From Zobellia galactanivorans (GTDB lineage: Bacteria; Bacteroidota; Bacteroidia; Flavobacteriales; Flavobacteriaceae): DNA of 64,000 bases. The notes beneath the pieces are model-generated. The model searched no databases and was not told the origin of the DNA. It saw only the letters and a program-made list of their open reading frames with translations. This document shows, piece by piece, positions 1-64,000 of this stretch. The position numbers and the translations under genes are program-made. Numbering within the stretch: the first letter of the stretch is position 1; each line of letters starts with the position of its first letter. The stretch spans positions 1,112,501 to 1,176,500 of the forward strand of contig NC_015844.1 of the NCBI RefSeq assembly GCF_000973105.1, in the 5' to 3' direction.

Positions 1-195
1 AGATGTTTCAGTTCACCGGGTTTGCCTCCTTGCGGATAACATGTCTTCAACATGCTGGGTTGCCCCATTCGGATACCTGCGGATCATATCGTATGTGCCG
101 ATCCCCGCAGCTTTTCGCAGCTTATCGCGTCCTTCATCGCCTCTGAGAGCCTAGGCATTCCCCATACGCCCTTATCTAGCTTGTCGCCAGACCTT
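1..195 (-). rRNA. rrl: 23S ribosomal RNA, 5' end (partial)
   Basis: The reverse complement contains the conserved beginning of 23S rRNA, including the stretch around GGTGAACTGAAACATCT and the early GGCGTATGGGGAATGCCT helix. The gene runs off the left edge, so only about the first 195 bases are present. It follows 16S, tRNA-Ile and tRNA-Ala in the usual operon order. The exact mature 5' end is estimated. Confidence 0.93.
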
Positions 196-391
196 TTGTT
201 CTATTCGTATTCGTACTCTTTACTTAAAAAATTCGTGTTTTCTTTTTCTTCAGTACATATATCCCTAAAGATATACGTCCTGTCCCAATATGTCAATGAA
301 CTTGTGGCGAGTCGCCCTCGGACAATTAAAAATCGTCTTTAAGGCTCCTCATGCAATACCTCGCGATAATTCAATATCACTTCGCATTACC

Positions 392-468
392 TGGTGGAGA
401 ATATCGGAGTCGAACCGATGACCTCCTGCGTGCAAGGCAGGCGCTCTAGCCAGCTGAGCTAATCCCCC
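392..468 (-). tRNA. tRNA-Ala (anticodon TGC)
   Basis: The reverse strand folds as a 77-nt tRNA with CCA encoded. It has acceptor GGGGGAT paired to ATTCTCC (with G-U pairs), anticodon arm CTGCC-TTGCACG-CAG with TGC, and a GGTTCGACTCC T-arm. It lies in the 16S-23S spacer, where tRNA-Ala usually sits. Confidence 0.97.
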
Positions 469-590
469 ATATACTAGTAGTTAGTACATAGTAGTTAGTA
501 GTCAGTGCCTCCAACTACTACTCAACTTCTAGAATTTCCTTCAATATTTATTCTCAATGAACGTGCACACCTATCTAAAGATGCTCCTTG

Positions 591-664
591 TAGTCCCAGG
601 CAGACTCGAACTGCCGACCTCTACATTATCAGTGTAGCGCTCTAACCAGCTGAGCTATGGGACT
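591..664 (-). tRNA. tRNA-Ile (anticodon GAT)
   Basis: The reverse strand gives a 74-nt tRNA. The seven-base acceptor stem AGTCCCA/TGGGACT is perfect, the anticodon arm is CTACA-CTGATAA-TGTAG (GAT, Ile), and the T-loop is GTTCGAGTC. CCA is not encoded (the bases after the discriminator are CAA), unlike the neighbouring tRNA-Ala, so it must be added after transcription. Confidence 0.97.
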
Positions 665-805
665 GTCCCTACCACTCTTAGTACTTCGTACCAAAAGAAG
701 TATTCTATTATTATTAATGTGGAGACTTTCTTTTTTGACCTACAGTTTAGATTATATTTAGAACGAGGCGTCGGGACCTTTTTAAATTCCTCGGGCCGAA
801 GCTCT

Positions 806-2331
<1,526 letters not shown>

Positions 2332-2563
2332 TGTTTCATTATATATTATAAGTCTATCAACCTAAGGTCTTCCCGGCCCCGACTCTCATCCTAAAATAAA
2401 AATCTTGTCTGTATGTTATTTTTCGTAATTCTTAGCGGAACTGAAGGTTTCCCTTTTTGTCCCTATTACGCTGTCTCCACAATATGTCAAATGAACTTCT
2501 ATATTCCTCCCCGGTCTCCCGGTGACACCCGATAAACATTGTTACTGTTTGTCTAAGCGGCTG

Positions 2564-2593
2564 CAAATATACAACTGTTTTTTTAACCGGCAA
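2564..2593 (-). promoter_or_regulatory. rRNA operon promoter, proximal
   Basis: On the minus strand TTG (2593-2591) is followed after 19 bp by TATATTTG (2571-2564), an exact match to the flavobacterial TTG-N17-23-TAnnTTTG promoter. It lies about 230 bp before 16S and is embedded in A/T tracts that could act as an UP element. Confidence 0.75.
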
Positions 2594-2712
2594 CTTTTTT
2601 TGAAAAAAATTTAAATCTTTTTTTCGGCCGTAAAAAACAATATTTCAAAAGGAACGTTTACTCTTTGTTTACCCTCGCTTAACAAACATCTTCATACCTG
2701 TTTTGCGGGCTG

Positions 2713-2741
2713 CAAATGTAAGACCCTTTTTTAATTCTCAA
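2713..2741 (-). promoter_or_regulatory. rRNA operon promoter, distal
   Basis: A second exact match on the minus strand: TTG (2741-2739), 18 bp, TACATTTG (2720-2713). Both promoters continue into a very similar sequence (TTTGCAGCC then TTTGCAGCCG), as expected for duplicated rrn promoters. Confidence 0.7.
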
Positions 2742-3071
2742 AGAGTTTTTTGGAAAAAATTTCATTTTTTTTTGCCCTCATTTTGCACCTGCTTGATAAT
2801 GAAGCCAAAAGCATCTGAATCATTTTTGCTTTTTTTAAACCTTACCCAGGCCAAGCCTGCAATTTTCACTATTAACCCTTTCTTAACCTTGGTCGACCTA
2901 GAGCTCAATTTCGTCTATCCAACCGGAAATTTATCTCCACCCTACATAAAAAAGCATGTCGATAGGGTAAAAAAAATATACAGTCGGGCTAAATCTTTAT
3001 TCCTTTAAATAGAATTTTGATGGAGTATGGGAATCCTTCCCCATAAATACCCCTCCTAAGAAACTACATTT
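2742..3071. other. AT-rich gap upstream of the rRNA promoters
   Basis: About 330 bp between the distal rRNA promoter and the stop codon of the porin gene. It contains long T and A runs directly upstream of the promoter. I see no convincing gene; the open frames here have no recognisable protein character. Confidence 0.5.
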
Positions 3072-5072
3072 TTATGAAAAGAAATTCCAAACCAAACCAA
3101 AACGGATCACAAAATCGCGATATGGGTAGTTGGGTGCGGAGTAATAATTCGGTTCACTACTGAACAAGGTATTGAAGTGTTCCGCCTTTAAATAGATCCG
3201 GGTCTGCTGTATCTTGGCGTTGATGAAGAAGTCCAACATAGGGAAGCTTCCCAACTTCTGGTCATTCTGAAGATAGAACTCCCCTAGGAGCGAATTATAG
3301 GCGTCCATGTTATATTCCGAAAAATACTTAAGGGTAATCCCCGTCTGCATAAACATGGCCTTCTTAAAGACCTCTGAGGAAAAATACAGGGTGTTTCTTG
3401 TAACGAGCTCTGGAACGTTCAATACTTGATTGGCCTGCGATACGTTTTGGTACATGACCGTATTGTTCAAGGCAAAGCCCCCTAACTTGAATTCCTTGGC
3501 GTATTTGATCTTGGTATGGTTGAGTACGTTGTTTTCCTGTAACGGACGGATCGTGGCATTCTCCATGCCCTCCTCTATGGCTTGCAAAGGGTCTTGCCCA
3601 AAATAGGTATAGTTGTCTACCGTTTCATAGCTCATGGAAAGATGGCCCCATATTTGGGATTCAAAATCAAAACGCAGACCGTAGACCTGTTCCTTCTCAA
3701 AATTAGAGAGGTTCGACCAGTTGTAATTTTCGTAATCGCTTTGATAGAGCAAGAAATTAAAGTTGGGCATCTTCGACGAGCCATATGCAGATACCGCCAG
3801 CTTATGCTTGTCGTTAAGCTTATACGATGCAGATGCATTCATTTGATTACCGCCCAAGTCACCCGTTAGATTGTATTTTGCCATGGCCTTGAGCTGAAAA
3901 CCCTTGATACGTTTTTCATACTCGGCCCCAATAGCAATCTCTTCACCCTTTAAACGGCTCGGTATCTCAACTCCGTTGCCATCGATTAAAATGCTATTGA
4001 AAAAATAATTGTAATTATATAGTGATACATTCCCTTGAAGCCTACCAAGGGTGGCATTGTAAAACTCGGCATTGACCTGGTTGTACATGGTCTTTAAACT
4101 GGCCCTGTCTTCTATGGATGAGATAAAGTTGTTTCCGTAGTACGCATTCGCCGAGGTTTGGTTAAAGGCGTAATACTTGGTTTCATAATTGAACTGATGG
4201 CCAATGCCCAAGGAGGTCTTCTCTTGGCTACTCGAATCCTTTTCCTTTCGAATCAGTTTATATAGATGGTCTAAATAGTAGCGTTTGCCCAGTATCTTAC
4301 TATTGGCATCACTAAAACGGACATCAATTTTGACACGGTTGCTAAATTCCGAATCGCCCGATTCAAACTGGCCTTCTTCATCTACCAGCCCCCCGTTTTC
4401 TATATTCTCTATATCTTGGGCCGCTATATGGGCCCGAAGGCTGTATCGGCCATTTTCGGTAACATAATTGGTCGTCGTCCTAAAATTACCCGATTCCGAT
4501 TGGTTGTACTGGTACTTGCCCAAAGACCGGAAACCTTTATAGGCAATTGAAAAATTCAGCCGTCTTGACGTATTGAACGCCAAACTGGCATCTAGCAATT
4601 GACCTTGCTCAAAAGTGGTCTTAAAGAACAAGTCCGACATGGGCGTTGCCACATTGTAGTACTTTATATCTTCCTTTTCGAAATAGTTACTATGAAGCGC
4701 AATGGCCCCCATTTCAGGATATAGGTTATTCGACTTGAAATCGACCCCTAGTTTGTTGTAAGGCTTCCCGACATTTGAAAAAGGCATCAACTCAAAATCG
4801 TCCTTTCTTAAATAATTGTACTTGTACTCCTTTTGTATGGTAAGCGTGGTATCTAAAAACGTGGTGTCCCTGGCATAAGAAATAATCTTATAATCCCTTA
4901 TGGTGACCTCTTCGGGTTCGGGTTCTTTCTCTTTTTCCTTAGGCCCGAGCCTTCTCGGCATACGGCGCATGGCCGTAGTATCTACCTCTTTTCGGGGAGG
5001 GATGGAATCTTCTTGGGCGAAGACCTGTACACATGACAACTGAATTAAGAAAATGAGGAAAAAATATTTCAT
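3072..5072 (-). CDS. Putative porin (Porin_10-like outer-membrane beta-barrel)
   Basis: A 666-residue protein with a cleavable signal peptide (residues 1-19, ending VQVFAQ), then a charged Pro/Glu/Lys-rich linker at about 25-60 (KEKEKEPEPEE). The rest is a long series of alternating aromatic/polar beta strands ending in WNFFS, an aromatic terminus typical of BAM-inserted barrels. The family is known in Bacteroidota as 'putative porin'; its substrate is unknown. It is monocistronic, reads toward the rRNA operon and has a divergent neighbour, rnhB. The ATG at 5072 places the signal peptide at the very N terminus. No clear TAnnTTTG promoter was found. Confidence 0.8.
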   Translation of the reverse strand: MKYFFLIFLIQLSCVQVFAQEDSIPPRKEVDTTAMRRMPRRLGPKEKEKEPEPEEVTIRDYKIISYARDTTFLDTTLTIQKEYKYNYLRKDDFELMPFSNVGKPYNKLGVDFKSNNLYPEMGAIALHSNYFEKEDIKYYNVATPMSDLFFKTTFEQGQLLDASLAFNTSRRLNFSIAYKGFRSLGKYQYNQSESGNFRTTTNYVTENGRYSLRAHIAAQDIENIENGGLVDEEGQFESGDSEFSNRVKIDVRFSDANSKILGKRYYLDHLYKLIRKEKDSSSQEKTSLGIGHQFNYETKYYAFNQTSANAYYGNNFISSIEDRASLKTMYNQVNAEFYNATLGRLQGNVSLYNYNYFFNSILIDGNGVEIPSRLKGEEIAIGAEYEKRIKGFQLKAMAKYNLTGDLGGNQMNASASYKLNDKHKLAVSAYGSSKMPNFNFLLYQSDYENYNWSNLSNFEKEQVYGLRFDFESQIWGHLSMSYETVDNYTYFGQDPLQAIEEGMENATIRPLQENNVLNHTKIKYAKEFKLGGFALNNTVMYQNVSQANQVLNVPELVTRNTLYFSSEVFKKAMFMQTGITLKYFSEYNMDAYNSLLGEFYLQNDQKLGSFPMLDFFINAKIQQTRIYLKAEHFNTLFSSEPNYYSAPNYPYRDFVIRFGLVWNFFS

Positions 5073-5321
5073 TGAAGTTAATTACAGCGGTAAAGTTAAT
5101 TTTTTTAGTTCGTAATTAAATGTGAAAATTTAAATATGCCATAATAGCCGGGTCTTTCCCGCAAAAACGATCGCCACCTTCCCTTTATAAGACCGCCATG
5201 GCCTTGGCCCGATTTTCCACAACTAGGAAACGCCCCCATTAAATGTCCGCCCCCCTTTTTGCCATTTCAAAGTATTTGACGATATTTCGAAAATAAGTTG
5301 ATCTACAACAAGAAGCAAACC

Positions 5322-5927
5322 ATGTTAAAGCCTTACCACCACACCCCAATCAAGGAAGCGGGAACCGACGAAGCCGGAAGGGGATGCTTGGCCGGACCCG
5401 TAACCGCAGCGGCCGTAATCTTGCAAAAGGGGTTCAAAAACGAGATTTTGACCGACTCAAAGCAACTCTCACATACAAAACGCGATCTGCTTAGACCTAT
5501 TATTGAGTCGGATTGCGCGGCCTATGCGGTGTCACATGTGTTTCCCGATGAAATAGACGATATCAATATTTTGAACGCTTCGATTTTGGCCATGCACAAG
5601 GCCCTTTCCCAATTAAAAACCGTTCCAAGGTTCATAGTGGTCGACGGCAACAGGTTCAAACCTTTTCAAGACATCCCCCATGAGTGTATTATAAAAGGGG
5701 ATGGAAAATACCTGAACATTGCCGCTGCATCGGTCTTGGCAAAAACCTACCGAGATGCCTATATGGAAGAACTCCATAAAGAATACCCGGTTTACAATTG
5801 GAAAAAGAACAAGGGCTACCCCACAAAAGAACACCGTGAGGCCATTCGCAAATACGGCATTACCAAATACCACCGTAAAAGCTTCAGATTACTTCCCGAC
5901 CAGTTAGAGCTAGGGCTAAAGCTCTAG
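5322..5927 (+). CDS. rnhB: Ribonuclease HII
   Basis: A 201-residue enzyme that cleaves the RNA strand of RNA-DNA hybrids and removes single ribonucleotides from DNA. The N terminus has the [14 protein letters not shown] motif carrying the first two catalytic acids; a further acid lies in VVDGN. The conserved [21 protein letters not shown] segment marks RNase HII rather than HI. A TTG eight codons upstream is also in frame, but the ATG at 5322 gives the usual family length and N terminus. It stands alone between the divergent porin and the OmpA-like gene. Confidence 0.96.
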
Positions 5928-6027
5928 TTCTGTTTTTCTTACATGTAGGAATAACACATTTTTGACCATTCATATACTATTTGCTACCATCTATACACTA
6001 TTTCTGCCCCAGAAATACAAGCTTCTA

Positions 6028-6056
6028 TTGTCAAAATGTGATTTCCTTTAGTTTTG
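6028..6056 (+). promoter_or_regulatory. Housekeeping-type promoter before the OmpA-like gene
   Basis: TTG (6028-6030), 18 bp, TAGTTTTG (6049-6056) fits the flavobacterial vegetative consensus. It ends 2 bp before the GTTAACC element, so this gene may have two overlapping promoters, which could explain why its leader is longer (70 bp) than those of the other GTTAACC units. Confidence 0.55.
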
Positions 6057-6058
6057 GT

Positions 6059-6086
6059 GTTAACCTTTTTAGGTGTTTCCCATAAA
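6059..6086 (+). promoter_or_regulatory. GTTAACC-N15-CATAAA element (ECF-type promoter candidate)
   Basis: GTTAACC at 6059-6065, 15 bp, CATAAA at 6081-6086. The same bipartite element precedes eight further units between 14.0 and 21.5 kb. Box content and 15-bp spacing resemble ECF sigma promoters. Confidence 0.65.
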
Positions 6087-6155
6087 TGAAAGAGAAACAC
6101 AAAGGCAAATGATTCATGCCTTAACGGATAATACTATTATCAAATACCGATTGAC

Positions 6156-7499
6156 ATGAAAAAACGAACACATCTGGCAAAACTGGCAATGGTTTTTCTG
6201 GGGCTTTTTTTTGTAAGCCATACAAGTAGCGCGCAAATTCTAAGAAAACTTGGGAAGGCCGCTGAGCGGGCCGCGGAAAGAACCGTTGAAAGACGTGTAG
6301 AAAAAGAAACCTCTGAAAAAACCGATCAAGCCCTTGATAGTATTTTTGAACCAGGGGAAAGCAAAAAGAAGACGAAGAAAAAGTCCGGTTCAAAAAAAGA
6401 CAACACCTCAACCAATAAGGCGCCTACCGAAACCAGCGGTACTAGCGGAAACTCCGCTTCCACCGTTCCGAAAAACGCTTCGCCGACCATGGCCATATAT
6501 AGCAAGTTCGATTTTGTTCCCGGAGACACTCCCCTCTTTTTCGATGATTTTTCAAATGAATTTGTGGGCGATTTTCCCTCGCGATGGAATACGAACGGAA
6601 GTGGAGAACTGGTTACCGTAGAAGGTGAAAACAGCAAATGGCTAAAACTTCTGCCAGGTTTCACCACTGCGTACATTCCCGATATAAGCCCGTTACCCGA
6701 CGAATTCACCCTAGAATTTGACGTCATTGCACTAGGACTCGACAAAAAAACCTCGTCACAGGCGTACTTCGGCATTGTTATAGAAGACAACAATACCTTT
6801 AAAAAAGGAGCGAACATGGGCATGGTGGAATATTCCCTTTGCCAATTTATAGACCCAGGGATAACCGTAGAAAACAAGGTCGCTTCAAAAAGGGTCATTC
6901 GAAACATCGTAAAAGCCGATATACGCCAGGTTGTGAACAACAAACACCACATATCGGTAGCCATCAACAAAGAGCGTTTTCGATTTTGGATAAACGAGAA
7001 CAAATATATTGACGTACCTCGGCTACTCCCATCCAATGTACAGATGCAGGGAATAAAATTTATGCTTCGCGGAACGGATACCAATAAAGAATCTATACTA
7101 ATAAGTAATATAAAGGTAGCCAAAGGAGGTGTTGACTTACGAAGGAAACTATTGGCCGATGGAAAAATATCGACCAACGGCATTCTGTTCAACAGCGGCT
7201 CGGCCGAGATACAACCCCAGTCGATGGGCATTATACGGCAGATATATCAGGTACTGCAACAAGACTCTTCCATCAACCTCAAGATCGTAGGCCATACGGA
7301 CGCCGATGGAGATGACAAGAAAAACCTTCAACTCTCAAAGCAAAGGGCCGAAGCCGTAAAAAATGCACTCGTATCTATATATGATGTATCTTCCAGTAGA
7401 CTATCTACCGACGGCAAAGGAGAATCTGAACCTGTTGGAGACAACTCAAGCCCCGACGGCAAATCTATGAACCGACGTGTAGAATTCATTAAACTATAA
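6156..7499 (+). CDS. Secreted OmpA-family protein with central jelly-roll-like domain
   Basis: A 447-residue exported protein. A signal peptide (about 1-26, SHTSSAQ) is followed by a highly charged helix and Lys/Ser/Thr-rich linker (30-105). The central region, about 110-330, begins FFDDFSNEF and resembles a laminin-G/jelly-roll fold. The C terminus, about 345-447, is an OmpA domain with ILFNSGSAEIQPQS, VGHTDADGDDKKNLQLSKQR and NRRVEF, which normally binds peptidoglycan. It lacks an outer-membrane barrel, so it may link the wall to another surface component. It starts the row 6156-9609, with gaps of 12 and 34 bp and no terminator until 9629, so the three genes are probably co-transcribed. It has both a vegetative-type promoter and the GTTAACC element. 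Confidence 0.82.
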   Translation: MKKRTHLAKLAMVFLGLFFVSHTSSAQILRKLGKAAERAAERTVERRVEKETSEKTDQALDSIFEPGESKKKTKKKSGSKKDNTSTNKAPTETSGTSGNSASTVPKNASPTMAIYSKFDFVPGDTPLFFDDFSNEFVGDFPSRWNTNGSGELVTVEGENSKWLKLLPGFTTAYIPDISPLPDEFTLEFDVIALGLDKKTSSQAYFGIVIEDNNTFKKGANMGMVEYSLCQFIDPGITVENKVASKRVIRNIVKADIRQVVNNKHHISVAINKERFRFWINENKYIDVPRLLPSNVQMQGIKFMLRGTDTNKESILISNIKVAKGGVDLRRKLLADGKISTNGILFNSGSAEIQPQSMGIIRQIYQVLQQDSSINLKIVGHTDADGDDKKNLQLSKQRAEAVKNALVSIYDVSSSRLSTDGKGESEPVGDNSSPDGKSMNRRVEFIKL

Positions 7500-7511
7500 A
7501 TAACACACCTT

Positions 7512-8210
7512 ATGAAGACCGCTTTATTAACAACCGTATTCTGCCTTATCGTGACCACCGTCACTTTTGCCCAAGACAGCTGTAGTAAATTTTACCCTCT
7601 GGAAGAAGGGAGTTCGTTTGAATATACAAATTATGACAAAAAAGAAAAGGTAGAGGGCTCAGTGCACTACACCATTACCGAGGTCCGCTCCGAAGGCGCT
7701 GCTTCCGTAGCCACTTTTGATATGAAGTACAAGGATAAAAAAGGAAAGGACCTATTTGAATCAAATTACTCCTTCAGCTGTGAGAACGGCCTGGTCACCA
7801 TTGACTACAAATCACTTTTCCCCTCGCAAATGATGCAGCAATACACGGAAATGGGGTTGGAGATGGACATCTCGGGAACCGATATCGAACTCCCCAACGA
7901 CCTGAGTGTAGGCCAACAATTGGCCGATGCCAATGTTACGGTGGCCATGAGTATGAGCGGCATAAACATGAACGTTTCGGTCGACCAGACGAATAGAAAA
8001 GTAGAAAAAAGGGAAAACGTGACTACGCCTGCCGGTACTTTTGACTGTTATTTGATTACGGAAAACCACATGACCAAGACCATGGGCGCGACCATTGAAA
8101 CCTCAACAAAGCTGTGGCTGGCGGAAGGCATAGGCATGGTAAGACAAGAAGCGTACAAAAAGAATGGCACCTTAATGAGCCGAACCGAGCTTACCCGATT
8201 TACTAAATAA
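7512..8210 (+). CDS. Secreted TapB/DUF3108-like protein
   Basis: A 232-residue protein with a signal peptide (cleavage near VTFAQ, residue 20). The mature part, beginning CSKFYPLEEGSSFEY, and the later TPAGTFDCYLITE and KLWLAEGIGMVRQEAY segments are typical of the TapB/DUF3108-like beta-rich family seen in Bacteroidota. The biochemical role is unknown. It follows the OmpA-like gene by 12 bp and precedes the S8 protease by 34 bp, so it is likely in the same operon and presumably periplasmic or surface exposed. Confidence 0.72.
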   Translation: MKTALLTTVFCLIVTTVTFAQDSCSKFYPLEEGSSFEYTNYDKKEKVEGSVHYTITEVRSEGAASVATFDMKYKDKKGKDLFESNYSFSCENGLVTIDYKSLFPSQMMQQYTEMGLEMDISGTDIELPNDLSVGQQLADANVTVAMSMSGINMNVSVDQTNRKVEKRENVTTPAGTFDCYLITENHMTKTMGATIETSTKLWLAEGIGMVRQEAYKKNGTLMSRTELTRFTK

Positions 8211-8244
8211 TACAAGCAAAAAACGCTTACTAAATTTATAACCG

Positions 8245-9609
8245 ATGAAAACCAAAATACTCCTTCTTCTGTCACTCCTGTTTATTGTAAGCTCTTGTGA
8301 CGAAGATGCCACCGAAGGCCTTGTAATCGATCCTGACGATATAATTGACAACGAAAACATCATAGTGGTAGACGAAGGGGCGGATAGCGGAAACCCCAAG
8401 ATTTTTATTTCGCCCAATGAAGTAATCGTCAAATACGACCCAGGGGTTTCACAAGACTCGGTAAGGAAAGACTTCCCCTTGCTCAATTATAAAAAATGCG
8501 ACTGCGGGGATACCAATATTGAATTGTGGGTTTTTGACCCCGGCATCGATGAACTTGAAATTGAAGGTGTTGTCCAGAGGCTTTCAAGACGCAGCGGGAC
8601 ACGGGGCGAACGCTCCTTCGACATTCAACTTACACCCGTCGGACCATTTCCCCAGCCCGGACAGGATGTATTAGCCGATACAGTAGGCCTAGTCGGCCCT
8701 GCTTCCAGTCTTTCAGTTAACATTGCGGTCATCGATACCGGACTCGATTTTAAAAGATACCTGAACACCGAAAGCCCGGAGAAATTTTTGTTTCCCAGCG
8801 GCTACTATAGCTACTGCTACGATACGGGTACCGGTTGGAATTTTACAGGTGAAGGAGACCCCAACTTTGTAGATGATAACGGGCATGGCACCTACGTAAC
8901 CAAAATCATGACCGACGAACTCGACAAGAAAGGCGTCGACTATCAAATTCTACCTTTAAAGGTTTTCGACGCAAGTGGAAGGGGATCGTATTGGGACGTG
9001 CTTTGCTCCTTGGCCTATGTAAAGGACATCAACCATTTTCGTAAGGTAATCGATATCGTAAATGCCAGTTTTGGCGGCGGGCTGCCACGTGAATTTTTTG
9101 ACGAGCCGGAAGCCGGGGAAACCGAAAACATCTTTACCGAGATGCTGGAAGCCCTTAATGATCAAGGCACATTGGTCATTACCTCGGCCGGAAACAAAGG
9201 TGAAGACAACGATACCGGCGTCGAAGGGGATTTCCTGTCCTCTTTTCGGTCTCCCAACATAATCTCGGTTGGCGGTTACGAGTACGATACGATCAATCCT
9301 GCTGCACGGCCCATCACACTTCACCGCCTCTCAAATTATGGAAGCGACGGAAGCGTCGATATCGCATTGGCCTTCAACAACTATGAGATCATCTACGATA
9401 CCAGCGATTCACTCCGAAAACAAAGGGTAACCCTACATGGCACTTCGTATGCCGCGGGCGCCTTGTCGGGAAAGGCCGGCACCCTAATCGACAGCCTAGG
9501 CAATCTTTCTATCGAAGATCTGAAAACCCATATCTTCAACTTAACGGAACACGCGCCCCAGCTCGACGGCAAAATAGTCGATGGAAGGGCCCTTATCCGG
9601 GAAGAATAA
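8245..9609 (+). CDS. S8 family (subtilisin-like) lipoprotein protease
   Basis: A 454-residue protein with a lipobox (LFIVSSC, Cys about 18), so membrane anchored after export. An N-terminal region (about 50-110, with NEVIVKYDPG) looks like a prodomain. The catalytic triad is visible: Asp164 in VIDTGLD, His214 in NGHGTYV and Ser401 in HGTSYAAG, with oxyanion Asn317 in TSAGNKGE. All active residues are present, so it should be an active serine protease of the cell envelope. A strong terminator follows directly. Its position next to a CHAT protease and an ECF/anti-sigma pair suggests a role in signalling or processing, which is inference. Confidence 0.9.
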   Translation: MKTKILLLLSLLFIVSSCDEDATEGLVIDPDDIIDNENIIVVDEGADSGNPKIFISPNEVIVKYDPGVSQDSVRKDFPLLNYKKCDCGDTNIELWVFDPGIDELEIEGVVQRLSRRSGTRGERSFDIQLTPVGPFPQPGQDVLADTVGLVGPASSLSVNIAVIDTGLDFKRYLNTESPEKFLFPSGYYSYCYDTGTGWNFTGEGDPNFVDDNGHGTYVTKIMTDELDKKGVDYQILPLKVFDASGRGSYWDVLCSLAYVKDINHFRKVIDIVNASFGGGLPREFFDEPEAGETENIFTEMLEALNDQGTLVITSAGNKGEDNDTGVEGDFLSSFRSPNIISVGGYEYDTINPAARPITLHRLSNYGSDGSVDIALAFNNYEIIYDTSDSLRKQRVTLHGTSYAAGALSGKAGTLIDSLGNLSIEDLKTHIFNLTEHAPQLDGKIVDGRALIREE

Positions 9610-9628
9610 GGTAAACCACCCTAGAGGG

Positions 9629-9665
9629 GAAACCGCCCATGGCCATCCATGGGCGGTTTTTTTTT
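9629..9665 (+). terminator. Rho-independent terminator after the S8 protease gene
   Basis: AAACCGCCCATGG and CCATGGGCGGTTT form a perfect 13-bp stem with a 3-base loop, followed by a run of T. It separates the 6156-9609 operon from the TPR-CHAT gene. Confidence 0.93.
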
Positions 9666-9789
9666 ACGCCGCAGGTACTTTAAGAAACTGCGATATACCA
9701 TCAAATTTCTTGCTATATTTAAGACCCCGTATTTGACCAACAAATTCCCAAACCCGCTGATCGATATGCCCTTAACCCGAATACCCTCT

Positions 9790-12552
9790 ATGGTGCACCT
9801 GCGATTCAACTGTATCCTTTTTTTTCTTTTGGGCCATTTGTGCATGGCACAACAAGAAATCTTGACCGAGATTATCCATACGGATGCGCAGAAGGAAGTG
9901 ATCGAACAAAAAATCGACGCTTTCTTCGCCTCCCACACAAAAGATATGTCCCCAAGGGAATTGGCCGATTGCTACCACGATGTGGGCAATAAATGGTATC
10001 ACGAACAGTGGTGGGACACAGGGGAGGAAAGCGATATCGAAAAGGCCATTTATTACACCCAAAAGGCTTTGGAAATCAAGTCAGGGTTAAAAGACCTAGA
10101 AAAGGGATCCTTGGACAACACCCGTTTCAACCTCGGTGTATTTTACAGTCTTAAAGGGGAAATTTATAAGGCCCGAAATACTTTCTTGCATATTTCGAAC
10201 AAGGGAAGTGACGTGGAATGGATACAAAAGGCCCGACTTGAACTAGGCTACAATTATTTGACCACAGGCGATTTTTACAAGGCCCTAAATCAATTTTCAG
10301 AGGTCACCTTATTGCATGCCGGGGTGCCAACCTCCCCAAGCACATCGCCATACATCATCGATATCGACGCCCAAATCTTAGTGGCGGAGACCTACGCCGA
10401 AATGGACCTGAAGGAATTTTCAAACGAGATACGTTTGAACCTTAAAAAAGCAGACTCCCTCATCGGTCGTTACAAGGAAGCCGACAAACAATACCGAAGG
10501 CGTATCGACCATTTGGAGGGCAACCGACTTATCGAAAACGGCAGCTACGAACAGGCCATCGCCAAACACAAGCAAGTACTAAAAGACTCCGTGGACCTGG
10601 GGCCCAGGGATATAGCGAACATACACAGCAGCATCGGCTACTCCCATTTGAAATTAAAAAACTACGACCAGGCCCTCATCCATTTAAAAAAGGCAAATTC
10701 CTTGGTTGAAGATTTTTCCCTTCCTTACGAAAACCTAGGCGATTTTTACCTTGACCAAAATAATTACGAAAAAGCCCTGTACCATTACCAAAAAGCCATT
10801 GTACTGTCAACCGACGGCAGAAAGGGAATACGTTTCGATGAGCTTCCGTCCGTTGAGGACCTTGAACTTGCAAGCGAAAAAATTGTTTTGCTTGGCCATG
10901 TAATCGCCAAGGCCAACGGCTGGTTAAAGTTTTACGAATACGACAAAAACAAAGACCACCTCGACCATGCTTTAAAAACCTTTGCACTGGCGGATCAACT
11001 GGTCGATATCATACGATCGGAAAGTACGGAATACCAATCAAAGCTCTTTTGGCGCGAAAAAGGGGCTTCGTTGTACGCGAAGGCCGTACAGGCATGTTAC
11101 TTGCTCGACAAGCCCAAAGAAGCCTATTATTATATGGAACGCAACAAGGCCTTATTGCTTTTGGAGGATGTGTCCGTGGAACAGGCAAAGGAATTGGCAC
11201 AATTGCCCCAAAAAACAATAGAACGCGAGTTCAGGCTCAAACAAAATATTTATTTATCCGAAAACGAATTGAGGAATCTTGAACCTACTTCCGAAAGCTC
11301 CCTCGATTCGGTCAGGCAACGGGTCTATGAAAGCAAGCGGATCTATAACGCTTTCTCAGATTCACTGGCTGCGGCCTTTCCCGACTATGCCAACATCAAA
11401 AAACAAGTCCGTTTGCTCTCCCATACCGATTTTATATCCGATTACATTTCGGACGATGAAGCCGTACTCCAATATATCCTTAACGAAGAACAAGGATACG
11501 GTCTGCTGACATCAAGCGAACAAAGTACTTTCTTTAAACTTGACGACGTAAAAAAATTAAATGATCAACTGATAGTGCTCTACGGCCAATTGACCGACCT
11601 GACCACCAGCCGAGACGAGCTGACGCGTTTCAATACCTTATCTCACCAAATTTTTAACCAATTGGTACCCGAAACCGTACACGAGACAATTAAAGGAAAA
11701 AAACTGACCCTCATTACCGATTACATCCTACAACAGATTCCTTTTGAAGCCTTTGTGACCGACCTCGAGAATCTCACTTACCTAATAGAGAACACCGAGA
11801 TCCGGTACGCCTACTCGATGTCGTACCTAAATGCAAAAAAACAGGTCTCCAGTAAGGCCAAAAACGATTTTTTGGCCATAGCCCCTATAACATTTAACAC
11901 TCTGGAACTTCCAGAACTTGTGTTTAGTAAATCTGAAGTGGAAGAAGCGGAAAGAATCTTTCCCGGAAAAAGGCTGATGAACCAAGAAGCTACAAAAGCA
12001 AGGTTCTTAGAACAGGTAAACGACTATAACATTATACATCTTTCTACCCATGCCGATATTGGCGAGGAGAACGACCCTTGGATCGCCTTCAGTGACGAAA
12101 AAATGTTTCTGAACGAGGTGTATGCTACCAAAAATCAAGCTGACATCGTTGTGTTAAGTGCCTGTAATACTTCGATAGGCGAACTTAAAAAAGGCGAAGG
12201 GGCCATGAGTTTGGCCCGAGGCTTCTTTCATTCCGGGGCGAAAAGCGTGGTATCTTCCCTATGGTCTACCAATGACAAGAGCAGTAAGGAACTTATGGTA
12301 GCTTTTTACCAAGGTCTTGATGAGGGACTCACCAAATCGGCCGCCCTACGGAAGGCCAAAATCGATTATATCAACAAGTATCGGGGCAGCAGTATTTCTC
12401 CGGCCTATTGGAGCGCTTTGATCATTATCGGGGACAACATACCGATCAGGCCTGCCCATAACCAATGGTCTTATATCTTATATATAGTTCTAGGGACTCT
12501 ATTGGCCTTAGTGCTTTATCTTCTTGTCAAAAGAAGGGAACACCTTTCCTGA
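9790..12552 (+). CDS. Secreted TPR-CHAT domain protein with C-terminal membrane anchor
   Basis: About 920 residues. The signal peptide (MVHLRFNCILFFLLGHLCMA) is followed by tetratricopeptide-like helices (about 40-420) and a C-terminal CHAT (caspase-like) peptidase domain (about 560-890). Its catalytic pair is visible: His754 in HLSTHAD and Cys792 in LSACNT, with the GAMSLARGF and VVSSLWS segments of the family. A hydrophobic helix (YILYIVLGTLLALVLYLLV) and KRRE end the protein. The frame stays open upstream to an ATG inside the preceding terminator, which cannot be the start; ATG 9790 fits best and ATG 9766 is possible. It meets the TPR anti-sigma gene tail to tail with 2 bp between. Periplasmic proteolysis of a signalling partner is inferred. 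Confidence 0.85.
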   Translation: MVHLRFNCILFFLLGHLCMAQQEILTEIIHTDAQKEVIEQKIDAFFASHTKDMSPRELADCYHDVGNKWYHEQWWDTGEESDIEKAIYYTQKALEIKSGLKDLEKGSLDNTRFNLGVFYSLKGEIYKARNTFLHISNKGSDVEWIQKARLELGYNYLTTGDFYKALNQFSEVTLLHAGVPTSPSTSPYIIDIDAQILVAETYAEMDLKEFSNEIRLNLKKADSLIGRYKEADKQYRRRIDHLEGNRLIENGSYEQAIAKHKQVLKDSVDLGPRDIANIHSSIGYSHLKLKNYDQALIHLKKANSLVEDFSLPYENLGDFYLDQNNYEKALYHYQKAIVLSTDGRKGIRFDELPSVEDLELASEKIVLLGHVIAKANGWLKFYEYDKNKDHLDHALKTFALADQLVDIIRSESTEYQSKLFWREKGASLYAKAVQACYLLDKPKEAYYYMERNKALLLLEDVSVEQAKELAQLPQKTIEREFRLKQNIYLSENELRNLEPTSESSLDSVRQRVYESKRIYNAFSDSLAAAFPDYANIKKQVRLLSHTDFISDYISDDEAVLQYILNEEQGYGLLTSSEQSTFFKLDDVKKLNDQLIVLYGQLTDLTTSRDELTRFNTLSHQIFNQLVPETVHETIKGKKLTLITDYILQQIPFEAFVTDLENLTYLIENTEIRYAYSMSYLNAKKQVSSKAKNDFLAIAPITFNTLELPELVFSKSEVEEAERIFPGKRLMNQEATKARFLEQVNDYNIIHLSTHADIGEENDPWIAFSDEKMFLNEVYATKNQADIVVLSACNTSIGELKKGEGAMSLARGFFHSGAKSVVSSLWSTNDKSSKELMVAFYQGLDEGLTKSAALRKAKIDYINKYRGSSISPAYWSALIIIGDNIPIRPAHNQWSYILYIVLGTLLALVLYLLVKRREHLS

Positions 12553-12554
12553 AT

Positions 12555-13292
12555 TTATTCCAAGTCCCTAAAAAGTTTAGAGGCTTCCTCTTTTTTATAT
12601 CGGCCATCGGCTACCAAATCGTTCAACATACGGATGGCATTTTCCTTTTCATTTATCTTCAAATAGGCCAGTGCCGCATACCAAAGGGCCTGTGGCCTAA
12701 ACTCTCCCTTTTCGTTTATTGTTTCATCAAAAAGGGCAATAGCCTTCTCGGCCTGCCCATTTTTAAGATAGGATTGTGCCAAGTAGAAATTGACCGCTTC
12801 GGTGTTCTTTGTTTCTTTCAACTGGGTAAAAAGGGCTATCGCCTGAACATTATCGTTGGTCTCATAGGCTACAAAGGCTTGTCGCTCCAACGAAGTATCG
12901 GCTTCCTCTCCACGGGTAATGGCATATACCGTATTCGGATACTCTTGAAAGTGCTCCTCATACATATCCATATAACCCGATCCTGAAAAATTGTTGTAGC
13001 CCAACCAGCCCAAGCCGACCAATAAAGCTATCGAGGCCGCCATGGCCCATTTTCGATAAACGGTAAACGGTGCTCTTGCCGTTTCTTCTTTTTGAATACC
13101 TTCTTCAAAGCCTATAAGTTTGGCCTTAAGTTGTTTGGCCTCCTTTTCACGAATAACCCTCTTGAGGTTATTTTCAAAATCGAATTGCTGCTTGAATTCA
13201 CCATCGGTCTCCAAAAGTTGGGCGAATAGTCTTTCTTGCTCGGGCGTTAGCCGGTTTGAAAAGTAATCGTAGAGTAATTGCTCCTTATCCAT
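12555..13292 (-). CDS. Membrane-bound TPR protein, probable anti-sigma factor
   Basis: About 245 residues. The cytoplasmic N terminus (DKEQLLYDYFSNRLTPEQERLFAQLL) resembles the short sigma-binding helices of Bacteroidota anti-sigma factors. One transmembrane helix (about 82-100, WAMAASIALLVGLGWLGY) is followed by a periplasmic region with tetratricopeptide-like repeats (about 150-240, with VNFYLAQSYLKNGQAEKAIALF). It lies 2 bp after the ECF sigma stop codon. A longer frame overlapping the sigma gene exists, but ATG 13292 fits the operon. The architecture suggests it holds the sigma factor at the membrane until a periplasmic signal is sensed; this is inference from context. Confidence 0.75.
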   Translation of the reverse strand: MDKEQLLYDYFSNRLTPEQERLFAQLLETDGEFKQQFDFENNLKRVIREKEAKQLKAKLIGFEEGIQKEETARAPFTVYRKWAMAASIALLVGLGWLGYNNFSGSGYMDMYEEHFQEYPNTVYAITRGEEADTSLERQAFVAYETNDNVQAIALFTQLKETKNTEAVNFYLAQSYLKNGQAEKAIALFDETINEKGEFRPQALWYAALAYLKINEKENAIRMLNDLVADGRYKKEEASKLFRDLE

Positions 13293-13294
13293 GA

Positions 13295-13864
13295 CTAGTA
13301 GGTATTTTCTTGGATGCGTTCCTTTAATGTTTTCATACACCTCGATTTGGCCGCCTTGACCACATTTTCACTATTGTAATTCCCCGCTTTCATTATTTCT
13401 TGAATGGTGTAACCACGATAATAAAAGAAGGTCAGTAATTCTTGGCATTTAGCCCCGAGGTCTTTAAAATGCTTCTGGAGTAGTTTCTGTTCCCTTGTCA
13501 GGTCGGACCGCTCCAGGTCAAGCGTACTTATCTGTTCATCAGTGTCGCCTACCCGAGTGAGGTCGTAGCTTCCTGAGACTGTTTTTTTGTTCTTCCTCAT
13601 CCTATCAAAAATTAAATACTTGCCAATAGAGAATAGATAGGTAGAAACACTGCTGGTCAAGCTTTCTAATTTCCCGTTCATTATGTTTTCATAAAAAACG
13701 ATATAGGCATCTTGGTAGATATCGATGTTCTCTTCTTCCGTAAGCTTATAGCGCCTCGCAAAATTCAAAAACTTAGACCGGTTATCTTCATAGACCTTCC
13801 GGAGTGTTTCTTCAGAACCTGCTTGAAGCTCTTCCAGTGTAATATTTTTATCTGTCTCTTGCAC
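13295..13864 (-). CDS. ECF-type RNA polymerase sigma factor
   Basis: 189 residues with sigma region 2 (about 25-95: NFARRYKLTEEENIDIYQDAYIVFYE, STYLFSIGKYLIFDRMRKNKK) and region 4 (about 135-185: LLTFFYYRGYTIQEIMKAGN, NVVKAAKSRCMKTLKERI), separated by a charged linker and lacking region 3, as in ECF sigmas. The start is GTG at 13864; no ATG is available before region 2. It is followed by its probable membrane anti-sigma. Nearby units on the other strand share a GTTAACC-N15-CATAAA element, which this sigma could recognise. That link is inferred from location and motif type. Confidence 0.9.
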   Translation of the reverse strand: MQETDKNITLEELQAGSEETLRKVYEDNRSKFLNFARRYKLTEEENIDIYQDAYIVFYENIMNGKLESLTSSVSTYLFSIGKYLIFDRMRKNKKTVSGSYDLTRVGDTDEQISTLDLERSDLTREQKLLQKHFKDLGAKCQELLTFFYYRGYTIQEIMKAGNYNSENVVKAAKSRCMKTLKERIQENTY

Positions 13865-13865
13865 T

Positions 13866-13893
13866 TTAATAAACAGGAATTGAAAAGGTTAAC
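13866..13893 (-). promoter_or_regulatory. GTTAACC-like element directly before the sigma gene (uncertain)
   Basis: On the minus strand GTTAACC (13893-13887), 15 bp, TATTAA (13871-13866). The spacing matches the other copies, but the second box is only 1 bp before the GTG start. Transcription would begin inside the gene unless the start is misplaced. It may be autoregulation, a regulator site or chance. Confidence 0.35.
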
Positions 13894-14023
13894 ATCAACG
13901 GCCGCTAATTTAACGTTTTTTGTATGCGCTTTTTGATTATTGCCGGCATATCCCTCAATAATTGGCCGTTTGTAGTATTTAAACTACAAACGTTTACTAA
14001 AAAACTTCCGGATTATGCTTGGT

Positions 14024-14050
14024 ATTAACCTTTGCCCCCTAAAACATAGA
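14024..14050 (+). promoter_or_regulatory. TTAACC-N14-CATAGA element
   Basis: ATTAACC at 14024-14030, 14 bp, CATAGA at 14045-14050, 26 bp before the ATG of the small peptide gene. The spacing is one base shorter than in the other copies. Confidence 0.5.
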
Positions 14051-14075
14051 AAATAAGAACACAAAATTTTTAACC

Positions 14076-14144
14076 ATGGAAACTTATAGGAAATTGGAGA
14101 TAGCAAAAAGAATTTTGATCGTCGCTTTGATAGTAACCCTCTGA
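14076..14144 (+). CDS. Small membrane peptide, short copy
   Basis: A 22-residue open frame, METYRKLEIAKRILIVALIV then TL, with a charged N terminus and a hydrophobic end. It matches the 30-residue peptide at 18938 (METYRKLE..KRILIVAL against MDTYEKFE..KRILILAF), and both follow a TTAACC element. The stop TGA is followed in frame by five more codons before another stop, so this copy may be truncated. No known family recognised. Confidence 0.5.
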   Translation: METYRKLEIAKRILIVALIVTL

Positions 14145-14278
14145 ATATACTATCAACTATAGGCCCAAAATGATTTCCTGACCTAATTTCCCTGTCATGC
14201 ATAGGTCGAGGGAGATCGTATCACGCCTGTCCCAAACGAGCAAACCGAGGCCAACCCCGTGGCTCCCCCCCCCCTTAT

Positions 14279-14306
14279 CTTAACCTTCACCTTCCGCTAC
14301 CATTAA
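14279..14306 (+). promoter_or_regulatory. CTTAACC-N15-CATTAA element
   Basis: CTTAACC at 14279-14285, 15 bp, CATTAA at 14301-14306, 37 bp before the lipoprotein ATG at 14343. The first base differs from the consensus. Confidence 0.55.
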
Positions 14307-14342
14307 AAGGAAACTAAAAGTATCACCACAAAAGAAAATATC

Positions 14343-14933
14343 ATGAAAACACCAACAACATTTTTTATTGTCTTACTGTTAGGTATATTCCTGTTGAATA
14401 CTTCCTGCTCCAAAGAGGACGGACCCAACGCACCCGAGCCCGTGGCCAAGGAAGAAACAATTAAAGAAGAAATAGAAGAAGAACCGGCCAACAACCCTCC
14501 GGACAGTTTTAATTTGATCGGGGTAATCGATGGCGTCACAGACGTGGATGTCTACCCTACCTTTAGCTGGGAAGAAGCTACCGATCCAGATGGCGATACC
14601 ATTACCTACAACTTATATTTAGGCAGAGAAGAAGACCCAACCCAACTGTAGGCGGCAGACCTTACCGACACTTCTTATGAGCTTACATAAGGTTTGCATA
14701 CCTATGAACCTATTACTGGAAAGTAGTGGCCAAAGATCCCAACAACGCAGAGGTAGGTAGTAGCATAAACCAGTTTAGCACTAGAGGCCTTAATTTTAAC
14801 CATACCCCAGTTACGGCTGCTGCCCCTTTCTCGGGAAGATTAATTCATACCACGGCTGTTTTGAACAAATAAATTATGGGTCATTGGGGGGCTAGATGGA
14901 AACAGAAAAAATGACGTCTGGGCTTTTAATTAA
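14343..14933 (+). pseudogene. Decayed Fn3-Kelch lipoprotein
   Basis: The first 102 codons read well: lipobox (LLNTSC, Cys 21), a Glu-rich linker and the start of a fibronectin-III-like domain (PPDSFNLIGVIDGVTDVDVYP). A TAG follows GREEDPTQL. After it the remains continue across two more stops and frame changes as YYWKVVAKDPNNAEVGSS, then SGRLIHTTAVLN, then, after another shift, NKLWVIGGLDGNRKNDVWAF, a Kelch blade. A terminator follows. It is therefore the remnant of a longer Fn3-plus-Kelch surface lipoprotein, related in its Kelch part to the intact gene at 17700. The short N-terminal product may still be made. Confidence 0.75.
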
Positions 14934-14942
14934 ATCCGCAAC

Positions 14943-14974
14943 AAAAAACCTCAGTTAAACCCTGAGTTTTTTTT
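14943..14974 (+). terminator. Rho-independent terminator
   Basis: CTCAG (14950-14954) pairs with CTGAG (14962-14966), extended by flanking A and T runs, followed by eight T. It ends the decayed Kelch unit. Confidence 0.75.
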
Positions 14975-14984
14975 ATGCCCCAAT

Positions 14985-15012
14985 GTTAACCTTTTTGCGT
15001 CACGTTCATAAA
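14985..15012 (+). promoter_or_regulatory. GTTAACC-N15-CATAAA element
   Basis: GTTAACC at 14985-14991, 15 bp, CATAAA at 15007-15012, 38 bp before the ATG of the collagen-like gene. Confidence 0.65.
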
Positions 15013-15049
15013 ATGAAAAACAATCGATATTCCTTAAAACTTTATAATT

Positions 15050-15841
15050 ATGAACTTTTCAAAGAAAAATCACGAACACTTTAATTGCAATAGCGAACAC
15101 GTGAGTAAAACTTCAGTAAAATTTTTAATTTGCTTCATTATGGCACTTACCATTGCAGCCTTGACCTCGTGCCAAAAAGACAACCTTGAAGACGCGGTAC
15201 TCACAGAAACCGTTCATGGAGAGCAGGGCGTCGCAGGCACGGCGGGCGAAAACGGACGAGACGGCGAAAAGGGCGATACCGGGGAACAAGGGCCACAAGG
15301 AGAAAAAGGAGAGAGAGGTCCTCAAGGCGAACAGGGGCCACAAGGAGAAATCGGAGCCGCAGGAGCAAATGGAGCCGATGGGGAAGATGGAAATGCCAAT
15401 GTTCGATCGTTTAAATTTAGCCTTACAAGTGTAGCCTCATCGCACCATACCATCGAAATGCCGCAATTGACCACCGAGGTAATGGAAAATGACGTTATTC
15501 TGACCTATTTACAATTTTCAAGACCGCTTTTGTTGACATATCAACTACCTGCCACGATAAATGTCGGTCTTGGCGGAGGGCGAAGCCTTGCCGCGGACAT
15601 TTCGGCATCACTTTGGGTAGGTGAAATTACATTATCGCTAAAAAAACCAGGGGAGCTGACCAGTCTTATGGATTCCGATATTCGTGCCGGGGACTTAAAA
15701 ACCCTACGGGTCGTCATCATCAAATCGACAGAAAGCACAACTGGAAAAACTGCTGAACAAAACGTTCGGGCAGAACTAAAGTCGGCGGGAGTTAACATTA
15801 GCAATTATGATGAAGTGGCGCGATATTATGGTATTGATTAA
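15050..15841 (+). CDS. Collagen-like lipoprotein (Gly-X-Y repeats), longest paralogue
   Basis: 263 residues. After a long n-region and hydrophobic stretch comes a lipobox (IAALTSC, Cys about 41). Then about 19 uninterrupted Gly-X-Y triplets (from GEQGVAGTAG to GADGED) should form a collagen-type triple helix. The junction DGNANV follows, then a beta-rich domain (about 117-245) of unknown fold. The end, GVNISNYDEVARYYGID, matches the C-terminal signature of the paralogues. It is the most divergent family member in the beta domain. It shares a transcript with the decayed copy at 15881 and has its own upstream element. A trimeric surface fibre is inferred. Confidence 0.85.
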   Translation: MNFSKKNHEHFNCNSEHVSKTSVKFLICFIMALTIAALTSCQKDNLEDAVLTETVHGEQGVAGTAGENGRDGEKGDTGEQGPQGEKGERGPQGEQGPQGEIGAAGANGADGEDGNANVRSFKFSLTSVASSHHTIEMPQLTTEVMENDVILTYLQFSRPLLLTYQLPATINVGLGGGRSLAADISASLWVGEITLSLKKPGELTSLMDSDIRAGDLKTLRVVIIKSTESTTGKTAEQNVRAELKSAGVNISNYDEVARYYGID

Positions 15842-15880
15842 TCTAATCAACTTTAAAAATTAGAAATTATAAAAGCACGA

Positions 15881-16445
15881 ATGAAATTTTTTACGATAAC
15901 GGTCATGGCCTTGACCCTTGGTTTGGCCTCATGCTCAAAATAAGGCGATATCGGCCCTATTGGCCCAGAAGGATTACAAGGTATCCAAGGTGAGCAAGGG
16001 CTTCAAGGAGAACCTGGGCAAGATGGCGAGGAAGGTAATGCGAATGTAATTATATCTAACTGTATTGAAGCAATAAGAGATTATTTTGGCCCCATTGCAG
16101 AAATGAATACCCCTCTATCGGAAATTGCCCCGTCAATCATAGAAAGTAGTGTCGTATTGGTTTATATGAAACTAAATGGTTTTCACGAACGTATTTGGCC
16201 ATAAGGCCACGCCTCTTTACCCCCCATAACTATCGAAACGGAAAGTTCTGAATAAGCATTTACCTATTTTTTAGTAACGAAAACTTAAATATACAATATC
16301 GTATAAGCCCTATTGTTGAGTTTAATTCGTTTCCTTCGGATACTGAATTTGGACATGGAATTAGACCTTCTAACATGGCCAAAAAAACAACAGCGTATAT
16401 TTTTCTATGTTGGAATATTATGAGTTGATAGATTATATAGGTTGA
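15881..16445 (+). pseudogene. Decayed collagen-like lipoprotein
   Basis: It starts well (MKFFTITVMALTLGLASCSK) but a TAA replaces the Asp codon right after the lipobox; the intact copies read SCSKDGD here. Ten Gly-X-Y triplets and the EEGNANV junction follow in frame, then further stops (after ERIWP and ESSE). The C-terminal signature survives in another frame as LEYYELIDYIG before TGA at 16443. There is no own promoter element; it follows the intact paralogue by 40 bp and ends at a terminator, so the two formed a two-gene unit. Confidence 0.85.
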
Positions 16446-16464
16446 TATACTAAAGGTCAAATAA

Positions 16465-16497
16465 CAAAAAACCACGGCACAAACCGTGTTTTTTTTA
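16465..16497 (+). terminator. Rho-independent terminator
   Basis: CACGG (16473-16477) pairs with CCGTG (16484-16488), flanked by A and T runs; eight T follow. It ends the 15050-16445 unit. Confidence 0.8.
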
Positions 16498-16506
16498 TGC
16501 CCGAAT

Positions 16507-16534
16507 GTTAACCTTGGCATACGTGTTTCATAAA
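16507..16534 (+). promoter_or_regulatory. GTTAACC-N15-CATAAA element
   Basis: GTTAACC at 16507-16513, 15 bp, CATAAA at 16529-16534, 28 bp before the ATG at 16562. Confidence 0.65.
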
Positions 16535-16561
16535 ATGACAAACAAATAAATAACAAACATT

Positions 16562-17617
16562 ATGAAAATTACTAAAGTTTATACAGCAGTTTTAGCCTTA
16601 ACATCATTATTGTTTATCAATTGCAGCAAAGGTGACGATGATAATGGCGGGAATCCACCGGTTCAAGAAACCCCAACGATTGAAGGTACTTGGAAGGTCG
16701 TAACCAATAACTACTTTGACGATTCAAAATATTTCATAATCAATGAAGATAATACCTTACACATTCTTTACGAAGACAACCTTGGTTTCAAGGGTGCCCA
16801 AAATGCCAACTATACCAATAACGAAGAAGAACTTCAACTGACCATAAATTTTGGATACGCCTCTTTATTGGCCAATTATACCGTCAGTAGTGATGACCTT
16901 GTTCTCAATTTCCCCGATGGTAGCATTTCCTTAACAAAGGAAACAACTGCCCTAGACCCCGACAACTGGATCAAAAAGCTAAAAATCATTAACGAAGGCG
17001 ATGCCCCTTGGACCGAAAGCATCGATATCGCATGGAACGGCAGCCAACTCGTTATAGGAAACGGATACGAGGCCGAAGCTATCGGACTCGTAAACCCTGA
17101 AACATTTGCCCTAGAAGGTACCATTGCTACCACTAGAAGCGCATTTGCCGTCGAAATCGAGAACTATGATGACGAGGAAAAATACATTTTTCAAAGTGAC
17201 AACGGGAACAACAAATTTCATATGTACGATTTAGCGGATAACACACATGAGGATGAGTCCCTCCCATTAGGAAGTTGGATACACGGCTTGGCATCTATAG
17301 ATCACCAGACCATATGGGCTTCCAGTAACAATGAAGATTCTATTTACCTCTATGACTATGATTCGAAAACCATTTTACAAACCATCGACCTTGAAGAAAA
17401 AAGTCCAAACGGCCTAGATTATCAAGCCGGCTATCTTTATATCTGTGCCAGTGGTCAACTCTATAAGTGTGATGTTTCCGATGGCTTTGAGGTTATAGAG
17501 TCGTATACCCTACCCGACTATTCAATAACGGGCATAGCTTATGATGGCAGTTACTTTTGGGTATATGCGGAAAAGAACAGTGAAGGCAAACTCGTTCAGT
17601 TAGACCTAAGCATCTAA
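16562..17617 (+). CDS. Lipoprotein with lipocalin-like and beta-propeller domains
   Basis: 351 residues with a lipobox (LLFINC, Cys 21) and an acidic linker. A lipocalin-like beta-barrel domain (about 40-125) begins IEGTWKVVTNNYFDD. A propeller-like region (about 140-351) has repeated blades such as TESIDIAWNGSQLVIGNG, WIHGLASIDHQTIWASS and ITGIAYDGSYFWVYAE. No enzyme motif was seen; binding or surface sensing is likely. The Kelch lipoprotein follows after 82 bp without a terminator, so both are probably read from the GTTAACC element before this gene. Confidence 0.75.
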   Translation: MKITKVYTAVLALTSLLFINCSKGDDDNGGNPPVQETPTIEGTWKVVTNNYFDDSKYFIINEDNTLHILYEDNLGFKGAQNANYTNNEEELQLTINFGYASLLANYTVSSDDLVLNFPDGSISLTKETTALDPDNWIKKLKIINEGDAPWTESIDIAWNGSQLVIGNGYEAEAIGLVNPETFALEGTIATTRSAFAVEIENYDDEEKYIFQSDNGNNKFHMYDLADNTHEDESLPLGSWIHGLASIDHQTIWASSNNEDSIYLYDYDSKTILQTIDLEEKSPNGLDYQAGYLYICASGQLYKCDVSDGFEVIESYTLPDYSITGIAYDGSYFWVYAEKNSEGKLVQLDLSI

Positions 17618-17699
17618 AGAATTGAACCGCGCATCTAACTTTTATAGCCCATACTGGCGTCTATTAAAAAAAATATAATAAACCCGAAAAGCAAAAATC

Positions 17700-18722
17700 A
17701 TGAAAATTTTAAAATATATAACGGTATGTACCCTCTTTCTAAGCTTCCTTTCTTCTTGTGATAAAGACTTGGTCGGCGAGGCCAAGGACCTTGAAGAAGG
17801 ACCGACCAAAGGACTTCCCGAAGACGACAGTCTGAGGCTTGAAATCACGACCGTGACCCATGAAGACCAAATGGGCAGTTTTTACGACAATGGAATAGTA
17901 GAATTTCAAGGTAAAATATGGTCCGTGGCCGGATATAACAGCTATAGCTTACCAAATTGCAACAGTGATATCTGGAGCAGCGATAATGGTATCAATTGGC
18001 GTAGTGTAACTTCAAACCACTTTGGAGCGAGAAGGGGACATGCGACCGCGGTTTTTAAGGACAAGATTTGGGTCATAAGTGGCATAAATACAGATGCTTC
18101 TCCTTGGGTGGAATACGGCGATATATGGTCTTCAACCGATGGGGAAGCATGGACACAAGAATTGGAACACGCCCCATTCGGGCATATGTTCTACCCTAGT
18201 TTAACCGTCTTTCACGACAAGATGTTCATTATAGGCACATCGTCTTCTGATGAAATGGTGGTCTGGTCGACCGCCGATGGCATTTCATGGAACTTAGAGG
18301 CCTCTTCCCCTTTTCCGAAAAGGGAATCGCATCAGACCGTAGTCTTTAATGATAAAATGTATGTTATAGGGGGGCAAACCGCAGGTCACGCCTATAATGA
18401 TATATGGAGCAGCGATGACGGTGCTACCTGGACCAACCTCACCCTGTCCGGCGATGTGTTTTCCAGAAGGTTCGGCCACGGAGTCACGGTATACGACAAT
18501 AAGGTCTGGGTACTTGGCGGAACAGGTATTCTTACAGGGCCTTATGCCGACCTCTATTATTCGGAAGATATGGAAGAATGGACCCAATATACCGATTTAG
18601 GCCCATCACCTACTCCGCTGAGCAATTTCGCCACGCTTACCTACAATGGGGCCATTTGGATCTTTGGCGGTTACGACAACCGCGAACCCATTGGTGAAAT
18701 CGTTACGCTCAAAGCCATTTAA
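17700..18722 (+). CDS. Kelch-repeat lipoprotein
   Basis: 340 residues with a lipobox (SFLSSC, Cys 20) and a six-blade Kelch/galactose-oxidase-like propeller. Blades repeat the pattern RRGHATAVFKDKIWVISG, SHQTVVFNDKMYVIGG, RFGHGVTVYDNKVWVLGG and NFATLTYNGAIWIFGG, each followed by DIWSS(D/T)DG-like turns. There is no catalytic signature. Such propellers usually bind proteins or glycans at the cell surface. It lacks the Fn3 part present in the decayed copy at 14343. It is the second gene of a probable two-gene unit closed by the terminator at 18849. Confidence 0.82.
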   Translation: MKILKYITVCTLFLSFLSSCDKDLVGEAKDLEEGPTKGLPEDDSLRLEITTVTHEDQMGSFYDNGIVEFQGKIWSVAGYNSYSLPNCNSDIWSSDNGINWRSVTSNHFGARRGHATAVFKDKIWVISGINTDASPWVEYGDIWSSTDGEAWTQELEHAPFGHMFYPSLTVFHDKMFIIGTSSSDEMVVWSTADGISWNLEASSPFPKRESHQTVVFNDKMYVIGGQTAGHAYNDIWSSDDGATWTNLTLSGDVFSRRFGHGVTVYDNKVWVLGGTGILTGPYADLYYSEDMEEWTQYTDLGPSPTPLSNFATLTYNGAIWIFGGYDNREPIGEIVTLKAI

Positions 18723-18848
18723 TTAGTCTCTATAAAGACACTTCCATATCGATAAGCCTCTTTATTAATTCTTGGAAGAGGCAATCAATTTCAAAGTGGT
18801 TTTCTAAACGAAGGACCGAAATCCGAAAGAAATACTTTCATATAAACA

Positions 18849-18878
18849 AAAAACCGAGTTAGACTCGGTTTTTTTTAT
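18849..18878 (+). terminator. Rho-independent terminator
   Basis: AACCGAGT (18852-18859) pairs with ACTCGGTT (18863-18870), flanked by A and T runs, followed by T. It ends the 16562-18722 unit. Confidence 0.9.
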
Positions 18879-18884
18879 TCCGAT

Positions 18885-18912
18885 GTTAACCTATGTGCTT
18901 TCCTTACATAGA
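18885..18912 (+). promoter_or_regulatory. GTTAACC-N15-CATAGA element
   Basis: GTTAACC at 18885-18891, 15 bp, CATAGA at 18907-18912, 26 bp before the small peptide ATG at 18938. Confidence 0.6.
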
Positions 18913-18937
18913 ATAGAGAACCCTATAATGAAAGAAC

Positions 18938-19030
18938 ATGGACACTTATGAAAAATTTGAATTCCTTAAAAGGATACTCATCCTTGCCTTTATGGTAACG
19001 ATATCGATCCTGATCACACTTGTGGCCTAA
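18938..19030 (+). CDS. Small membrane peptide (30 residues)
   Basis: The frame begins MDTYEKFEFLKRILILAFMV and continues to a hydrophobic end (TISILITLVA). It has a charged N terminus of about ten residues, then one transmembrane helix. It matches the 22-residue frame at 14076 over its first 21 residues, and each follows a TTAACC element by the same 26 bp. Conservation between two sites argues for real translation. No known family recognised. It lies 60 bp before the lipoprotein at 19091 and may be co-transcribed with it. Confidence 0.55.
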   Translation: MDTYEKFEFLKRILILAFMVTISILITLVA

Positions 19031-19090
19031 ATTCCGACTCGACCCTATACTTCGCAACACTTGCCCATTAACAACTTAAAAGCTTCAATT

Positions 19091-19645
19091 ATGTACACGA
19101 CAAAACACCTCTATTCAACTTTAAGAAAATTTGCCACTATAGCTTTCTTACCTTTTCTTATGGGAAGCTGCGAAACCGAAATACCTTTGGAAGACAGCGA
19201 CCCGCCAAACTTTAGTATTCAAATTACGGGAGACGGATTTAGCGAAACCTTTGACCAAGACACCGATTTCGACAGCTTTCAATTGAATCTTAAAAGAGAG
19301 ACCACCTATGATTTTATATTGACCGGAGCCGACCAAGGCGGGTTAAAACGTTTGGAAATGTATTTTACCCCTGATTACATTGATATGAACGCCAACCTAT
19401 ACGGACCTTGGCAAGTGACCACCCTAACATTCCTGACAGATTTGATTTCTTGGAACGGCAATCGCTCTTCTCCCCTTACCGGAACAGTGTTAGACGGTTC
19501 GTTCACCACCAAGGGCGACAATGTTTCCTTGGAAATCTCCCTCTACCTATTAGACTATGGCGGTGACTCTGGAAGTTCGAACAGTTCCAGTGCTGCACTA
19601 AATATCTTTATTGACGACCACGAAACGGAAATCGTGTTTTTCTAA
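19091..19645 (+). CDS. Hypothetical lipoprotein
   Basis: 184 residues with a lipobox (FLPFLMGSC, Cys about 25) and a mature beta-rich part (NFSIQITGDGFSETF, LEMYFTPDYIDMNANLYGPW). Near the C terminus is a Ser/Gly-rich linker (DSGSSNSSSAA). I do not recognise the family. A TTG ten codons upstream is in frame, but ATG 19091 puts the signal peptide correctly at the N terminus. It follows the small membrane peptide gene without a terminator, so it probably depends on the element at 18885. Confidence 0.7.
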   Translation: MYTTKHLYSTLRKFATIAFLPFLMGSCETEIPLEDSDPPNFSIQITGDGFSETFDQDTDFDSFQLNLKRETTYDFILTGADQGGLKRLEMYFTPDYIDMNANLYGPWQVTTLTFLTDLISWNGNRSSPLTGTVLDGSFTTKGDNVSLEISLYLLDYGGDSGSSNSSSAALNIFIDDHETEIVFF

Positions 19646-19692
19646 ATAGATTCGGCGCACCCTATCCCCTGTATTTCATTTTATTATATGAT

Positions 19693-19720
19693 GTTAACCT
19701 TAACTTACGTTATGCATAAA
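19693..19720 (+). promoter_or_regulatory. GTTAACC-N15-CATAAA element
   Basis: GTTAACC at 19693-19699, 15 bp, CATAAA at 19715-19720, 28 bp before the ATG at 19748. Confidence 0.65.
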
Positions 19721-19747
19721 ACACCAAACGCATAAATAACAAGCATT

Positions 19748-20359
19748 ATGAAAACCACATTTAAAATTTTATTCTTGAGTTTTTTCAGTATCGCAGCACT
19801 AACGACTTCCTGTTCAAAGGATGGGGATACTGGCCCAATAGGCCCCCAAGGAGAGCAAGGACCGGCAGGCGAACAAGGTGTGCAGGGCCCAGAAGGACCA
19901 GCAGGGGAAGATGGCAACGCCAATGTAATCGCTTCCGAATGGTTTCCCTTAACTTTTGAAAAAACCATGGTAAACGAACTGCCGCATTTTAATGGCAACA
20001 AAGCAGTTCCGGAAATTACTTCTGAAATCGTTGAAGAAGGAACAGTAATCGTTTACGGCAAACTAAACGGTTATACCGAAAACGTTTGGCCGACCGACAA
20101 AGTAGCCCAATTTCCGATTACGCTCATGTACAATGCCTTGGGAAATACCCAAATCGACATTTATAAAGCGTTTATTTCTGAAGGAAACATACAATTCAAC
20201 GTTACCGAAAACTATGATATCCATGGTGGTGTAAGCCCATATCATATGTATAGGTATATTATCATCCCAACAAACTCGGTTACGGAAAAATCCCAAAATC
20301 CCAACTTTAGCAAAATGACCTACCGTGAAGTTATGGACCATTTTGGACTTGATTATTGA
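19748..20359 (+). CDS. Collagen-like lipoprotein, paralogue
   Basis: 203 residues with a lipobox (ALTTSC, Cys 22), then ten Gly-X-Y triplets ([12 protein letters not shown] to GPAGED) and the family junction DGNANV. A beta-rich domain (about 58-185) follows, and the C-terminal signature [15 protein letters not shown]. Its last 49 bp, the terminator and the next element are nearly identical to those of the following paralogue. It is a single-gene unit with its own element and terminator. Proline-rich X positions favour a triple helix; a trimeric surface or periplasmic lipoprotein is inferred. Confidence 0.85.
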
Positions 20360-20425
20360 TGAAATCATTTACAAAATGAAAAACCGAGGCCTACACCTCG
20401 GTTTTTTTATGCGCCGATGTTAACC
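20311..20425 (+). repeat. 115-bp direct repeat, copy 1
   Basis: It covers the last codons of the collagen-like gene, its terminator and the GTTAACC box of the next unit. It is identical to 21074-21188 except at one base (g 20361, a 21124). The offset is 763 bp, one cassette length. Confidence 0.9.
20379..20409 (+). terminator. Rho-independent terminator
   Basis: AAACCGAGG (20381-20389) pairs with CCTCGGTTT (20396-20404), followed by T. Identical to the terminator at 21142. Confidence 0.92.
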
Positions 20426-20447
20426 TTGCTATAGCCTATTCCATAAA
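20419..20447 (+). promoter_or_regulatory. GTTAACC-N16-CATAAA element
   Basis: GTTAACC at 20419-20425, 16 bp, CATAAA at 20442-20447, 28 bp before the ATG at 20475. Confidence 0.62.
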
Positions 20448-20474
20448 AAGCCAAACGTATAAATAACAAGTATT

Positions 20475-21122
20475 ATGAAAACTACATTGAAATTGCTATT
20501 CATGACTTTTTTGAGCATTACTGCACTGATTACTTCCTGTTCAAAAGATGGGGATGTCGGTCCAATAGGGCCACAAGGGGAGGAAGGCCCAATTGGCCCC
20601 CAAGGAGAGCAAGGTGAACAAGGACTCCAAGGTGAACAGGGCCCACAAGGACCAGCCGGTGAAAACGGGGAAGATGGGGAGGACGGCAACGCCGAAGTAT
20701 ATTACAGCGATTGGATTCCTGCCAATTTTACGGGCACCTCGGAAACTATACAATATATGGGAATCGATTTTCCTGCTTCTATGGAATCCGCCTTTAGAAT
20801 TAAAAACACCCATATTGTTTTGGTCTATTTCACCGGTTACGGCGACGGCAACGTTTACCAACTACCTGTTCTCAATTTTAGAGGGGCCCAATTTACCTTT
20901 GGCTATGGTTCTGGCAGTGCCGCTTCAGAGGATATCAACATATATGCAAGATCAACAAGCACCAGTCCGCTGAGCGAGTACGCCATAAGCCCTGAACGAG
21001 GGAATAGGTTCCGTTACCTTATCATTCCCCCGAACATACTCATCTCTTCAAAAGGGAATACACCGGATTTTAACAAAATGACCTACCGTGAAGTTATGGA
21101 CCATTTTGGACTTGATTATTGA
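20475..21122 (+). CDS. Collagen-like lipoprotein, paralogue
   Basis: 215 residues with a lipobox (ALITSC, Cys 22). Fifteen Gly-X-Y triplets run from [12 protein letters not shown] to GENGEDGED, five more than the previous paralogue. The junction is DGNAEV, and a beta-rich domain follows. The C-terminal [15 protein letters not shown] is identical to that of its neighbour. The signal-peptide and 3' regions are very similar to the gene at 19748 while the beta domains differ strongly, which suggests duplication followed by diversification of the exposed head. Single-gene unit. Confidence 0.85.
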
Positions 21123-21188
21123 TAAAATCATTTACAAAATGAAAAACCGAGGCCTACACCTCGGTTTTTTTATGCGCCGATGTTAACC
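21074..21188 (+). repeat. 115-bp direct repeat, copy 2
   Basis: Second copy of the repeat at 20311-20425, with one mismatch. It ends with GTTAACC at 21182-21188, which here leads only to a gene remnant and has no recognisable second box. Confidence 0.9.
21142..21171 (+). terminator. Rho-independent terminator
   Basis: AAACCGAGG pairs with CCTCGGTTT around ACACC-type loop bases and is followed by T. It ends the 20475 unit. Confidence 0.92.
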
Positions 21189-21235
21189 ATGACCTATGAA
21201 AAAGCCTTCCCATAGTTATTTCCAAAGAGGTTATA

Positions 21236-21412
21236 ATGGATATTGATGAAATCAATGTTGGGTCCCTCGTTGTAGAAGTAATATCCGATTCTGGCCAAAC
21301 GCTAGACTTTAGATTTATTCTTGTTAAAGGCAATCTAGCCGGAAAAACAGAAAGGGAAAACATTAAAAAAATGACTTACGAAGAAATTATGCAGTATTTT
21401 GGCTTGGAATAG
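21236..21412 (+). pseudogene. C-terminal remnant of a collagen-like lipoprotein
   Basis: A 58-codon frame without signal peptide or Gly-X-Y repeats. It ends KKMTYEEIMQYFGLE, the family's C-terminal signature, preceded by a strand-rich segment (DFRFILVKGNLAGKTE) like the end of the beta domain in the intact copies. GTTAACC is kept at 21182 but the CATAAA box is missing. A terminator follows, so this is a deleted cassette. Confidence 0.75.
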
Positions 21413-21433
21413 TAATGTGCTTTCTAAGCAAAG

Positions 21434-21464
21434 AAAAAAACCTCGGTTACACCGAGGTTTTTTT
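21434..21464 (+). terminator. Rho-independent terminator
   Basis: AACCTCGGT pairs with ACCGAGGTT around the short loop TAC, followed by T. It belongs to the deleted cassette. Confidence 0.9.
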
Positions 21465-21474
21465 CTTTGCAATT

Positions 21475-21502
21475 GTTAACCTTCATTAACCACCACCATT
21501 AA
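21475..21502 (+). promoter_or_regulatory. GTTAACC-N15-CATTAA element
   Basis: GTTAACC at 21475-21481, 15 bp, CATTAA at 21497-21502, 28 bp before the ATG at 21530. Confidence 0.62.
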
Positions 21503-21529
21503 GATACTATAATCTTAAAACAAAAAATT

Positions 21530-22150
21530 ATGAAATTTACAATGAAATTATTAGGTATGGGCTTAGTAGTATTGGCCCTAATGTTTACATCTTGTGCAAA
21601 AGATGGTGAAGATGGCATGGATGGAGCCATGGGCCCCGCAGGTACCAATGGCATCGATGGAACTGATGGCACAGACGGTGCTGATGGTGCTGATGGTGCT
21701 GATGGTGCTGATGGCAATGCCAATGTCATGGCCTCTGAATGGGTTGTAGCGGATTTCGCGGACACATGGTCTTTCTCCAGAGCTTCGGTAACCATAAACG
21801 ATCCCAATATTACACAAGAAGTATTGAGTACCTATACCATTTTAGGTTATTTTTCCTTTGATGATTCTTATACTGATATTTATGCCATACCATTTACCGA
21901 ACCTTTATTAAGATCTTTTACCATGGAACAGAAAATGGCTGTCGGAGAATATACTATTACCGAATTCGGCAATCTGGATACCGTAGGCACTATTGACCCC
22001 ATAGATGGTTTTGTGCGTTATATATTGATAGCACCTGCAGCACTTTCAGGTAAAGGAGGAAATGGCCATAGTATAAAAGGTATGCAGGAAAATGGCGTAG
22101 ATCTTTCCAATTATTATGAGGTCATGGATTACCTTGGAATGGACTACTAA
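21530..22150 (+). CDS. Collagen-like lipoprotein, Asp-rich paralogue
   Basis: 206 residues with a lipobox (LALMFTSC, Cys 22). Twelve Gly-X-Y triplets differ from those of the other copies: almost no Pro, and a run of GTD/GAD. The family junction DGNANV is kept, then a beta-rich domain, then the C-terminal signature NYYEVMDYLGMDY. The Asp-rich Gly-X-Asp run may bind cations or tolerate a non-collagen fold. Its codons include a 9-bp DNA repeat (21677-21712), so length could vary by slippage. Single-gene unit with its own element, ending at a terminator shared with lipB. Confidence 0.83.
   Translation: MKFTMKLLGMGLVVLALMFTSCAKDGEDGMDGAMGPAGTNGIDGTDGTDGADGADGADGADGNANVMASEWVVADFADTWSFSRASVTINDPNITQEVLSTYTILGYFSFDDSYTDIYAIPFTEPLLRSFTMEQKMAVGEYTITEFGNLDTVGTIDPIDGFVRYILIAPAALSGKGGNGHSIKGMQENGVDLSNYYEVMDYLGMDY
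21677..21712 (+). repeat. Four tandem 9-bp repeats inside the collagen-like gene
   Basis: GGTGCTGAT occurs four times without interruption, coding for (Gly-Ala-Asp)4. Loss or gain of units keeps the frame and the Gly-X-Y register. Confidence 0.9.
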
Positions 22151-22171
22151 ATCTTAAATTTTAAACATAAT

Positions 22172-22205
22172 AAAAAAAACCTCGGCTCACGCCGAGGTTT
22201 TTTCT
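22172..22205. terminator. Bidirectional terminator between the collagen-like array and lipB
   Basis: CCTCGGC (22180-22186) pairs with GCCGAGG (22191-22197), with A runs before and T runs after, so it can work on both strands. The lipB stop codon lies in its loop. Confidence 0.88.
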
Positions 22206-22906
22206 TGTTCTATTATTTCCGCTTCGAAAAGGGCTTCAAAATGTTTCAGCAACTTTCCTTTTACTTCGTTCAGGTCAACTTCTTTTTTCCCTAATTCTAC
22301 ATTTAAAGAAGTAACGGCCTTATCCTTTATACCGCACGGGATCATCAAATCAAAATACCCTAAGTCGGCATTGACGTTCAAGGCAAAACCGTGCATGGTG
22401 ACCCAACGGCTGGCCCGCACGCCCATGGCACATATTTTTCGGGCAAATGGCGTTCCTACATCGAGCCAAACCCCGGTCTCTCCTTCCGAGCGCTCGGCCT
22501 TCACCCCATATTCGGCCAAGGTCAAAATTACCATTTCCTCTAAAAACCTAAGGTACTTATGGATATCGGTAAAAAAATTGTCAAGATCTAAAATTGGATA
22601 TCCTACTATCTGCCCGGGGCCATGGTAAGTGATATCACCTCCCCTATTTATTTTATAGAATTTGGCTTTTTTGGCGGCAAGCTCTTCTTCGCCCACCAAA
22701 AGGTTGGCCAAATCACCACTCTTGCCCAAAGTATACACATGGGGGTGTTCTACAAATAAAAAGTGATTGGGGGTCGGCTCATCGGCCTCTTCCCTTCGGT
22801 TCTTGATCTTTAAGTCTACCGTTTGCTTAAACAGTAATTCTTGATAGTCCCAAGTTTCCTTGTAGTCTTTCTGTCCGAGATCTTGAAAAAGCACCTTTTT
22901 GTTCAT
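22187..22906 (-). CDS. lipB: Octanoyltransferase LipB
   Basis: A 239-residue cytoplasmic enzyme that moves the octanoyl group from acyl carrier protein to lipoyl domains, the first step of lipoate assembly. Visible motifs are RGGDITYHGPGQIVGYP (about 88-104), the catalytic Lys157 in ARKICAMGVR and the catalytic Cys191 in MIPCGIKDKAVTS. Length fits the family. A -7 element ends 5 bp before the ATG, so the message may be almost leaderless. Confidence 0.96.
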   Translation of the reverse strand: MNKKVLFQDLGQKDYKETWDYQELLFKQTVDLKIKNRREEADEPTPNHFLFVEHPHVYTLGKSGDLANLLVGEEELAAKKAKFYKINRGGDITYHGPGQIVGYPILDLDNFFTDIHKYLRFLEEMVILTLAEYGVKAERSEGETGVWLDVGTPFARKICAMGVRASRWVTMHGFALNVNADLGYFDLMIPCGIKDKAVTSLNVELGKKEVDLNEVKGKLLKHFEALFEAEIIEQEKTSA

Positions 22907-22910
22907 GGAA

Positions 22911-22918
22911 CAAAGATA
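22911..22918 (-). promoter_or_regulatory. -7 element (TATCTTTG) immediately before lipB
   Basis: TATCTTTG on the minus strand matches TAnnTTTG and lies 4 bp before the lipB ATG. No TTG at the usual distance was found. If functional, transcription would start at or next to the start codon. Confidence 0.4.
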
Positions 22919-22932
22919 CGAAAACAGACGGC

Positions 22933-23670
22933 CTATTTCTCTAACTCTACCTCAATGAGAACAGATTCTGGATCTTTCAAGATATCCAAAAAGTTGACCT
23001 CATAGATCATGGTCTTTCCATCCATAGAAAAAGTGGCCGCTTCGATATTCGTAGATTTTATCCTTTTTGGAAAGTGATATTTAAAGGTGTACGTAGAAGA
23101 AGAAAGAAACATTTCCGCACTTACCAGGCTATCGACGCTTTGCTGGAACAATTCTTGGTCTACAATGGCCGCTTCACGTTTGAACTTATTCTTATTAAAG
23201 GTATAATTTACTTTCGTAGCCCCATTAGCAGGATTTTGGGGCATAGGCTTGCTACCTGCCGCCGGCCCGACCGAACTTGCACTTTGAAGAGCATTAAAGG
23301 CATCGTTCACTTCCGATACATCCTTAAAATCGGTAAACATATTAAAGTTCATAATCCCATTGTCGGCATCTACCTTCACGTGCAGGCTAAAAGGCTCCAA
23401 TCTTTTCAGTTCGGCCTGTTGTTCGGGCGACAATTGCGCTATACTATCTTTTTTCTCACGTAGTAAATCCTTGAACACTAGGGTCGAGTCAATAACCTCC
23501 CCCAATTTGGTAGAGTCGGAAGAAGGCATCATTTGCATCATTTCACTCCCATCAAAACCGATGTTCATCTTACCTGTTCCATCTTCGTTGAAATAAATTT
23601 CTTCCGTAAAATTACAGGCTACAAAAAAAACGGCAATACAAACCGTTACCACTACTTTTAATAATTTCAT
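22933..23670 (-). CDS. Hypothetical lipoprotein
   Basis: 245 residues with a lipobox (AVFFVAC, Cys 19). The mature part begins NFTEEIYFNEDGTGKMNI, a type of lipoprotein common in Flavobacteriaceae without assigned function. It contains a Met-rich stretch (GSEMMQMMPSSDS, about 42-54) and helical and beta segments; the end (EVNFLDILKDPESVLIEVELEK) looks like a short beta hairpin. The gene lies 26 bp after lipB's start on the same strand side and downstream of the YqaE-like gene by 12 bp, so it may share that gene's transcript. Confidence 0.7.
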   Translation of the reverse strand: MKLLKVVVTVCIAVFFVACNFTEEIYFNEDGTGKMNIGFDGSEMMQMMPSSDSTKLGEVIDSTLVFKDLLREKKDSIAQLSPEQQAELKRLEPFSLHVKVDADNGIMNFNMFTDFKDVSEVNDAFNALQSASSVGPAAGSKPMPQNPANGATKVNYTFNKNKFKREAAIVDQELFQQSVDSLVSAEMFLSSSTYTFKYHFPKRIKSTNIEAATFSMDGKTMIYEVNFLDILKDPESVLIEVELEK

Positions 23671-23682
23671 CTAAAATCGATT

Positions 23683-23838
23683 CTAGTTAGGATTGTTCAA
23701 TATGATCAATGCGGCAATAACTCCCGGAACCCAGCCACAGAAAGTCAAAAGTAGGACAATAAAAAAAGACCCACAACCTTTTCCGATAACCGACAAAGGA
23801 GGAAAGATAATAGCCAACAAAACACGTAAAAAGCTCAT
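23683..23838 (-). CDS. YqaE/Pmp3 family membrane protein
   Basis: A 51-residue protein, beginning MSFLRVLLAIIFPPLSVIGK, with two transmembrane helices around a conserved Gly/Cys/Phe turn and the typical LTFCGWVPGVIAAL second helix. The family (Pmp3/UPF0057) is small, found in bacteria, plants and fungi, and linked to membrane potential or stress. It lies 12 bp upstream of the lipoprotein at 22933 on the same strand. Confidence 0.9.
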   Translation of the reverse strand: MSFLRVLLAIIFPPLSVIGKGCGSFFIVLLLTFCGWVPGVIAALIILNNPN

Positions 23839-24029
23839 TTTAAACAAATTTTTTGATTGATGATGTACCCATAAGACGTAAAAACGTCATTTTTGTTACA
23901 TCCATAAAAGGAAAAAACAAGGTCATTTTTTGGGCATTTCAAGCAATCCTGCTTTATACATTAACGCAAACCAGACCGCTTCATTATAATTTCGTATTAC
24001 ATGATGCATAGAGTATACTGTCGATAGCG

Positions 24030-24037
24030 TATATTTG
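24030..24037 (+). promoter_or_regulatory. -7 element (TATATTTG) before lysS
   Basis: TATATTTG lies 19 bp before the lysS ATG and is followed by GCAGCC, as in the rRNA promoters. No matching TTG at 17-23 bp was seen. Confidence 0.5.
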
Positions 24038-24056
24038 CAGCCTTAAATATTAAAAA

Positions 24057-25745
24057 ATGCAACTTTCGGAACAAGAAATCATTAGACGAGAAAAACTGAC
24101 CAAATTGCGCGAACTGGGCATCAACCCCTACCCCGCCGCCCTATACCCTGTAGATGCTACTTCAAAGCGCATTAAATCAGAGTTTGAAGAGGGTAAAAAG
24201 GTAGTCATTTCAGGGCGATTGATGTCGCGTAGAATTCAGGGCAAGGCTTCTTTTGCCGAGTTGCAAGACAGTGAAGGCCGGATCCAGGTCTATTTCAACC
24301 GTGACGAAATTTGTACCGGCGAGGATAAAAGCCTTTACAACGACGTTTATAAAAAACTATTGGACATAGGCGATATCATTGGTATTGAAGGGGAGCTTTT
24401 TACCACCCAGGTGGGCGAAAAAACCGTAATGGTAAAGAACTTTTCGCTCTTGAGCAAGTCTTTACGTCCGTTGCCCTTGCCCAAAAAAGATGCCGAAGGC
24501 AATGTTTTTGACGAATTCAACGATCCCGAAATGAGATACCGGCAACGCTATGTTGATTTGGTGGTCAACCCAAAGGTCAAGGAAACCTTTATCAAAAGGA
24601 CCAAGATCACCAACAGTATCAGGGAGTTTTACAATAAAGCGGGATACTTGGAAGTTGAAACCCCTATTCTTCAACCCATACCCGGTGGTGCCGCCGCAAG
24701 GCCATTTTTAACGCATCACAATGCCTTGAACATTCCCTTGTACCTTCGTATCGCCAACGAGCTATACCTTAAAAGATTGATCGTTGGAGGTTTTGACGGA
24801 GTCTATGAGTTTTCCAAAGATTTCCGTAATGAGGGAATGGACCGTACCCACAATCCCGAGTTTACCGTAATGGAACTCTATGTAGCCTATAAGGATTACA
24901 ATTGGATGATGGACACCACCGAAAAACTATTGGAAAAAGTGGCCATCGATGCCAACGGATCGTCAAAAGTTACGGTAGGTGAAAACGAAATTGAGTTTAA
25001 GGCCCCCTATGCGCGCGTACCTATTCTAGAGGCCATAAAAATCCACACGGGTAAAGATGTGGCCGGTATGGACGAAGAAGAACTACGTGAAACCGCAAAA
25101 GAATTAGGTATTGAAGTTGATGAGACCATGGGTGTCGGCAAACTGATAGATGAAATTTTTGGCGAAAAATGTGAGCACCATTATATACAGCCTACGTTTA
25201 TTACCGACTATCCAAAAGAGATGAGCCCGTTAACGAAAGAGCACCGAGACAACCCTGCCCTGACCGAACGCTTTGAACTAATGGTCAACGGTAAGGAGCT
25301 GGCCAATGCCTATTCTGAGTTGAACGACCCCATAGATCAGCGCGAACGTTTTGAAGAGCAATTGAAGCTTTCCGAAAAAGGGGACGACGAGGCCATGTTC
25401 ATTGACCAAGATTTCTTGCGTGCCCTTGAATACGGCATGCCCCCAACATCGGGTATCGGTATCGGCATTGACCGTCTGGTAATGCTCTTGACCAACAATT
25501 CATCGATTCAAGAAGTATTGTTCTTCCCTCAAATGAGACCGGAGAAAAAAGCGATAGCACTGACCGATGAAGAAAAGGCCATTGTAGAATTGTTGAAACC
25601 GGAAGGGGAAATGGAACTGTCCGACTTAAAATCAAAAGCCGGACTGAGCGGTAAAAAATGGGACAAGTCGATGAAGGCACTGAACAAACACGGATTGATC
25701 AGCGTAAATGTTGAGGGCGACAACAAAACCGTAGTCCTGAAATAA
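24057..25745 (+). CDS. lysS: Lysyl-tRNA synthetase, class II
   Basis: 562 residues; charges tRNA-Lys with lysine in the cytoplasm. The N-terminal OB fold (about 55-150: [23 protein letters not shown]) is followed by the class II core with motif 2 ([20 protein letters not shown]) and motif 3 ([14 protein letters not shown]). It is about 60 residues longer than the E. coli enzyme because of a C-terminal helical, winged-helix-like extension (from about 500: [20 protein letters not shown]), which I associate with Bacteroidota LysRS. It stands alone between a -7 element and a strong terminator. Confidence 0.97.
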
Positions 25746-25770
25746 AAAAGACAAAACAACCTTTAAATAC

Positions 25771-25810
25771 AAAGAGCCAATTCACAACAAAATGAATTGG
25801 CTCTTTTACT
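25771..25810 (+). terminator. Rho-independent terminator after lysS
   Basis: AAAGAGCCAATTCA and TGAATTGGCTCTTT form a perfect 14-bp stem with an 8-base loop, followed by a short T-rich stretch. Confidence 0.92.
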
Positions 25811-26151
25811 TTAAAAGGAATGCCTCCCCGAAGCCATACCCTATACAGCAAATTCCCCATCAAACTCTAGGACCATCACCCCATTGGCCACAAAAGGAAA
25901 TTGCCATCCCAACCGCTACACCGCACCCCTCAGCTCTATAAAATTCGGGTTATCAATCGCTTTCAAACGACAATCACTATCTTTAGTACGAAAGCGTCAC
26001 AAATTTTAACAACCTTGTCTTTAGGGGTTTTTCTTCAAAATAGCCTATAACTAACAACCGCTGTTGTACAAGTTGCATAATTTTTTGAATTCTTAACTTT
26101 TCAAGTTTTCTATATTGAAGGGTGATTTATAAGAAAAAATAAGACCTAAGT
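25811..26151. other. Gap between lysS and the PSD1 operon
   Basis: About 340 bp without a supportable gene. Near its right end TTG, 23 bp, TATATTGA (ending near 26116) is an imperfect vegetative promoter that could serve the operon starting at 26152. Nothing else recognised. Confidence 0.4.
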
Positions 26152-28890
26152 ATGAAAAAGAGGACAATACATAATGGTTTTTGGTATCTTTTAAATTCGG
26201 TAGGGCTAATGTTATTAGGTAGCTGCCAATCTACTCCCCCTGTTGACTTTAGCACGCAGATAAAACCTATTCTTAACAACAAATGTATTACCTGCCATGG
26301 GGGCGTAAAAAAAAGTGGTGGCTTCAGTCTCTTGTTCGAAGATGAAGCTTTCGCTAAAACAGAATCGGGAGTAGCGGCCATCATTCCCGGAAATGCCGCC
26401 GGCAGTGAAATGATCAAAAGACTGCACGAAGAAGACCCCGAGCTTCGTATGCCTTACGAAAAACCCAAGCTCACCGACGAAGAGATAGACCTATTGACCC
26501 GTTGGATAGATGAAGGTGCGAACTGGGGCCAACACTGGGCCTATTCGCTTCCTGAAAAAGTAGAGGTCCCTCAAATTAATATCGAGGCCAGTCTGGCCCC
26601 TACCAGTACTTCAGACTTTGTACAAAACGATATTGACCATTTTATTCTTGCCCGGCTCGACGAGAAAAACCTACAGCCCAATCCTTCCGCAGAAAAAAAT
26701 ATAATCGCCAGAAGGTTATCCTTAGATATCATTGGCCTACCGCCCAGCCAAGAACTCCTCGACCGTTTTGAATCCGAAGAGCTGTCTTATGAAGATTTGG
26801 TAGACACTTTATTGAACCAAAAGACCTATGGCGAAAAATGGGCCACGTGGTGGTTAGACCTGGCCCGATATGCCGACTCCAAAGGATACGAAAAAGATAT
26901 GGCCCGCAGCATTTGGCGCTATCGCGATTGGGTCATCGATGCCTTCAATCGCGACCTTCCCTATGACCAGTTTACAATTGAGCAATTAGCGGGCGACCTG
27001 TTACCAGAGCCCTCTCCCGACCAATTGATCGCCACGGCCTTTCATAGAAATACCATGAACAACGATGAAGGCGGCACCGATGACGAGGAATATCGCGTGG
27101 CTACCGTCATCGATCGTGTAAATACCACTTTTGAGGTATGGCAGAGCACCACTATCGGTTGTGTTCAGTGCCACAGCCATCCGTACGACCCTTTTAAATA
27201 CGAAGAATTTTACAAGCTGATGGCCTTCTTTAACAACTCCCGTGACGAAGATACACCCGGTGAGTCGCCCGTTCTTAAATTCTATACGCCCGAACAACAG
27301 GAAAAGGTAGATAAGATCATCGAATGGACTACTAAGTATGGGGACGAGGCCTCCGCCAAAACCTACAAGGACTTTTTACAGTTTACAGAACCCGTCTATA
27401 AATCGCATTTTTTCAAGGAAATCAACAATGGCTCCTACGATGACCACGCCTCCGTGGTTTTATGGGACAAGGGAAATTGCATCATAGAAAACGGATACAC
27501 CAACAATGCCAGTTATGTGTACCTCAACTATCGTTCGCACTATAACGGCACAAAAATCATTATCCGTGAAAAGGATGCCGAGGGCCCGATTATAGGCGAG
27601 TTCACCATCAACAAACAAAAACAGAATATTACGGCCCGCTTTCCTATAAAGAAATTGGACCGTCAGGGCGATATTTATATCGAAACCCATAATGCCAATG
27701 CCAAAAAGGAAGCCAACCTGATGAATCTCTATTGGGTGACCTTTATTCCTGATTTACCCGGCGAAGGCCAGGCCGGATATAGTGAAATGGGTGCTAACCT
27801 CATGGAGGCCCTTAACATGAAAACCCCGACCGTACCAATAATGGTTGAAAATCCGGATTACATGAAGCGTACTTCCCAACTGTTCGATCGCGGCAGCTGG
27901 ATGTCGAAAACCGATACCGTAGAACCGGGCACCCCAGAGAGCTTAAACGCATGGAACCCCGATTGGCCCGCCAACCGACTCGGACTGGCCCAATGGATCG
28001 TAGATAAAAAAAACCCCTTGACCGCCCGCACCTTGGTAAATCGGGTATGGCACCAAATCTATGGCAGAGGCCTGGTCTCTACCGTAGAGGATATCGGCTC
28101 GCAATCGGATGCCCCTTCGCATCCGGCCATGCTCGATTGGCTTTCCCTACGGTTTATGAACGAGCACAACTGGAGTATAAAGAAATTGGTGAGGGAAATC
28201 GTGATGTCGGGCACATACCGACAGAGTTCCGAAAGTACTCCCGAAATGTATGAAATAGACCCCGAAAACGAACTTTACGCCCGTGGACCGAGAATGCGTT
28301 TGGGCGCAGAACAGATCAGGGACCAAGCCTTGGCCGTATCCGGACTTTTAAGCCCTAAGATGTACGGACCGGGCGTTATGCCACCCCAGCCCGATGGTGT
28401 TTGGCAAACGGTATATAGCAATGCCCAATGGGTCGAAAGCAAAGGGGAAGACCGATACCGCCGGGGTATATATACTTTTTTAAAGCGAACGAGCCCCTAC
28501 CCTTCGTTCCTGACATTCGATGCGGGAAGCCGCGAAGTCGCCACGATTAGAAGAACCGTAACCAATACCCCCTTACAGGCCTTGGTTACCTTAAACGATC
28601 CCGTTTACTTGGAAACCGCCTACCATTTGGCAAAAAACAACTACAGGCCTGACGACATTGAAAAAAGTATTGCCCTGAGTTATAAAAAAGCAACTTTTAA
28701 GGAGATAAGTCCCAATAGACTAAAAGCCCTAAAAGCCTTATACCAGACTTCCTTGGCGGAATTCAACAAAAACAGTGAAGCTTCAAAACTATTACTTCCA
28801 TTTGAAGAGAAGCCTACGGCCGAACTCAGTGCCCTTACCCTTGTGGCCAATGCCATTATGAACTTAGATGAATTTTTAACGAAAGTATAA
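26152..28890 (+). CDS. PSD1 cytochrome / DUF1549 / DUF1553 lipoprotein
   Basis: 912 residues with a lipobox (LMLLGSC, Cys about 25). A planctomycete-type cytochrome C domain (about 30-125) has heme motif CITCHGG and axial-ligand candidate Met in ELRMPYEK. A DUF1549 region (about 160-370) contains YGEKWATWWLDLARYADSKG, and a second Cys pair (GCVQCHSHPYDPF) could bind another heme. A middle beta domain (about 420-550) and a DUF1553 domain (about 590-890: NPLTARTLVNRVWHQIYGRG, TVTNTPLQALVTLNDPV) complete it. It is first of a five-gene operon with a DUF1501 protein 3 bp downstream. Such PSD1-DUF1501 pairs are abundant in Planctomycetes; a redox role at the envelope is likely but the substrate is unknown. 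Confidence 0.88.
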   Translation: MKKRTIHNGFWYLLNSVGLMLLGSCQSTPPVDFSTQIKPILNNKCITCHGGVKKSGGFSLLFEDEAFAKTESGVAAIIPGNAAGSEMIKRLHEEDPELRMPYEKPKLTDEEIDLLTRWIDEGANWGQHWAYSLPEKVEVPQINIEASLAPTSTSDFVQNDIDHFILARLDEKNLQPNPSAEKNIIARRLSLDIIGLPPSQELLDRFESEELSYEDLVDTLLNQKTYGEKWATWWLDLARYADSKGYEKDMARSIWRYRDWVIDAFNRDLPYDQFTIEQLAGDLLPEPSPDQLIATAFHRNTMNNDEGGTDDEEYRVATVIDRVNTTFEVWQSTTIGCVQCHSHPYDPFKYEEFYKLMAFFNNSRDEDTPGESPVLKFYTPEQQEKVDKIIEWTTKYGDEASAKTYKDFLQFTEPVYKSHFFKEINNGSYDDHASVVLWDKGNCIIENGYTNNASYVYLNYRSHYNGTKIIIREKDAEGPIIGEFTINKQKQNITARFPIKKLDRQGDIYIETHNANAKKEANLMNLYWVTFIPDLPGEGQAGYSEMGANLMEALNMKTPTVPIMVENPDYMKRTSQLFDRGSWMSKTDTVEPGTPESLNAWNPDWPANRLGLAQWIVDKKNPLTARTLVNRVWHQIYGRGLVSTVEDIGSQSDAPSHPAMLDWLSLRFMNEHNWSIKKLVREIVMSGTYRQSSESTPEMYEIDPENELYARGPRMRLGAEQIRDQALAVSGLLSPKMYGPGVMPPQPDGVWQTVYSNAQWVESKGEDRYRRGIYTFLKRTSPYPSFLTFDAGSREVATIRRTVTNTPLQALVTLNDPVYLETAYHLAKNNYRPDDIEKSIALSYKKATFKEISPNRLKALKALYQTSLAEFNKNSEASKLLLPFEEKPTAELSALTLVANAIMNLDEFLTKV

Positions 28891-28893
28891 GCC

Positions 28894-30405
28894 GTGAAAG
28901 ACCAAATCGAAAGACTCATTCAAGAGAAACTGGCCCGAGAAGCACAGGAAAAGACCCGAAGGCACTTTATAAAAAGTTGCGCACAAGGACTTGGCGGACT
29001 GGCCTTGAGTTCCATTTTCATGGGATGCGACCCGCTCACGAAACCGAACAAAAAATCAGCGACCACATTTTCGGAACGCGACCTTAATCCATTGGCCACT
29101 TTGCCCCCACATTATGGTCCAAAGGTCAAATCGGTCATTTACCTGCACATGGCCGGGGCCCCATCGCAACTCGAAATGTTCGATTACAAACCCAAACTTC
29201 ACAGCCTAGATGGCCAAGATTGTCCGCAATCTTTATTGGCCGGAAAAAAATTCGCCTTTATAAAAGGCACCCCAAAGTTAATGGGCCCTCAGGCCGAATT
29301 CAAACAAGAAGGCGATTCAGGCAATTGGGTCTCGAACTTTATGCCCCATTTTAAAAAGGTAGTAGACGATGTCGCCTTTTTAAAGGCAGTGCATACCGAT
29401 CAGTTCAACCACGGCCCGGCACAACTTTTTATGCATACGGGTAGTGCCCGTTTAGGTCGCCCCAGTATTGGCGCGTGGGCCACATACGGCCTGGGCTCTG
29501 AAAACCAGAACCTACCCGGCTTTGTTGTTTTGACCTCTGGCGGAAACACGCCCGATGCCGGAAAAAGTGTCTGGGGAAGCGGATTTTTACCCTCCGTCTA
29601 CCAAGGGGTGCAATGCCGATCTAAGGGCGACCCCGTACTTTATCTTGAAGACCCAGATGGTATTTCCAGGGATTTAAAGAAAAGCACCATAGACGCCATT
29701 ACCCAAATTAACAAGGAGGAATACGCCAAATATGCCGATCCTGAAATTCTGGCGCGGATCAACCAATACGAAATGGCCTACCGTATGCAAATAGCGGTTC
29801 CCGAGGTTATGAATATCAATAATGAGCCCGAGCACATTAAGGAGATGTACGGGGTAGAACCCGGCAAAGAATCGTTTGCCAACAATTGTCTGCTTGCCAG
29901 AAAACTGGTGGAAGACGGGGTACGCTTCGTTCAATTGTTCGATTGGGGCTGGGACAGCCATGGCGTGATACGTTCGGGATCTATCGATAAGGGCCTCCGA
30001 AATAAATGTACCCAAATAGACCGGCCCATAACCGCCTTGATCATGGATTTGAAACAACGCGGACTCCTAGACGATACCCTAATCGTATGGGGAGGGGAAT
30101 TCGGCCGAACGCCCATGCAAGAAAATAGGGGGAATAAAGAAATGCCCTTTAAAGGAAGAGATCACCACGGTGATGCCTTTACCATGTGGATGGCCGGCGG
30201 AGGCATCAAAAAAGGTGCTTCACACGGTCAGACCGACGATATTGGTTTTTCCGGAATCGAAGGCCGCGTATCGGTTCACGATGTACATGCCACTATTTTA
30301 CACTTACTCGGTTTTGACCACGAAGAATTCACCTATGAATTTCAGGGCAGACCGTTTCGATTGACCGATGTAGAAGGCAATATCATCAAAGAAATTTTAT
30401 CTTAA
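28894..30405 (+). CDS. DUF1501 protein (Tat-exported, sulfatase-like fold)
   Basis: 503 residues starting at GTG 28894, 3 bp after the PSD1 stop codon. A twin-arginine signal (TRRHFIKSCAQGLGGLALS) with a Cys at the lipobox position (SSIFMGC) suggests folded export and lipid anchoring. The core has DUF1501 features: SVIYLHMAGAPSQLEMFDYK, DWGWDSHG, TLIVWGGEFGRTP and GRDHHGDAFTMWMAGGG. These form a phosphatase/sulfatase-like metal site with several Asp and His residues. The family usually sits beside DUF1553 genes, as here, but its reaction is not established. Confidence 0.88.
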   Translation: MKDQIERLIQEKLAREAQEKTRRHFIKSCAQGLGGLALSSIFMGCDPLTKPNKKSATTFSERDLNPLATLPPHYGPKVKSVIYLHMAGAPSQLEMFDYKPKLHSLDGQDCPQSLLAGKKFAFIKGTPKLMGPQAEFKQEGDSGNWVSNFMPHFKKVVDDVAFLKAVHTDQFNHGPAQLFMHTGSARLGRPSIGAWATYGLGSENQNLPGFVVLTSGGNTPDAGKSVWGSGFLPSVYQGVQCRSKGDPVLYLEDPDGISRDLKKSTIDAITQINKEEYAKYADPEILARINQYEMAYRMQIAVPEVMNINNEPEHIKEMYGVEPGKESFANNCLLARKLVEDGVRFVQLFDWGWDSHGVIRSGSIDKGLRNKCTQIDRPITALIMDLKQRGLLDDTLIVWGGEFGRTPMQENRGNKEMPFKGRDHHGDAFTMWMAGGGIKKGASHGQTDDIGFSGIEGRVSVHDVHATILHLLGFDHEEFTYEFQGRPFRLTDVEGNIIKEILS

Positions 30406-30435
30406 ATAACAATTATAATAGCAACCCTACCATTT

Positions 30436-31308
30436 ATGAGAATGCCACTGACCCTTGTTGTACTCCTTTTTTCCTTTATTGGACTTTCCCAAAAAAAACA
30501 ATTACAGTTCTTTCAGACCGATTGGGGCCGACAGATTTCTTGGGATGCCTTTTGCGAAAAAACAAAGGCGGCCGGTTACGACGGCATAGAGACGTGGTTT
30601 CCTAGGGACAAAAAAAGCCAGAACGAACTAAAAACGGCCCTTGAGAAATACGATTTAAAAGTCGGTTTCTTGAACGGCACCAATAAATCCATTCCTTTTA
30701 AGGAAAGTTTAAAGCAATACACCGCCCATTTTAAAACCCTAGTCTCTTGGAACCCTGTGTACATCAATTGCCATACGGGAAGTGATTTTTTTACTTTCGA
30801 ACAGAACAAGGCCTTTATTGACGCTGCCAACAAAATAGCCAAAGAAAGCAACATTCCTATTTATCATGAAACCCACCGCGGACGATTTAGCTTCAACCTT
30901 CCCGACACCAAAAAATACCTTTCGGCCATTCCTGAATTAAAACTGAACTTAGACATCAGCCATTGGATGGTCGTTCATGAGTCGCTTTTACAGAATCAAG
31001 ATAAAGAGCTCGAAGAAATCGTAAACCGCTCACATCACATCCATGCCCGTGTAGGTCATGCCGAAGGCCCACAAGTAAACGACCCCGAAGCCCCTGAATG
31101 GAAGAAAGCCGTAGAGCGTCATATGGACATTTGGGAAAAAGTGATCCGTAAACAATGGGAAGGCAAAGACGTTTTTACGATTACTACCGAATTCGGTCCC
31201 GCAGACTATATGCCCACTTTACCCTACACCCAATTACCCGTGGCCGACCAATGGAAAGCCAATGTCTATATGATGAAGCTGCTAAAAGAACGATTCAATA
31301 TCGATTAA
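30436..31308 (+). CDS. Secreted sugar phosphate isomerase/epimerase-like TIM barrel
   Basis: 290 residues with a signal peptide (1-18, FSFIGLSQ) and an AP-endonuclease-2/xylose-isomerase-type barrel. It has AAGYDGIETWFP (about 47-58), PIYHETHRGRF and LNLDISHWMV, whose Glu, Asp and His are typical metal ligands, and ITTEFGPADYMPTLP near the end. Most relatives isomerise or epimerise small sugars or hydroxy acids; export makes periplasmic action likely. It follows DUF1501 by 30 bp and precedes the next gene by 9 bp. Confidence 0.82.
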   Translation: MRMPLTLVVLLFSFIGLSQKKQLQFFQTDWGRQISWDAFCEKTKAAGYDGIETWFPRDKKSQNELKTALEKYDLKVGFLNGTNKSIPFKESLKQYTAHFKTLVSWNPVYINCHTGSDFFTFEQNKAFIDAANKIAKESNIPIYHETHRGRFSFNLPDTKKYLSAIPELKLNLDISHWMVVHESLLQNQDKELEEIVNRSHHIHARVGHAEGPQVNDPEAPEWKKAVERHMDIWEKVIRKQWEGKDVFTITTEFGPADYMPTLPYTQLPVADQWKANVYMMKLLKERFNID

Positions 31309-31317
31309 ACAATCAAT

Positions 31318-32709
31318 ATGGATGTTCTGAAACAACTTCTTGGAAGGTTACACCCCCTTGTGGTCCATCTACCGATAGGCTTCATTATTCTGGGGCTCCT
31401 TTTGCAAGCCTACGACCGTAAAAAGAAAGAATACAACGCGGTATTAGCCCTCATCTATCTGTGGGCCGGTATTAGCGCCAGCCTTGCCTGCCTTACCGGT
31501 TACTTACAATACCTGGGTGAAGGCTATGCCTTTGAAACGGTAAAATGGCATTTGTGGTCGGGCATTGCTACGTCCTTGTTTTCGTTTTTGATGTATGCCC
31601 AATTAAAAGGGATCCAAGCGGTTGATTTTTTATCGAAGCTCCCTATGGTGGGATGGTCCGTTCTCTTCTTTGTTTTGGTTTCCTTTACCGGCCACCAAGG
31701 GGGGAACATTACCCATGGAGAAGATTATTTGATCGAACCCCTACCGAATTCCATAAAATCGGCCTTAGGCTTTGAAACATTTGAGGAGAAAGAAATCAGT
31801 CTCAACGAAACCAATTGGCAAGAGGCCCTTATCTATGAGGATGTCATCAAACCCATATTGAACAACAAATGCGTGAGTTGCCACAATCCGAAAAAAGCCA
31901 AGGGCGAACTCCTGTTGAACTCAGAGGAAGGTATTTTGAAAGGAGGCGAGAGCGGAGCCGTAATCGAAGCCTCAAAAGCTTCGGAAAGCGAGCTGTTTAC
32001 AAGGCTCGTACTCCCTATGGACAATGACGACCATATGCCTCCCGAAGGAAAGTCCCAACCATCAAAGGAAGAAATACAATTGGTACGCGCATGGATCGAT
32101 GCCGGAAGCCCCTTTGAAAAAACCATTGCCGAATCAGGTCTTGATAAAGCGCTTTTTCTTTCCTTCTTTCCCAAAAAGGCAGATTTTGACCATCCGGATA
32201 TAGAGATACCCGCTGCATCGGAAGAACACATCAAGGCTATAGAAAAGACCGGGGTTCATATCGACCCCATCAGCAAGTCGTCTAACTTCCTTAGTGTATC
32301 GTGCATCAACCAAGCTGCTTTTTCCGATGCCGACTTTGAAGCCCTACTTCCTATCAAGGAACAGATTTCAAGACTCGACCTGGGCCATACCAAAATTACC
32401 GATGCCGCTTTTTCTAAATTGGCCGAGCTACCTAACCTGACCATATTGTTATTGGACCATACCGCTATTACCGGAAAGGACTTGCACCTTTTGGCCCCAC
32501 TCGAACATTTAAAATCGATCAACTTAACAGGCACTGCCTTAAAACCGGAACATTTAGAGGCTTTAAACGGATTCAAAAATTTACAACGGCTCTATTTGTT
32601 CGGCACCGAAGCCACGCCCAAGAGCGTAAAACTGAACAACCCGAAAATCAGTATCGATTACGGCAACTACCAGCTTCCTCCGATACCCTCGGACACCATT
32701 GTATATTAA
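31318..32709 (+). CDS. DUF2231 membrane - cytochrome C - leucine-rich-repeat protein
   Basis: 463 residues. The N-terminal four-helix DUF2231-like membrane domain (about 1-135) begins LHPLVVHLPIGFIILGLLLQ. A PSCyt1-type cytochrome domain (about 170-265) has heme motif CVSCHNP and PMDNDDHMPPEGKSQPS. The C-terminal leucine-rich repeats (about 330-440) include ISRLDLGHTKITDAAFSKLA and LTILLLDHTAITGKDL. This fusion is typical of planctomycete-like oxidative loci. It could pass electrons from the PSD1/DUF1501 enzymes to the membrane, which is inference. It is fourth in the operon. Confidence 0.85.
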   Translation: MDVLKQLLGRLHPLVVHLPIGFIILGLLLQAYDRKKKEYNAVLALIYLWAGISASLACLTGYLQYLGEGYAFETVKWHLWSGIATSLFSFLMYAQLKGIQAVDFLSKLPMVGWSVLFFVLVSFTGHQGGNITHGEDYLIEPLPNSIKSALGFETFEEKEISLNETNWQEALIYEDVIKPILNNKCVSCHNPKKAKGELLLNSEEGILKGGESGAVIEASKASESELFTRLVLPMDNDDHMPPEGKSQPSKEEIQLVRAWIDAGSPFEKTIAESGLDKALFLSFFPKKADFDHPDIEIPAASEEHIKAIEKTGVHIDPISKSSNFLSVSCINQAAFSDADFEALLPIKEQISRLDLGHTKITDAAFSKLAELPNLTILLLDHTAITGKDLHLLAPLEHLKSINLTGTALKPEHLEALNGFKNLQRLYLFGTEATPKSVKLNNPKISIDYGNYQLPPIPSDTIVY

Positions 32710-32759
32710 TTTTCATAAACAAAAGAAAAAACATAGCTTAGGACCACCAATTCAAAACT

Positions 32760-34190
32760 ATGGAACCCAGTAAAAAAGCGGGACTCTTTTTAGGGCCCAT
32801 TCTTTTTTTTATTATTCGCTTTTTACCGTTTGACCTGGTCTCCGAAAAAGGAGATGCCGTAATTGCCGTTGCCATCTGGATGGTCGTTTGGTGGATTACC
32901 GAAGCCGTATCGATCTCGGTAACCGCCCTACTCCCCCTACTTCTTTTTCCCTTTCTAAAAATAATGGACATCGGTGAGGTGGGCGCGAATTATGGCAGTC
33001 CAATAATCTTCTTGTTCTTTGGCGGGTTCGTTCTGGCCTTGGCCCTCGAAAAAGTGAACCTTCACAAACGCATAGCCCTGAACATCATTAAAATTACCGG
33101 TACCACCCCCAACAAGGTAGTACTTGGTTTTATGATCGCTACGGCGTCATTGAGTATGTGGATCAGCAATACGGCCACTACCGTTGTAATGCTTCCTATT
33201 GCTATGTCGGTCATTGGTCTTTTGGTCAACGATGCCGACGGCTTTACCAAAAGCGACAGGAATTTTGCCCTTTCCGTCATGTTGGGCATTGCTTTTTCGG
33301 CCAATGCCGGTGGGGTGGCCACGGTCATCGGAACACCGCCCAATTCGGTAATGATAGGCCTTTTGGAAAACGAATACAATATTGAGATCTCCTTTTTAAA
33401 ATGGATGGTCATAGGCGTACCCTTTTCCGCCTTGATGATCTGGATCAGTTATATGGTTTTGGTGAAATGGATGTACCCGAATCGCGACCTCGTCTTTTCC
33501 GCTTCTAAGAATGTGATCAACGATGAACTCAAAAAACTGGGCCCCATGGGAGGGAAAGAAAAAATGGTGCTCGCTATTTTTGGGGTTACCGTTTTCCTAT
33601 GGATTTTCAGGACGGTCATCAACGGTATATTCCCCGCACTGAAATTGAACGATACCATGATCAGTATCATGGCGGCAATTGCAATGTTCGCCATCCCCTA
33701 CGACATAAAAAAGGGCGACTTTATCATTGTATGGAAAGACACCCAAAAATTAGCTTGGGGCATCTTGATCCTTTTTGGTGGCGGATTGGCCTTGGCCAAA
33801 GGTATGTCGATAAGCGGTATCGTTGACGTAGTATCGGGAGCAATAGGCAATAGCCACATCAGTGTTTTGTTTACGGCCATTCTTTTGATTACCCTTATGC
33901 TCTTTATGACCGAACTGATGAGCAACGTGGCCTTGATCGCCGTACTGGCACCCGTAGTAGCCGGTATTGCCATCGGCTTGGATATCCCTATACTATATCT
34001 ATTGATTCCCGTTACCATAGCCAGTAGCTGTGCCTTTATGCTTCCTATGGCTACACCTCCCAATGCCATTGTTTTTGCCAGCGGCTATGTAAAGGTGAAC
34101 GAAATGGCCAGGGTCGGTATTATATTGAACATCATTGCGGTAATGCTATTGGTCTTAATGTTCCAATTTGTAGTACCCCTCTTGTTCTAG
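32760..34190 (+). CDS. SLC13/DASS family sodium-coupled anion transporter
   Basis: 476 residues with about 11-13 hydrophobic helices. Family motifs are visible: WWITEAVSISVTALLPLLLFP, the first SNTATT-type Ser-Asn-Thr site (SMWISNTATTVVMLPIAMSV), the paired-repeat equivalent (MTELMSNVALIAVLAPVVAG) and SCAFMLPMATPPNAIVFASG. It should take up di- or tricarboxylates or sulfate with sodium. It lies 50 bp after the LRR-cytochrome gene and ends at a terminator, so it is likely the uptake gene for the operon's substrate or product, pointing to a carboxylate. Confidence 0.92.
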   Translation: MEPSKKAGLFLGPILFFIIRFLPFDLVSEKGDAVIAVAIWMVVWWITEAVSISVTALLPLLLFPFLKIMDIGEVGANYGSPIIFLFFGGFVLALALEKVNLHKRIALNIIKITGTTPNKVVLGFMIATASLSMWISNTATTVVMLPIAMSVIGLLVNDADGFTKSDRNFALSVMLGIAFSANAGGVATVIGTPPNSVMIGLLENEYNIEISFLKWMVIGVPFSALMIWISYMVLVKWMYPNRDLVFSASKNVINDELKKLGPMGGKEKMVLAIFGVTVFLWIFRTVINGIFPALKLNDTMISIMAAIAMFAIPYDIKKGDFIIVWKDTQKLAWGILILFGGGLALAKGMSISGIVDVVSGAIGNSHISVLFTAILLITLMLFMTELMSNVALIAVLAPVVAGIAIGLDIPILYLLIPVTIASSCAFMLPMATPPNAIVFASGYVKVNEMARVGIILNIIAVMLLVLMFQFVVPLLF

Positions 34191-34217
34191 TGGAAAAATG
34201 AAAATTCCGTATAAAAC

Positions 34218-34248
34218 AAAACCCTGCTTAAAAGCGAGGGTTTTATTT
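34218..34248 (+). terminator. Terminator of the PSD1-SLC13 operon
   Basis: AAAACCCT pairs with AGGGTTTT with an inner GCTT/AAGC-type extension; TATTTAG follows. The reverse strand also ends in T-rich sequence, so it may serve the gene at 34275 too. Confidence 0.75.
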
Positions 34249-34274
34249 AGCTAATCCATTAAAATTTTAAATGG

Positions 34275-34682
34275 TCAATTGTATTTTATATACGGATTAA
34301 ATCCTTCGGGCAGATGTTCTTTTGTGTTGAAATTTAAAGATATTTCATCATTAACATCAATATAGTTGAAGTCTTCCACATGCGTAGGGTACGCATAGGC
34401 GTTAAAATCTACCGGAAGATACTTGGTCAGGTCACCTGTATCGTTTGCATCTTCCTCTATATAGGCAATGGCATCTAAATCAACATAGATATCGTTCGCA
34501 TTAAAATCTTCGGGAAGATAATCCGACGTATCAAAGCCCAATTCAAAATCTACATCCTCATCGATATAGTCTATAGATTGAATGATCGATTCATCTTTTT
34601 CTGTAACGGGGTCAGCGGCAAAAACTCCGTTTGCGAATATAAGACCCAATAGTATACTTATTTTTAAACTCTTCTTGTTCAT
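34275..34682 (-). CDS. Secreted acidic repeat protein
   Basis: 135 residues with a signal peptide (1-22, NGVFA-ADP). The mature part is strongly acidic and built of three degenerate units ending in a YLPE-DFNA-like box: DTSDYLPEDFNAND (about 51-64), DLTKYLPVDFNAYA (about 83-96) and NTKEHLPEGFNPYI (about 119-132). Each is preceded by a YID/IDV acidic segment. I do not recognise the family. Acidity and Asn/Asp repeats could bind cations, but no function can be claimed. It is convergent with the SLC13 gene. Confidence 0.68.
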   Translation of the reverse strand: MNKKSLKISILLGLIFANGVFAADPVTEKDESIIQSIDYIDEDVDFELGFDTSDYLPEDFNANDIYVDLDAIAYIEEDANDTGDLTKYLPVDFNAYAYPTHVEDFNYIDVNDEISLNFNTKEHLPEGFNPYIKYN

Positions 34683-35173
34683 AACGTTGTACGTTTATTT
34701 ACGAGCTTATATAACGCCTAATTGTGCCTTTATTGCTTTTCTATTTTTGTGGGACATTTCTTAATTATCTTGAAATCACCATATTCGCAATTTATGGCTC
34801 AAAAATGAGTCAACTTGCTATTTTAGCGTTTGCACTTTTGATTTCCCGACAGTATTTGTCAGGAATTTTTATGGCGGGAATTTTGAATATTTTTTTCCGT
34901 TTCCGGAAGCATCCATAAAGGCTGGCGAAAATCATCGGTTTTATAGGTCGTTCATCCGAACAAAGAACATAGGCTTAAGAAGTTAAAGGAAGAAAATCTC
35001 TTAGAAAGGGATTCTTTCCGTCCTACTATGCAAAGACTTAAACACTCAAAATTGTTATATTTACCCAATGAGCGGTAAGAGGTTTTTTTTCTACATACAT
35101 TATAAAAGTCGAATCGAATACACCGATATTTTACCGCAATTCACTCCAACAAATTTTCAAATCAACATTTTAC
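34683..35173. other. Gap between the acidic repeat gene and the metalloprotease gene
   Basis: About 490 bp, AT-rich. A small hydrophobic frame at 34724-34918 has no family resemblance. GACAGTATTTGTC at about 34848 is a short inverted repeat. TTATATTTAC near 35057 resembles a -7 element for the gene at 35174 but no TTG partner fits. Confidence 0.4.
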
Positions 35174-37669
35174 ATGAACAAAACAACAATTGTTAGGTTC
35201 GTTTTTGCTTTAATGGTACTAAGTACTGCAACTACGGAAGCCCAAATTTTCAAGAAAAAGAAAGACCATACCGAAAGCGCCGACAGCAAGGGCGATGGTA
35301 AAAAGGAAAAGATAAAACCCTACAACAAGGTCATTACCAAAGCGGCCAAGTCTGACGAAGGGTTGTTTACCACACATATTGTCGATGAAAACCACTACTA
35401 TGAAATACCCGATTCTTTGTTCAACAAAGAGATGTTGATGGTAAGCCGTATTTCCAAAACCGCCACAGGTATCGGTTTCGGGGGTGGCAAAATCAATACA
35501 AAGGTACTCCGCTGGGAAAAAAAGCCGACGAAAGTCCTACTTCGCGTCGTTTCCCACGGTATCGTGGCCGCCGATTCATTGCCCGTACATGAAGCCGTGG
35601 TAAATTCCAACTTTGAACCCGTTTTGTACGCCTTTGACATTAAGGCCGTCAAAAAAGATTCGGCCAACCCCACGACCGTCATACAAGTGAACGACTTCTT
35701 TGAAAAAGATGTCCAGGCTTTGGGTATGCCCGATTCGTATAGGGAAAAGTACAAGGTGTCACGTTTGGACGAAAGCAGGAGTTACATCGAATCCATTAAA
35801 AGCTTTCCCCTAAATGTTGAAGCACGCCATGTTAAGACCTATTTGGCCAAAAAACCGCCCAGCAATGGCAGTCTCGGCTCCATATCCATTGAAATCAACA
35901 ACTCCATGATACTTTTGCCCGCCGAACCTATGAAACGTCGCTATTTTGACGAACGTGTCGGGTGGTTCGCCAGCTCCCAGACCGATTACGGATTGGATGT
36001 GCAAGAAAGTAAGACCGTAAAGTTTTTAGACCGATGGCGTCTAGAGGTCAAAGAAGAGGATTTGGAAAAATTTAAGAGGGGCGAATTGGTAGAACCCAAA
36101 AAACAGATCGTATATTATGTAGATAGGGCCACTCCCAAAAAATGGATCCCTTATATAAAACAAGGAATAGAAGATTGGCAGGTAGCTTTTGAAGAAGCAG
36201 GGTTCAAAAATGCCATTATCGCCAAAGAACCCCCTTCCGTTCTCGAAGACCCCGATTGGTCTCCCGAAGATGTTCGTTACTCGGTGGTACGATATTTGGC
36301 CTCTCCTATTCCAAATGCGAACGGACCCCACGTAAGTGACCCCCGAAGCGGTGAAATTCTGGAATCGGATATTAACTGGTACCACAATGTAATGACCCTA
36401 TTGCGCAATTGGTACTTTGTACAGACCGCGGCCATAAACCCCGATGCCCGGGGAACACAGTTCAAAGATGAAATCATGGGACGCCTGATCCGTTTTGTTT
36501 CGGCCCATGAAGTGGGCCATACCCTGGGCTTGCCCCACAATATGGGAAGCAGTGTCGCCTATCCGGTCGATTCTTTGCGCTCGGTATCCTTCACCAAAAA
36601 ATATGGAACGGCCCCATCGATAATGGATTACGCCCGTTTCAACTATATTGCCCAACCCGAAGATGGTGATGTTGCCCTCATGCCGAACATAGGCATCTAC
36701 GATAAATACGCCATAAAATGGGGCTACAAACCTATTTTAGGGGTGTCTCCCGAAGAAGAAAATAAAATTCTGGACAGCTGGATACTCGAACATGCCGGTG
36801 ATCCCTTGTACCGTTTCGGCCACCAACAAGTTGGCGATATAGTAGACCCAAGCGCACAGACCGAAGATTTGGGCGACGATGCCGTTAAGGCCAGTCTATA
36901 TGGTATTAAGAATTTGAAGCGCATTGTTCCCAACCTTATAACTTGGACCAAGGAGGATGGAAAAACCTACGAAGACCTTAAAAAACTCTACGGTCAGGTC
37001 ATAGCCCAATTCAATCGCTATATGGGCCATGTTTCGAATAATATCGGTGGGGTTTACGAATATCAAAAGACCTATGAACAAGAAGGTGCCGTCTACATAC
37101 CCGTAGCGAAATCGCATCAACAAAACTGTATGGCCTTTCTACAGGAAGAACTTTTTGATACCCCACAATGGCTTATTGACCAAAACATCTTTAACAAGAT
37201 CCAATATTCGGGTTTTGTGGAAGAAATTAGAGCGATGCAGACCCGAACTTTAAACAACATATTGAGTTTAGGAAAACTTCAACGTTTGATCGAAAATGAA
37301 ACCGCCAACGGAGCGGAAGCTTATCGATTGACCGATATGATGAACGAACTCCGCGACGGTATCTGGTCAGAACTGAAGAGCGGAAAAAGCATTGATACCT
37401 ATAGAAGAAACCTTCAAAAGGCACATGTAGAGCGATTGAATTATTTAATGACCGCAAAAGACCAAAGGAAGCTGCCGGAATTTGGCGGCTATCAAAAGTC
37501 GACCGTGGTTCATGCCAGCCAATCCGATATCCGTTCCGTGGCCCGTGCCGAACTGCAAATACTGCAAAGAAGCATTGAAAAAGCGATTATACGGACTTCC
37601 GATAGCATGAGCAAGTATCATTTACAAGACGTAAACGAACGAATAGAGCAGATTCTTGATCCTAAATAA
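35174..37669 (+). CDS. Secreted zinc metalloprotease (DUF5117/DUF4953 family)
   Basis: 831 residues with a signal peptide (1-23, ATTEAQ). A basic linker is followed by DUF5118/DUF5117-type regions (about 45-330) and the catalytic DUF4953-like part (about 410-520). The zinc site is HEVGHTLGLPH at 445-455, an extended HExxHxxGxxH metzincin-type motif, with a downstream Met in SIMDYARFNYI as the expected Met-turn. The helical C terminus, about 560-831, is family typical. It should be an active periplasmic or outer-membrane protease; the target is unknown. Monocistronic. Confidence 0.9.
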   Translation: MNKTTIVRFVFALMVLSTATTEAQIFKKKKDHTESADSKGDGKKEKIKPYNKVITKAAKSDEGLFTTHIVDENHYYEIPDSLFNKEMLMVSRISKTATGIGFGGGKINTKVLRWEKKPTKVLLRVVSHGIVAADSLPVHEAVVNSNFEPVLYAFDIKAVKKDSANPTTVIQVNDFFEKDVQALGMPDSYREKYKVSRLDESRSYIESIKSFPLNVEARHVKTYLAKKPPSNGSLGSISIEINNSMILLPAEPMKRRYFDERVGWFASSQTDYGLDVQESKTVKFLDRWRLEVKEEDLEKFKRGELVEPKKQIVYYVDRATPKKWIPYIKQGIEDWQVAFEEAGFKNAIIAKEPPSVLEDPDWSPEDVRYSVVRYLASPIPNANGPHVSDPRSGEILESDINWYHNVMTLLRNWYFVQTAAINPDARGTQFKDEIMGRLIRFVSAHEVGHTLGLPHNMGSSVAYPVDSLRSVSFTKKYGTAPSIMDYARFNYIAQPEDGDVALMPNIGIYDKYAIKWGYKPILGVSPEEENKILDSWILEHAGDPLYRFGHQQVGDIVDPSAQTEDLGDDAVKASLYGIKNLKRIVPNLITWTKEDGKTYEDLKKLYGQVIAQFNRYMGHVSNNIGGVYEYQKTYEQEGAVYIPVAKSHQQNCMAFLQEELFDTPQWLIDQNIFNKIQYSGFVEEIRAMQTRTLNNILSLGKLQRLIENETANGAEAYRLTDMMNELRDGIWSELKSGKSIDTYRRNLQKAHVERLNYLMTAKDQRKLPEFGGYQKSTVVHASQSDIRSVARAELQILQRSIEKAIIRTSDSMSKYHLQDVNERIEQILDPK

Positions 37670-38049
37670 GCAACGGACCTTATGGCTAATACACCATGAC
37701 TCCCGAAAAAACTGACCGAAATTAGAAATAGACCAGTTTCCGTTGACAGGTTTCAAGACTAGCAATTGTCTAAAAGGCCAAAATTCGATCTTGATATATT
37801 AGGTATGAAACCTAGTTGTACAAAGCGCCCTTGAGGCAACATTGACGGCTAGAGTTTCATACCTTTTCTATTCTTCACCCCCCTTTAACCCACAAACCCA
37901 TCGACGAAATACATAAAACACCGATAAACCATACATTTAAACCACAATTTTAGCTTCACTGACCACAGCTTAGTACCACTTTGCAACAAGCTTCATTATC
38001 GGCTTCTTCTTTTAACTAACTTAGTATCAGAATCAAAAAAACATACGCC
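37670..38049. other. Gap with an inverted repeat after the metalloprotease gene
   Basis: About 380 bp without a protein gene. It holds a spaced perfect inverted repeat (37801-37864) and otherwise only AT-rich sequence before the small gene at 38050. Confidence 0.45.
37801..37864. repeat. Spaced inverted repeat, possible structured RNA or terminator
   Basis: AGGTATGAAAC (37801-37811) and GTTTCATACCT (37854-37864) are perfect 11-base complements; CTAG next to each arm extends the pairing with one bulge. The 42-base interior contains TTGTACAA and a GCGCCC/GAGGC stretch. Poly-T is absent, so it is not a plain terminator. Confidence 0.55.
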
Positions 38050-38205
38050 ATGTCTCAAAAACTTAAAAGTTCGTTATACCTAGCCGGATTCGTGATTGCA
38101 TCAGTTATCTATTACAATCAAACCAATGCCGATCAGTCTCCCCAGACGGTCGAGATGGCTTCGGCAGATATCGAACAAGTGGTTGCTCCGGAGGCAGTGG
38201 ACTAA
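38050..38205 (+). CDS. Small single-pass membrane or secreted peptide
   Basis: A 51-residue frame beginning MSQKLKSSLYLAGFVIASVI. A basic start and one hydrophobic helix (LYLAGFVIASVIYY) are followed by a polar, acidic tail (SADIEQVVAPEAVD). A good terminator lies 33 bp after the stop, which supports a real transcript. Family not recognised; similar short acidic peptides occur in Flavobacteriaceae. Function unknown. Confidence 0.55.
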   Translation: MSQKLKSSLYLAGFVIASVIYYNQTNADQSPQTVEMASADIEQVVAPEAVD

Positions 38206-38237
38206 AATATATTGACATTCGACAAACCTACTATGTG

Positions 38238-38268
38238 AGGGCGAGGAAACCATTCTTCGCCCTTTTTT
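38238..38268 (+). terminator. Rho-independent terminator
   Basis: GGGCGAGGAA pairs with TTCTTCGCCC (one mismatch) around ACCA, followed by six T. Confidence 0.85.
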
Positions 38269-38381
38269 ACGCCCTAAAACCAAGCCTCTTAACCTGTTAA
38301 TTAATCCATAAATTACAGAAGCCCATTAAACCTTGTTCCTTCATTCCGCTCTAAGATGTATAATCATTAAAATTTAGAAAG

Positions 38382-38825
38382 ATGAAAAAGATAATTGTAG
38401 CATTAGTATGTATGATCGGACTTACCGCAATGGCCCAAAGGGAAAAAGGAAACAATAGAGATCAAATGAAAGATTTGACCGCAGAGCAAATAGCAACGCT
38501 CCACACAAAGAAAATGACCTTGGCCTTAGACCTAACATCGGCCCAGCAAGAAAAAATTAAGGCCATTCACTTAGAGGAAGCCAAAGCACGCAAAGCCAAG
38601 CATGAAGAACGCAAGGCCAAAAAAGAGGAAGGCGAACGCAAAAGACCGACTTCAGAAGAGCGATTCGCTATGGAAAATGCCAAATTGGACAAAATGATCG
38701 CCCTCAAAGCCGAAATGAAAGATATTCTTTCTGCAGAGCAATATGAGAAATGGGAAAAAATGCAACAGCATAGAAAAAAGAAGGGTTCTAAAGGACGAAA
38801 AGAAGGACACAAAGCAAGAAGGTAA
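38382..38825 (+). CDS. Spy/CpxP-like small periplasmic protein (DUF4890-like)
   Basis: 147 residues with a signal peptide (1-18, GLTAMAQ). The mature part is almost wholly helical and highly charged: LTAEQIATLHTKKMTLALDL, a Lys/Glu/Arg-rich middle (about 65-88) and ILSAEQYEKWEKMQQHR. The LT.EQ repeats resemble LTxxQ motifs of Spy/CpxP periplasmic chaperones. The very basic C terminus (KKKGSKGRKEGHKARR) is unusual and could contact nucleic acid or polyanions. Monocistronic, followed by a hairpin. Confidence 0.75.
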   Translation: MKKIIVALVCMIGLTAMAQREKGNNRDQMKDLTAEQIATLHTKKMTLALDLTSAQQEKIKAIHLEEAKARKAKHEERKAKKEEGERKRPTSEERFAMENAKLDKMIALKAEMKDILSAEQYEKWEKMQQHRKKKGSKGRKEGHKARR

Positions 38826-38840
38826 AACCTTAGCTATTAC

Positions 38841-38875
38841 AAAAAAGGGCTGCAGATATTGCGGTCCTTTTTTTG
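38841..38875 (+). terminator. Probable terminator
   Basis: AAAAAGG and CCTTTTT bracket an imperfect inner stem (TGCA...TGCG), followed by seven T in all. It lies 16 bp after the Spy-like gene. Confidence 0.65.
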
Positions 38876-38962
38876 TTTATAGCCTCTACTTATTTCACTA
38901 ATTTTATAGGATATTCGGTACTTAAGATTACCAAATTTCATGTTCCAAAATAAAAAGAACAC

Positions 38963-39457
38963 ATGACCAAAGACCTCCAATATCTCGTATCGAATGTGTA
39001 TTCCCCGTGTGGACTTACCCTAGGCGATTTTAAATTGGAGCCAGAAAGTCAAGAGTACGGGGCCTGTAGATTTCTATTGGACTCCCACAAGGTCATCTTT
39101 AGAAATGCCAAAATCACCCCTAAGAAAGTCGGGCAGTTCGTTACTTTTTGGAAACGGGCCGACAACGGCCCTATTTGTCCATTTGAAGAAAGTGATGATT
39201 TCGACTGCTTCGTCATCAACGTAAGCAAAGGCCATTTGCTCGGGCAATTTGTCTTTCCGAAAGAAGTATTGGTTACAAAAGGAATAGTCAATACCCCAAA
39301 AAAGGAGGGGAAACGAGGTTTTCGCGTATATCCCATTTGGGACGTAGCAACGAGTAAACAAGCCCAGAACACCCAAAACTGGCAACTTCGCCACTTTTTT
39401 GAAATACACGATGAGACAAATTACAACAAAGTACAATCGCTCTTCGGTGCGGTCTGA
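38963..39457 (+). CDS. MepB family protein
   Basis: 164 residues of the MepB family, which has a staphylococcal member in the mepRAB efflux locus. Family features: EYGACRFLLDSHKVIFRNAKITPKKVGQFVTFWKR, GPICPFEESDDFDCFVI and GKRGFRVYPIWD. No signal peptide, so cytoplasmic. The molecular function is not known; the conserved Lys/Arg/Trp pocket suggests nucleic-acid or nucleotide binding, which is inference. No mepR or mepA homologue lies nearby. Confidence 0.85.
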   Translation: MTKDLQYLVSNVYSPCGLTLGDFKLEPESQEYGACRFLLDSHKVIFRNAKITPKKVGQFVTFWKRADNGPICPFEESDDFDCFVINVSKGHLLGQFVFPKEVLVTKGIVNTPKKEGKRGFRVYPIWDVATSKQAQNTQNWQLRHFFEIHDETNYNKVQSLFGAV

Positions 39458-39490
39458 AGCATAAATCAAAGGATGGCTACGGGACTGTTC

Positions 39491-39533
39491 CAAAAAAAAG
39501 AGACCCCGCCCATTTAAAGACCATGGGCGAGGT
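39491..39533 (-). terminator. Terminator of the hemL operon
   Basis: On the minus strand CCTCGCCCAT pairs with ATGGGCGGGG (one G-T/mismatch) around a 9-base loop, followed by CTC and eight T. It lies 70 bp after the hemL stop. Confidence 0.85.
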
Positions 39534-39601
39534 ACTAGATGGGTTTAAAACAAAAACCCCCTGCCTTATACCATGTGTAAGCCAAATATGAAAACAAGCC
39601 T

Positions 39602-40882
39602 TTACAGCTCCACTTTCTTCAGGGCCTCTACGGTTTCATCGATATCGGCATAGCTCAAAGCATCGTTCAAAAAGTAGCTTTCAAACGCACTTGGAGGCAA
39701 ATACACCCCATTTTGAAGCATACCATGGAAGTACTTTTTGAAAGTTTCATTGTTCCCTTTTGCCGAGCTATCGAAGTCGACAACGGGCTCTTCGGTAAAA
39801 TGTACCGAAATCATACTACCAAAACGGTTGATTTGGTAAGGCACACCTTTATCTTTTAAAACGGCATCCAAGCCCTCATGAAGATAGGCCGTCTTTTTGG
39901 CAAGACTTTCAAACACTTCAGGATGCTTGTCCAATTCGGTAAGCATAGCCAAACCTGCAGCCATGGCCAATGGATTACCACTTAAGGTTCCTGCTTGGTA
40001 TACCGGGCCTTCAGGTGCCAAATGGGCCATAATTTCAGCTTTTGCGGCAAAGGCGCCTACAGGCAAGCCTCCTCCGATAACCTTTCCAAAACAAACGATA
40101 TCGGCATCGATGCCAAGAGCTTCTTGAGCCCCCCCTTTTCCTAAACGGAAACCCGTCATTACCTCATCGAACAACAACAAAATACCTTCTTGGGTACATA
40201 GTTCCCTAAGTCCCTTTATAAATTCGTCAGAAGGGACAATACATCCCATATTACCCGCTATGGGCTCAATAATTATGGTAGCTATCTCCCCTTTGTTCGC
40301 CTCTACCAGTGCCCGAACACTTTCCAGGTCGTTGTATTGGGCCAACAAGGTATCTTTAGCCGTACCTTGGGTGACCCCCGGACTATTAGGACTACCAAAG
40401 GTTACAGCCCCGCTTCCGGCTTGTATCAAAAACGAATCGGAATGCCCATGGTAGCAACCGGCAAATTTGATGATCTTATCTTTTCCGGTATAGCCCCGAG
40501 CCAAGCGCACGGCACTCATACAAGCTTCCGTACCACTGTTCACGAAACGGATCTTATCGATATTCGGCACCATAGATACCGCCAATTGGGCAAGCTGCGT
40601 TTCAATTTCCGTAGGCATACCAAAGGAGGTACCCTGTTTGGCCTTTTCGATAACGGCATTGATAACGGGTTCATGGGCGTGGCCCAAAATTAACGGGCCC
40701 CAAGAGGCGATATAATCGATCAATCGATTATCATCTTCATCATACAGATAGGCCCCTTTTGCCTTCTTTACAAAAATGGGATCACCGCCTACGGCCTTAA
40801 AGGCACGGACCGGTGAGTTGACACCTCCTGGAATATATTTTTGTGCCTCTGCAAACAAGGCACTGCTTCTTTGGTATAACAT
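39602..40882 (-). CDS. hemL: Glutamate-1-semialdehyde 2,1-aminomutase
   Basis: 426 residues; converts glutamate-1-semialdehyde to 5-aminolevulinate in the C5 route of heme synthesis, using PLP. Visible: [52 protein letters not shown] and the PLP lysine K267 in [15 protein letters not shown]. Full length for the family. It directly abuts the glucosaminidase gene upstream (0 bp), so it is translated from the operon that starts at 42648. hemA is not in this window. Confidence 0.97.
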
Positions 40883-41740
40883 CTATTTATTGAAATTTTG
40901 AGTCTTAACGGTAAGTTTTTGCCCGATGGCCAAGTTATTGTCGTACATGTAGTTCCATCGCTTTAGATCATCAACGGAAACGGAATACGCCCTCGAGATC
41001 GAATATAGGGTATCTCCCTTTTGAACCACATGCACCCGACTTTGTGCACGAGACGCTATGACCGGCTCTTCCGTTTTGGGCCGATGAAAGCCCTGCTTGG
41101 CAATTTCAGTATCGTACTTGTGCAATTCGTATCGTTCTATAAGCGATATCAGTTTTTGCGGATAGTGCCTATCAGTAGCGTAACCGGCCTGTCGCAAGCC
41201 TTTGGCCCATCGTTTGTAATCGTCACTTCTGTAGTCGAAGAGAAAGGCGTAGCGGGAACGGTGTTTCAAGAAAAGGCTATGATCGCGGTACGAGTACATA
41301 GGGTGGTTGTATTTTCTAAAACACTCCCCTTTTTCATCATCATCGTGAAAGTCGTAATCGCCTTCCCAGCCGGTATGGCATTTGATCCCAAAATGATTAT
41401 TGGTCTTTAGGGCCAAGGCCCCTTTTCCCAATCCGCTTTCCAAAAGGCCTTGGGCCAAGGTAATACTTGCGGGAATACCAAAAGCCTTCATTTCCATTTG
41501 GGCGATTTCGGCGAAAGTCTCAACATACTCTTCGGGCGAATCTATATTAAAACGGACGAATTTCCCGGTGTCTTCGGGCATAGGATACAGTCCGTCGTCA
41601 GACTTCTTGCTTTCCTTTTTTACGACCACAACTTCCTTCTTTTGCTTTGGCGATTCGCTTCTCGAAGCGACGGTCCGTTTGGCTTTACATCCTATAAAAA
41701 ATATGCTCAAAAGAGACAATATGAAAAGTCTGCGTATCAT
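40883..41740 (-). CDS. Glucosaminidase (GH73-like) lipoprotein with LysM
   Basis: 285 residues with a lipobox (LSIFFIGC, Cys 18) and a Ser/Lys-rich linker. The glucosaminidase domain (about 70-215) has FGIPASITLAQGLLESGLGKG, whose Glu is the likely catalytic acid, FGIKCHTGWEGD and LRQAGYATDRHYPQKL. A LysM peptidoglycan-binding repeat lies at about 237-280 (VQKGDTLYSISRAYSVSVDD). It should cleave glycan strands of peptidoglycan from the envelope. It overlaps the upstream gene by 4 bp and abuts hemL. Confidence 0.92.
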   Translation of the reverse strand: MIRRLFILSLLSIFFIGCKAKRTVASRSESPKQKKEVVVVKKESKKSDDGLYPMPEDTGKFVRFNIDSPEEYVETFAEIAQMEMKAFGIPASITLAQGLLESGLGKGALALKTNNHFGIKCHTGWEGDYDFHDDDEKGECFRKYNHPMYSYRDHSLFLKHRSRYAFLFDYRSDDYKRWAKGLRQAGYATDRHYPQKLISLIERYELHKYDTEIAKQGFHRPKTEEPVIASRAQSRVHVVQKGDTLYSISRAYSVSVDDLKRWNYMYDNNLAIGQKLTVKTQNFNK

Positions 41741-42648
41741 ATGTTTATCAATGGTAGATTTTTCTTTTTCAAACTCTGGTTCATTCCCGCTATACCTTGT
41801 AGCCCCCCTGTGTGGATGGCCAATATTTTGGTTTTTGGGGGGAAATACCCATTCTTGACCAAATCTAAAATACCGTAGACCATCTTACCTGTATAAACAG
41901 GGTCGAGCGGTATTTGGGTCTTTAAATTAAAATCGTTTATAAACTGCACCAATGCTTCGGTGAGCTTTGCGTAACCCCCAAAATGATAGTCGGTTATCAA
42001 CTTCCAATTTCCCCTTGGAGCAAATTTACAAATATCTTCTTGTAAAAAATCTCCTTTAAGCGCCGGAAACCCCAAAACTTTTTGAGAATCATGGGCCGCA
42101 TTACTGATTCCGGCAATAGTACCCCCTGTTCCCACGGCACAACAGACCACATCGAAAACAGCATCATCGGGAGTCAAAATTTCCTCACATCCCTTTATGG
42201 CCAAGGCATTCGTTCCTCCTTCGGGCAAGAGATAAAATTTACCGAAGCGTTCTTCCAGACCGGCCAAAAGCGCCTTACTATCTTTGTTACGATAGGCTTC
42301 CCTAGATATAAAGTTGAATTCCATGCCATGGGAATGTGCCAATTTCAGCGTACCGTTCCCCCGCCATTTTTCAGCAATTTCTTCCCCCCGTATCACCCCG
42401 ACGGTCTTAAAACCATGGAGTTGTCCCGCATAGGCCGTGGCCGCAATATGGTTCGAGAAGGCTCCCCCAAACGTCAATAGGGTACCGAAACCCTTGGTTC
42501 GGGCCTCTTCTAGGTTGTATTTGAGTTTTCTGTATTTGTTTCCGGAAATCAAAGGATGTATCCGATCCTCCCTTTTAAGAACAAGGGAAACCGCTTTCTC
42601 GGCCAATATCGCCAGGTTTATTTCTTGATTTTTGGTCACTTCACCCAT
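41737..42648 (-). CDS. PLP-dependent ACC deaminase / D-cysteine desulfhydrase family enzyme
   Basis: About 303 residues, fold type II PLP enzyme. The PLP lysine lies in SGNKYRKLKYNL (first Lys); TFGGAFSNH binds the phosphate side, and FDVVCCAVGTGGTIAGI is the Gly-rich loop. Substrate cannot be told: D-cysteine, L-cysteine or 1-aminocyclopropane-1-carboxylate are all used by relatives. A TTG three codons upstream is in frame, but ATG 42648 fits the -7 element that overlaps that TTG. It is first in the operon with the glucosaminidase and hemL. Confidence 0.85.
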   Translation of the reverse strand: MGEVTKNQEINLAILAEKAVSLVLKREDRIHPLISGNKYRKLKYNLEEARTKGFGTLLTFGGAFSNHIAATAYAGQLHGFKTVGVIRGEEIAEKWRGNGTLKLAHSHGMEFNFISREAYRNKDSKALLAGLEERFGKFYLLPEGGTNALAIKGCEEILTPDDAVFDVVCCAVGTGGTIAGISNAAHDSQKVLGFPALKGDFLQEDICKFAPRGNWKLITDYHFGGYAKLTEALVQFINDFNLKTQIPLDPVYTGKMVYGILDLVKNGYFPPKTKILAIHTGGLQGIAGMNQSLKKKNLPLINI

Positions 42649-42654
42649 ATGCAG

Positions 42655-42662
42655 CAAAAGTA
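42655..42662 (-). promoter_or_regulatory. -7 element (TACTTTTG) of the hemL operon
   Basis: TACTTTTG on the minus strand ends 6 bp before ATG 42648. A TTG lies 15 bp upstream, slightly too close. If used, the message would be leaderless or nearly so. Confidence 0.45.
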
Positions 42663-42714
42663 GGGCGAAAAAGAGAACAAGTAAAGTGAAGTGTAGATTA
42701 AGCTCTACACTCCC

Positions 42715-43050
42715 CTATTGGGAAAGGTATTTTATAAAACTAAAAGGCTTGCGCTCACTCGTGTAGTTAAGGTTCTTCTCGTTCGAATAGGCCTCACGTT
42801 CAAAACTGATATTCTGATATGCCTTGTAACTATCGAGATATACCGCAGTTCTGATAAGCCATTCCGATATGTACAGAATGTAGAAAAAAACAATCAACAA
42901 TTCTTGCTGCTGCTTCAGATGTATTTTCTCATGGTTGATCAAAACGATATCTTCTTTGAGTCCATCATGCTTTAAAATGATGAAGGGCCAAAGTGATAGA
43001 CCAACATAGTTCTTATAAAAAAAATGTTTAAAGACTAAGATCATAATCAA
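42715..43050 (-). CDS. Small membrane protein with HExxH motif
   Basis: 111 residues. LINHEKIHLKQQQELL (about 38-53) contains HEKIH, a zinc-peptidase-type HExxH like that of BlaR1/M56 membrane proteases, next to a membrane segment (LIVFFYILYISEWLI). The end (YQNISFEREAYSNEKNL) is conserved in Flavobacteriaceae proteins I remember as hypothetical; its FEREAY Glu could be the third zinc ligand. It is much shorter than M56 enzymes, so a minimal protease or relic is possible. Confidence 0.7.
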   Translation of the reverse strand: MIMILVFKHFFYKNYVGLSLWPFIILKHDGLKEDIVLINHEKIHLKQQQELLIVFFYILYISEWLIRTAVYLDSYKAYQNISFEREAYSNEKNLNYTSERKPFSFIKYLSQ

Positions 43051-43153
43051 AAGTTTAAACGGAGCTTCATAAAGTTAATTGTTATTCAGCCCTTATATTC
43101 GATAACTGAACTTTCTTGCCAACAATTACAACCATTCGTTAAAATACTCCTAA

Positions 43154-43408
<255 letters not shown>

Positions 43409-43486
43409 ACATGGTTGTTCGGCATGATTTTTGAGGCTATCTTAATCAGAAAAAAGATGTATTAACACCAAATACAATTATTTGTT

Positions 43487-44044
43487 ATGAAAAAAATTAA
43501 AATCCTTGCGATTCCCATGCTTGTGTTGCTGTTCTTAAGCTCATGTACTTCGGTGCGCGTACTTTCGGATTACGACAAAGAGGCGAATTTTGACAGCTAC
43601 AAAACCTATGCTTTTTACAAAACAGGTATAGACAAGGCCCAAATTTCGGATTTGGACAAAAAACGTATCCTTCGCGCCATTGAGGCCGAAATGGGCAAAC
43701 GAGGCTTTTCAAAATCTGAGAATCCAGATATTTTAGTGAGCATATTCACCAAAGAAAAAGAACAGGTAGACATCTACAACAACTACTGGGGCGGCTATTA
43801 TGGCTGGGGATGGAACCCGTATTACTGGGGCCCAGGATGGGGAGGTAGCAATGTAAGCACCCGTACCGAAGGCTCATTGTACATTGACCTCATCGATGCC
43901 AAAAGCAAGGAACTGGTATGGCAGGGCAAAGGGGTCGGCAATCTTGTGAACGTAAGCAATATAGAAAAGAAGGAAGAGCGCATTCGCGAATTTGTTTCGG
44001 AAATATTGATGCAATACCCACCGAACGCCGTGGCCGCAAAATAA
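43487..44044 (+). CDS. DUF4136 lipoprotein
   Basis: 185 residues with a lipobox (LLFLSSC, Cys 20). DUF4136 pattern: VRVLSDYDKEANFDSYKTYAFY near the start, LDKKRILRAIEAEMGKRGF, then a Trp/Tyr/Gly-rich insert (about 100-124: YYGWGWNPYYWGPGW), then GSLYIDLIDAKSKELVWQG. The family is widespread in Bacteroidota and Proteobacteria envelopes with unknown function. Monocistronic with a terminator. Confidence 0.9.
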   Translation: MKKIKILAIPMLVLLFLSSCTSVRVLSDYDKEANFDSYKTYAFYKTGIDKAQISDLDKKRILRAIEAEMGKRGFSKSENPDILVSIFTKEKEQVDIYNNYWGGYYGWGWNPYYWGPGWGGSNVSTRTEGSLYIDLIDAKSKELVWQGKGVGNLVNVSNIEKKEERIREFVSEILMQYPPNAVAAK

Positions 44045-44061
44045 ACATATTTTAACCAAGC

Positions 44062-44095
44062 AAAAGCTCTTTTATTTTTAAAAGGGCTTTTTTTA
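44062..44095 (+). terminator. Rho-independent terminator
   Basis: AAGCTCTTTT pairs with AAAAGGGCTT (one mismatch) around ATTTTTA, followed by seven T. Confidence 0.8.
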
Positions 44096-44164
44096 TACGG
44101 TGGCCCACCCCATGCAATCGAAAGCCTCCCTTTTTTGTATCTTTATAACAGAAAACCGTCTAGT

Positions 44165-45928
44165 ATGAAGTATATCAGCAACCCTGTTCTTGACAAGCTA
44201 CCTGCCCATTTGCAGCAGTACATCAAACCACAGGATTACAATGGATATTCGGCTATAGACCAAGCCGTTTGGAGGTACGTAATGCGTAAAAACGTAGATT
44301 ACCTCAGTAAGATGGCCCATGCTTCCTATCTTGAGGGACTGAAAAAAACCGGGATTTCCATAGACCACATTCCGAACATGTACGGTATGAACCGCATCTT
44401 AAAGGAAATCGGTTGGGCGGCCGTAGCCGTTGACGGATTTATTCCCCCTTCGGCCTTTATGGAGTTTCAGGCCTATAACGTTTTGGTCATTGCCTCCGAC
44501 ATACGCCAACTAGACCACATAGAGTACACTCCCGCCCCCGACATTATTCACGAGGGTGCAGGCCACGCTCCCATTATCGCCAACCCCGAGTATGCCGAAT
44601 ACCTTCGCCGTTTCGGAGAAATTGGTTGCAAGGCGATTTCCAATGCGAAAGATTACGAACTCTACGAAGCGGTACGCCACCTTTCCATCATTAAGGAAGC
44701 ACCCGGCACACCCCAAGAAGAGATCGACAAGGCCGAAAAACATATTGAAGACCTACAAAACAACATGGGCGAACCCAGTGAGATCGCCCTTATTCGCAAT
44801 CTGCACTGGTGGACTGTGGAGTACGGCCTCATTGGAACACCCGAAAATCCGAAAATATATGGTGCCGGACTTCTTTCCTCGATTGGGGAGAGTGCTTGGT
44901 GCATGACCGATAAAGTAAAGAAAATTCCGTATTCCATAGATGCGGCATATACTTCCTTCGACATCACCCAACCTCAACCACAGCTTTTCGTTACACCCGA
45001 TTTTGCTTACCTGAGCCAGGTATTGGAAGAGTTCGCCAACACCATGGCCCTAAGGCGTGGAGGGTTAAAGGGAATACAAAAACTTATTGAATCGAAAGAA
45101 CTGGGCACTATTGAACTCAGCACCGGATTGCAGATATCGGGAAATTTCGATAGCGTAATAGAACACGAAGGCAAGCCGGCATTCTTTCAGACCGTTGGAC
45201 CTACCGCCCTTTCCTTCCGGGAAAAAGAGTTGGTCGGACACAGCACCAAACAGCACGCCACCGGTTTTGGATCGCCCATAGGCAAACTCAAAGGCATCAA
45301 CCTGGCCATTGAAGACATGAGCCCCCTAGACTTGAAGGCCTATAACATTTTTGAAGGCCAGCAGGTTTCCCTAGAGTTCGAAGGACACATTAAGGTATCG
45401 GGAGAAATCATTACGGGTACCCGAAACCTACAGGGCGAAATTATTCTGGTTACCTTTAAAAACTGCCGAGTAAGCCATAAGGACAAAGTATTGTTCGAAA
45501 GTAATGACGAACTGTACAATATGGCCGTAGGTCGGGAAATTGTTTCCGCCTTTAACGGTCCGGCCGACCTCAACAGTTTTGACCTGGTTACCCACAAAGT
45601 ATCATCGAGCACGATAAAAGTCAAGGCCGATTCCGCCCAAAGCAAATTGGAGCAGTATTACGAACAGATACGCCATTTTAGGGAAGGCAAGAACATTACC
45701 ATCTCAAGACATAAGGTTTTTGAAGCCATCAGGGACGATTACCCTAACGATTGGCTGCTACCCGTGGAGCTATATGAACTCGCCAAAGAGAACGGCGACA
45801 ATGATTTTGCCCAAGAAATAGCCGCACACCTAGAAACAGTTAAATTGAACCATCCGAAGCTAGGCCATCTGATAGATGATGGACTTAATTTGGTAAATCA
45901 TAAATTTGAAACCGAAAAATTAAAATAA
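44165..45928 (+). CDS. Aromatic amino acid (phenylalanine-type) hydroxylase with C-terminal extension
   Basis: 587 residues. The catalytic domain (about 20-330) carries the iron ligands H129 and H134 in IIHEGAGHAPII and E219 in LHWWTVEYGL; it should hydroxylate phenylalanine (or a related amino acid) using tetrahydropterin. Bacterial phenylalanine hydroxylases are often below 300 residues; here an extra 250 residues of unknown fold follow (about 335-587), beginning near ISGNFDSVIEHEGKPAFFQT. The upstream in-frame codons before ATG 44165 lie in non-coding-looking sequence. Confidence 0.9.
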   Translation: MKYISNPVLDKLPAHLQQYIKPQDYNGYSAIDQAVWRYVMRKNVDYLSKMAHASYLEGLKKTGISIDHIPNMYGMNRILKEIGWAAVAVDGFIPPSAFMEFQAYNVLVIASDIRQLDHIEYTPAPDIIHEGAGHAPIIANPEYAEYLRRFGEIGCKAISNAKDYELYEAVRHLSIIKEAPGTPQEEIDKAEKHIEDLQNNMGEPSEIALIRNLHWWTVEYGLIGTPENPKIYGAGLLSSIGESAWCMTDKVKKIPYSIDAAYTSFDITQPQPQLFVTPDFAYLSQVLEEFANTMALRRGGLKGIQKLIESKELGTIELSTGLQISGNFDSVIEHEGKPAFFQTVGPTALSFREKELVGHSTKQHATGFGSPIGKLKGINLAIEDMSPLDLKAYNIFEGQQVSLEFEGHIKVSGEIITGTRNLQGEIILVTFKNCRVSHKDKVLFESNDELYNMAVGREIVSAFNGPADLNSFDLVTHKVSSSTIKVKADSAQSKLEQYYEQIRHFREGKNITISRHKVFEAIRDDYPNDWLLPVELYELAKENGDNDFAQEIAAHLETVKLNHPKLGHLIDDGLNLVNHKFETEKLK

Positions 45929-45968
45929 CGATTGGCGCATTTGCCGATCGACCCCAAACCAAACCACT

Positions 45969-47225
45969 GTGAAACCATTCATCATTCTATTTTTTGCATT
46001 AATTCCATCGATATTTGTGGCACAACCCGAAGCAAATTATGACGAAACCAAGGTTCCCAAGTTTACCGTACCGGACCCATTATTGACCTTTAGTGGCGAA
46101 GCCATTACCGATAGCGACCAATGGGAAGAAAAACGAAAATTGGAAATCTATCAATTTTTCGAAAAACAGATTTACGGCAAGGTGCCCGCCATGCTCGACG
46201 AGTATTCGTTCGAAGTCATAGAGGAAGACAACAACGCTCTGGGTGGCAAGGCTCAGCGCAAACAAATCGCCGTTGGCCTAAAAAAGAACAACCGTTCGCT
46301 CAATTTCAACATCCTCCTCTATCTCCCCAAGGGAAACGAAAACGCTCCCGTATTCCTAGGCTATAATTTTCACGGTAACCACACGGTGACCGACGACCCC
46401 AAGGTCATCATAACCAAAGCCTGGAACGCGAACGACATCGCCTTGAACATCCAGAACAACAAGGCCACCGAAGCCTCTAGGGGCTCTAGAAAAAACCGCT
46501 GGGCCATTGACAAAATACTCGACAACGGATTTGGACTAGCGACGGTCTACTACGGTGAAATCGACCCTGATAAAAACGATTTTTCCGATGGATTGCACAG
46601 CCTCTTCTATAGGGAAGGACAAACAAGACCCAAAACAAACGAATGGGGAAGCATTGCCGCATGGGCCTTTGGCCTTAGCCGTGCCATGGATTACCTCGAA
46701 AACGACACCAACATTTCCAAGGTTATTGTTTTTGGCCATTCAAGACTGGGCAAGGCCGCACTTTGGGCCGGGGCCTCCGACCCTCGCTTTGACGGAGTGA
46801 TCAGCAACAATTCCGGATGCGGTGGCGCGGCCTTATCTAAACGCAAATATGGGGAAACCATAGGCCACATCAACAATTCCTTTCCGCATTGGTTTTCGGA
46901 AAGCTTCAAGAAATACAGCAACAAAGAAGAAATATTGCCCGTAGACCAGCACCAACTATTGGCATTGATCGCCCCAAGGCCTTTATATGTGGCAAGTGCC
47001 GCCGAAGACGAATGGGCCGACCCCAAGGGCGAATTTCTTTCGGCACAGTACGCCACACCGGTATACGCCCTATATGGCAAAAAAGGAATCTCTAAAAGCG
47101 ATAGCCCCGTTGTCGACAGGCCTATTCAAGAAACCCTAGCCTACCATATACGATCGGGAAAACACGATGTTACCGATTACGATTGGGACCAATACATCAG
47201 TTGGGCGCAAAATTTTGTAAAATAA
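45969..47225 (+). CDS. CE15-like carbohydrate esterase (glucuronoyl/acetyl xylan esterase type)
   Basis: 418 residues starting at GTG, with a signal peptide (1-18, IFVAQ). An alpha/beta hydrolase with nucleophile S258 in FGHSRLGKAALWAGA (CE15-type GxSRxGK) and His399 in SGKHDVTDYDW. The usual catalytic Glu after the nucleophile (ESG in canonical CE15) is Asn here (NNSGCGG); Glu/Asp in AAEDEWADP (about 345-351) may replace it, as reported for many bacterial CE15. It would cut ester links on plant or algal polysaccharides in the periplasm. No polysaccharide-utilisation genes are adjacent. Confidence 0.85.
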   Translation: MKPFIILFFALIPSIFVAQPEANYDETKVPKFTVPDPLLTFSGEAITDSDQWEEKRKLEIYQFFEKQIYGKVPAMLDEYSFEVIEEDNNALGGKAQRKQIAVGLKKNNRSLNFNILLYLPKGNENAPVFLGYNFHGNHTVTDDPKVIITKAWNANDIALNIQNNKATEASRGSRKNRWAIDKILDNGFGLATVYYGEIDPDKNDFSDGLHSLFYREGQTRPKTNEWGSIAAWAFGLSRAMDYLENDTNISKVIVFGHSRLGKAALWAGASDPRFDGVISNNSGCGGAALSKRKYGETIGHINNSFPHWFSESFKKYSNKEEILPVDQHQLLALIAPRPLYVASAAEDEWADPKGEFLSAQYATPVYALYGKKGISKSDSPVVDRPIQETLAYHIRSGKHDVTDYDWDQYISWAQNFVK

Positions 47226-47236
47226 CCGAAGAGGTG

Positions 47237-47851
47237 TCAATCCTTAAGAAAAAAATCGCTTAGATTTTGGTCTACGACCTCGTCTTTGTAGACCAACTGC
47301 CACCCCATGGAATTTGTTAAGATGTAAAACTTCTGAAGTTCGCTTATCAGACGGTTCCGGGCATTCGTTTTTAACGATGAGGCTTCCACCTTTTTCATCA
47401 ACGAGGCCTTGACGTTTTTCTTGATCTTATTATAATCGCTAGCCTCGAACATATTCAAGTAGTCTGAACTCACATCATAATACTCAAAGTCGGGATTGAT
47501 CTTTACCTCGGGCTCAGGTATACTTTTGATTCGCAATATCTTATTGACCTCATCGACTTCAAAGTCTATTTGATTCAGGTCATAAGCTATGGTAACATCG
47601 GCATTGACCACTACCAAGGCTTTCTTTTCCGCGGAGATAAAGGGACCGAAAAGCATTTTGGAATCTTTGTAATTGTAAACTTCGGCAAAATGTCCTTCGG
47701 TAACGATCAATTTACTGACGTTGTCTATCTGTGTTTGGATAAGCATACTGTTTTCTTGAAGGATGCTTTTCTCCTCCCTTTCATCGGCACATGAACGGAA
47801 CACCAAAACTACCGCCAAGGTGACAATAACCCCTACAAATACTTTTTTCAT
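47237..47851 (-). CDS. DUF4230 protein
   Basis: 204 residues with an N-terminal membrane anchor (VFVGVIVTLAVVLVF). DUF4230 pattern: VSKLIVTEGHFAEVYNYKDS, KALVVVNADVTIAYDLNQ, NPDFEYYDVSSDYLNMFEAS and a C-terminal helix (LISELQKFYILTNSMGWQL). Family function unknown. Convergent with the esterase gene (11 bp). Confidence 0.88.
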   Translation of the reverse strand: MKKVFVGVIVTLAVVLVFRSCADEREEKSILQENSMLIQTQIDNVSKLIVTEGHFAEVYNYKDSKMLFGPFISAEKKALVVVNADVTIAYDLNQIDFEVDEVNKILRIKSIPEPEVKINPDFEYYDVSSDYLNMFEASDYNKIKKNVKASLMKKVEASSLKTNARNRLISELQKFYILTNSMGWQLVYKDEVVDQNLSDFFLKD

Positions 47852-47900
47852 AAGTTGAAGTTACAATACAAATTGAAATTAACGAAACGGAAAAAGGATT

Positions 47901-48863
47901 CTACCCCCCAGAAATTTGACCGGAAAAATCCATGAAGGGAAACTGCTTTTGAACGTTGTTGATCTTAAGCCCCAAAGATTTTAAGAACGTTTTATGCTGT
48001 TCCGATTCCGGATGAAAGGGCCTGTGACGTAATCCTTTTTGAATGGCATCGACCTGCTGCATTGATTCTTGGGCTCCCTCCGTAATCCATACCGATTTAA
48101 ACCTCTCCCAGATATAATCAACCGCCAATTGATTGGGGTGTACCATATCCTCTTTGTAGAAGCGGTAATCCCTAAGCTCGTCCATCTGGATTTCGTACGA
48201 AGGAAAATATGACACCCCCTCTTGCAGAACCCCATGGACCGCCGAAATCAAATGCGCCTTACTTCTTTGATTCTCCACAAAACCGTCCTTTAGATGACGT
48301 ACGGGCGATACGGTTAAAATAAACTGCACCTTCGGGTTTACCGAACGAACGGAGTCCATAATGGTATTCAGGGCCGCCTTCATTTCCGCAATGCCCAACA
48401 GTTCCTTTGAGAATTGTTTCTGCGGGACTTTATGACAGTTGGCCACTACCGCGTCGGTTTCTAAGTGGCGATACACCCATGCCGTTCCCAAGGTGATGCC
48501 GATATGGGTAGCGGTCGCCAGATGTTCCGCCGTTTTTTCCAATCCATCATTGAGTGCTCCCAATAGGGTTTCTTGGGAAAGGGCACTTAGATCGGAATGG
48601 GCCTCATAACACTGCCAGCGTTCGTTATGATAAAATATATCATCTTGGGTATACCGCTTCTTCCGAAGGGCCCGAGATACCAAATTTTCAATGGCCAAGG
48701 GATGAAACAAAATACCGAAAGGATTCCGGAGTGACCGAAACTTAAAGTAGGTGGACTTTCCCCCGATATTTTCAGAAAAACAAGAACCCAGAAAAACCAA
48801 GCGACTTTCATAATCGATTTGGTTTGAGGCCTTTTGTAAAGGTATTTGTGTTTGGAGTTTCAT
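47901..48863 (-). CDS. GSCFA family protein
   Basis: 320 residues. The name-giving motif FLGSCFSENIG lies at about 28-38 (Ser/Cys in an SGNH-hydrolase-like block I). Later blocks are ITLGTAWVYRH, FILTVSPVRHLKDGF and FYKEDMVHPNQLAVDYIW, whose Asp/His match SGNH block V. No signal peptide. Relatives are conserved in Bacteroidota; esterase/acyltransferase activity is likely from fold but unproven. Confidence 0.9.
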   Translation of the reverse strand: MKLQTQIPLQKASNQIDYESRLVFLGSCFSENIGGKSTYFKFRSLRNPFGILFHPLAIENLVSRALRKKRYTQDDIFYHNERWQCYEAHSDLSALSQETLLGALNDGLEKTAEHLATATHIGITLGTAWVYRHLETDAVVANCHKVPQKQFSKELLGIAEMKAALNTIMDSVRSVNPKVQFILTVSPVRHLKDGFVENQRSKAHLISAVHGVLQEGVSYFPSYEIQMDELRDYRFYKEDMVHPNQLAVDYIWERFKSVWITEGAQESMQQVDAIQKGLRHRPFHPESEQHKTFLKSLGLKINNVQKQFPFMDFSGQISGG

Positions 48864-48931
48864 TATCGTTTATTTTCTGGCTAGCATTTAAAAATAGCAG
48901 CCTACCTCATTTCTACGCTTCCCTATTGTTT

Positions 48932-49358
48932 TCAATCCATTAATTGAATCAGTATTCCCATTATACCAATGGCCAGACATAATGGAACAAAAACCTTTGA
49001 GTCCGCCTTCGCGAATGCGGTATGTTTTACTTTCTTAAAAAAGCCCAAATAATTAAAATCGCCTATGGCCCGTAAAATAAAAATAAAAGGAATAAACCAA
49101 TATCCATAATTTATCACCCCATTCAGACCTTGAATAGTTAGGAGTCCTGATTTCATCAGGTAAACCAAAGCAAATAAAACCAAGACAACTCCCACCACCA
49201 GGGTCGCTATTGGGGGAATCTTAGGCAGGCTCCCCATTGCCTTTTGTGGGGATCACTTTCCCTACCGCCCAATCGCCTCCAAAAAGCCAATAGAAATGCA
49301 AACCTCCAAGTACGATAAAAACCAAGAACAGAATTAAGGACAAAACCATAATAATCAT
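48932..49358 (-). pseudogene. DUF3995 membrane protein split by a frameshift
   Basis: Two overlapping frames together give one DUF3995 protein. The first (49358-49221) reads LILFLVFIVLGGLHFYWLFGGDW and ends VIPTKGNGEPA then stop. The second (49237-48932) continues KIPPIATLVVGVVLVLFAL, then INYGYWFIPFIFILRAIGDF and the family's end. The shift falls between 49221 and 49245, near short runs of A, G and C. A real mutation, a sequencing indel or translational frameshifting cannot be told apart here. Confidence 0.75.
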
Positions 49359-49448
49359 ACGTTTACGCTTTTAAATACTCGTTTCTTTATTTTATTGATC
49401 GGGCAAATTTCCTATAAAACAATGGAAGCAAGACTTAACTTTGGGTAA

Positions 49449-50003
49449 TTAATGCCTTGAAAGCTGATTTCTGATCCTACTTAATGACTGTGGGGTAATG
49501 CCCAAATAACTCGCGATATGCTTTAGGGAATACTTTTGAAAATAATCAGGATGTTCTTTCATCAAAAGCAAGTATCGCTCCCTTGGATTCAAAAATAACA
49601 GCTGTTCGGTTCTACGTTTACTGTTGACGAATATTTGCTCACTTATGATCCTCCCAAATTTATTCCAATAAAAAGAAGTTTCGTAAAGCGCATTGAGCCC
49701 TGTCCTATCTAAAAAAATGGCCTCCCCTTTTTCAATACCCTGAATAGACAAGGTGGCCGGTTCTTCGCGTATAAAACTCTCATAATCCGTAATGAATTCG
49801 TTTTCGGACCTTAGCAAGAGATTGGTTTCCACCAATTGGTCATTGGTGTGGTAAGACCGTATGGAACCCGACTTAATAAAAGCAATAAAACCACATATTT
49901 GCGGAGGCCGGAGCAACTGCTCCCCTTCGTCAAAGCCAACTATCGACAGATAGGGCTCTATCGCCTTCCAATCGTGCTCTTCAAAAGGTAATACCTGGTT
50001 CAA
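49449..50003 (-). CDS. Crp/Fnr family transcription regulator
   Basis: 184 residues. The N-terminal cyclic-nucleotide-binding-type beta roll (about 10-120) has YLSIVGFDEGEQLL and GFIAFIKSGSIRSYH. The C-terminal half is a helix-turn-helix (about 130-184: LNPRERYLLLMKEHPDYFQK, LKHIASYLGITPQSLSRIR). The ligand-binding residues of CRP are not conserved, so cAMP is unlikely. It may control the divergent or adjacent DUF3995 gene; in Flavobacteriaceae such short regulators often sit beside their target. Confidence 0.9.
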   Translation of the reverse strand: MNQVLPFEEHDWKAIEPYLSIVGFDEGEQLLRPPQICGFIAFIKSGSIRSYHTNDQLVETNLLLRSENEFITDYESFIREEPATLSIQGIEKGEAIFLDRTGLNALYETSFYWNKFGRIISEQIFVNSKRRTEQLLFLNPRERYLLLMKEHPDYFQKYSLKHIASYLGITPQSLSRIRNQLSRH

Positions 50004-50101
50004 TATGTGTTGTAAGGATTCGATGGCTATGTTCGGGATAAGGGATATGGTATTATTTGTCTTTTACCTGTCTTTTTTAATTAAATAAGCAACGTATCGA
50101 T

Positions 50102-50830
50102 CTAGTCTTCCCGTAATGTTGCGATGACCTTAGCAATATTCTTTTTCTCGAACCGGCCTATGAGGCTGAGTAAAAAACCGATAATCTTGGATTGGGGCGT
50201 CTTAATGAGTTCACTCAATTTCAGCACTACCCCATCAATATTTTTAATCGCTTCCTCTTGATGTTCCATACCCAAACCCCAAAGTAAGTTCGCATTGCCC
50301 CATGACACCTCCCTGGCCTTGGCCATACTAAAATCGATAATCTTCTCGTCTGAATTTTTCCCTGCCCAATCCAACATAAAAAGCAAAGGGGACACACGGC
50401 CAAGCCGGTCTTGTATTTCATTGACAATATCGGAAAGAATACGGTTTACCGTGTTATAGTCGGTTTCTATTTCCGCTAACTCCTTTTCCCTCATAACGGC
50501 ACTTACCGCCATGGCCAGATCCAGATTGATATGCGTATTGATTCCGAGCATAACGTGCTGTAGAATGGTCAAGGGCTCTTTGGCGTTTTTGAAAACAAAA
50601 TCCCACGACCTGCTTACCTCGAGGCCATTTGAATAAGCGTGGTAGGCGTCGAGATAGAAATTGGCGAATTCAACATCGAATTTTACCATTCGGTCATTAT
50701 CCTCGAAATTTCCGAGCTCTACTTCTTTTAGTATTTGGGCCGTAGTCCTTCTGTACACATAGGCGAACAAGCCCATGCGGCTATTGGTTGCAATGGCGGT
50801 ATCAATTATAACATCCAATTGACGGAGCAC
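50102..50830 (-). CDS. DUF5995 family protein
   Basis: 242 residues from GTG 50830. The middle matches DUF5995: SRMGLFAYVYRRTTAQI, FANFYLDAYHAYSNG, LQHVMLGINTHINLDLAMAV and LLFMLDWAGKNSD. The helical His/Asp-rich core hints at a metal site but function is unknown. In-frame codons upstream of the GTG still read like the family (RPTTITEVLRQLDVIID) with no ATG before a stop, so a rare ATT start near 50857 or a lost start codon is possible. Confidence 0.85.
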   Translation of the reverse strand: MLRQLDVIIDTAIATNSRMGLFAYVYRRTTAQILKEVELGNFEDNDRMVKFDVEFANFYLDAYHAYSNGLEVSRSWDFVFKNAKEPLTILQHVMLGINTHINLDLAMAVSAVMREKELAEIETDYNTVNRILSDIVNEIQDRLGRVSPLLFMLDWAGKNSDEKIIDFSMAKAREVSWGNANLLWGLGMEHQEEAIKNIDGVVLKLSELIKTPQSKIIGFLLSLIGRFEKKNIAKVIATLRED

Positions 50831-50970
50831 TTCTGTTATGGTAGTCGGACGGCTAATCTTATCTGTTTATTTATGACTGTTTAAACTTAAAATCTCCTGT
50901 AAGTTACTTCATTTTCGCCATATGCTACCGACCTATTCGATACGCTTAGGTTTCCCTTCCAACACCAAAT

Positions 50971-51006
50971 AAAAAGAAAAACGCCTCGCCTAAATGAGCG
51001 AAGCGT
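50971..51006 (-). terminator. Terminator of alaS
   Basis: On the minus strand ACGCTTCGC pairs with GCGAGGCGT (one mismatch) around a short loop, followed by TTTTTCTTTTT. It lies 10 bp after the alaS stop codon. Confidence 0.85.
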
Positions 51007-51015
51007 TGTTATAAT

Positions 51016-53631
51016 TTACTTTATATAATCTTTAGCCTTGGCCAAGGCCTCATCGATTCCTTCGGGCTTTTTACCCCCTGCGGTAGCAAAGAAGGGTTGG
51101 CCACCGCCGCCACCTTGGATGAATTTCCCCAATTCCCTCACAATGGTTCCGGCATTCAAATCTTTTGCCCCTACCAGCTCTTTAGAAATGTAACAAGACA
51201 ATAATGCTTTTCCATTTTGTTCCGTTGCAAAAAGAAGGAAGAGGTTATCTTGGTTCTGCCCCATTTCAAAAGAAAGGTCTTTGATTCCCGCGGCATCCAA
51301 ATCTATTTTCTTGGCTAAAAACTGAACCCCGTTCACTTCTTGGAGTTCATTTTTCAGCTCTATTTTTAGGTTTTTCGCCTTATCTTTTAAAAGTGCCTCC
51401 ACTTCTTTTTTCAGCTTTGCATTTTCTTCCTGCAAGGTTGACACCGCCTTAACAGGATCTTGGGCATTGTTCAATAAGCCTTTGATATCTAAAAGAACCC
51501 TATCGTTCTCGGCATAGAAATCTTTTACGGCATCGGAGGTAATGGCCTCAATTCTCCTGATTCCCGAAGCCACGGCGCCCTCTGACTTTATTTTAAAATG
51601 CCAGATATCGCCGGTATTCTTTACATGGGTCCCCCCACAAAGTTCAATTGAGCGACCAAAGCGGACCGTGCGAACGGTATCGCCGTACTTTTCCCCAAAA
51701 AGGGCCATAGCCCCTTCTTCAAGTGCTTTCTCCACCGGAATGTTACGTTGCTCCTCAAAAGGCAATTGTCCGGCAATACGGGCGTTTACAAAATTCTCTA
51801 CTTCCCGCAGTTCCTCAGGTGTTACTTTTGAAAAATGCGAAAAATCAAAACGAAGGTATTTGGAATGTACCGCAGACCCTTTTTGCTCGACATGTTTACC
51901 GAGTACCTCACGCAAGGCCTGGTGCAATAAATGTGTAGCCGTATGGTTGGCCTGCGTACGCTCGCGCTGTTTCTTATCGACAACGGCCCTAAAGGTCCCG
52001 TTTAGGTCGGCAGGAAGGTTTTTGGTAAAATGGATAATCTCGTTGTTCTCTTTTTTGGTATCTAGGATGTAGACTACATCCCCATTCGGCATCTCCAAGT
52101 AGCCTTTATCGCCAACTTGTCCGCCGCCTTCAGGGTAGAAGGGGGTTAGGTTAAATACCAATTGATATTGCTCGCCCGCTTTTTTAGAGGTCACCTTTCT
52201 GTACTTCACCAGCTTTACGTTGGTTTCAAGCATATCGTAACCCACAAATTCCTGCTCTAAATCACTGGAGAGCACTTCCCAATCATCCTTGGAGATTTCC
52301 GAGGCGGATTTTGAACGGTTTTTCTGCTCTTGCATAGCGAGCTCAAAACCTTTTTCATCTAAGGTCAAACCTTTTTCCGAAAGGATCAGGGCGGTCAAAT
52401 CGATTGGAAAACCATAGGTATCATAGAGTTCAAAAGCCTTTCTTCCGTCAACTTCCTTGCCCTTGACATTCAAAATTACCTGATCCAAAAGCACAAGCCC
52501 TTGTTCTAGGGTCTTTAAGAAAGAATACTCTTCTTCCTTTATTACGTTTTCTATCAGTTGGCGTTGTTCTTTCAACTCTGGGAAAGCTTCCCCCATATCT
52601 TCCGTCAATACATTGACCAAACGGTACATAAAAGGCTCCTTGGTGTTCAAAAAGGTAAATCCGTAGCGAACGGCCCTTCTCAAAATACGCCTTATCACGT
52701 AACCGGCACCGGTATTGCTTGGCAACTGTCCGTCAGCGATGGAGAAGGACACAGCACGAATATGATCCGCAATAACCCGGATGGCTATATCGATTTCCTC
52801 GTCTTTGCCATATTTGCTATGGGTAATGGTTTCAATCTCACGAATGATCGGTTTAAAGACATCGGTATCGTAGTTCGACTGAACACCTTGCATGACCATA
52901 CACAAGCGTTCGAATCCCATTCCGGTATCGACATGTCTTGCCGGCAAGGGCTCTAATGAACCATCGGCCTTGCGGTTGTACTGCATGAACACCAAATTCC
53001 ATATTTCCACGACTTGCGGATGATCGGCGTTTACCAATGAGGCCCCGGGAACTTTGGCCTTTTCTTCGGCCGAGCGGATATCTACGTGAATTTCAGAACA
53101 AGGTCCACATGGCCCTTGATCCCCCATTTCCCAGAAGTTATCTTTTTTATTGCCTAGAATAATGCGGTCTTCGGGTACAATGGCCTTCCACAGATCGAAT
53201 GCTTCGGTATCCAAATCGAGTTTATCGGCATCCTTGCTTCCCTCAAAGACCGAAACATAAAGGCAATCTTTATCTATTTTCAATACCTCGGTAAGCAACT
53301 CCCATGCCCATTCGATCGCTTCCTTCTTGAAATAGTCGCCAAAGCTCCAGTTGCCCAACATTTCGAACATGGTATGGTGATAGGTATCCTTTCCTACTTC
53401 CTCAAGGTCATTGTGTTTTCCACTTACACGTAAGCACTTTTGGGAATCGACCGCCCTTGGATTTTTGGCCACGCTATTCCCCAAAAAGAACTCTTTGAAC
53501 TGGTTCATGCCCGCATTGGTGAACATGAGTGTAGGGTCGTCTTTGATGACCATCGGGGCAGACGGAACTATTTTATGTCCTTTTTCTTTAAAAAAGTTTA
53601 AGAATTGCGATCGGATTTCCTTGGAAGTCAT
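51016..53631 (-). CDS. alaS: Alanyl-tRNA synthetase
   Basis: 871 residues; charges tRNA-Ala and edits mischarged serine and glycine. Class II core at the N terminus ([48 protein letters not shown]). The editing domain holds the zinc motifs [10 protein letters not shown] (about 555-564) and CGGTHV (about 660-665). The C-Ala region (about 720-871) ends with the Gly-rich [18 protein letters not shown]. Full length. Divergent from the M23 peptidase gene. Confidence 0.98.
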
Positions 53632-53656
53632 AGAAAATTATAAGGTTTTACAAAAT

Positions 53657-53689
53657 TTGACGTTTTAAAGGAAAGTATTTCTATATTTG
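53657..53689 (+). promoter_or_regulatory. Vegetative promoter of the M23/MerR unit
   Basis: TTG (53657-53659), 22 bp, TATATTTG (53682-53689), within the flavobacterial spacing range, 43 bp before the ATG at 53733. Confidence 0.7.
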
Positions 53690-53732
53690 TTTATCCCGCT
53701 AAAACGTCACAAAAATAGGATAAAATAGGTAC

Positions 53733-54710
53733 ATGTCTAAGGTAAAGTATTATTACGATCCCGATACGCTTTCATATCGCAAGATAGAGCCCAAAAAGTC
53801 TAGGCGTTATCGTAATATCGCACTGTTCTTTATTGGCTCTTTTCTTTTCGGCCTGATGTGCTTGGTTTTCTTGATGAACACCAATTTGATCAACACCCCG
53901 CGCGAGCTTTCACTACAGCGGGAGGTAAAGAATTACGAACTCCAGTTCGAGCTCTTAAATCGAAAGATGGGTCAAATCGAAGAGGTTTTGGCCAATATAG
54001 AAGAACGCGACAACAATATCTACCGTCTCTATTTTGAGGCCAACCCCATACCCGAAGAACAGCGAAGGGCCGGTTTCGGTGGTGTCAACCGTTACAAATC
54101 GCTTGAAGGTTTCAACAATTCGGAAATGGTCATTGCCACGACCAAACGTCTTGATATTATCAAAAAGCAAATGGCCATACAATCAAAATCTTTGGATGAG
54201 ATAACCAAATTGGCCGAAGAAAAAGAAAAATTCCTGATGGCCATACCGGCCATTCAACCCGTTACCAACGAGAGCCTCAAACGTATGGCCTCAGGTTTCG
54301 GATGGCGATCCGACCCGTTTACCAAGGCCCGCAAATTACATAGGGGCATGGATTTTTCGGCCCCCAAAGGCACCCCTGTTTACGCTCCGGGCGACGGTAA
54401 GGTCATCCGCGCCGATAACGGTTCGTCAGGTTACGGCAAACACATTCGCATAGACCATGGCTACGGATACAAAACCCTTTACGGGCACCTTAGCGAATAC
54501 AACGTTAAAAAAGGTCAAAAAGTAAAACGCGGCGACCTCATTGGTTTTGTAGGAAATACAGGCCGCTCGGAAGCCCCGCATTTGCACTATGAAGTCTGGA
54601 AAGATGAAGAACGCATCAACCCCATCAACTTCTATTACGGTAGTTTGACCGCAGAAGAATTCGAGAATATGCTAAAATACGCAGCACAAGAAAACCAATC
54701 TTTGGACTAA
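53733..54710 (+). CDS. Membrane-anchored M23 (LytM) peptidase
   Basis: 325 residues. A cytoplasmic Lys/Tyr-rich start is followed by one transmembrane helix (about 30-50: IALFFIGSFLFGLMCLVFLM), a coiled coil (about 58-170) and the M23 domain (about 185-300). The zinc motifs HRGMDFSAPKG and HLHYEVWKDE are complete, with the first His and Asp plus HxH. It is a likely DD-endopeptidase or a regulator of cell-wall hydrolysis, like coiled-coil M23 proteins. The last base of its stop codon is the first base of the MerR start, so translation is coupled. Confidence 0.93.
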   Translation: MSKVKYYYDPDTLSYRKIEPKKSRRYRNIALFFIGSFLFGLMCLVFLMNTNLINTPRELSLQREVKNYELQFELLNRKMGQIEEVLANIEERDNNIYRLYFEANPIPEEQRRAGFGGVNRYKSLEGFNNSEMVIATTKRLDIIKKQMAIQSKSLDEITKLAEEKEKFLMAIPAIQPVTNESLKRMASGFGWRSDPFTKARKLHRGMDFSAPKGTPVYAPGDGKVIRADNGSSGYGKHIRIDHGYGYKTLYGHLSEYNVKKGQKVKRGDLIGFVGNTGRSEAPHLHYEVWKDEERINPINFYYGSLTAEEFENMLKYAAQENQSLD

Positions 54711-55039
54711 TGCAAGTAGATCTCCCCGAAAAAAGGTACTATGGCATTGGTGAAGTCGCCAAGGCCTTTGGCGTGAACACTTCCCTTATCCGTTTTTGGG
54801 AAAAGGAATTCGACGCCCTCAAACCTAAAAAGAACGCGAAGGGCAACCGTAAGTTTACCCCACAGGACATCAACAATCTCAAACTCATTTACCACTTGGT
54901 AAAAGAGCGCGGCTTTACCCTTGAAGGCGCCAAAACCCACCTTAAGGAAAATCGCCAAAAAACGCTCAACAACTTTGATATCATCGATAAACTCGAGCGT
55001 ATCAAGGCCGAATTGACCAAGATCAAAGATCAATTGTAA
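54710..55039 (+). CDS. MerR-type transcription regulator
   Basis: 109 residues. The winged-helix DNA-binding domain (about 9-80) has YYGIGEVAKAFGVNTSLIRFWEKEF and RKFTPQDINNLKLIYHLVKE, then a short coiled coil (FDIIDKLERIKAELTKIKDQ) for dimerisation. No C-terminal ligand domain and no metal-binding Cys, so it is a minimal MerR protein. It is translationally coupled to the M23 peptidase gene and may regulate envelope genes. Confidence 0.93.
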   Translation: MQVDLPEKRYYGIGEVAKAFGVNTSLIRFWEKEFDALKPKKNAKGNRKFTPQDINNLKLIYHLVKERGFTLEGAKTHLKENRQKTLNNFDIIDKLERIKAELTKIKDQL

Positions 55040-55123
55040 CTTTTTTACAAATTAGGGGTCTAACATCTTAAATGAACTGTTTCTCTTTTTACAGCACATT
55101 AACTATAACCTAATATTTTAAAA

Positions 55124-55723
55124 ATGAAAAAAGGATTAATAGCACTTATTGTATTGGGCGTTATCGCAGTCGCGCTCTATGGATGGGGCGTAAGTTTCAA
55201 CAATACAGCCATAGAACTCAAGGAAGCGTCGACCAAAACCTGGGCGAATGTCGAAAGTGCCTATCAACGCAGAAATGACCTTATCGGCAACTTGGTAAAA
55301 ACGGTACAAGGCGCGGCCGATTTTGAGAGGGGCACATTAAAAGACGTGATCGAAGCCCGGTCAAAAGCCACTTCAATTTCTATAGACCCCAGCAATATCA
55401 GCCCAGAACAATTGGCCGAGTTCAACAAGGTGCAAGGAGGCCTAAGCGGGGCACTAAAAAGCCTATTGGTTACCGTAGAACGATATCCTGACCTAAAGGC
55501 CAACAAAAACTTTCTGGAACTACAGTCCCAATTGGAAGGTACCGAAAACCGCATCAATGTAGCGCGCGATCGCTTTAATGCTTCGGTCGAGCCCTACAAC
55601 CTGCACATAAAGACTTTTCCAAATTATATCTTGGCAGGCTTGTTCAATTTTAAAGAGCTTTCTTATTTTCAATCTGAGGCCGGGGCGGAAAAGGCACCTG
55701 ACACAAGTTTTGATTTCAAATAG
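55124..55723 (+). CDS. lemA: LemA family protein
   Basis: 199 residues with an N-terminal membrane helix (LIALIVLGVIAVALYGWGV). The LemA helices follow: NNTAIELKEASTKTWANVESAYQRRNDLIGNLVKTV, LKSLLVTVERYPDLKANKNF, ENRINVARDRFNASVEPYN and the FPNYILAGLFNF ending. LemA genes commonly lie with TPM-domain genes, as here. Exact function unknown. Confidence 0.95.
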   Translation: MKKGLIALIVLGVIAVALYGWGVSFNNTAIELKEASTKTWANVESAYQRRNDLIGNLVKTVQGAADFERGTLKDVIEARSKATSISIDPSNISPEQLAEFNKVQGGLSGALKSLLVTVERYPDLKANKNFLELQSQLEGTENRINVARDRFNASVEPYNLHIKTFPNYILAGLFNFKELSYFQSEAGAEKAPDTSFDFK

Positions 55724-55729
55724 CCGCGG

Positions 55730-56170
55730 ATGATGTCTCGAGTAGAAAATTTTTTAACGGCCGAAGAAGAACAAGAAATTGTTCAGGCAATTGTCAATGC
55801 CGAAAAAAATACGTCCGGTGAAATACGGGTACATTTAGAGGCACATACAAAAATCGACCTACTCGACCGTGCTAAAGAAGTATTTCATTTACTAAAAATG
55901 GACAATACCAAAGAAGAAAATGGAGTACTGATCTATGTGGCCGTAAACGACAGGAAATTTGCTATTTATGGTGATCGCGGCATCGACAAGGTGGTCCCCA
56001 AAAATTTCTGGGATTCCACTAGGGACACCATTGCATCGCATTTTAAAAACGGAAGGTTCAAACAAGGCCTTATCGAAGGCATATTGAAAGCCGGAAAGGA
56101 GTTGGAAAGTCATTTCCCATGGCAACATGGCGATGTAAATGAGCTGAGCAATGAAATATCTAAAAACTAG
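55730..56170 (+). CDS. TPM domain protein, cytoplasmic-type
   Basis: 146 residues, mostly a TPM domain (about 8-120): FLTAEEEQEIVQAIVNAEKN, GEIRVHLEAH, GVLIYVAVNDRKFAIYGDRG and FKNGRFKQGLIEGI. No signal peptide or membrane segment. It follows lemA by 6 bp and overlaps the next TPM gene by 20 bp. The ATG at 55733 is equally possible as start. Confidence 0.9.
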   Translation: MMSRVENFLTAEEEQEIVQAIVNAEKNTSGEIRVHLEAHTKIDLLDRAKEVFHLLKMDNTKEENGVLIYVAVNDRKFAIYGDRGIDKVVPKNFWDSTRDTIASHFKNGRFKQGLIEGILKAGKELESHFPWQHGDVNELSNEISKN

Positions 56171-56942
56171 TTTACTTGTACTCTTTCTTTTCTGGGGCCT
56201 AGGTTCTTTTGCCCAGCTCGAAATTCCCGAAAAACCAGAAAAGGAAACCAGCGTCTATGACTACATTGACCTTTTAAGCACAAGCCAGAAAAAAAACCTG
56301 GAAGAAAAGCTCATTCGCTATTCCGATAGCACTTCCACCCAAATCGTAGTCGCCATCATCAATTCTACGAAAGGGGAACAAATCAACTACCTTGGAGCGC
56401 ATTGGCTCACCGAATGGGGGATTGGCCAAAAGGGAAAAGACAATGGAATATTAATTGTCTTAGCCCAAAATGACCGTAAAATCAGCATTAATACCGGCTA
56501 TGGCGTCGAGGCCACCTTGACCGATGCGATGTCAAGACGTATTATTGAGACCGTTATTATACCCCATTTTAAGCAAAACAATTATTACGAAGGCCTGAAC
56601 AGTGGCTGCGATGCCATTTTTCAGGTACTTCAAGGGGAGTTTAACGAAGAGCGCTCATTTAACGATGGTGTGGCATCTCCCCTAGCCCCGTTTTTTCCCT
56701 TCATTATCTTTTTCATCATTCTTATCATACTCTCCCGTCGCAACAAAGGTGGCGGCGACAACGGAGGTAACGGCGGTAAACGCAATAAGGGCCTAGACCT
56801 TTGGGACATTATCATCTTAAGCAATATGGGCCGCAGCGGAGGCTCAGGAGGCTTCGGAGGAGGCTTTGGCGGTGGCGGTGGTTTCAGCGGTGGCTTCGGT
56901 GGCGGCATGGGCGGCGGTGGCGGCGCCTCGGGCGGTTGGTGA
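56151..56942 (+). CDS. YgcG-like TPM protein with Gly-rich tail
   Basis: 263 residues with a signal peptide (1-21, WGLGSFAQ). The TPM domain (about 35-160) has VYDYIDLLSTSQKKNLEEKL, QIVVAIINSTKG, NGILIVLAQNDRKISINTGYG and EATLTDAMSRRIIE. One transmembrane helix (about 181-195, FFPFIIFFIILIILS) is followed by a 50-residue glycine-rich tail (GGFGGGFGGGGGFSGGFGGG) ending GGW. It is likely tethered to the membrane with TPM in the periplasm. Its start overlaps the previous gene by 20 bp. Confidence 0.93.
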   Translation: MKYLKTSLLVLFLFWGLGSFAQLEIPEKPEKETSVYDYIDLLSTSQKKNLEEKLIRYSDSTSTQIVVAIINSTKGEQINYLGAHWLTEWGIGQKGKDNGILIVLAQNDRKISINTGYGVEATLTDAMSRRIIETVIIPHFKQNNYYEGLNSGCDAIFQVLQGEFNEERSFNDGVASPLAPFFPFIIFFIILIILSRRNKGGGDNGGNGGKRNKGLDLWDIIILSNMGRSGGSGGFGGGFGGGGGFSGGFGGGMGGGGGASGGW

Positions 56943-57060
56943 CAATCTATTTCTTTTTAGCCTTCACGAGTGGCCCGAATATATTATATTAGTAGGAAAT
57001 TCCATAGACAGCTATTCCTTAAAGCGTACTTTAAATCGATGGCAACTAAAATATTCATCT

Positions 57061-57906
57061 ATGAACAAAAGTTTAAAGTTCCGAACGCTTCAAAAGGAAA
57101 GTGCCTTTAAAAAGAAAGTAGTTGCCGATATTTCCAAATGTTTCAAGGCTTCGCTAAGAAACGAAAATTTCGACCAACTCGAGTCAAAGCTTAAAGTCGC
57201 TATCAAGAGCACCATCAAAAAATTTGAAGACGGCAATAAAATATCGCAAACCGTAAATTTCGATACGGAATTTGCAATTGACTCGAACCAAATGTCCATT
57301 GGCCAGTTGCACCCCACAAACCCTGAAATCGAAAGACTGAAACAAAAGAAATCAGCCCTTGAGTTTCAGTTAAAAACGAAAGAGGAAGAATTAAGAAATT
57401 TGAACAGACGAACCAATTTGGCCAAGGATCTAACCCGTAACGAAGCCATAAAGGGATTGGTCTTAAATGTTATTCAAAAATTCAAAACACTTTCAGAAGA
57501 ACAACAATTGGAGTTGATCAACAATAAAGAGAAATTAGAACGTGCCGTCAAAAATTACGTCAAAAATTTTATTGTTTATTACGACGAAGAAGAAAAGGCT
57601 TGGGCAATTAATTTCAAGAAAAGCGATGTAACAAACGCTGTAACTACCGGAAAAGATGTCGTCGTTCTTGCCGCCAACCTATCTTCCAAATATGTCAATA
57701 TAGCTACGAATGCCATACACAAGGCCACTCTGGCACAGTATGAAATCTGCAAAAAGGAAAGAAACGAATTAAAATCGAAGCTAGAGGACGTCAATGAGGA
57801 GTTAGAACGTGAATACGACAAAATGGGCAAACGTCCTAGATTTACGGGTGGTTTTGGCGGTGGTCGTTTTGGCGGCGGTGGTAGTTTTGACGAGTGGAGG
57901 CCTTAA
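57061..57906 (+). CDS. Coiled-coil protein with Gly-rich tail, LemA/TPM-linked
   Basis: About 281 residues. A basic N-terminal helical part is followed by a long coiled coil (about 85-130: EIERLKQKKSALEFQLKTKE), a mixed region and a second coiled coil (about 225-260: CKKERNELKSKLEDVNEELE). It ends with RFTGGFGGGRFGGGGSFDEW, a Gly-rich tail like that of the preceding YgcG-like protein. The frame is open upstream into the 56151 gene, but that part is a shadow of the Gly-rich codons; ATG 57061 is the first sensible start. No family recognised. Confidence 0.7.
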   Translation: MNKSLKFRTLQKESAFKKKVVADISKCFKASLRNENFDQLESKLKVAIKSTIKKFEDGNKISQTVNFDTEFAIDSNQMSIGQLHPTNPEIERLKQKKSALEFQLKTKEEELRNLNRRTNLAKDLTRNEAIKGLVLNVIQKFKTLSEEQQLELINNKEKLERAVKNYVKNFIVYYDEEEKAWAINFKKSDVTNAVTTGKDVVVLAANLSSKYVNIATNAIHKATLAQYEICKKERNELKSKLEDVNEELEREYDKMGKRPRFTGGFGGGRFGGGGSFDEWRP

Positions 57907-60677
57907 AACATAAACCTATTGCCCTCTTTTGATTTTTTACCCCCAAACTGGTCAAATTTATAGGTTAGGCTCATCATGAAATAACGGGTCAAGACCGTAC
58001 CCTGCTCATCTTGAATAAAGTCTTGTCCTGTAATCCGTTTCGTATTTATATTTTGATTTAAAAGGTCATAGGCCAACAACTTTAAGGTCGCACTCTTTTT
58101 AAACATTTGCACACCTAAGCTCATATTCCAAAAGACGGCATCCTTATCAAAATTATTGCCCACACTACCATTGTAATTGTAACGGATGTCATTCGCCCAA
58201 ATTACGTTCTTAGGCCAATACAGGGTAGTTTTCAGCTCGGCGTTATGAGATGTAAAGTTGATATCATCATAACTTTCCAAGTTGTATTGGGTTGAATTTA
58301 CCGTAACGGAATAACCTGGTTCTACCTCTAAGAACTCCTTAAAATTAAGGGTAGTGGTGATGCGCGGAGTAAAAGAATTTCTTTTCGCCTCGAGGCGCTG
58401 GCCATTTACAAAACCCACGTTCTTTTGAAGGTTAAAATAAGGCCTAAAATTAAACTTGACCTTTAAGGTGCTGTCTTTTTTGATTTCCTTTGAATAGCCC
58501 ACCCCACCGTAGTGATTGTAGTTTCCATCTACATTGATATAGGTCGTACGACGAAGTAAATCCTCATCGGTTTCCGTTACCGACGAAATAAGTTTATCAT
58601 GAAAGTTAAGTCCAAAGTAAACAAACATACCTGTGCGTTCCTTCCAATTAAAATCATTGTAATTGAAATACACATTTCTTGAAACCGAAGGTTCCAAATC
58701 AGGATTACCGGTTACCACATTCAAAGGATTGCTTACATCGGCAACGGGCTGCAATTGATTGATACGCGGCAGGTCTACATAAGAATCAAAGTAAACCCCT
58801 ATTCTTTTGCTCTTATCAAGATTATAGTTCGCATAGGCATTGAGCAAAACATTCTTATACGATTTCGAAAAAGAGGTCGAACGTAGAAACTCAGAATTGT
58901 CCAAATCAGAAAACTGGTACTTCATATCAAGGCCCAATCTTAACTTTTCGGTATCCTTTTTTATGCCTATGGATGGCGTCTTGCGAGAGGTCTTGAAAAG
59001 AAAATCGGAGCTAAGTGCCGAATTAAACCGTGAATAAGTACCGGTAAGCTCATCTAAATCGAATACCGAACGCACATTGCTATTCTTGTCTTCTTGTTGC
59101 CTATAGGTCAAATCAAGAAACAACTTCTCGGCTAGGGCCTGCCTGTAGTTTACCCCAAATGTGTAGCTATCATTTTCAGCCTCGAATTCCGTATTCTGGT
59201 TGAGCTCATCGGTTCTGGCATTATCCCCAAAAATACGACTGACCGTATTCAATCTAGACTCGTTGTTGTTTTGCTCATTGCCATTATTGAAGAACAGGCG
59301 TACATAAGTACCTAGGGTATCCAACTTTTTGGTAATATCAAAACGATTCGAAAAATTCCTGCTCACACCATCCTCACTGGTCAAGTTTTCATTTTCGTTC
59401 AAGAGTCCATCATTTTCGGTAGATGAGCGGGTACTTGATGCATCGATGGAATTCGTCTGATTTACGCTCATAGACGGGGCCAGGGTAATCCGAAGCGTTT
59501 CATCGATATCGAAAATAAGATCCGCCGCCCCTCTATTCGACATCGTATTCCCCTCAAAACTCGACTCACGATCCGTAAAAAAACTTCCACTAGGCAGAAT
59601 ATTTTCACGTGACATACGCTCATCATTGTAACTATCCGACGATGAAAAGAAGTAGTTTCCAGTAATCTCGTACTCTCCTTTTTTAGAATTGGCATAACTG
59701 GCGCCCAGAGTATTGGAGGTCGTGATACCTTGTCCGAACCCAAAATTTAATCCAGCTATAGAAAATCCGCCATCTCTATTTACACTAAAACCTCCACTCC
59801 GTGCACGACCGATCATATCATAGATTTCATCAAAGGAGAAGCCCGACGAATTTATATTGTTGGAAGCCGCCACCAAACTAAAGCGTTCATCACCGTTAAA
59901 ATAATTGAATAAGGCATTGGCTTGATATCTTTCATCAGTACCATCACCTGCCGTTAACCGGCTCAAGATTCCCTTGTTCATATCCTCTTTGATCGTTAGG
60001 TTTATGGTCTTTGAAGACCCGTCTCCACTTTCGCCGGTAAATTCTTGGGCTTTCGTTTTGGTATCGGTTATCTGTATTTTGCTAATAATATCCTTGGGCA
60101 GGCTCTTGGTGGCCATTTTGGGGTCGTTGCTAAAGAAGACCTGACCGTTTACCAGTACTTGGCTCACCTCTTTTCCGTTTACCATAATCTTTCCGTCACT
60201 ATCGACTTCTACGCCTGGCAGCTTTTTCAATAGTTCCTCTACGGTGGCATCGGGCCGCGTCTTAAACGAATCGGCGTTAAACTCCAAGGTATCCTTTTTG
60301 ATCGTGATGGGCACCCTATCGCCCACAACGGATACCCCTTTGAGCTCTTGGGCCTGTTCCTCCAACAATAAGGTACCAAGCTCTACATGGTCTTTCAGTT
60401 GAACCCTCATGACCTTGGTCTTGTACCCATTATAGGAAAAGAACAGATTCACTTCCTTTACCCCCGAGCGATCCTCAAGCGTAAAACTTCCGATTTCGTC
60501 AGAAATGGTATATGCGACCAAGGCACTATCCTTTGGCGATTCGGCATAGATGGTGGTAGCTTCCAAGGGCTGTTCAGAAACAGCGTCCACTACTTTACCG
60601 GTGATTTTGAATTCTTGGGAATAGGTGTTCACACAGAAAAATGTGAACACAAGAAAAGCTGGTAACACTTTCTGCAT
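57903..60677 (-). CDS. Outer-membrane beta-barrel protein with carboxypeptidase-like and plug domains
   Basis: About 924 residues with a signal peptide (VLPAFLVFTFFCVNTYSQ). A CarboxypepD_reg-like domain (about 24-105: FKITGKVVDAVSEQPLEATTIY) and a plug-like domain (about 115-230: TVEELLKKLPGVEVDSDGKI, VLVNGQVFF) are followed by a long barrel of the OMP_b-brl_3 type (about 350-924). It resembles TonB-dependent receptors but no SusD partner is adjacent, so it is not a typical glycan-uptake pair. It overlaps the 57061 gene by 4 bp at the 3' ends. ATG 60692 is an alternative, five codons earlier. Confidence 0.85.
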   Translation of the reverse strand: MQKVLPAFLVFTFFCVNTYSQEFKITGKVVDAVSEQPLEATTIYAESPKDSALVAYTISDEIGSFTLEDRSGVKEVNLFFSYNGYKTKVMRVQLKDHVELGTLLLEEQAQELKGVSVVGDRVPITIKKDTLEFNADSFKTRPDATVEELLKKLPGVEVDSDGKIMVNGKEVSQVLVNGQVFFSNDPKMATKSLPKDIISKIQITDTKTKAQEFTGESGDGSSKTINLTIKEDMNKGILSRLTAGDGTDERYQANALFNYFNGDERFSLVAASNNINSSGFSFDEIYDMIGRARSGGFSVNRDGGFSIAGLNFGFGQGITTSNTLGASYANSKKGEYEITGNYFFSSSDSYNDERMSRENILPSGSFFTDRESSFEGNTMSNRGAADLIFDIDETLRITLAPSMSVNQTNSIDASSTRSSTENDGLLNENENLTSEDGVSRNFSNRFDITKKLDTLGTYVRLFFNNGNEQNNNESRLNTVSRIFGDNARTDELNQNTEFEAENDSYTFGVNYRQALAEKLFLDLTYRQQEDKNSNVRSVFDLDELTGTYSRFNSALSSDFLFKTSRKTPSIGIKKDTEKLRLGLDMKYQFSDLDNSEFLRSTSFSKSYKNVLLNAYANYNLDKSKRIGVYFDSYVDLPRINQLQPVADVSNPLNVVTGNPDLEPSVSRNVYFNYNDFNWKERTGMFVYFGLNFHDKLISSVTETDEDLLRRTTYINVDGNYNHYGGVGYSKEIKKDSTLKVKFNFRPYFNLQKNVGFVNGQRLEAKRNSFTPRITTTLNFKEFLEVEPGYSVTVNSTQYNLESYDDINFTSHNAELKTTLYWPKNVIWANDIRYNYNGSVGNNFDKDAVFWNMSLGVQMFKKSATLKLLAYDLLNQNINTKRITGQDFIQDEQGTVLTRYFMMSLTYKFDQFGGKKSKEGNRFMF

Positions 60678-60832
60678 AAACGGATCAGTCATTGGATTGG
60701 CAAATGGCTTGACCCAAATCTAATCATTGAACTAAAACATTAGTTGCAATTTAACAAAAGTTTATGCCCGGGTTTTATAGGATTTTACGTAAAAAAAAAC
60801 AACGCAAGTCCCTACAGCACGCCCCTTAGCCC

Positions 60833-62137
60833 TTACTTTTTCCTCATATAGATAGTGACGGGTACCCCGTTAAAATCAAAGTTCTCCCTTAGTTTGTTTT
60901 CCAAAAACCGCTTATAAGGTTCCCTCACGTATTGTGGAAGATTACAGAAAAAGGCAAATTGGGGATAGTTTGTCGGCAACTGGGTGATATACTTGATCTT
61001 CACATATTTGTCTTTATAGGCCGGTGGCGGAGTGCGCTCTATGATCGGCAACATGACATCGTTAAGCTTTCTGGTCTTTATCTTCTTAGATCGGTTCTTA
61101 TACACCTCTACGGCCGTCTCTATAGCCTTGTAAATACGTTGCTTGGTCAGTGCCGATATAAAGAGAATAGGCACATCTACAAAAGGCTCCATCGCTTTTT
61201 TGATCCGCTCCGTATATTGCTTCATGGTATTGGTCTCCTTCTCCTCGATCAAATCCCACTTATTTACCAAAATCACGATACCCTTGTTGTTCCGTTGGGC
61301 CAACCAGAAGATATTTTCGACCTGGCCATCAAATCCGCGAGTGGCATCGAACATTACCAAACAAACATCACAGTGCTCAATGGCCCTTACCGAACGCATC
61401 ACGGAATAGAATTCCAAATCTTCCTTTACCTTCGATTTTCTTCGTATACCCGCCGTATCGACAAGATTGAACTCAAACCCGAAACGGTTGTATCTGGTAT
61501 CGATACTATCCCTAGTAGTACCGGCAATATTGGTAACGATATAACGGTCTTCACCGATCAAGGCATTTATGAAGGAAGATTTCCCTGCATTGGGCCTTCC
61601 TACCACGGCAAACCTCGGAAGGTCAGCTTCCTCCTTTTCCTTTTCAGGAAGCACTTCTACCAAGGCATCGAGCAAATCTCCCGTACCGCTACCGTTGACG
61701 CTGGAAAGGGTAAAATACTCTCCCAGTCCCAAGGCATAAAACTCTACCGCATCTTCGGCACGTTTGGCATTGTCTACTTTATTGACCGCCAAAAAAACCG
61801 GTTTTTTCACCCTACGGAGCAAGTTGGCAACGTCTTCATCCATGCCCGTTATACCACTTTCCACATCTACCATAAAAATAATGGCATCGGCTTCATCAAT
61901 GGCCAATTCTACCTGCTTATCTATTTCTTGTTCAAAAACATCGTCACTACCCTGAACATAACCACCGGTATCTATAATAGAAAACTCTTTACCGTTCCAA
62001 TCACTTTTTCCATAGTGGCGGTCACGGGTAACCCCGCTTACGGCATCAACAATAGCTTCCCTCCGTTGGATCAAACGATTAAAAAACGTAGACTTCCCTA
62101 CATTCGGTCTCCCTACAATGGCTACAATAGCACTCAT
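60833..62137 (-). CDS. der: GTPase Der (EngA)
   Basis: 434 residues with two GTPase domains. The first has [14 protein letters not shown] (P-loop), [13 protein letters not shown] and NKVD (about 117-120). The second has [14 protein letters not shown] (about 180-193), [14 protein letters not shown] and NKWD. A KH-like C-terminal domain ends in MRKK. Der acts in maturation of the 50S ribosomal subunit. TATTTTTG (62163-62156, minus strand), about 19 bp upstream of the start, is a possible -7 element. Confidence 0.98.
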
Positions 62138-62216
62138 ACTTCCTTAAATTTGCTGCAAAAATAGTATTAATCCCGATGGAATCGTAATTCTAATCAACTA
62201 ATCGTAAGTAAATTAA

Positions 62217-62258
62217 AAACAGAATCCCCAAATCTCAAAATGAAATTCGGGGATTCTA
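62217..62258 (-). terminator. Terminator of the beta-propeller lipoprotein gene
   Basis: On the minus strand GAATCCCC pairs perfectly with GGGGATTC around a 19-base A/T-rich loop, followed by TGTTTTTAATTT. Confidence 0.75.
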
Positions 62259-62282
62259 CTATGTTTTAGCCGGTTAAAGACT

Positions 62283-63824
62283 TTATTTTATTTCATAGAT
62301 CGAAACGGTATTGGATACCTCATTGGTGATGACCAATAAATTTTCACCGTTTGGCGATTCTTCCGCGGGTATGACCAAGAGTCCTTCAGGTGCAACATCT
62401 TGCGTACTAAAGATCCATTTTAAAAATTCAGGGGCCGAGGGGTTGGTAATGTCATAAACCATGGCACCTCCGGTTCGTTCAAGGCCGACGAACAATAAGG
62501 TTGACTCTCCAATTTTAAGTGTGGTTACCGATTCGGGTTCCGCCCCCTTATCATCACTCCTTCCATCGGCTTCACCTTCATCGTCATTAAACAAAGTAGG
62601 GGCGATTTCCATCGTTTTTCTTCCAATTTCATCACCACTATCGTAAACGATTTCACCCTGGGGAGTCCAGATGGTAAATGAGCGTGCGCCATAGGAGTAG
62701 ATTTTATCATAATCACCATCGCCATCGATATCGCCATTGGCCGTAGTGATTTTTAACCGTCCGAGGTTTTCATCGGCCTGTAGTTCTTCGGCATTAGGAA
62801 AGGCCGTAGCATCGAGTACAAGGTCCTTTACCCTTTCCTCTTCCGAATAACCGTCGTAATCACGGGAATCGCCTTCATTGGCGGAAATAAGGTAAGCAGC
62901 TCCCCCTATTTTGGCATAGGCAATAGCGTCGGGCATATAAAAACCTAGTACCGGCCATGTTTGAAAGTTGCCCAGCATACCGTCTTTATTACTGGCATCC
63001 ATGGCGTTTTCAGTAAGGGAATGATCCTTCACCCCCAAACCGAAAACATCGGTCAATGTCATTGTAGACAGATCAACAACGGCCATACCATTGTTTTCCT
63101 GTAAACTGACATAGGCGTACTTACTATCTTCGGAAACCGCCACATATTCCGGCTCAACATCTTGCGCCAGACAAGCCTCAGGACCAAAAACACGAAAATC
63201 GTTCCCGATGGTCTGTCCGTTATACGCTGTAAAGAACAAAGTATGAACCTCTTTTTTTTCAACATCGATTACCGATATCGAGCCTTCGGGATCTACCGTA
63301 TAATCGTCATTAGGCTCCCCTTCATTAGCGGCAACAATATATTTTCCGTTCGGGCTGAACGCGACCATATCCGGCAAAGCACCTGCGGGATAAGAGTCGA
63401 CCAAGCTCATGGTAGCGGTATCATATACCTCTATCGTACCGTTTACCTGTTTATTGTCGTTCTCTAGGGCTATGGCCAAAAGACCATGATGAACCGCAAC
63501 GCTATTAGGGGTTCCCGTCAAGGCAATGGAAGCTTGTTTTGATGGCACGGAAGGTTCGGAAATATCCCAAACGGAAACTTCGCCCTGTACCGGATTAACA
63601 ACAAATAAATTTCCGGTAACAGCATCGTAAGCACTAATTTCGGCAAAGCCCTCTTCGCCGGAACCATTAACAAAACCTCCTATCTTGGTATAGGTAAGCT
63701 CAGAGGTGTTCACTACGGCAGGGCCTTCGTGGGGATGGCCGACAAAATCTTCCAGTTTTTCACAGGAAAAACTACCCAATGCGATAAGAATAAACGGAAT
63801 ACTTTTAATTTTTTTCATCTTCAA
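62283..63824 (-). CDS. Choice-of-anchor I family beta-propeller lipoprotein
   Basis: 513 residues with a lipobox (LIALGSFSC, Cys about 21). A seven-blade propeller of the choice-of-anchor I type (mesenchyme-specific-glycoprotein/alkaline-phosphatase-like repeat): NSVAVHHGLLAIALENDNKQ, PDMVAFSPNGKYIVAANEGE, PEYVAVSEDSKYAYVSLQEN, DGDGDYDKIYSYGARSFTIW and PEGLLVIPAEESPNGENLLV. It is rich in Asp/Glu-Gly turns (EGEPNDD, EGDSRDYDG) that could bind Ca2+. Role unknown, perhaps phosphate- or surface-related. It lies between era and der. Confidence 0.85.
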   Translation of the reverse strand: MKMKKIKSIPFILIALGSFSCEKLEDFVGHPHEGPAVVNTSELTYTKIGGFVNGSGEEGFAEISAYDAVTGNLFVVNPVQGEVSVWDISEPSVPSKQASIALTGTPNSVAVHHGLLAIALENDNKQVNGTIEVYDTATMSLVDSYPAGALPDMVAFSPNGKYIVAANEGEPNDDYTVDPEGSISVIDVEKKEVHTLFFTAYNGQTIGNDFRVFGPEACLAQDVEPEYVAVSEDSKYAYVSLQENNGMAVVDLSTMTLTDVFGLGVKDHSLTENAMDASNKDGMLGNFQTWPVLGFYMPDAIAYAKIGGAAYLISANEGDSRDYDGYSEEERVKDLVLDATAFPNAEELQADENLGRLKITTANGDIDGDGDYDKIYSYGARSFTIWTPQGEIVYDSGDEIGRKTMEIAPTLFNDDEGEADGRSDDKGAEPESVTTLKIGESTLLFVGLERTGGAMVYDITNPSAPEFLKWIFSTQDVAPEGLLVIPAEESPNGENLLVITNEVSNTVSIYEIK

Positions 63825-63925
63825 GTTTGGTTATTAATCACCAAAGATGAAGTTTCAAGGTCACTTAAAAGTTAGCTTAAGAACAAGCAATGTTTAAAAG
63901 AACGCAATGAAAGGGTTAAGAAGGT

Positions 63926-64000
63926 TTAGTTATTGTATCCAAAGCGTTTCAACTGGCGGGCATCGTTACGCCAGTTTTTATTGACCTTTACATACAATTC
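63926..64000 (-). CDS. era: GTPase Era, C-terminal end (partial)
   Basis: The minus strand ends ELYVKVNKNWRNDARQLKRF then GYNN and stop. This is the KH-domain end of Era, a GTPase that binds 16S rRNA during 30S assembly. The gene continues beyond the right edge. In Bacteroidota era and der are often neighbours; here one lipoprotein gene separates them. Confidence 0.85.
   Translation of the reverse strand, partial: ELYVKVNKNWRNDARQLKRFGYNN

Follow-up and report, generated by a model that had tools for sequence, protein, structure and literature searches.

RpoE-RseA-DegS and SigW-RsiW are pairs of an ECF sigma factor and a membrane anti-sigma factor that are released by proteolysis. Pairs of this type are also named in PMC10028731. 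In Bacteroidetes, class I anti-sigma domains lie beside only 6% of ECF factors according to PMC7406223. For one group of Bacteroidetes ECF factors, the locus described here provides a probable promoter, a predicted anti-sigma factor and a candidate protease. Among the papers listed by our literature searches on CHAT, caspase, TPR or anti-sigma with ECF in Bacteroidetes or Flavobacteria, none described this module; a corresponding group may be defined in the ECF reclassification. The stretch analysed comprises 64,000 nt of Zobellia galactanivorans (GCF_000973105.1, NC_015844.1); we refer to it as the window, and its coordinates are used throughout.

A two-box element before lipoprotein genes

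The original prediction had placed a two-box element before nine units of the window, and we identified it at all nine positions, in degenerate form at 14024 (ATTAACC-N14-CATAGA), 14279 (CTTAACC...CATTAA), 18885 (...CATAGA) and 21475 (...CATTAA). Exact matches to GTTAACC-N13-17-CATAAA numbered five in the window versus none in 100 shuffles. The 68 sites used to build the scoring matrix lie in 19 related loci, all outside the Z. galactanivorans genome; one of these loci (L047) comes from a congener, and the core letters are partly fixed by the selecting pattern. Eight of the nine sites scored 18.6–27.8 and all eight fell within the window's top nine, the highest score of the same matrix in 40 simulated 64-kb sequences being 17.7. 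Site 14024 reached 7.9 in a 16-spacer alignment, the matrix holding only spacers of 15 and 16 nt; its counterpart in L045 has the N15 form, and this site is a decayed copy of the element. The remaining top-nine match (minus strand, 13893–13866, score 25.5) lies just before an ECF sigma gene. The predicted spacing of 14–16 nt, mostly 15, was borne out, with N14 at 14024, N16 at 20419 and 15 nt dominating in the related training sites (61 of 68, with 16 nt in the other 7; the selecting pattern permitted only 14–16). Start codons had been placed 26–38 bp downstream in eight of nine units, and we measured 25–37 nt from box 2 in these eight and 69 nt for 6059. The element thereby shares two boxes, a fixed spacing and AAC in the putative -35 box with ECF regulon promoters.

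All of the following features are on the plus strand. The element at 6059–6086 (pattern and matrix) precedes a run of genes encoding an OmpA-family protein (6156–7499; Pfam OmpA), a DUF3108-like protein 12 nt downstream of the OmpA gene (7512–8210), a subtilase (S8) lipoprotein (8245–9609) and the CHAT protein described below. Relatives of this OmpA-family protein also follow the element, and the S8 gene is preceded by an element of its own in three related loci (L047, L050, L052). The decayed element at 14024–14050 (matrix) stands before a 22-codon ORF (14076–14144), and that at 14279–14306 (matrix) before a lipoprotein ORF (14343–14651) shorter than its L047 relative. Collagen-like lipoprotein genes follow the exact-pattern elements at 14985–15012 (gene at 15050–15841), 19693–19720 (19748–20359) and 20419–20447 (N16; 20475–21122), as well as the element detected by the matrix at 21475–21502 (21530–22150). 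The exact-pattern element at 16507–16534 is followed by two lipoprotein genes (16562–17617 and 17700–18722, kelch); the element at 18885–18912 (matrix) is followed by a 30-aa ORF (18938–19030; MDTYEKFEFLKR...), likely a single-span membrane peptide that recurs under the element, and by a lipoprotein gene (19091–19645). The proposed tenth copy at 21182–21188, described as having lost its second box before a deleted gene, indeed consists of box 1 only; the remnant behind it (to about 21414) resembles the C-terminal ends of collagen-like lipoproteins.

Some lipoproteins of the array are paralogues, and a terminator-promoter junction at 20306–20428 is 98% repeated at 21069–21191. Six junctions were folded (14985, 16507, 18885, 20419, 21182 and 21475), and each of them has a hairpin with a T-run immediately 5' of box 1. 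Comparison of a collagen-lipoprotein structure model with the PDB gave no convincing fold match (best E 0.12). The window's targets are mainly lipoproteins, many of them collagen-like, together with other predicted exported proteins, the OmpA protein, the subtilase and the 30-aa membrane peptide. Across 80 named sigma loci, 213 of 244 further elements are followed by a lipoprotein gene (157), a gene whose product has a hydrophobic N-terminus (43) or a small membrane ORF (13), by a lax signal test that 250 of 343 long background ORFs, many of them regulon genes, also pass. The small membrane ORF type accounts for 8 of the 13 short ORFs following elements (one truncated).

The relaxed pattern GTTAACC-N14-16-YATWRA showed no excess over its reversed control in 50 genomes, and therefore the tighter GTTAACCTT-N12-14-CATWAA was used. 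With this strict form, the whole-genome search that the original prediction had called for returned 10 sites in the 5.52-Mb genome, compared with one for the reversed-pattern control. Six of them lie inside the array. Of the other four, those in L007, L008 and the paralogous locus L094 precede genes and the one in L095 is intergenic with no obvious target, so that the regulon, originally described as local, is mainly but not solely so. A genome match at 1957509 lies within coding sequence and was dropped as chance. Among 299 family genomes, the strict motif occurred in all 21 with a close sigma factor (E <= 1e-56; mean 5.0 sites) versus 31 of 278 others (mean 0.13; Fisher p 2e-18), and at the search's own E <= 1e-20 in 30 of 55 versus 22 of 244 (p 6e-13). 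At least two sites were present in four genomes outside the close-sigma set, three of which have a more distant sigma homologue. The paralogous sigma loci carry shifted versions of the element; because L094, L096 and L097 each also hold one GTTAACC site 2–4 kb from their own sigma gene, the specificities of paralogous sigma factors may overlap. The element is kept in other genera despite different genes.

The sigma gene and its predicted partners

The predicted reader of the element is an ECF sigma factor of 189 aa, encoded on the minus strand with a GTG start (13295–13864). It matched Pfam Sigma70_r2 (PF04542) at 26.1 bits against a cut-off of 24 bits, and TIGR02937 (sigma70-ECF) over residues 20–183 at 50.6 bits against 42.9. 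In Pfam only region 2 was matched; the ECF model covers the remainder, and region 4 gave no match on its own. Region 2 and ECF-wide models above their curated cut-offs, in a short protein without regions 1 and 3, assign it to the ECF (group IV) factors. No solved sequence relative of this protein was found. Among ten window proteins scanned, it was the sole DNA-binding regulator. Both the gene and its minus-strand element had been overlooked in the original prediction.

The sigma gene's own element, GTTAACC-N15-TATTAA (13866–13893, minus strand), has its box 2 ending 1 nt before the GTG, and this geometry is conserved. By the relaxed pattern, such an element was unexpectedly found to abut the sigma start codon in 74 of 80 named loci, box 2 ending -1 to +1 nt from that codon in all 74, and it does so in 32 of 53 wider sigma homologues versus 0.01 expected. 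An alignment of 18 orthologues identified a sigmaA-like -7 box (TAAATTAG; 13905–13912, minus strand) upstream of this element, and such a box is present at 48 of the 74 sigma genes versus 3 of 221 target elements. An internal sigma start at a conserved I-T-L-E-D-L was considered and rejected, its first codon being variable (ATT, ATA, GTA, CTA and ATC among others).

Also on the minus strand, the predicted anti-sigma factor (12555–13292) features N-terminal helices, one likely membrane segment and a C-terminal TPR domain, based on Pfam TPR matches and a structure model in which the helices are of moderate confidence. As in membrane anti-sigma factors, it is co-encoded with the sigma factor, to whose gene its own is adjacent in 44 of 44 loci, and its helical N-terminal domain is followed by one likely membrane segment. 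With a mild threshold the hydrophobic segment was detected in all 80 relatives, but a strict cut retained it in only 5 of 21. We failed to identify an anti-sigma family match in Pfam or NCBIfam, and the best PDB matches of the model were TPR domains only, covering part of it.

Convergent with this gene is that of a TPR-CHAT caspase-like protein (9790–12552, plus strand; open frame from 9649), which has no element of its own in the window. Its CHAT domain (PF12770, 177 bits, E 7.3e-52) carries the His and Cys motifs. The Cys motif was found in 79 of 79 CHAT proteins and the His motif in 78, the exception being a 188-aa open-frame fragment; these are motif counts, used in place of a MAFFT alignment of CHAT domains that split badly. 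The protein has a C-terminal membrane helix and, by eye, a signal-like N-terminus, a segment flagged in 6 of 21 proteins by a strict hydropathy scan. Its structure-relative search returned TPR chains only, and PADLOC gave no Cas7-11 effector or Csx30/Csx31 match for four locus proteins. The sigma-TPR-CHAT arrangement was present in 44 of 44 loci and in 79 of 80 named loci.

Probable promoter, proposed control circuit and alternative readings

Based on these data, the ECF sigma factor encoded at 13295–13864 very probably uses (A)TGTTAACCTT-N13-CATWAA as its -35/-10 promoter. The resemblance to ECF promoters noted originally gains support from the sigma gene within the array, from the different gene kinds that the element precedes in relatives, from the co-occurrence of motif and sigma factor across genomes and from the shifted motifs beside paralogous sigma factors. 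GTTAAC is palindromic, as might suit the operator of a DNA-binding regulator, but we consider an operator improbable: the second box stands at 15 or 16 nt in the training sites (the pattern allowed 14–16), the element is linked to the ECF sigma factor across genomes and shifts beside its paralogues, and the scan of ten window proteins found no other DNA-binding regulator. Even less credible is hitch-hiking DNA from tandem duplication of lipoprotein genes, which the two junctions 98% identical over 123 nt and the paralogous lipoproteins would fit, since the same element precedes OmpA, subtilase, kelch, small ORF and sigma genes, occurs at unlinked loci and persists in other genera that have different genes there.

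With the element as a sigma promoter, we hypothesised that an envelope signal would cause the TPR-CHAT protein to cut the predicted anti-sigma factor and free the sigma factor, predicted topology placing CHAT and the anti-sigma TPR domain in a common compartment. Judged from synteny and predicted topology, this cleavage has about an even chance of being correct. Freed sigma would transcribe cassettes of promoter, gene and terminator that encode surface lipoproteins (many collagen-like), further exported proteins and the 30-aa membrane peptide, and would also drive the OmpA-subtilase-CHAT side, amplifying the signal. The sigma gene itself would be served by the upstream sigmaA-like promoter. 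Because its own element abuts the start codon, the transcript from that element would omit the sigma start codon and keep the anti-sigma gene; sigma binding there would also cover the sigmaA start, and negative feedback is therefore predicted, a step to which we give roughly equal chances of holding and failing. ECF factors usually activate their own expression, and the copy at the sigma gene could instead be an ordinary promoter of that kind, serving a leaderless or internally started sigma factor. This alternative to the feedback step seems rather unlikely: box 2 at -1 to +1 nt of the start codon in all 74 matching loci leaves a transcript little room to start at this codon or ahead of it, the first conserved candidate codon further downstream is variable, and leaderless mRNAs make up 5.5% in F. 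psychrophilum according to PMC9723704. For the cleavage step, it is a less favoured but substantial possibility that CHAT does not cut the anti-sigma factor but serves as a scaffold or works elsewhere, sigma being released by another protease such as the S8 lipoprotein, whose gene adjoins that of CHAT and in some relatives is preceded by the element; an S8 match was, however, found in 6 of 20 fetched relatives versus the CHAT gene in 20 of 20. We tentatively propose, as a broader reading that we would not yet favour, a widespread Bacteroidota module in which an exported TPR-CHAT protease would cut a membrane anti-sigma factor while the start-codon promoter would yield an anti-sigma-only mRNA and occlude the sigmaA promoter, forming a pulse generator over an expandable collagen-like lipoprotein set.

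Comparison with described sigma factor systems

The surface-lipoprotein regulon is testable in a single organism, and the placement of the element at the start codon provides a simple, conserved prediction about feedback. Like RpoE-RseA-DegS and SigW-RsiW, the locus combines an ECF sigma factor, an adjacent likely single-span inhibitor candidate, a nearby protease gene and AAC in the -35 box; it differs from those systems in having a caspase-like CHAT protein as candidate protease, a TPR tail domain and a sigma gene element that abuts the start codon. It shares co-encoding of inhibitor and sigma factor with the class I anti-sigma factors of PMC7406223; for the Zobellia candidate, no anti-sigma family matched in Pfam or NCBIfam. 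The SM6 ECF motif of Flavobacterium psychrophilum is likewise an ECF-type promoter in Flavobacteriaceae; according to PMC9723704, its -10 region contains a CGT box and T9SS components are among the genes it serves, whereas the Zobellia element carries CATWAA and its targets are mostly lipoproteins. In the Csx29-Csx30-CASP-sigma system of type III-E CRISPR, as presented in PMC10028731, a TPR-CHAT protein, a sigma inhibitor and an ECF-type sigma factor are encoded together, an arrangement found here with a predicted inhibitor. Unlike in that system, the Zobellia CHAT protein appears to be exported and anchored in the membrane, and a membrane TPR protein is the inhibitor candidate. Should CHAT be the protease that frees sigma, control of sigma factors by TPR-CHAT proteins would exist outside CRISPR.

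The two-box element and an ECF sigma factor

The original prediction placed a two-box element, GTTAACC-N15-CATAAA, at nine positions of the window, and we recovered it at all nine (6059, 14024, 14279, 14985, 16507, 18885, 19693, 20419, and 21475). Exact matches to GTTAACC-N13-17-CATAAA number five in the window versus none in 100 shuffles. A two-box matrix was trained on 68 sites in 19 loci of relatives (L045–L063, of which L047 is from a congener); these sites were required to match a core pattern and to have an ATG 15–42 nt downstream, which fixed TTAACC and parts of box 2 by construction. The top nine matrix hits in the window comprised eight of the predicted sites and a new one at 13893–13866 (minus strand); site 14024 scored 7.9, and scores in 40 simulated 64-kb sequences reached at most 17.7. 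The refined core of the element is (A)TGTTAACCTT-N13-CATWAA, and the case for reading the element as a promoter is strong.

Downstream of the new site is an ECF sigma factor gene (13295–13864, minus strand), the product of which matches Pfam region 2 above the cut-off and the NCBI ECF model with 50.6 bits (cut-off 42.9). Its closest relatives in named genomes belong to Zobellia, Maribacter, Pseudozobellia, and other Flavobacteriaceae (80 of 132 kept). At E ≤ 1e-20, a homologue of this sigma occurs in 55 of 299 family genomes, and the strict motif is carried by 52 of the 299, including 30 of the 55 with the sigma and 22 of the 244 others (p 6e-13). With E ≤ 1e-56, a cut picked after the list had been seen, the motif is present in 21/21 genomes with the sigma versus 31/278 others (p 2e-18), with a mean of 5.0 versus 0.13 sites per genome. 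At least two sites were found in 18 of these 21 genomes versus 4 of the 278 others; three of the four (G135, G206, and G213) encode a less closely related sigma homologue. The Z. galactanivorans genome (5,521,712 bases, single contig) contains 10 strict motif sites versus 1 for the reversed pattern.

Element placement at the sigma gene and in paralogous loci

Using the relaxed pattern GTT[AGT]AC[CT]-N14-16-[CT]A[TC]..., we found that in 74 of the 80 named loci the sigma-gene element abuts the start codon, with box 2 ending between −1 and +1 nt from it. When a similar pattern was applied to wider homologues from the family and class (54, one left out for its short upstream region), 32 of the remaining 53 showed this placement, versus 0.01 expected from simulated upstream sequences. 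At target genes, box 2 mostly lies 22–37 nt from the start codon. A sigmaA-like TAnnTT[AT]G box, sought 14–24 nt from box 1 (a range fixed after the alignment had been seen), is present upstream in 48 of 74 sigma genes versus 3 of 221 target elements. We infer, and favour, negative feedback at the sigma gene, because transcription initiated 5–8 nt past box 2 would leave out the start codon of the sigma gene and still include the predicted anti-sigma gene, and holoenzyme on this element would cover the sigmaA start. Related start-codon elements, of GTTTAC ... TAA-ATG types, also accompany more distant sigma homologues from the class (L106, L118, and L122), and by eye one is present in L103.

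The Z. galactanivorans genome has a second sigma-TPR-CHAT locus (L094:1402–5823, ~2.215–2.220 Mb). The same trio, with sigma factors 41–46% identical, is found in L094, L096, L097, and L100. In the first three, GTTGACC elements precede the divergent gene, and the sigma-gene element reads GTTTACT or GTTTACC; the divergent lipoprotein gene of L094 is preceded by a shifted element, GTTGACCTT-N13-TATAAA. The element and the sigma thus tend to change together across paralogues, which is the pattern a promoter and the sigma factor reading it should show. Counting against a clean split of specificities, L094, L096, and L097 each also carry one GTTAACC site, 2–4 kb from the sigma.

Probable target genes and cassette-like organisation

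A looser element pattern, some matches of which are surely chance, gave 111 elements in the window and 20 relatives, located at 18 sigma genes, 22 lipoproteins, 20 collagen-repeat lipoproteins, 13 short ORFs, and 28 other proteins, with 10 lacking an ORF. The 80 named sigma loci, which overlap in part with these relatives, contain 244 elements apart from those at sigma genes: 157 at lipoproteins (55 with collagen repeats), 43 at proteins with a hydrophobic N-terminus, 13 at MDTYEKLE-type small ORFs, 8 at other short ORFs, 7 at none of these, and 16 without an ORF. The signal test used is lax, as 250/343 long background ORFs in these loci, many of them regulon genes, passed it too. Most of the 20 collagen-like lipoproteins aligned share the C-terminal consensus x-Y-x-x-V-M-x-x-x-G-L-x-Y and a domain for which a PDB search returned no convincing match. 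A recurring 30-aa ORF (18938–19030), under the element and repeatedly near the sigma gene, likely encodes a single-span membrane peptide, possibly a small regulator of the anti-sigma or the protease.

Exact elements also precede two remote Z. galactanivorans genes, 33 nt upstream of one for an unknown protein (L007:1562–2302) and 26 nt upstream of one for a 169-aa lipoprotein (L008:1555–2064); these sites have one identical and one near-identical counterpart in the congener G001. A strict element also lies between genes (L095:9933–9961, minus strand) where no gene evidently follows it; its target may be a small RNA or a short ORF.

A terminator-like hairpin stands directly before box 1 at all six junctions folded, which gives these units the look of promoter-gene-terminator cassettes. 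A 123-nt stretch is 98% identical between two of the junctions, which fits gene gain and loss by recombination. One loss is shown by the C-terminal lipoprotein remnant behind the box-1-only copy at 21182, which bears out the claim of a tenth copy before a deleted gene. Several lipoprotein copies at 14343–16450 look decayed; the ORF at 14343 ends after 102 codons. Another collagen-like copy, located past ~15880, contains interrupting stop codons and lacks an element.

The sigma-TPR-CHAT module and known systems

Module loci were selected by sigma homology, four of them (L094, L096, L097, and L100) also by a nearby motif match. With search models derived from the window and L044–L063, a TPR protein was found to adjoin the sigma, and a gene for a caspase-like CHAT protein to lie within 3 kb, in 44/44 loci. 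The module is present in 79 of 80 named loci, the sole exception being a 3.2-kb contig, with CHAT encoded on the opposite strand in 76. About 80 residues into the TPR protein lies a hydrophobic segment (80/80 at a mild cut versus 5/21 at a strict cut), and the protein's model (mean pLDDT 75.6) consists of N-terminal helices and a TPR tail, with TPR domains as best PDB matches. The CHAT protein has a C-terminal membrane helix in 75/79 cases, conserved catalytic motifs (Cys 79/79, His 78/79), and an N-terminus that is signal-like by eye but was flagged in 6/21 by a strict scan. If the predicted topology is right, CHAT and the TPR tail of the predicted anti-sigma would share one compartment. We propose that the TPR protein acts as an anti-sigma and that a protease releases the sigma. 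Signal amplification is suggested by L047, L050, and L052, where the element precedes an S8 subtilase gene followed by CHAT.

A literature search for the sigma-TPR-CHAT module gave no description among the matches listed. One study reports that only 6% of ECF factors from Bacteroidetes have a class I anti-sigma domain encoded next to them (PMC7406223). The element differs from the flavobacterial ECF motif SM6 because the latter contains a CGT box (PMC9723704). PADLOC identified no Csx29-Csx30-CASP-sigma-type proteins among four locus proteins. In that system, the closest functional analogue of the module, a sigma inhibitor is cleaved by a TPR-CHAT protein (PMC10028731).
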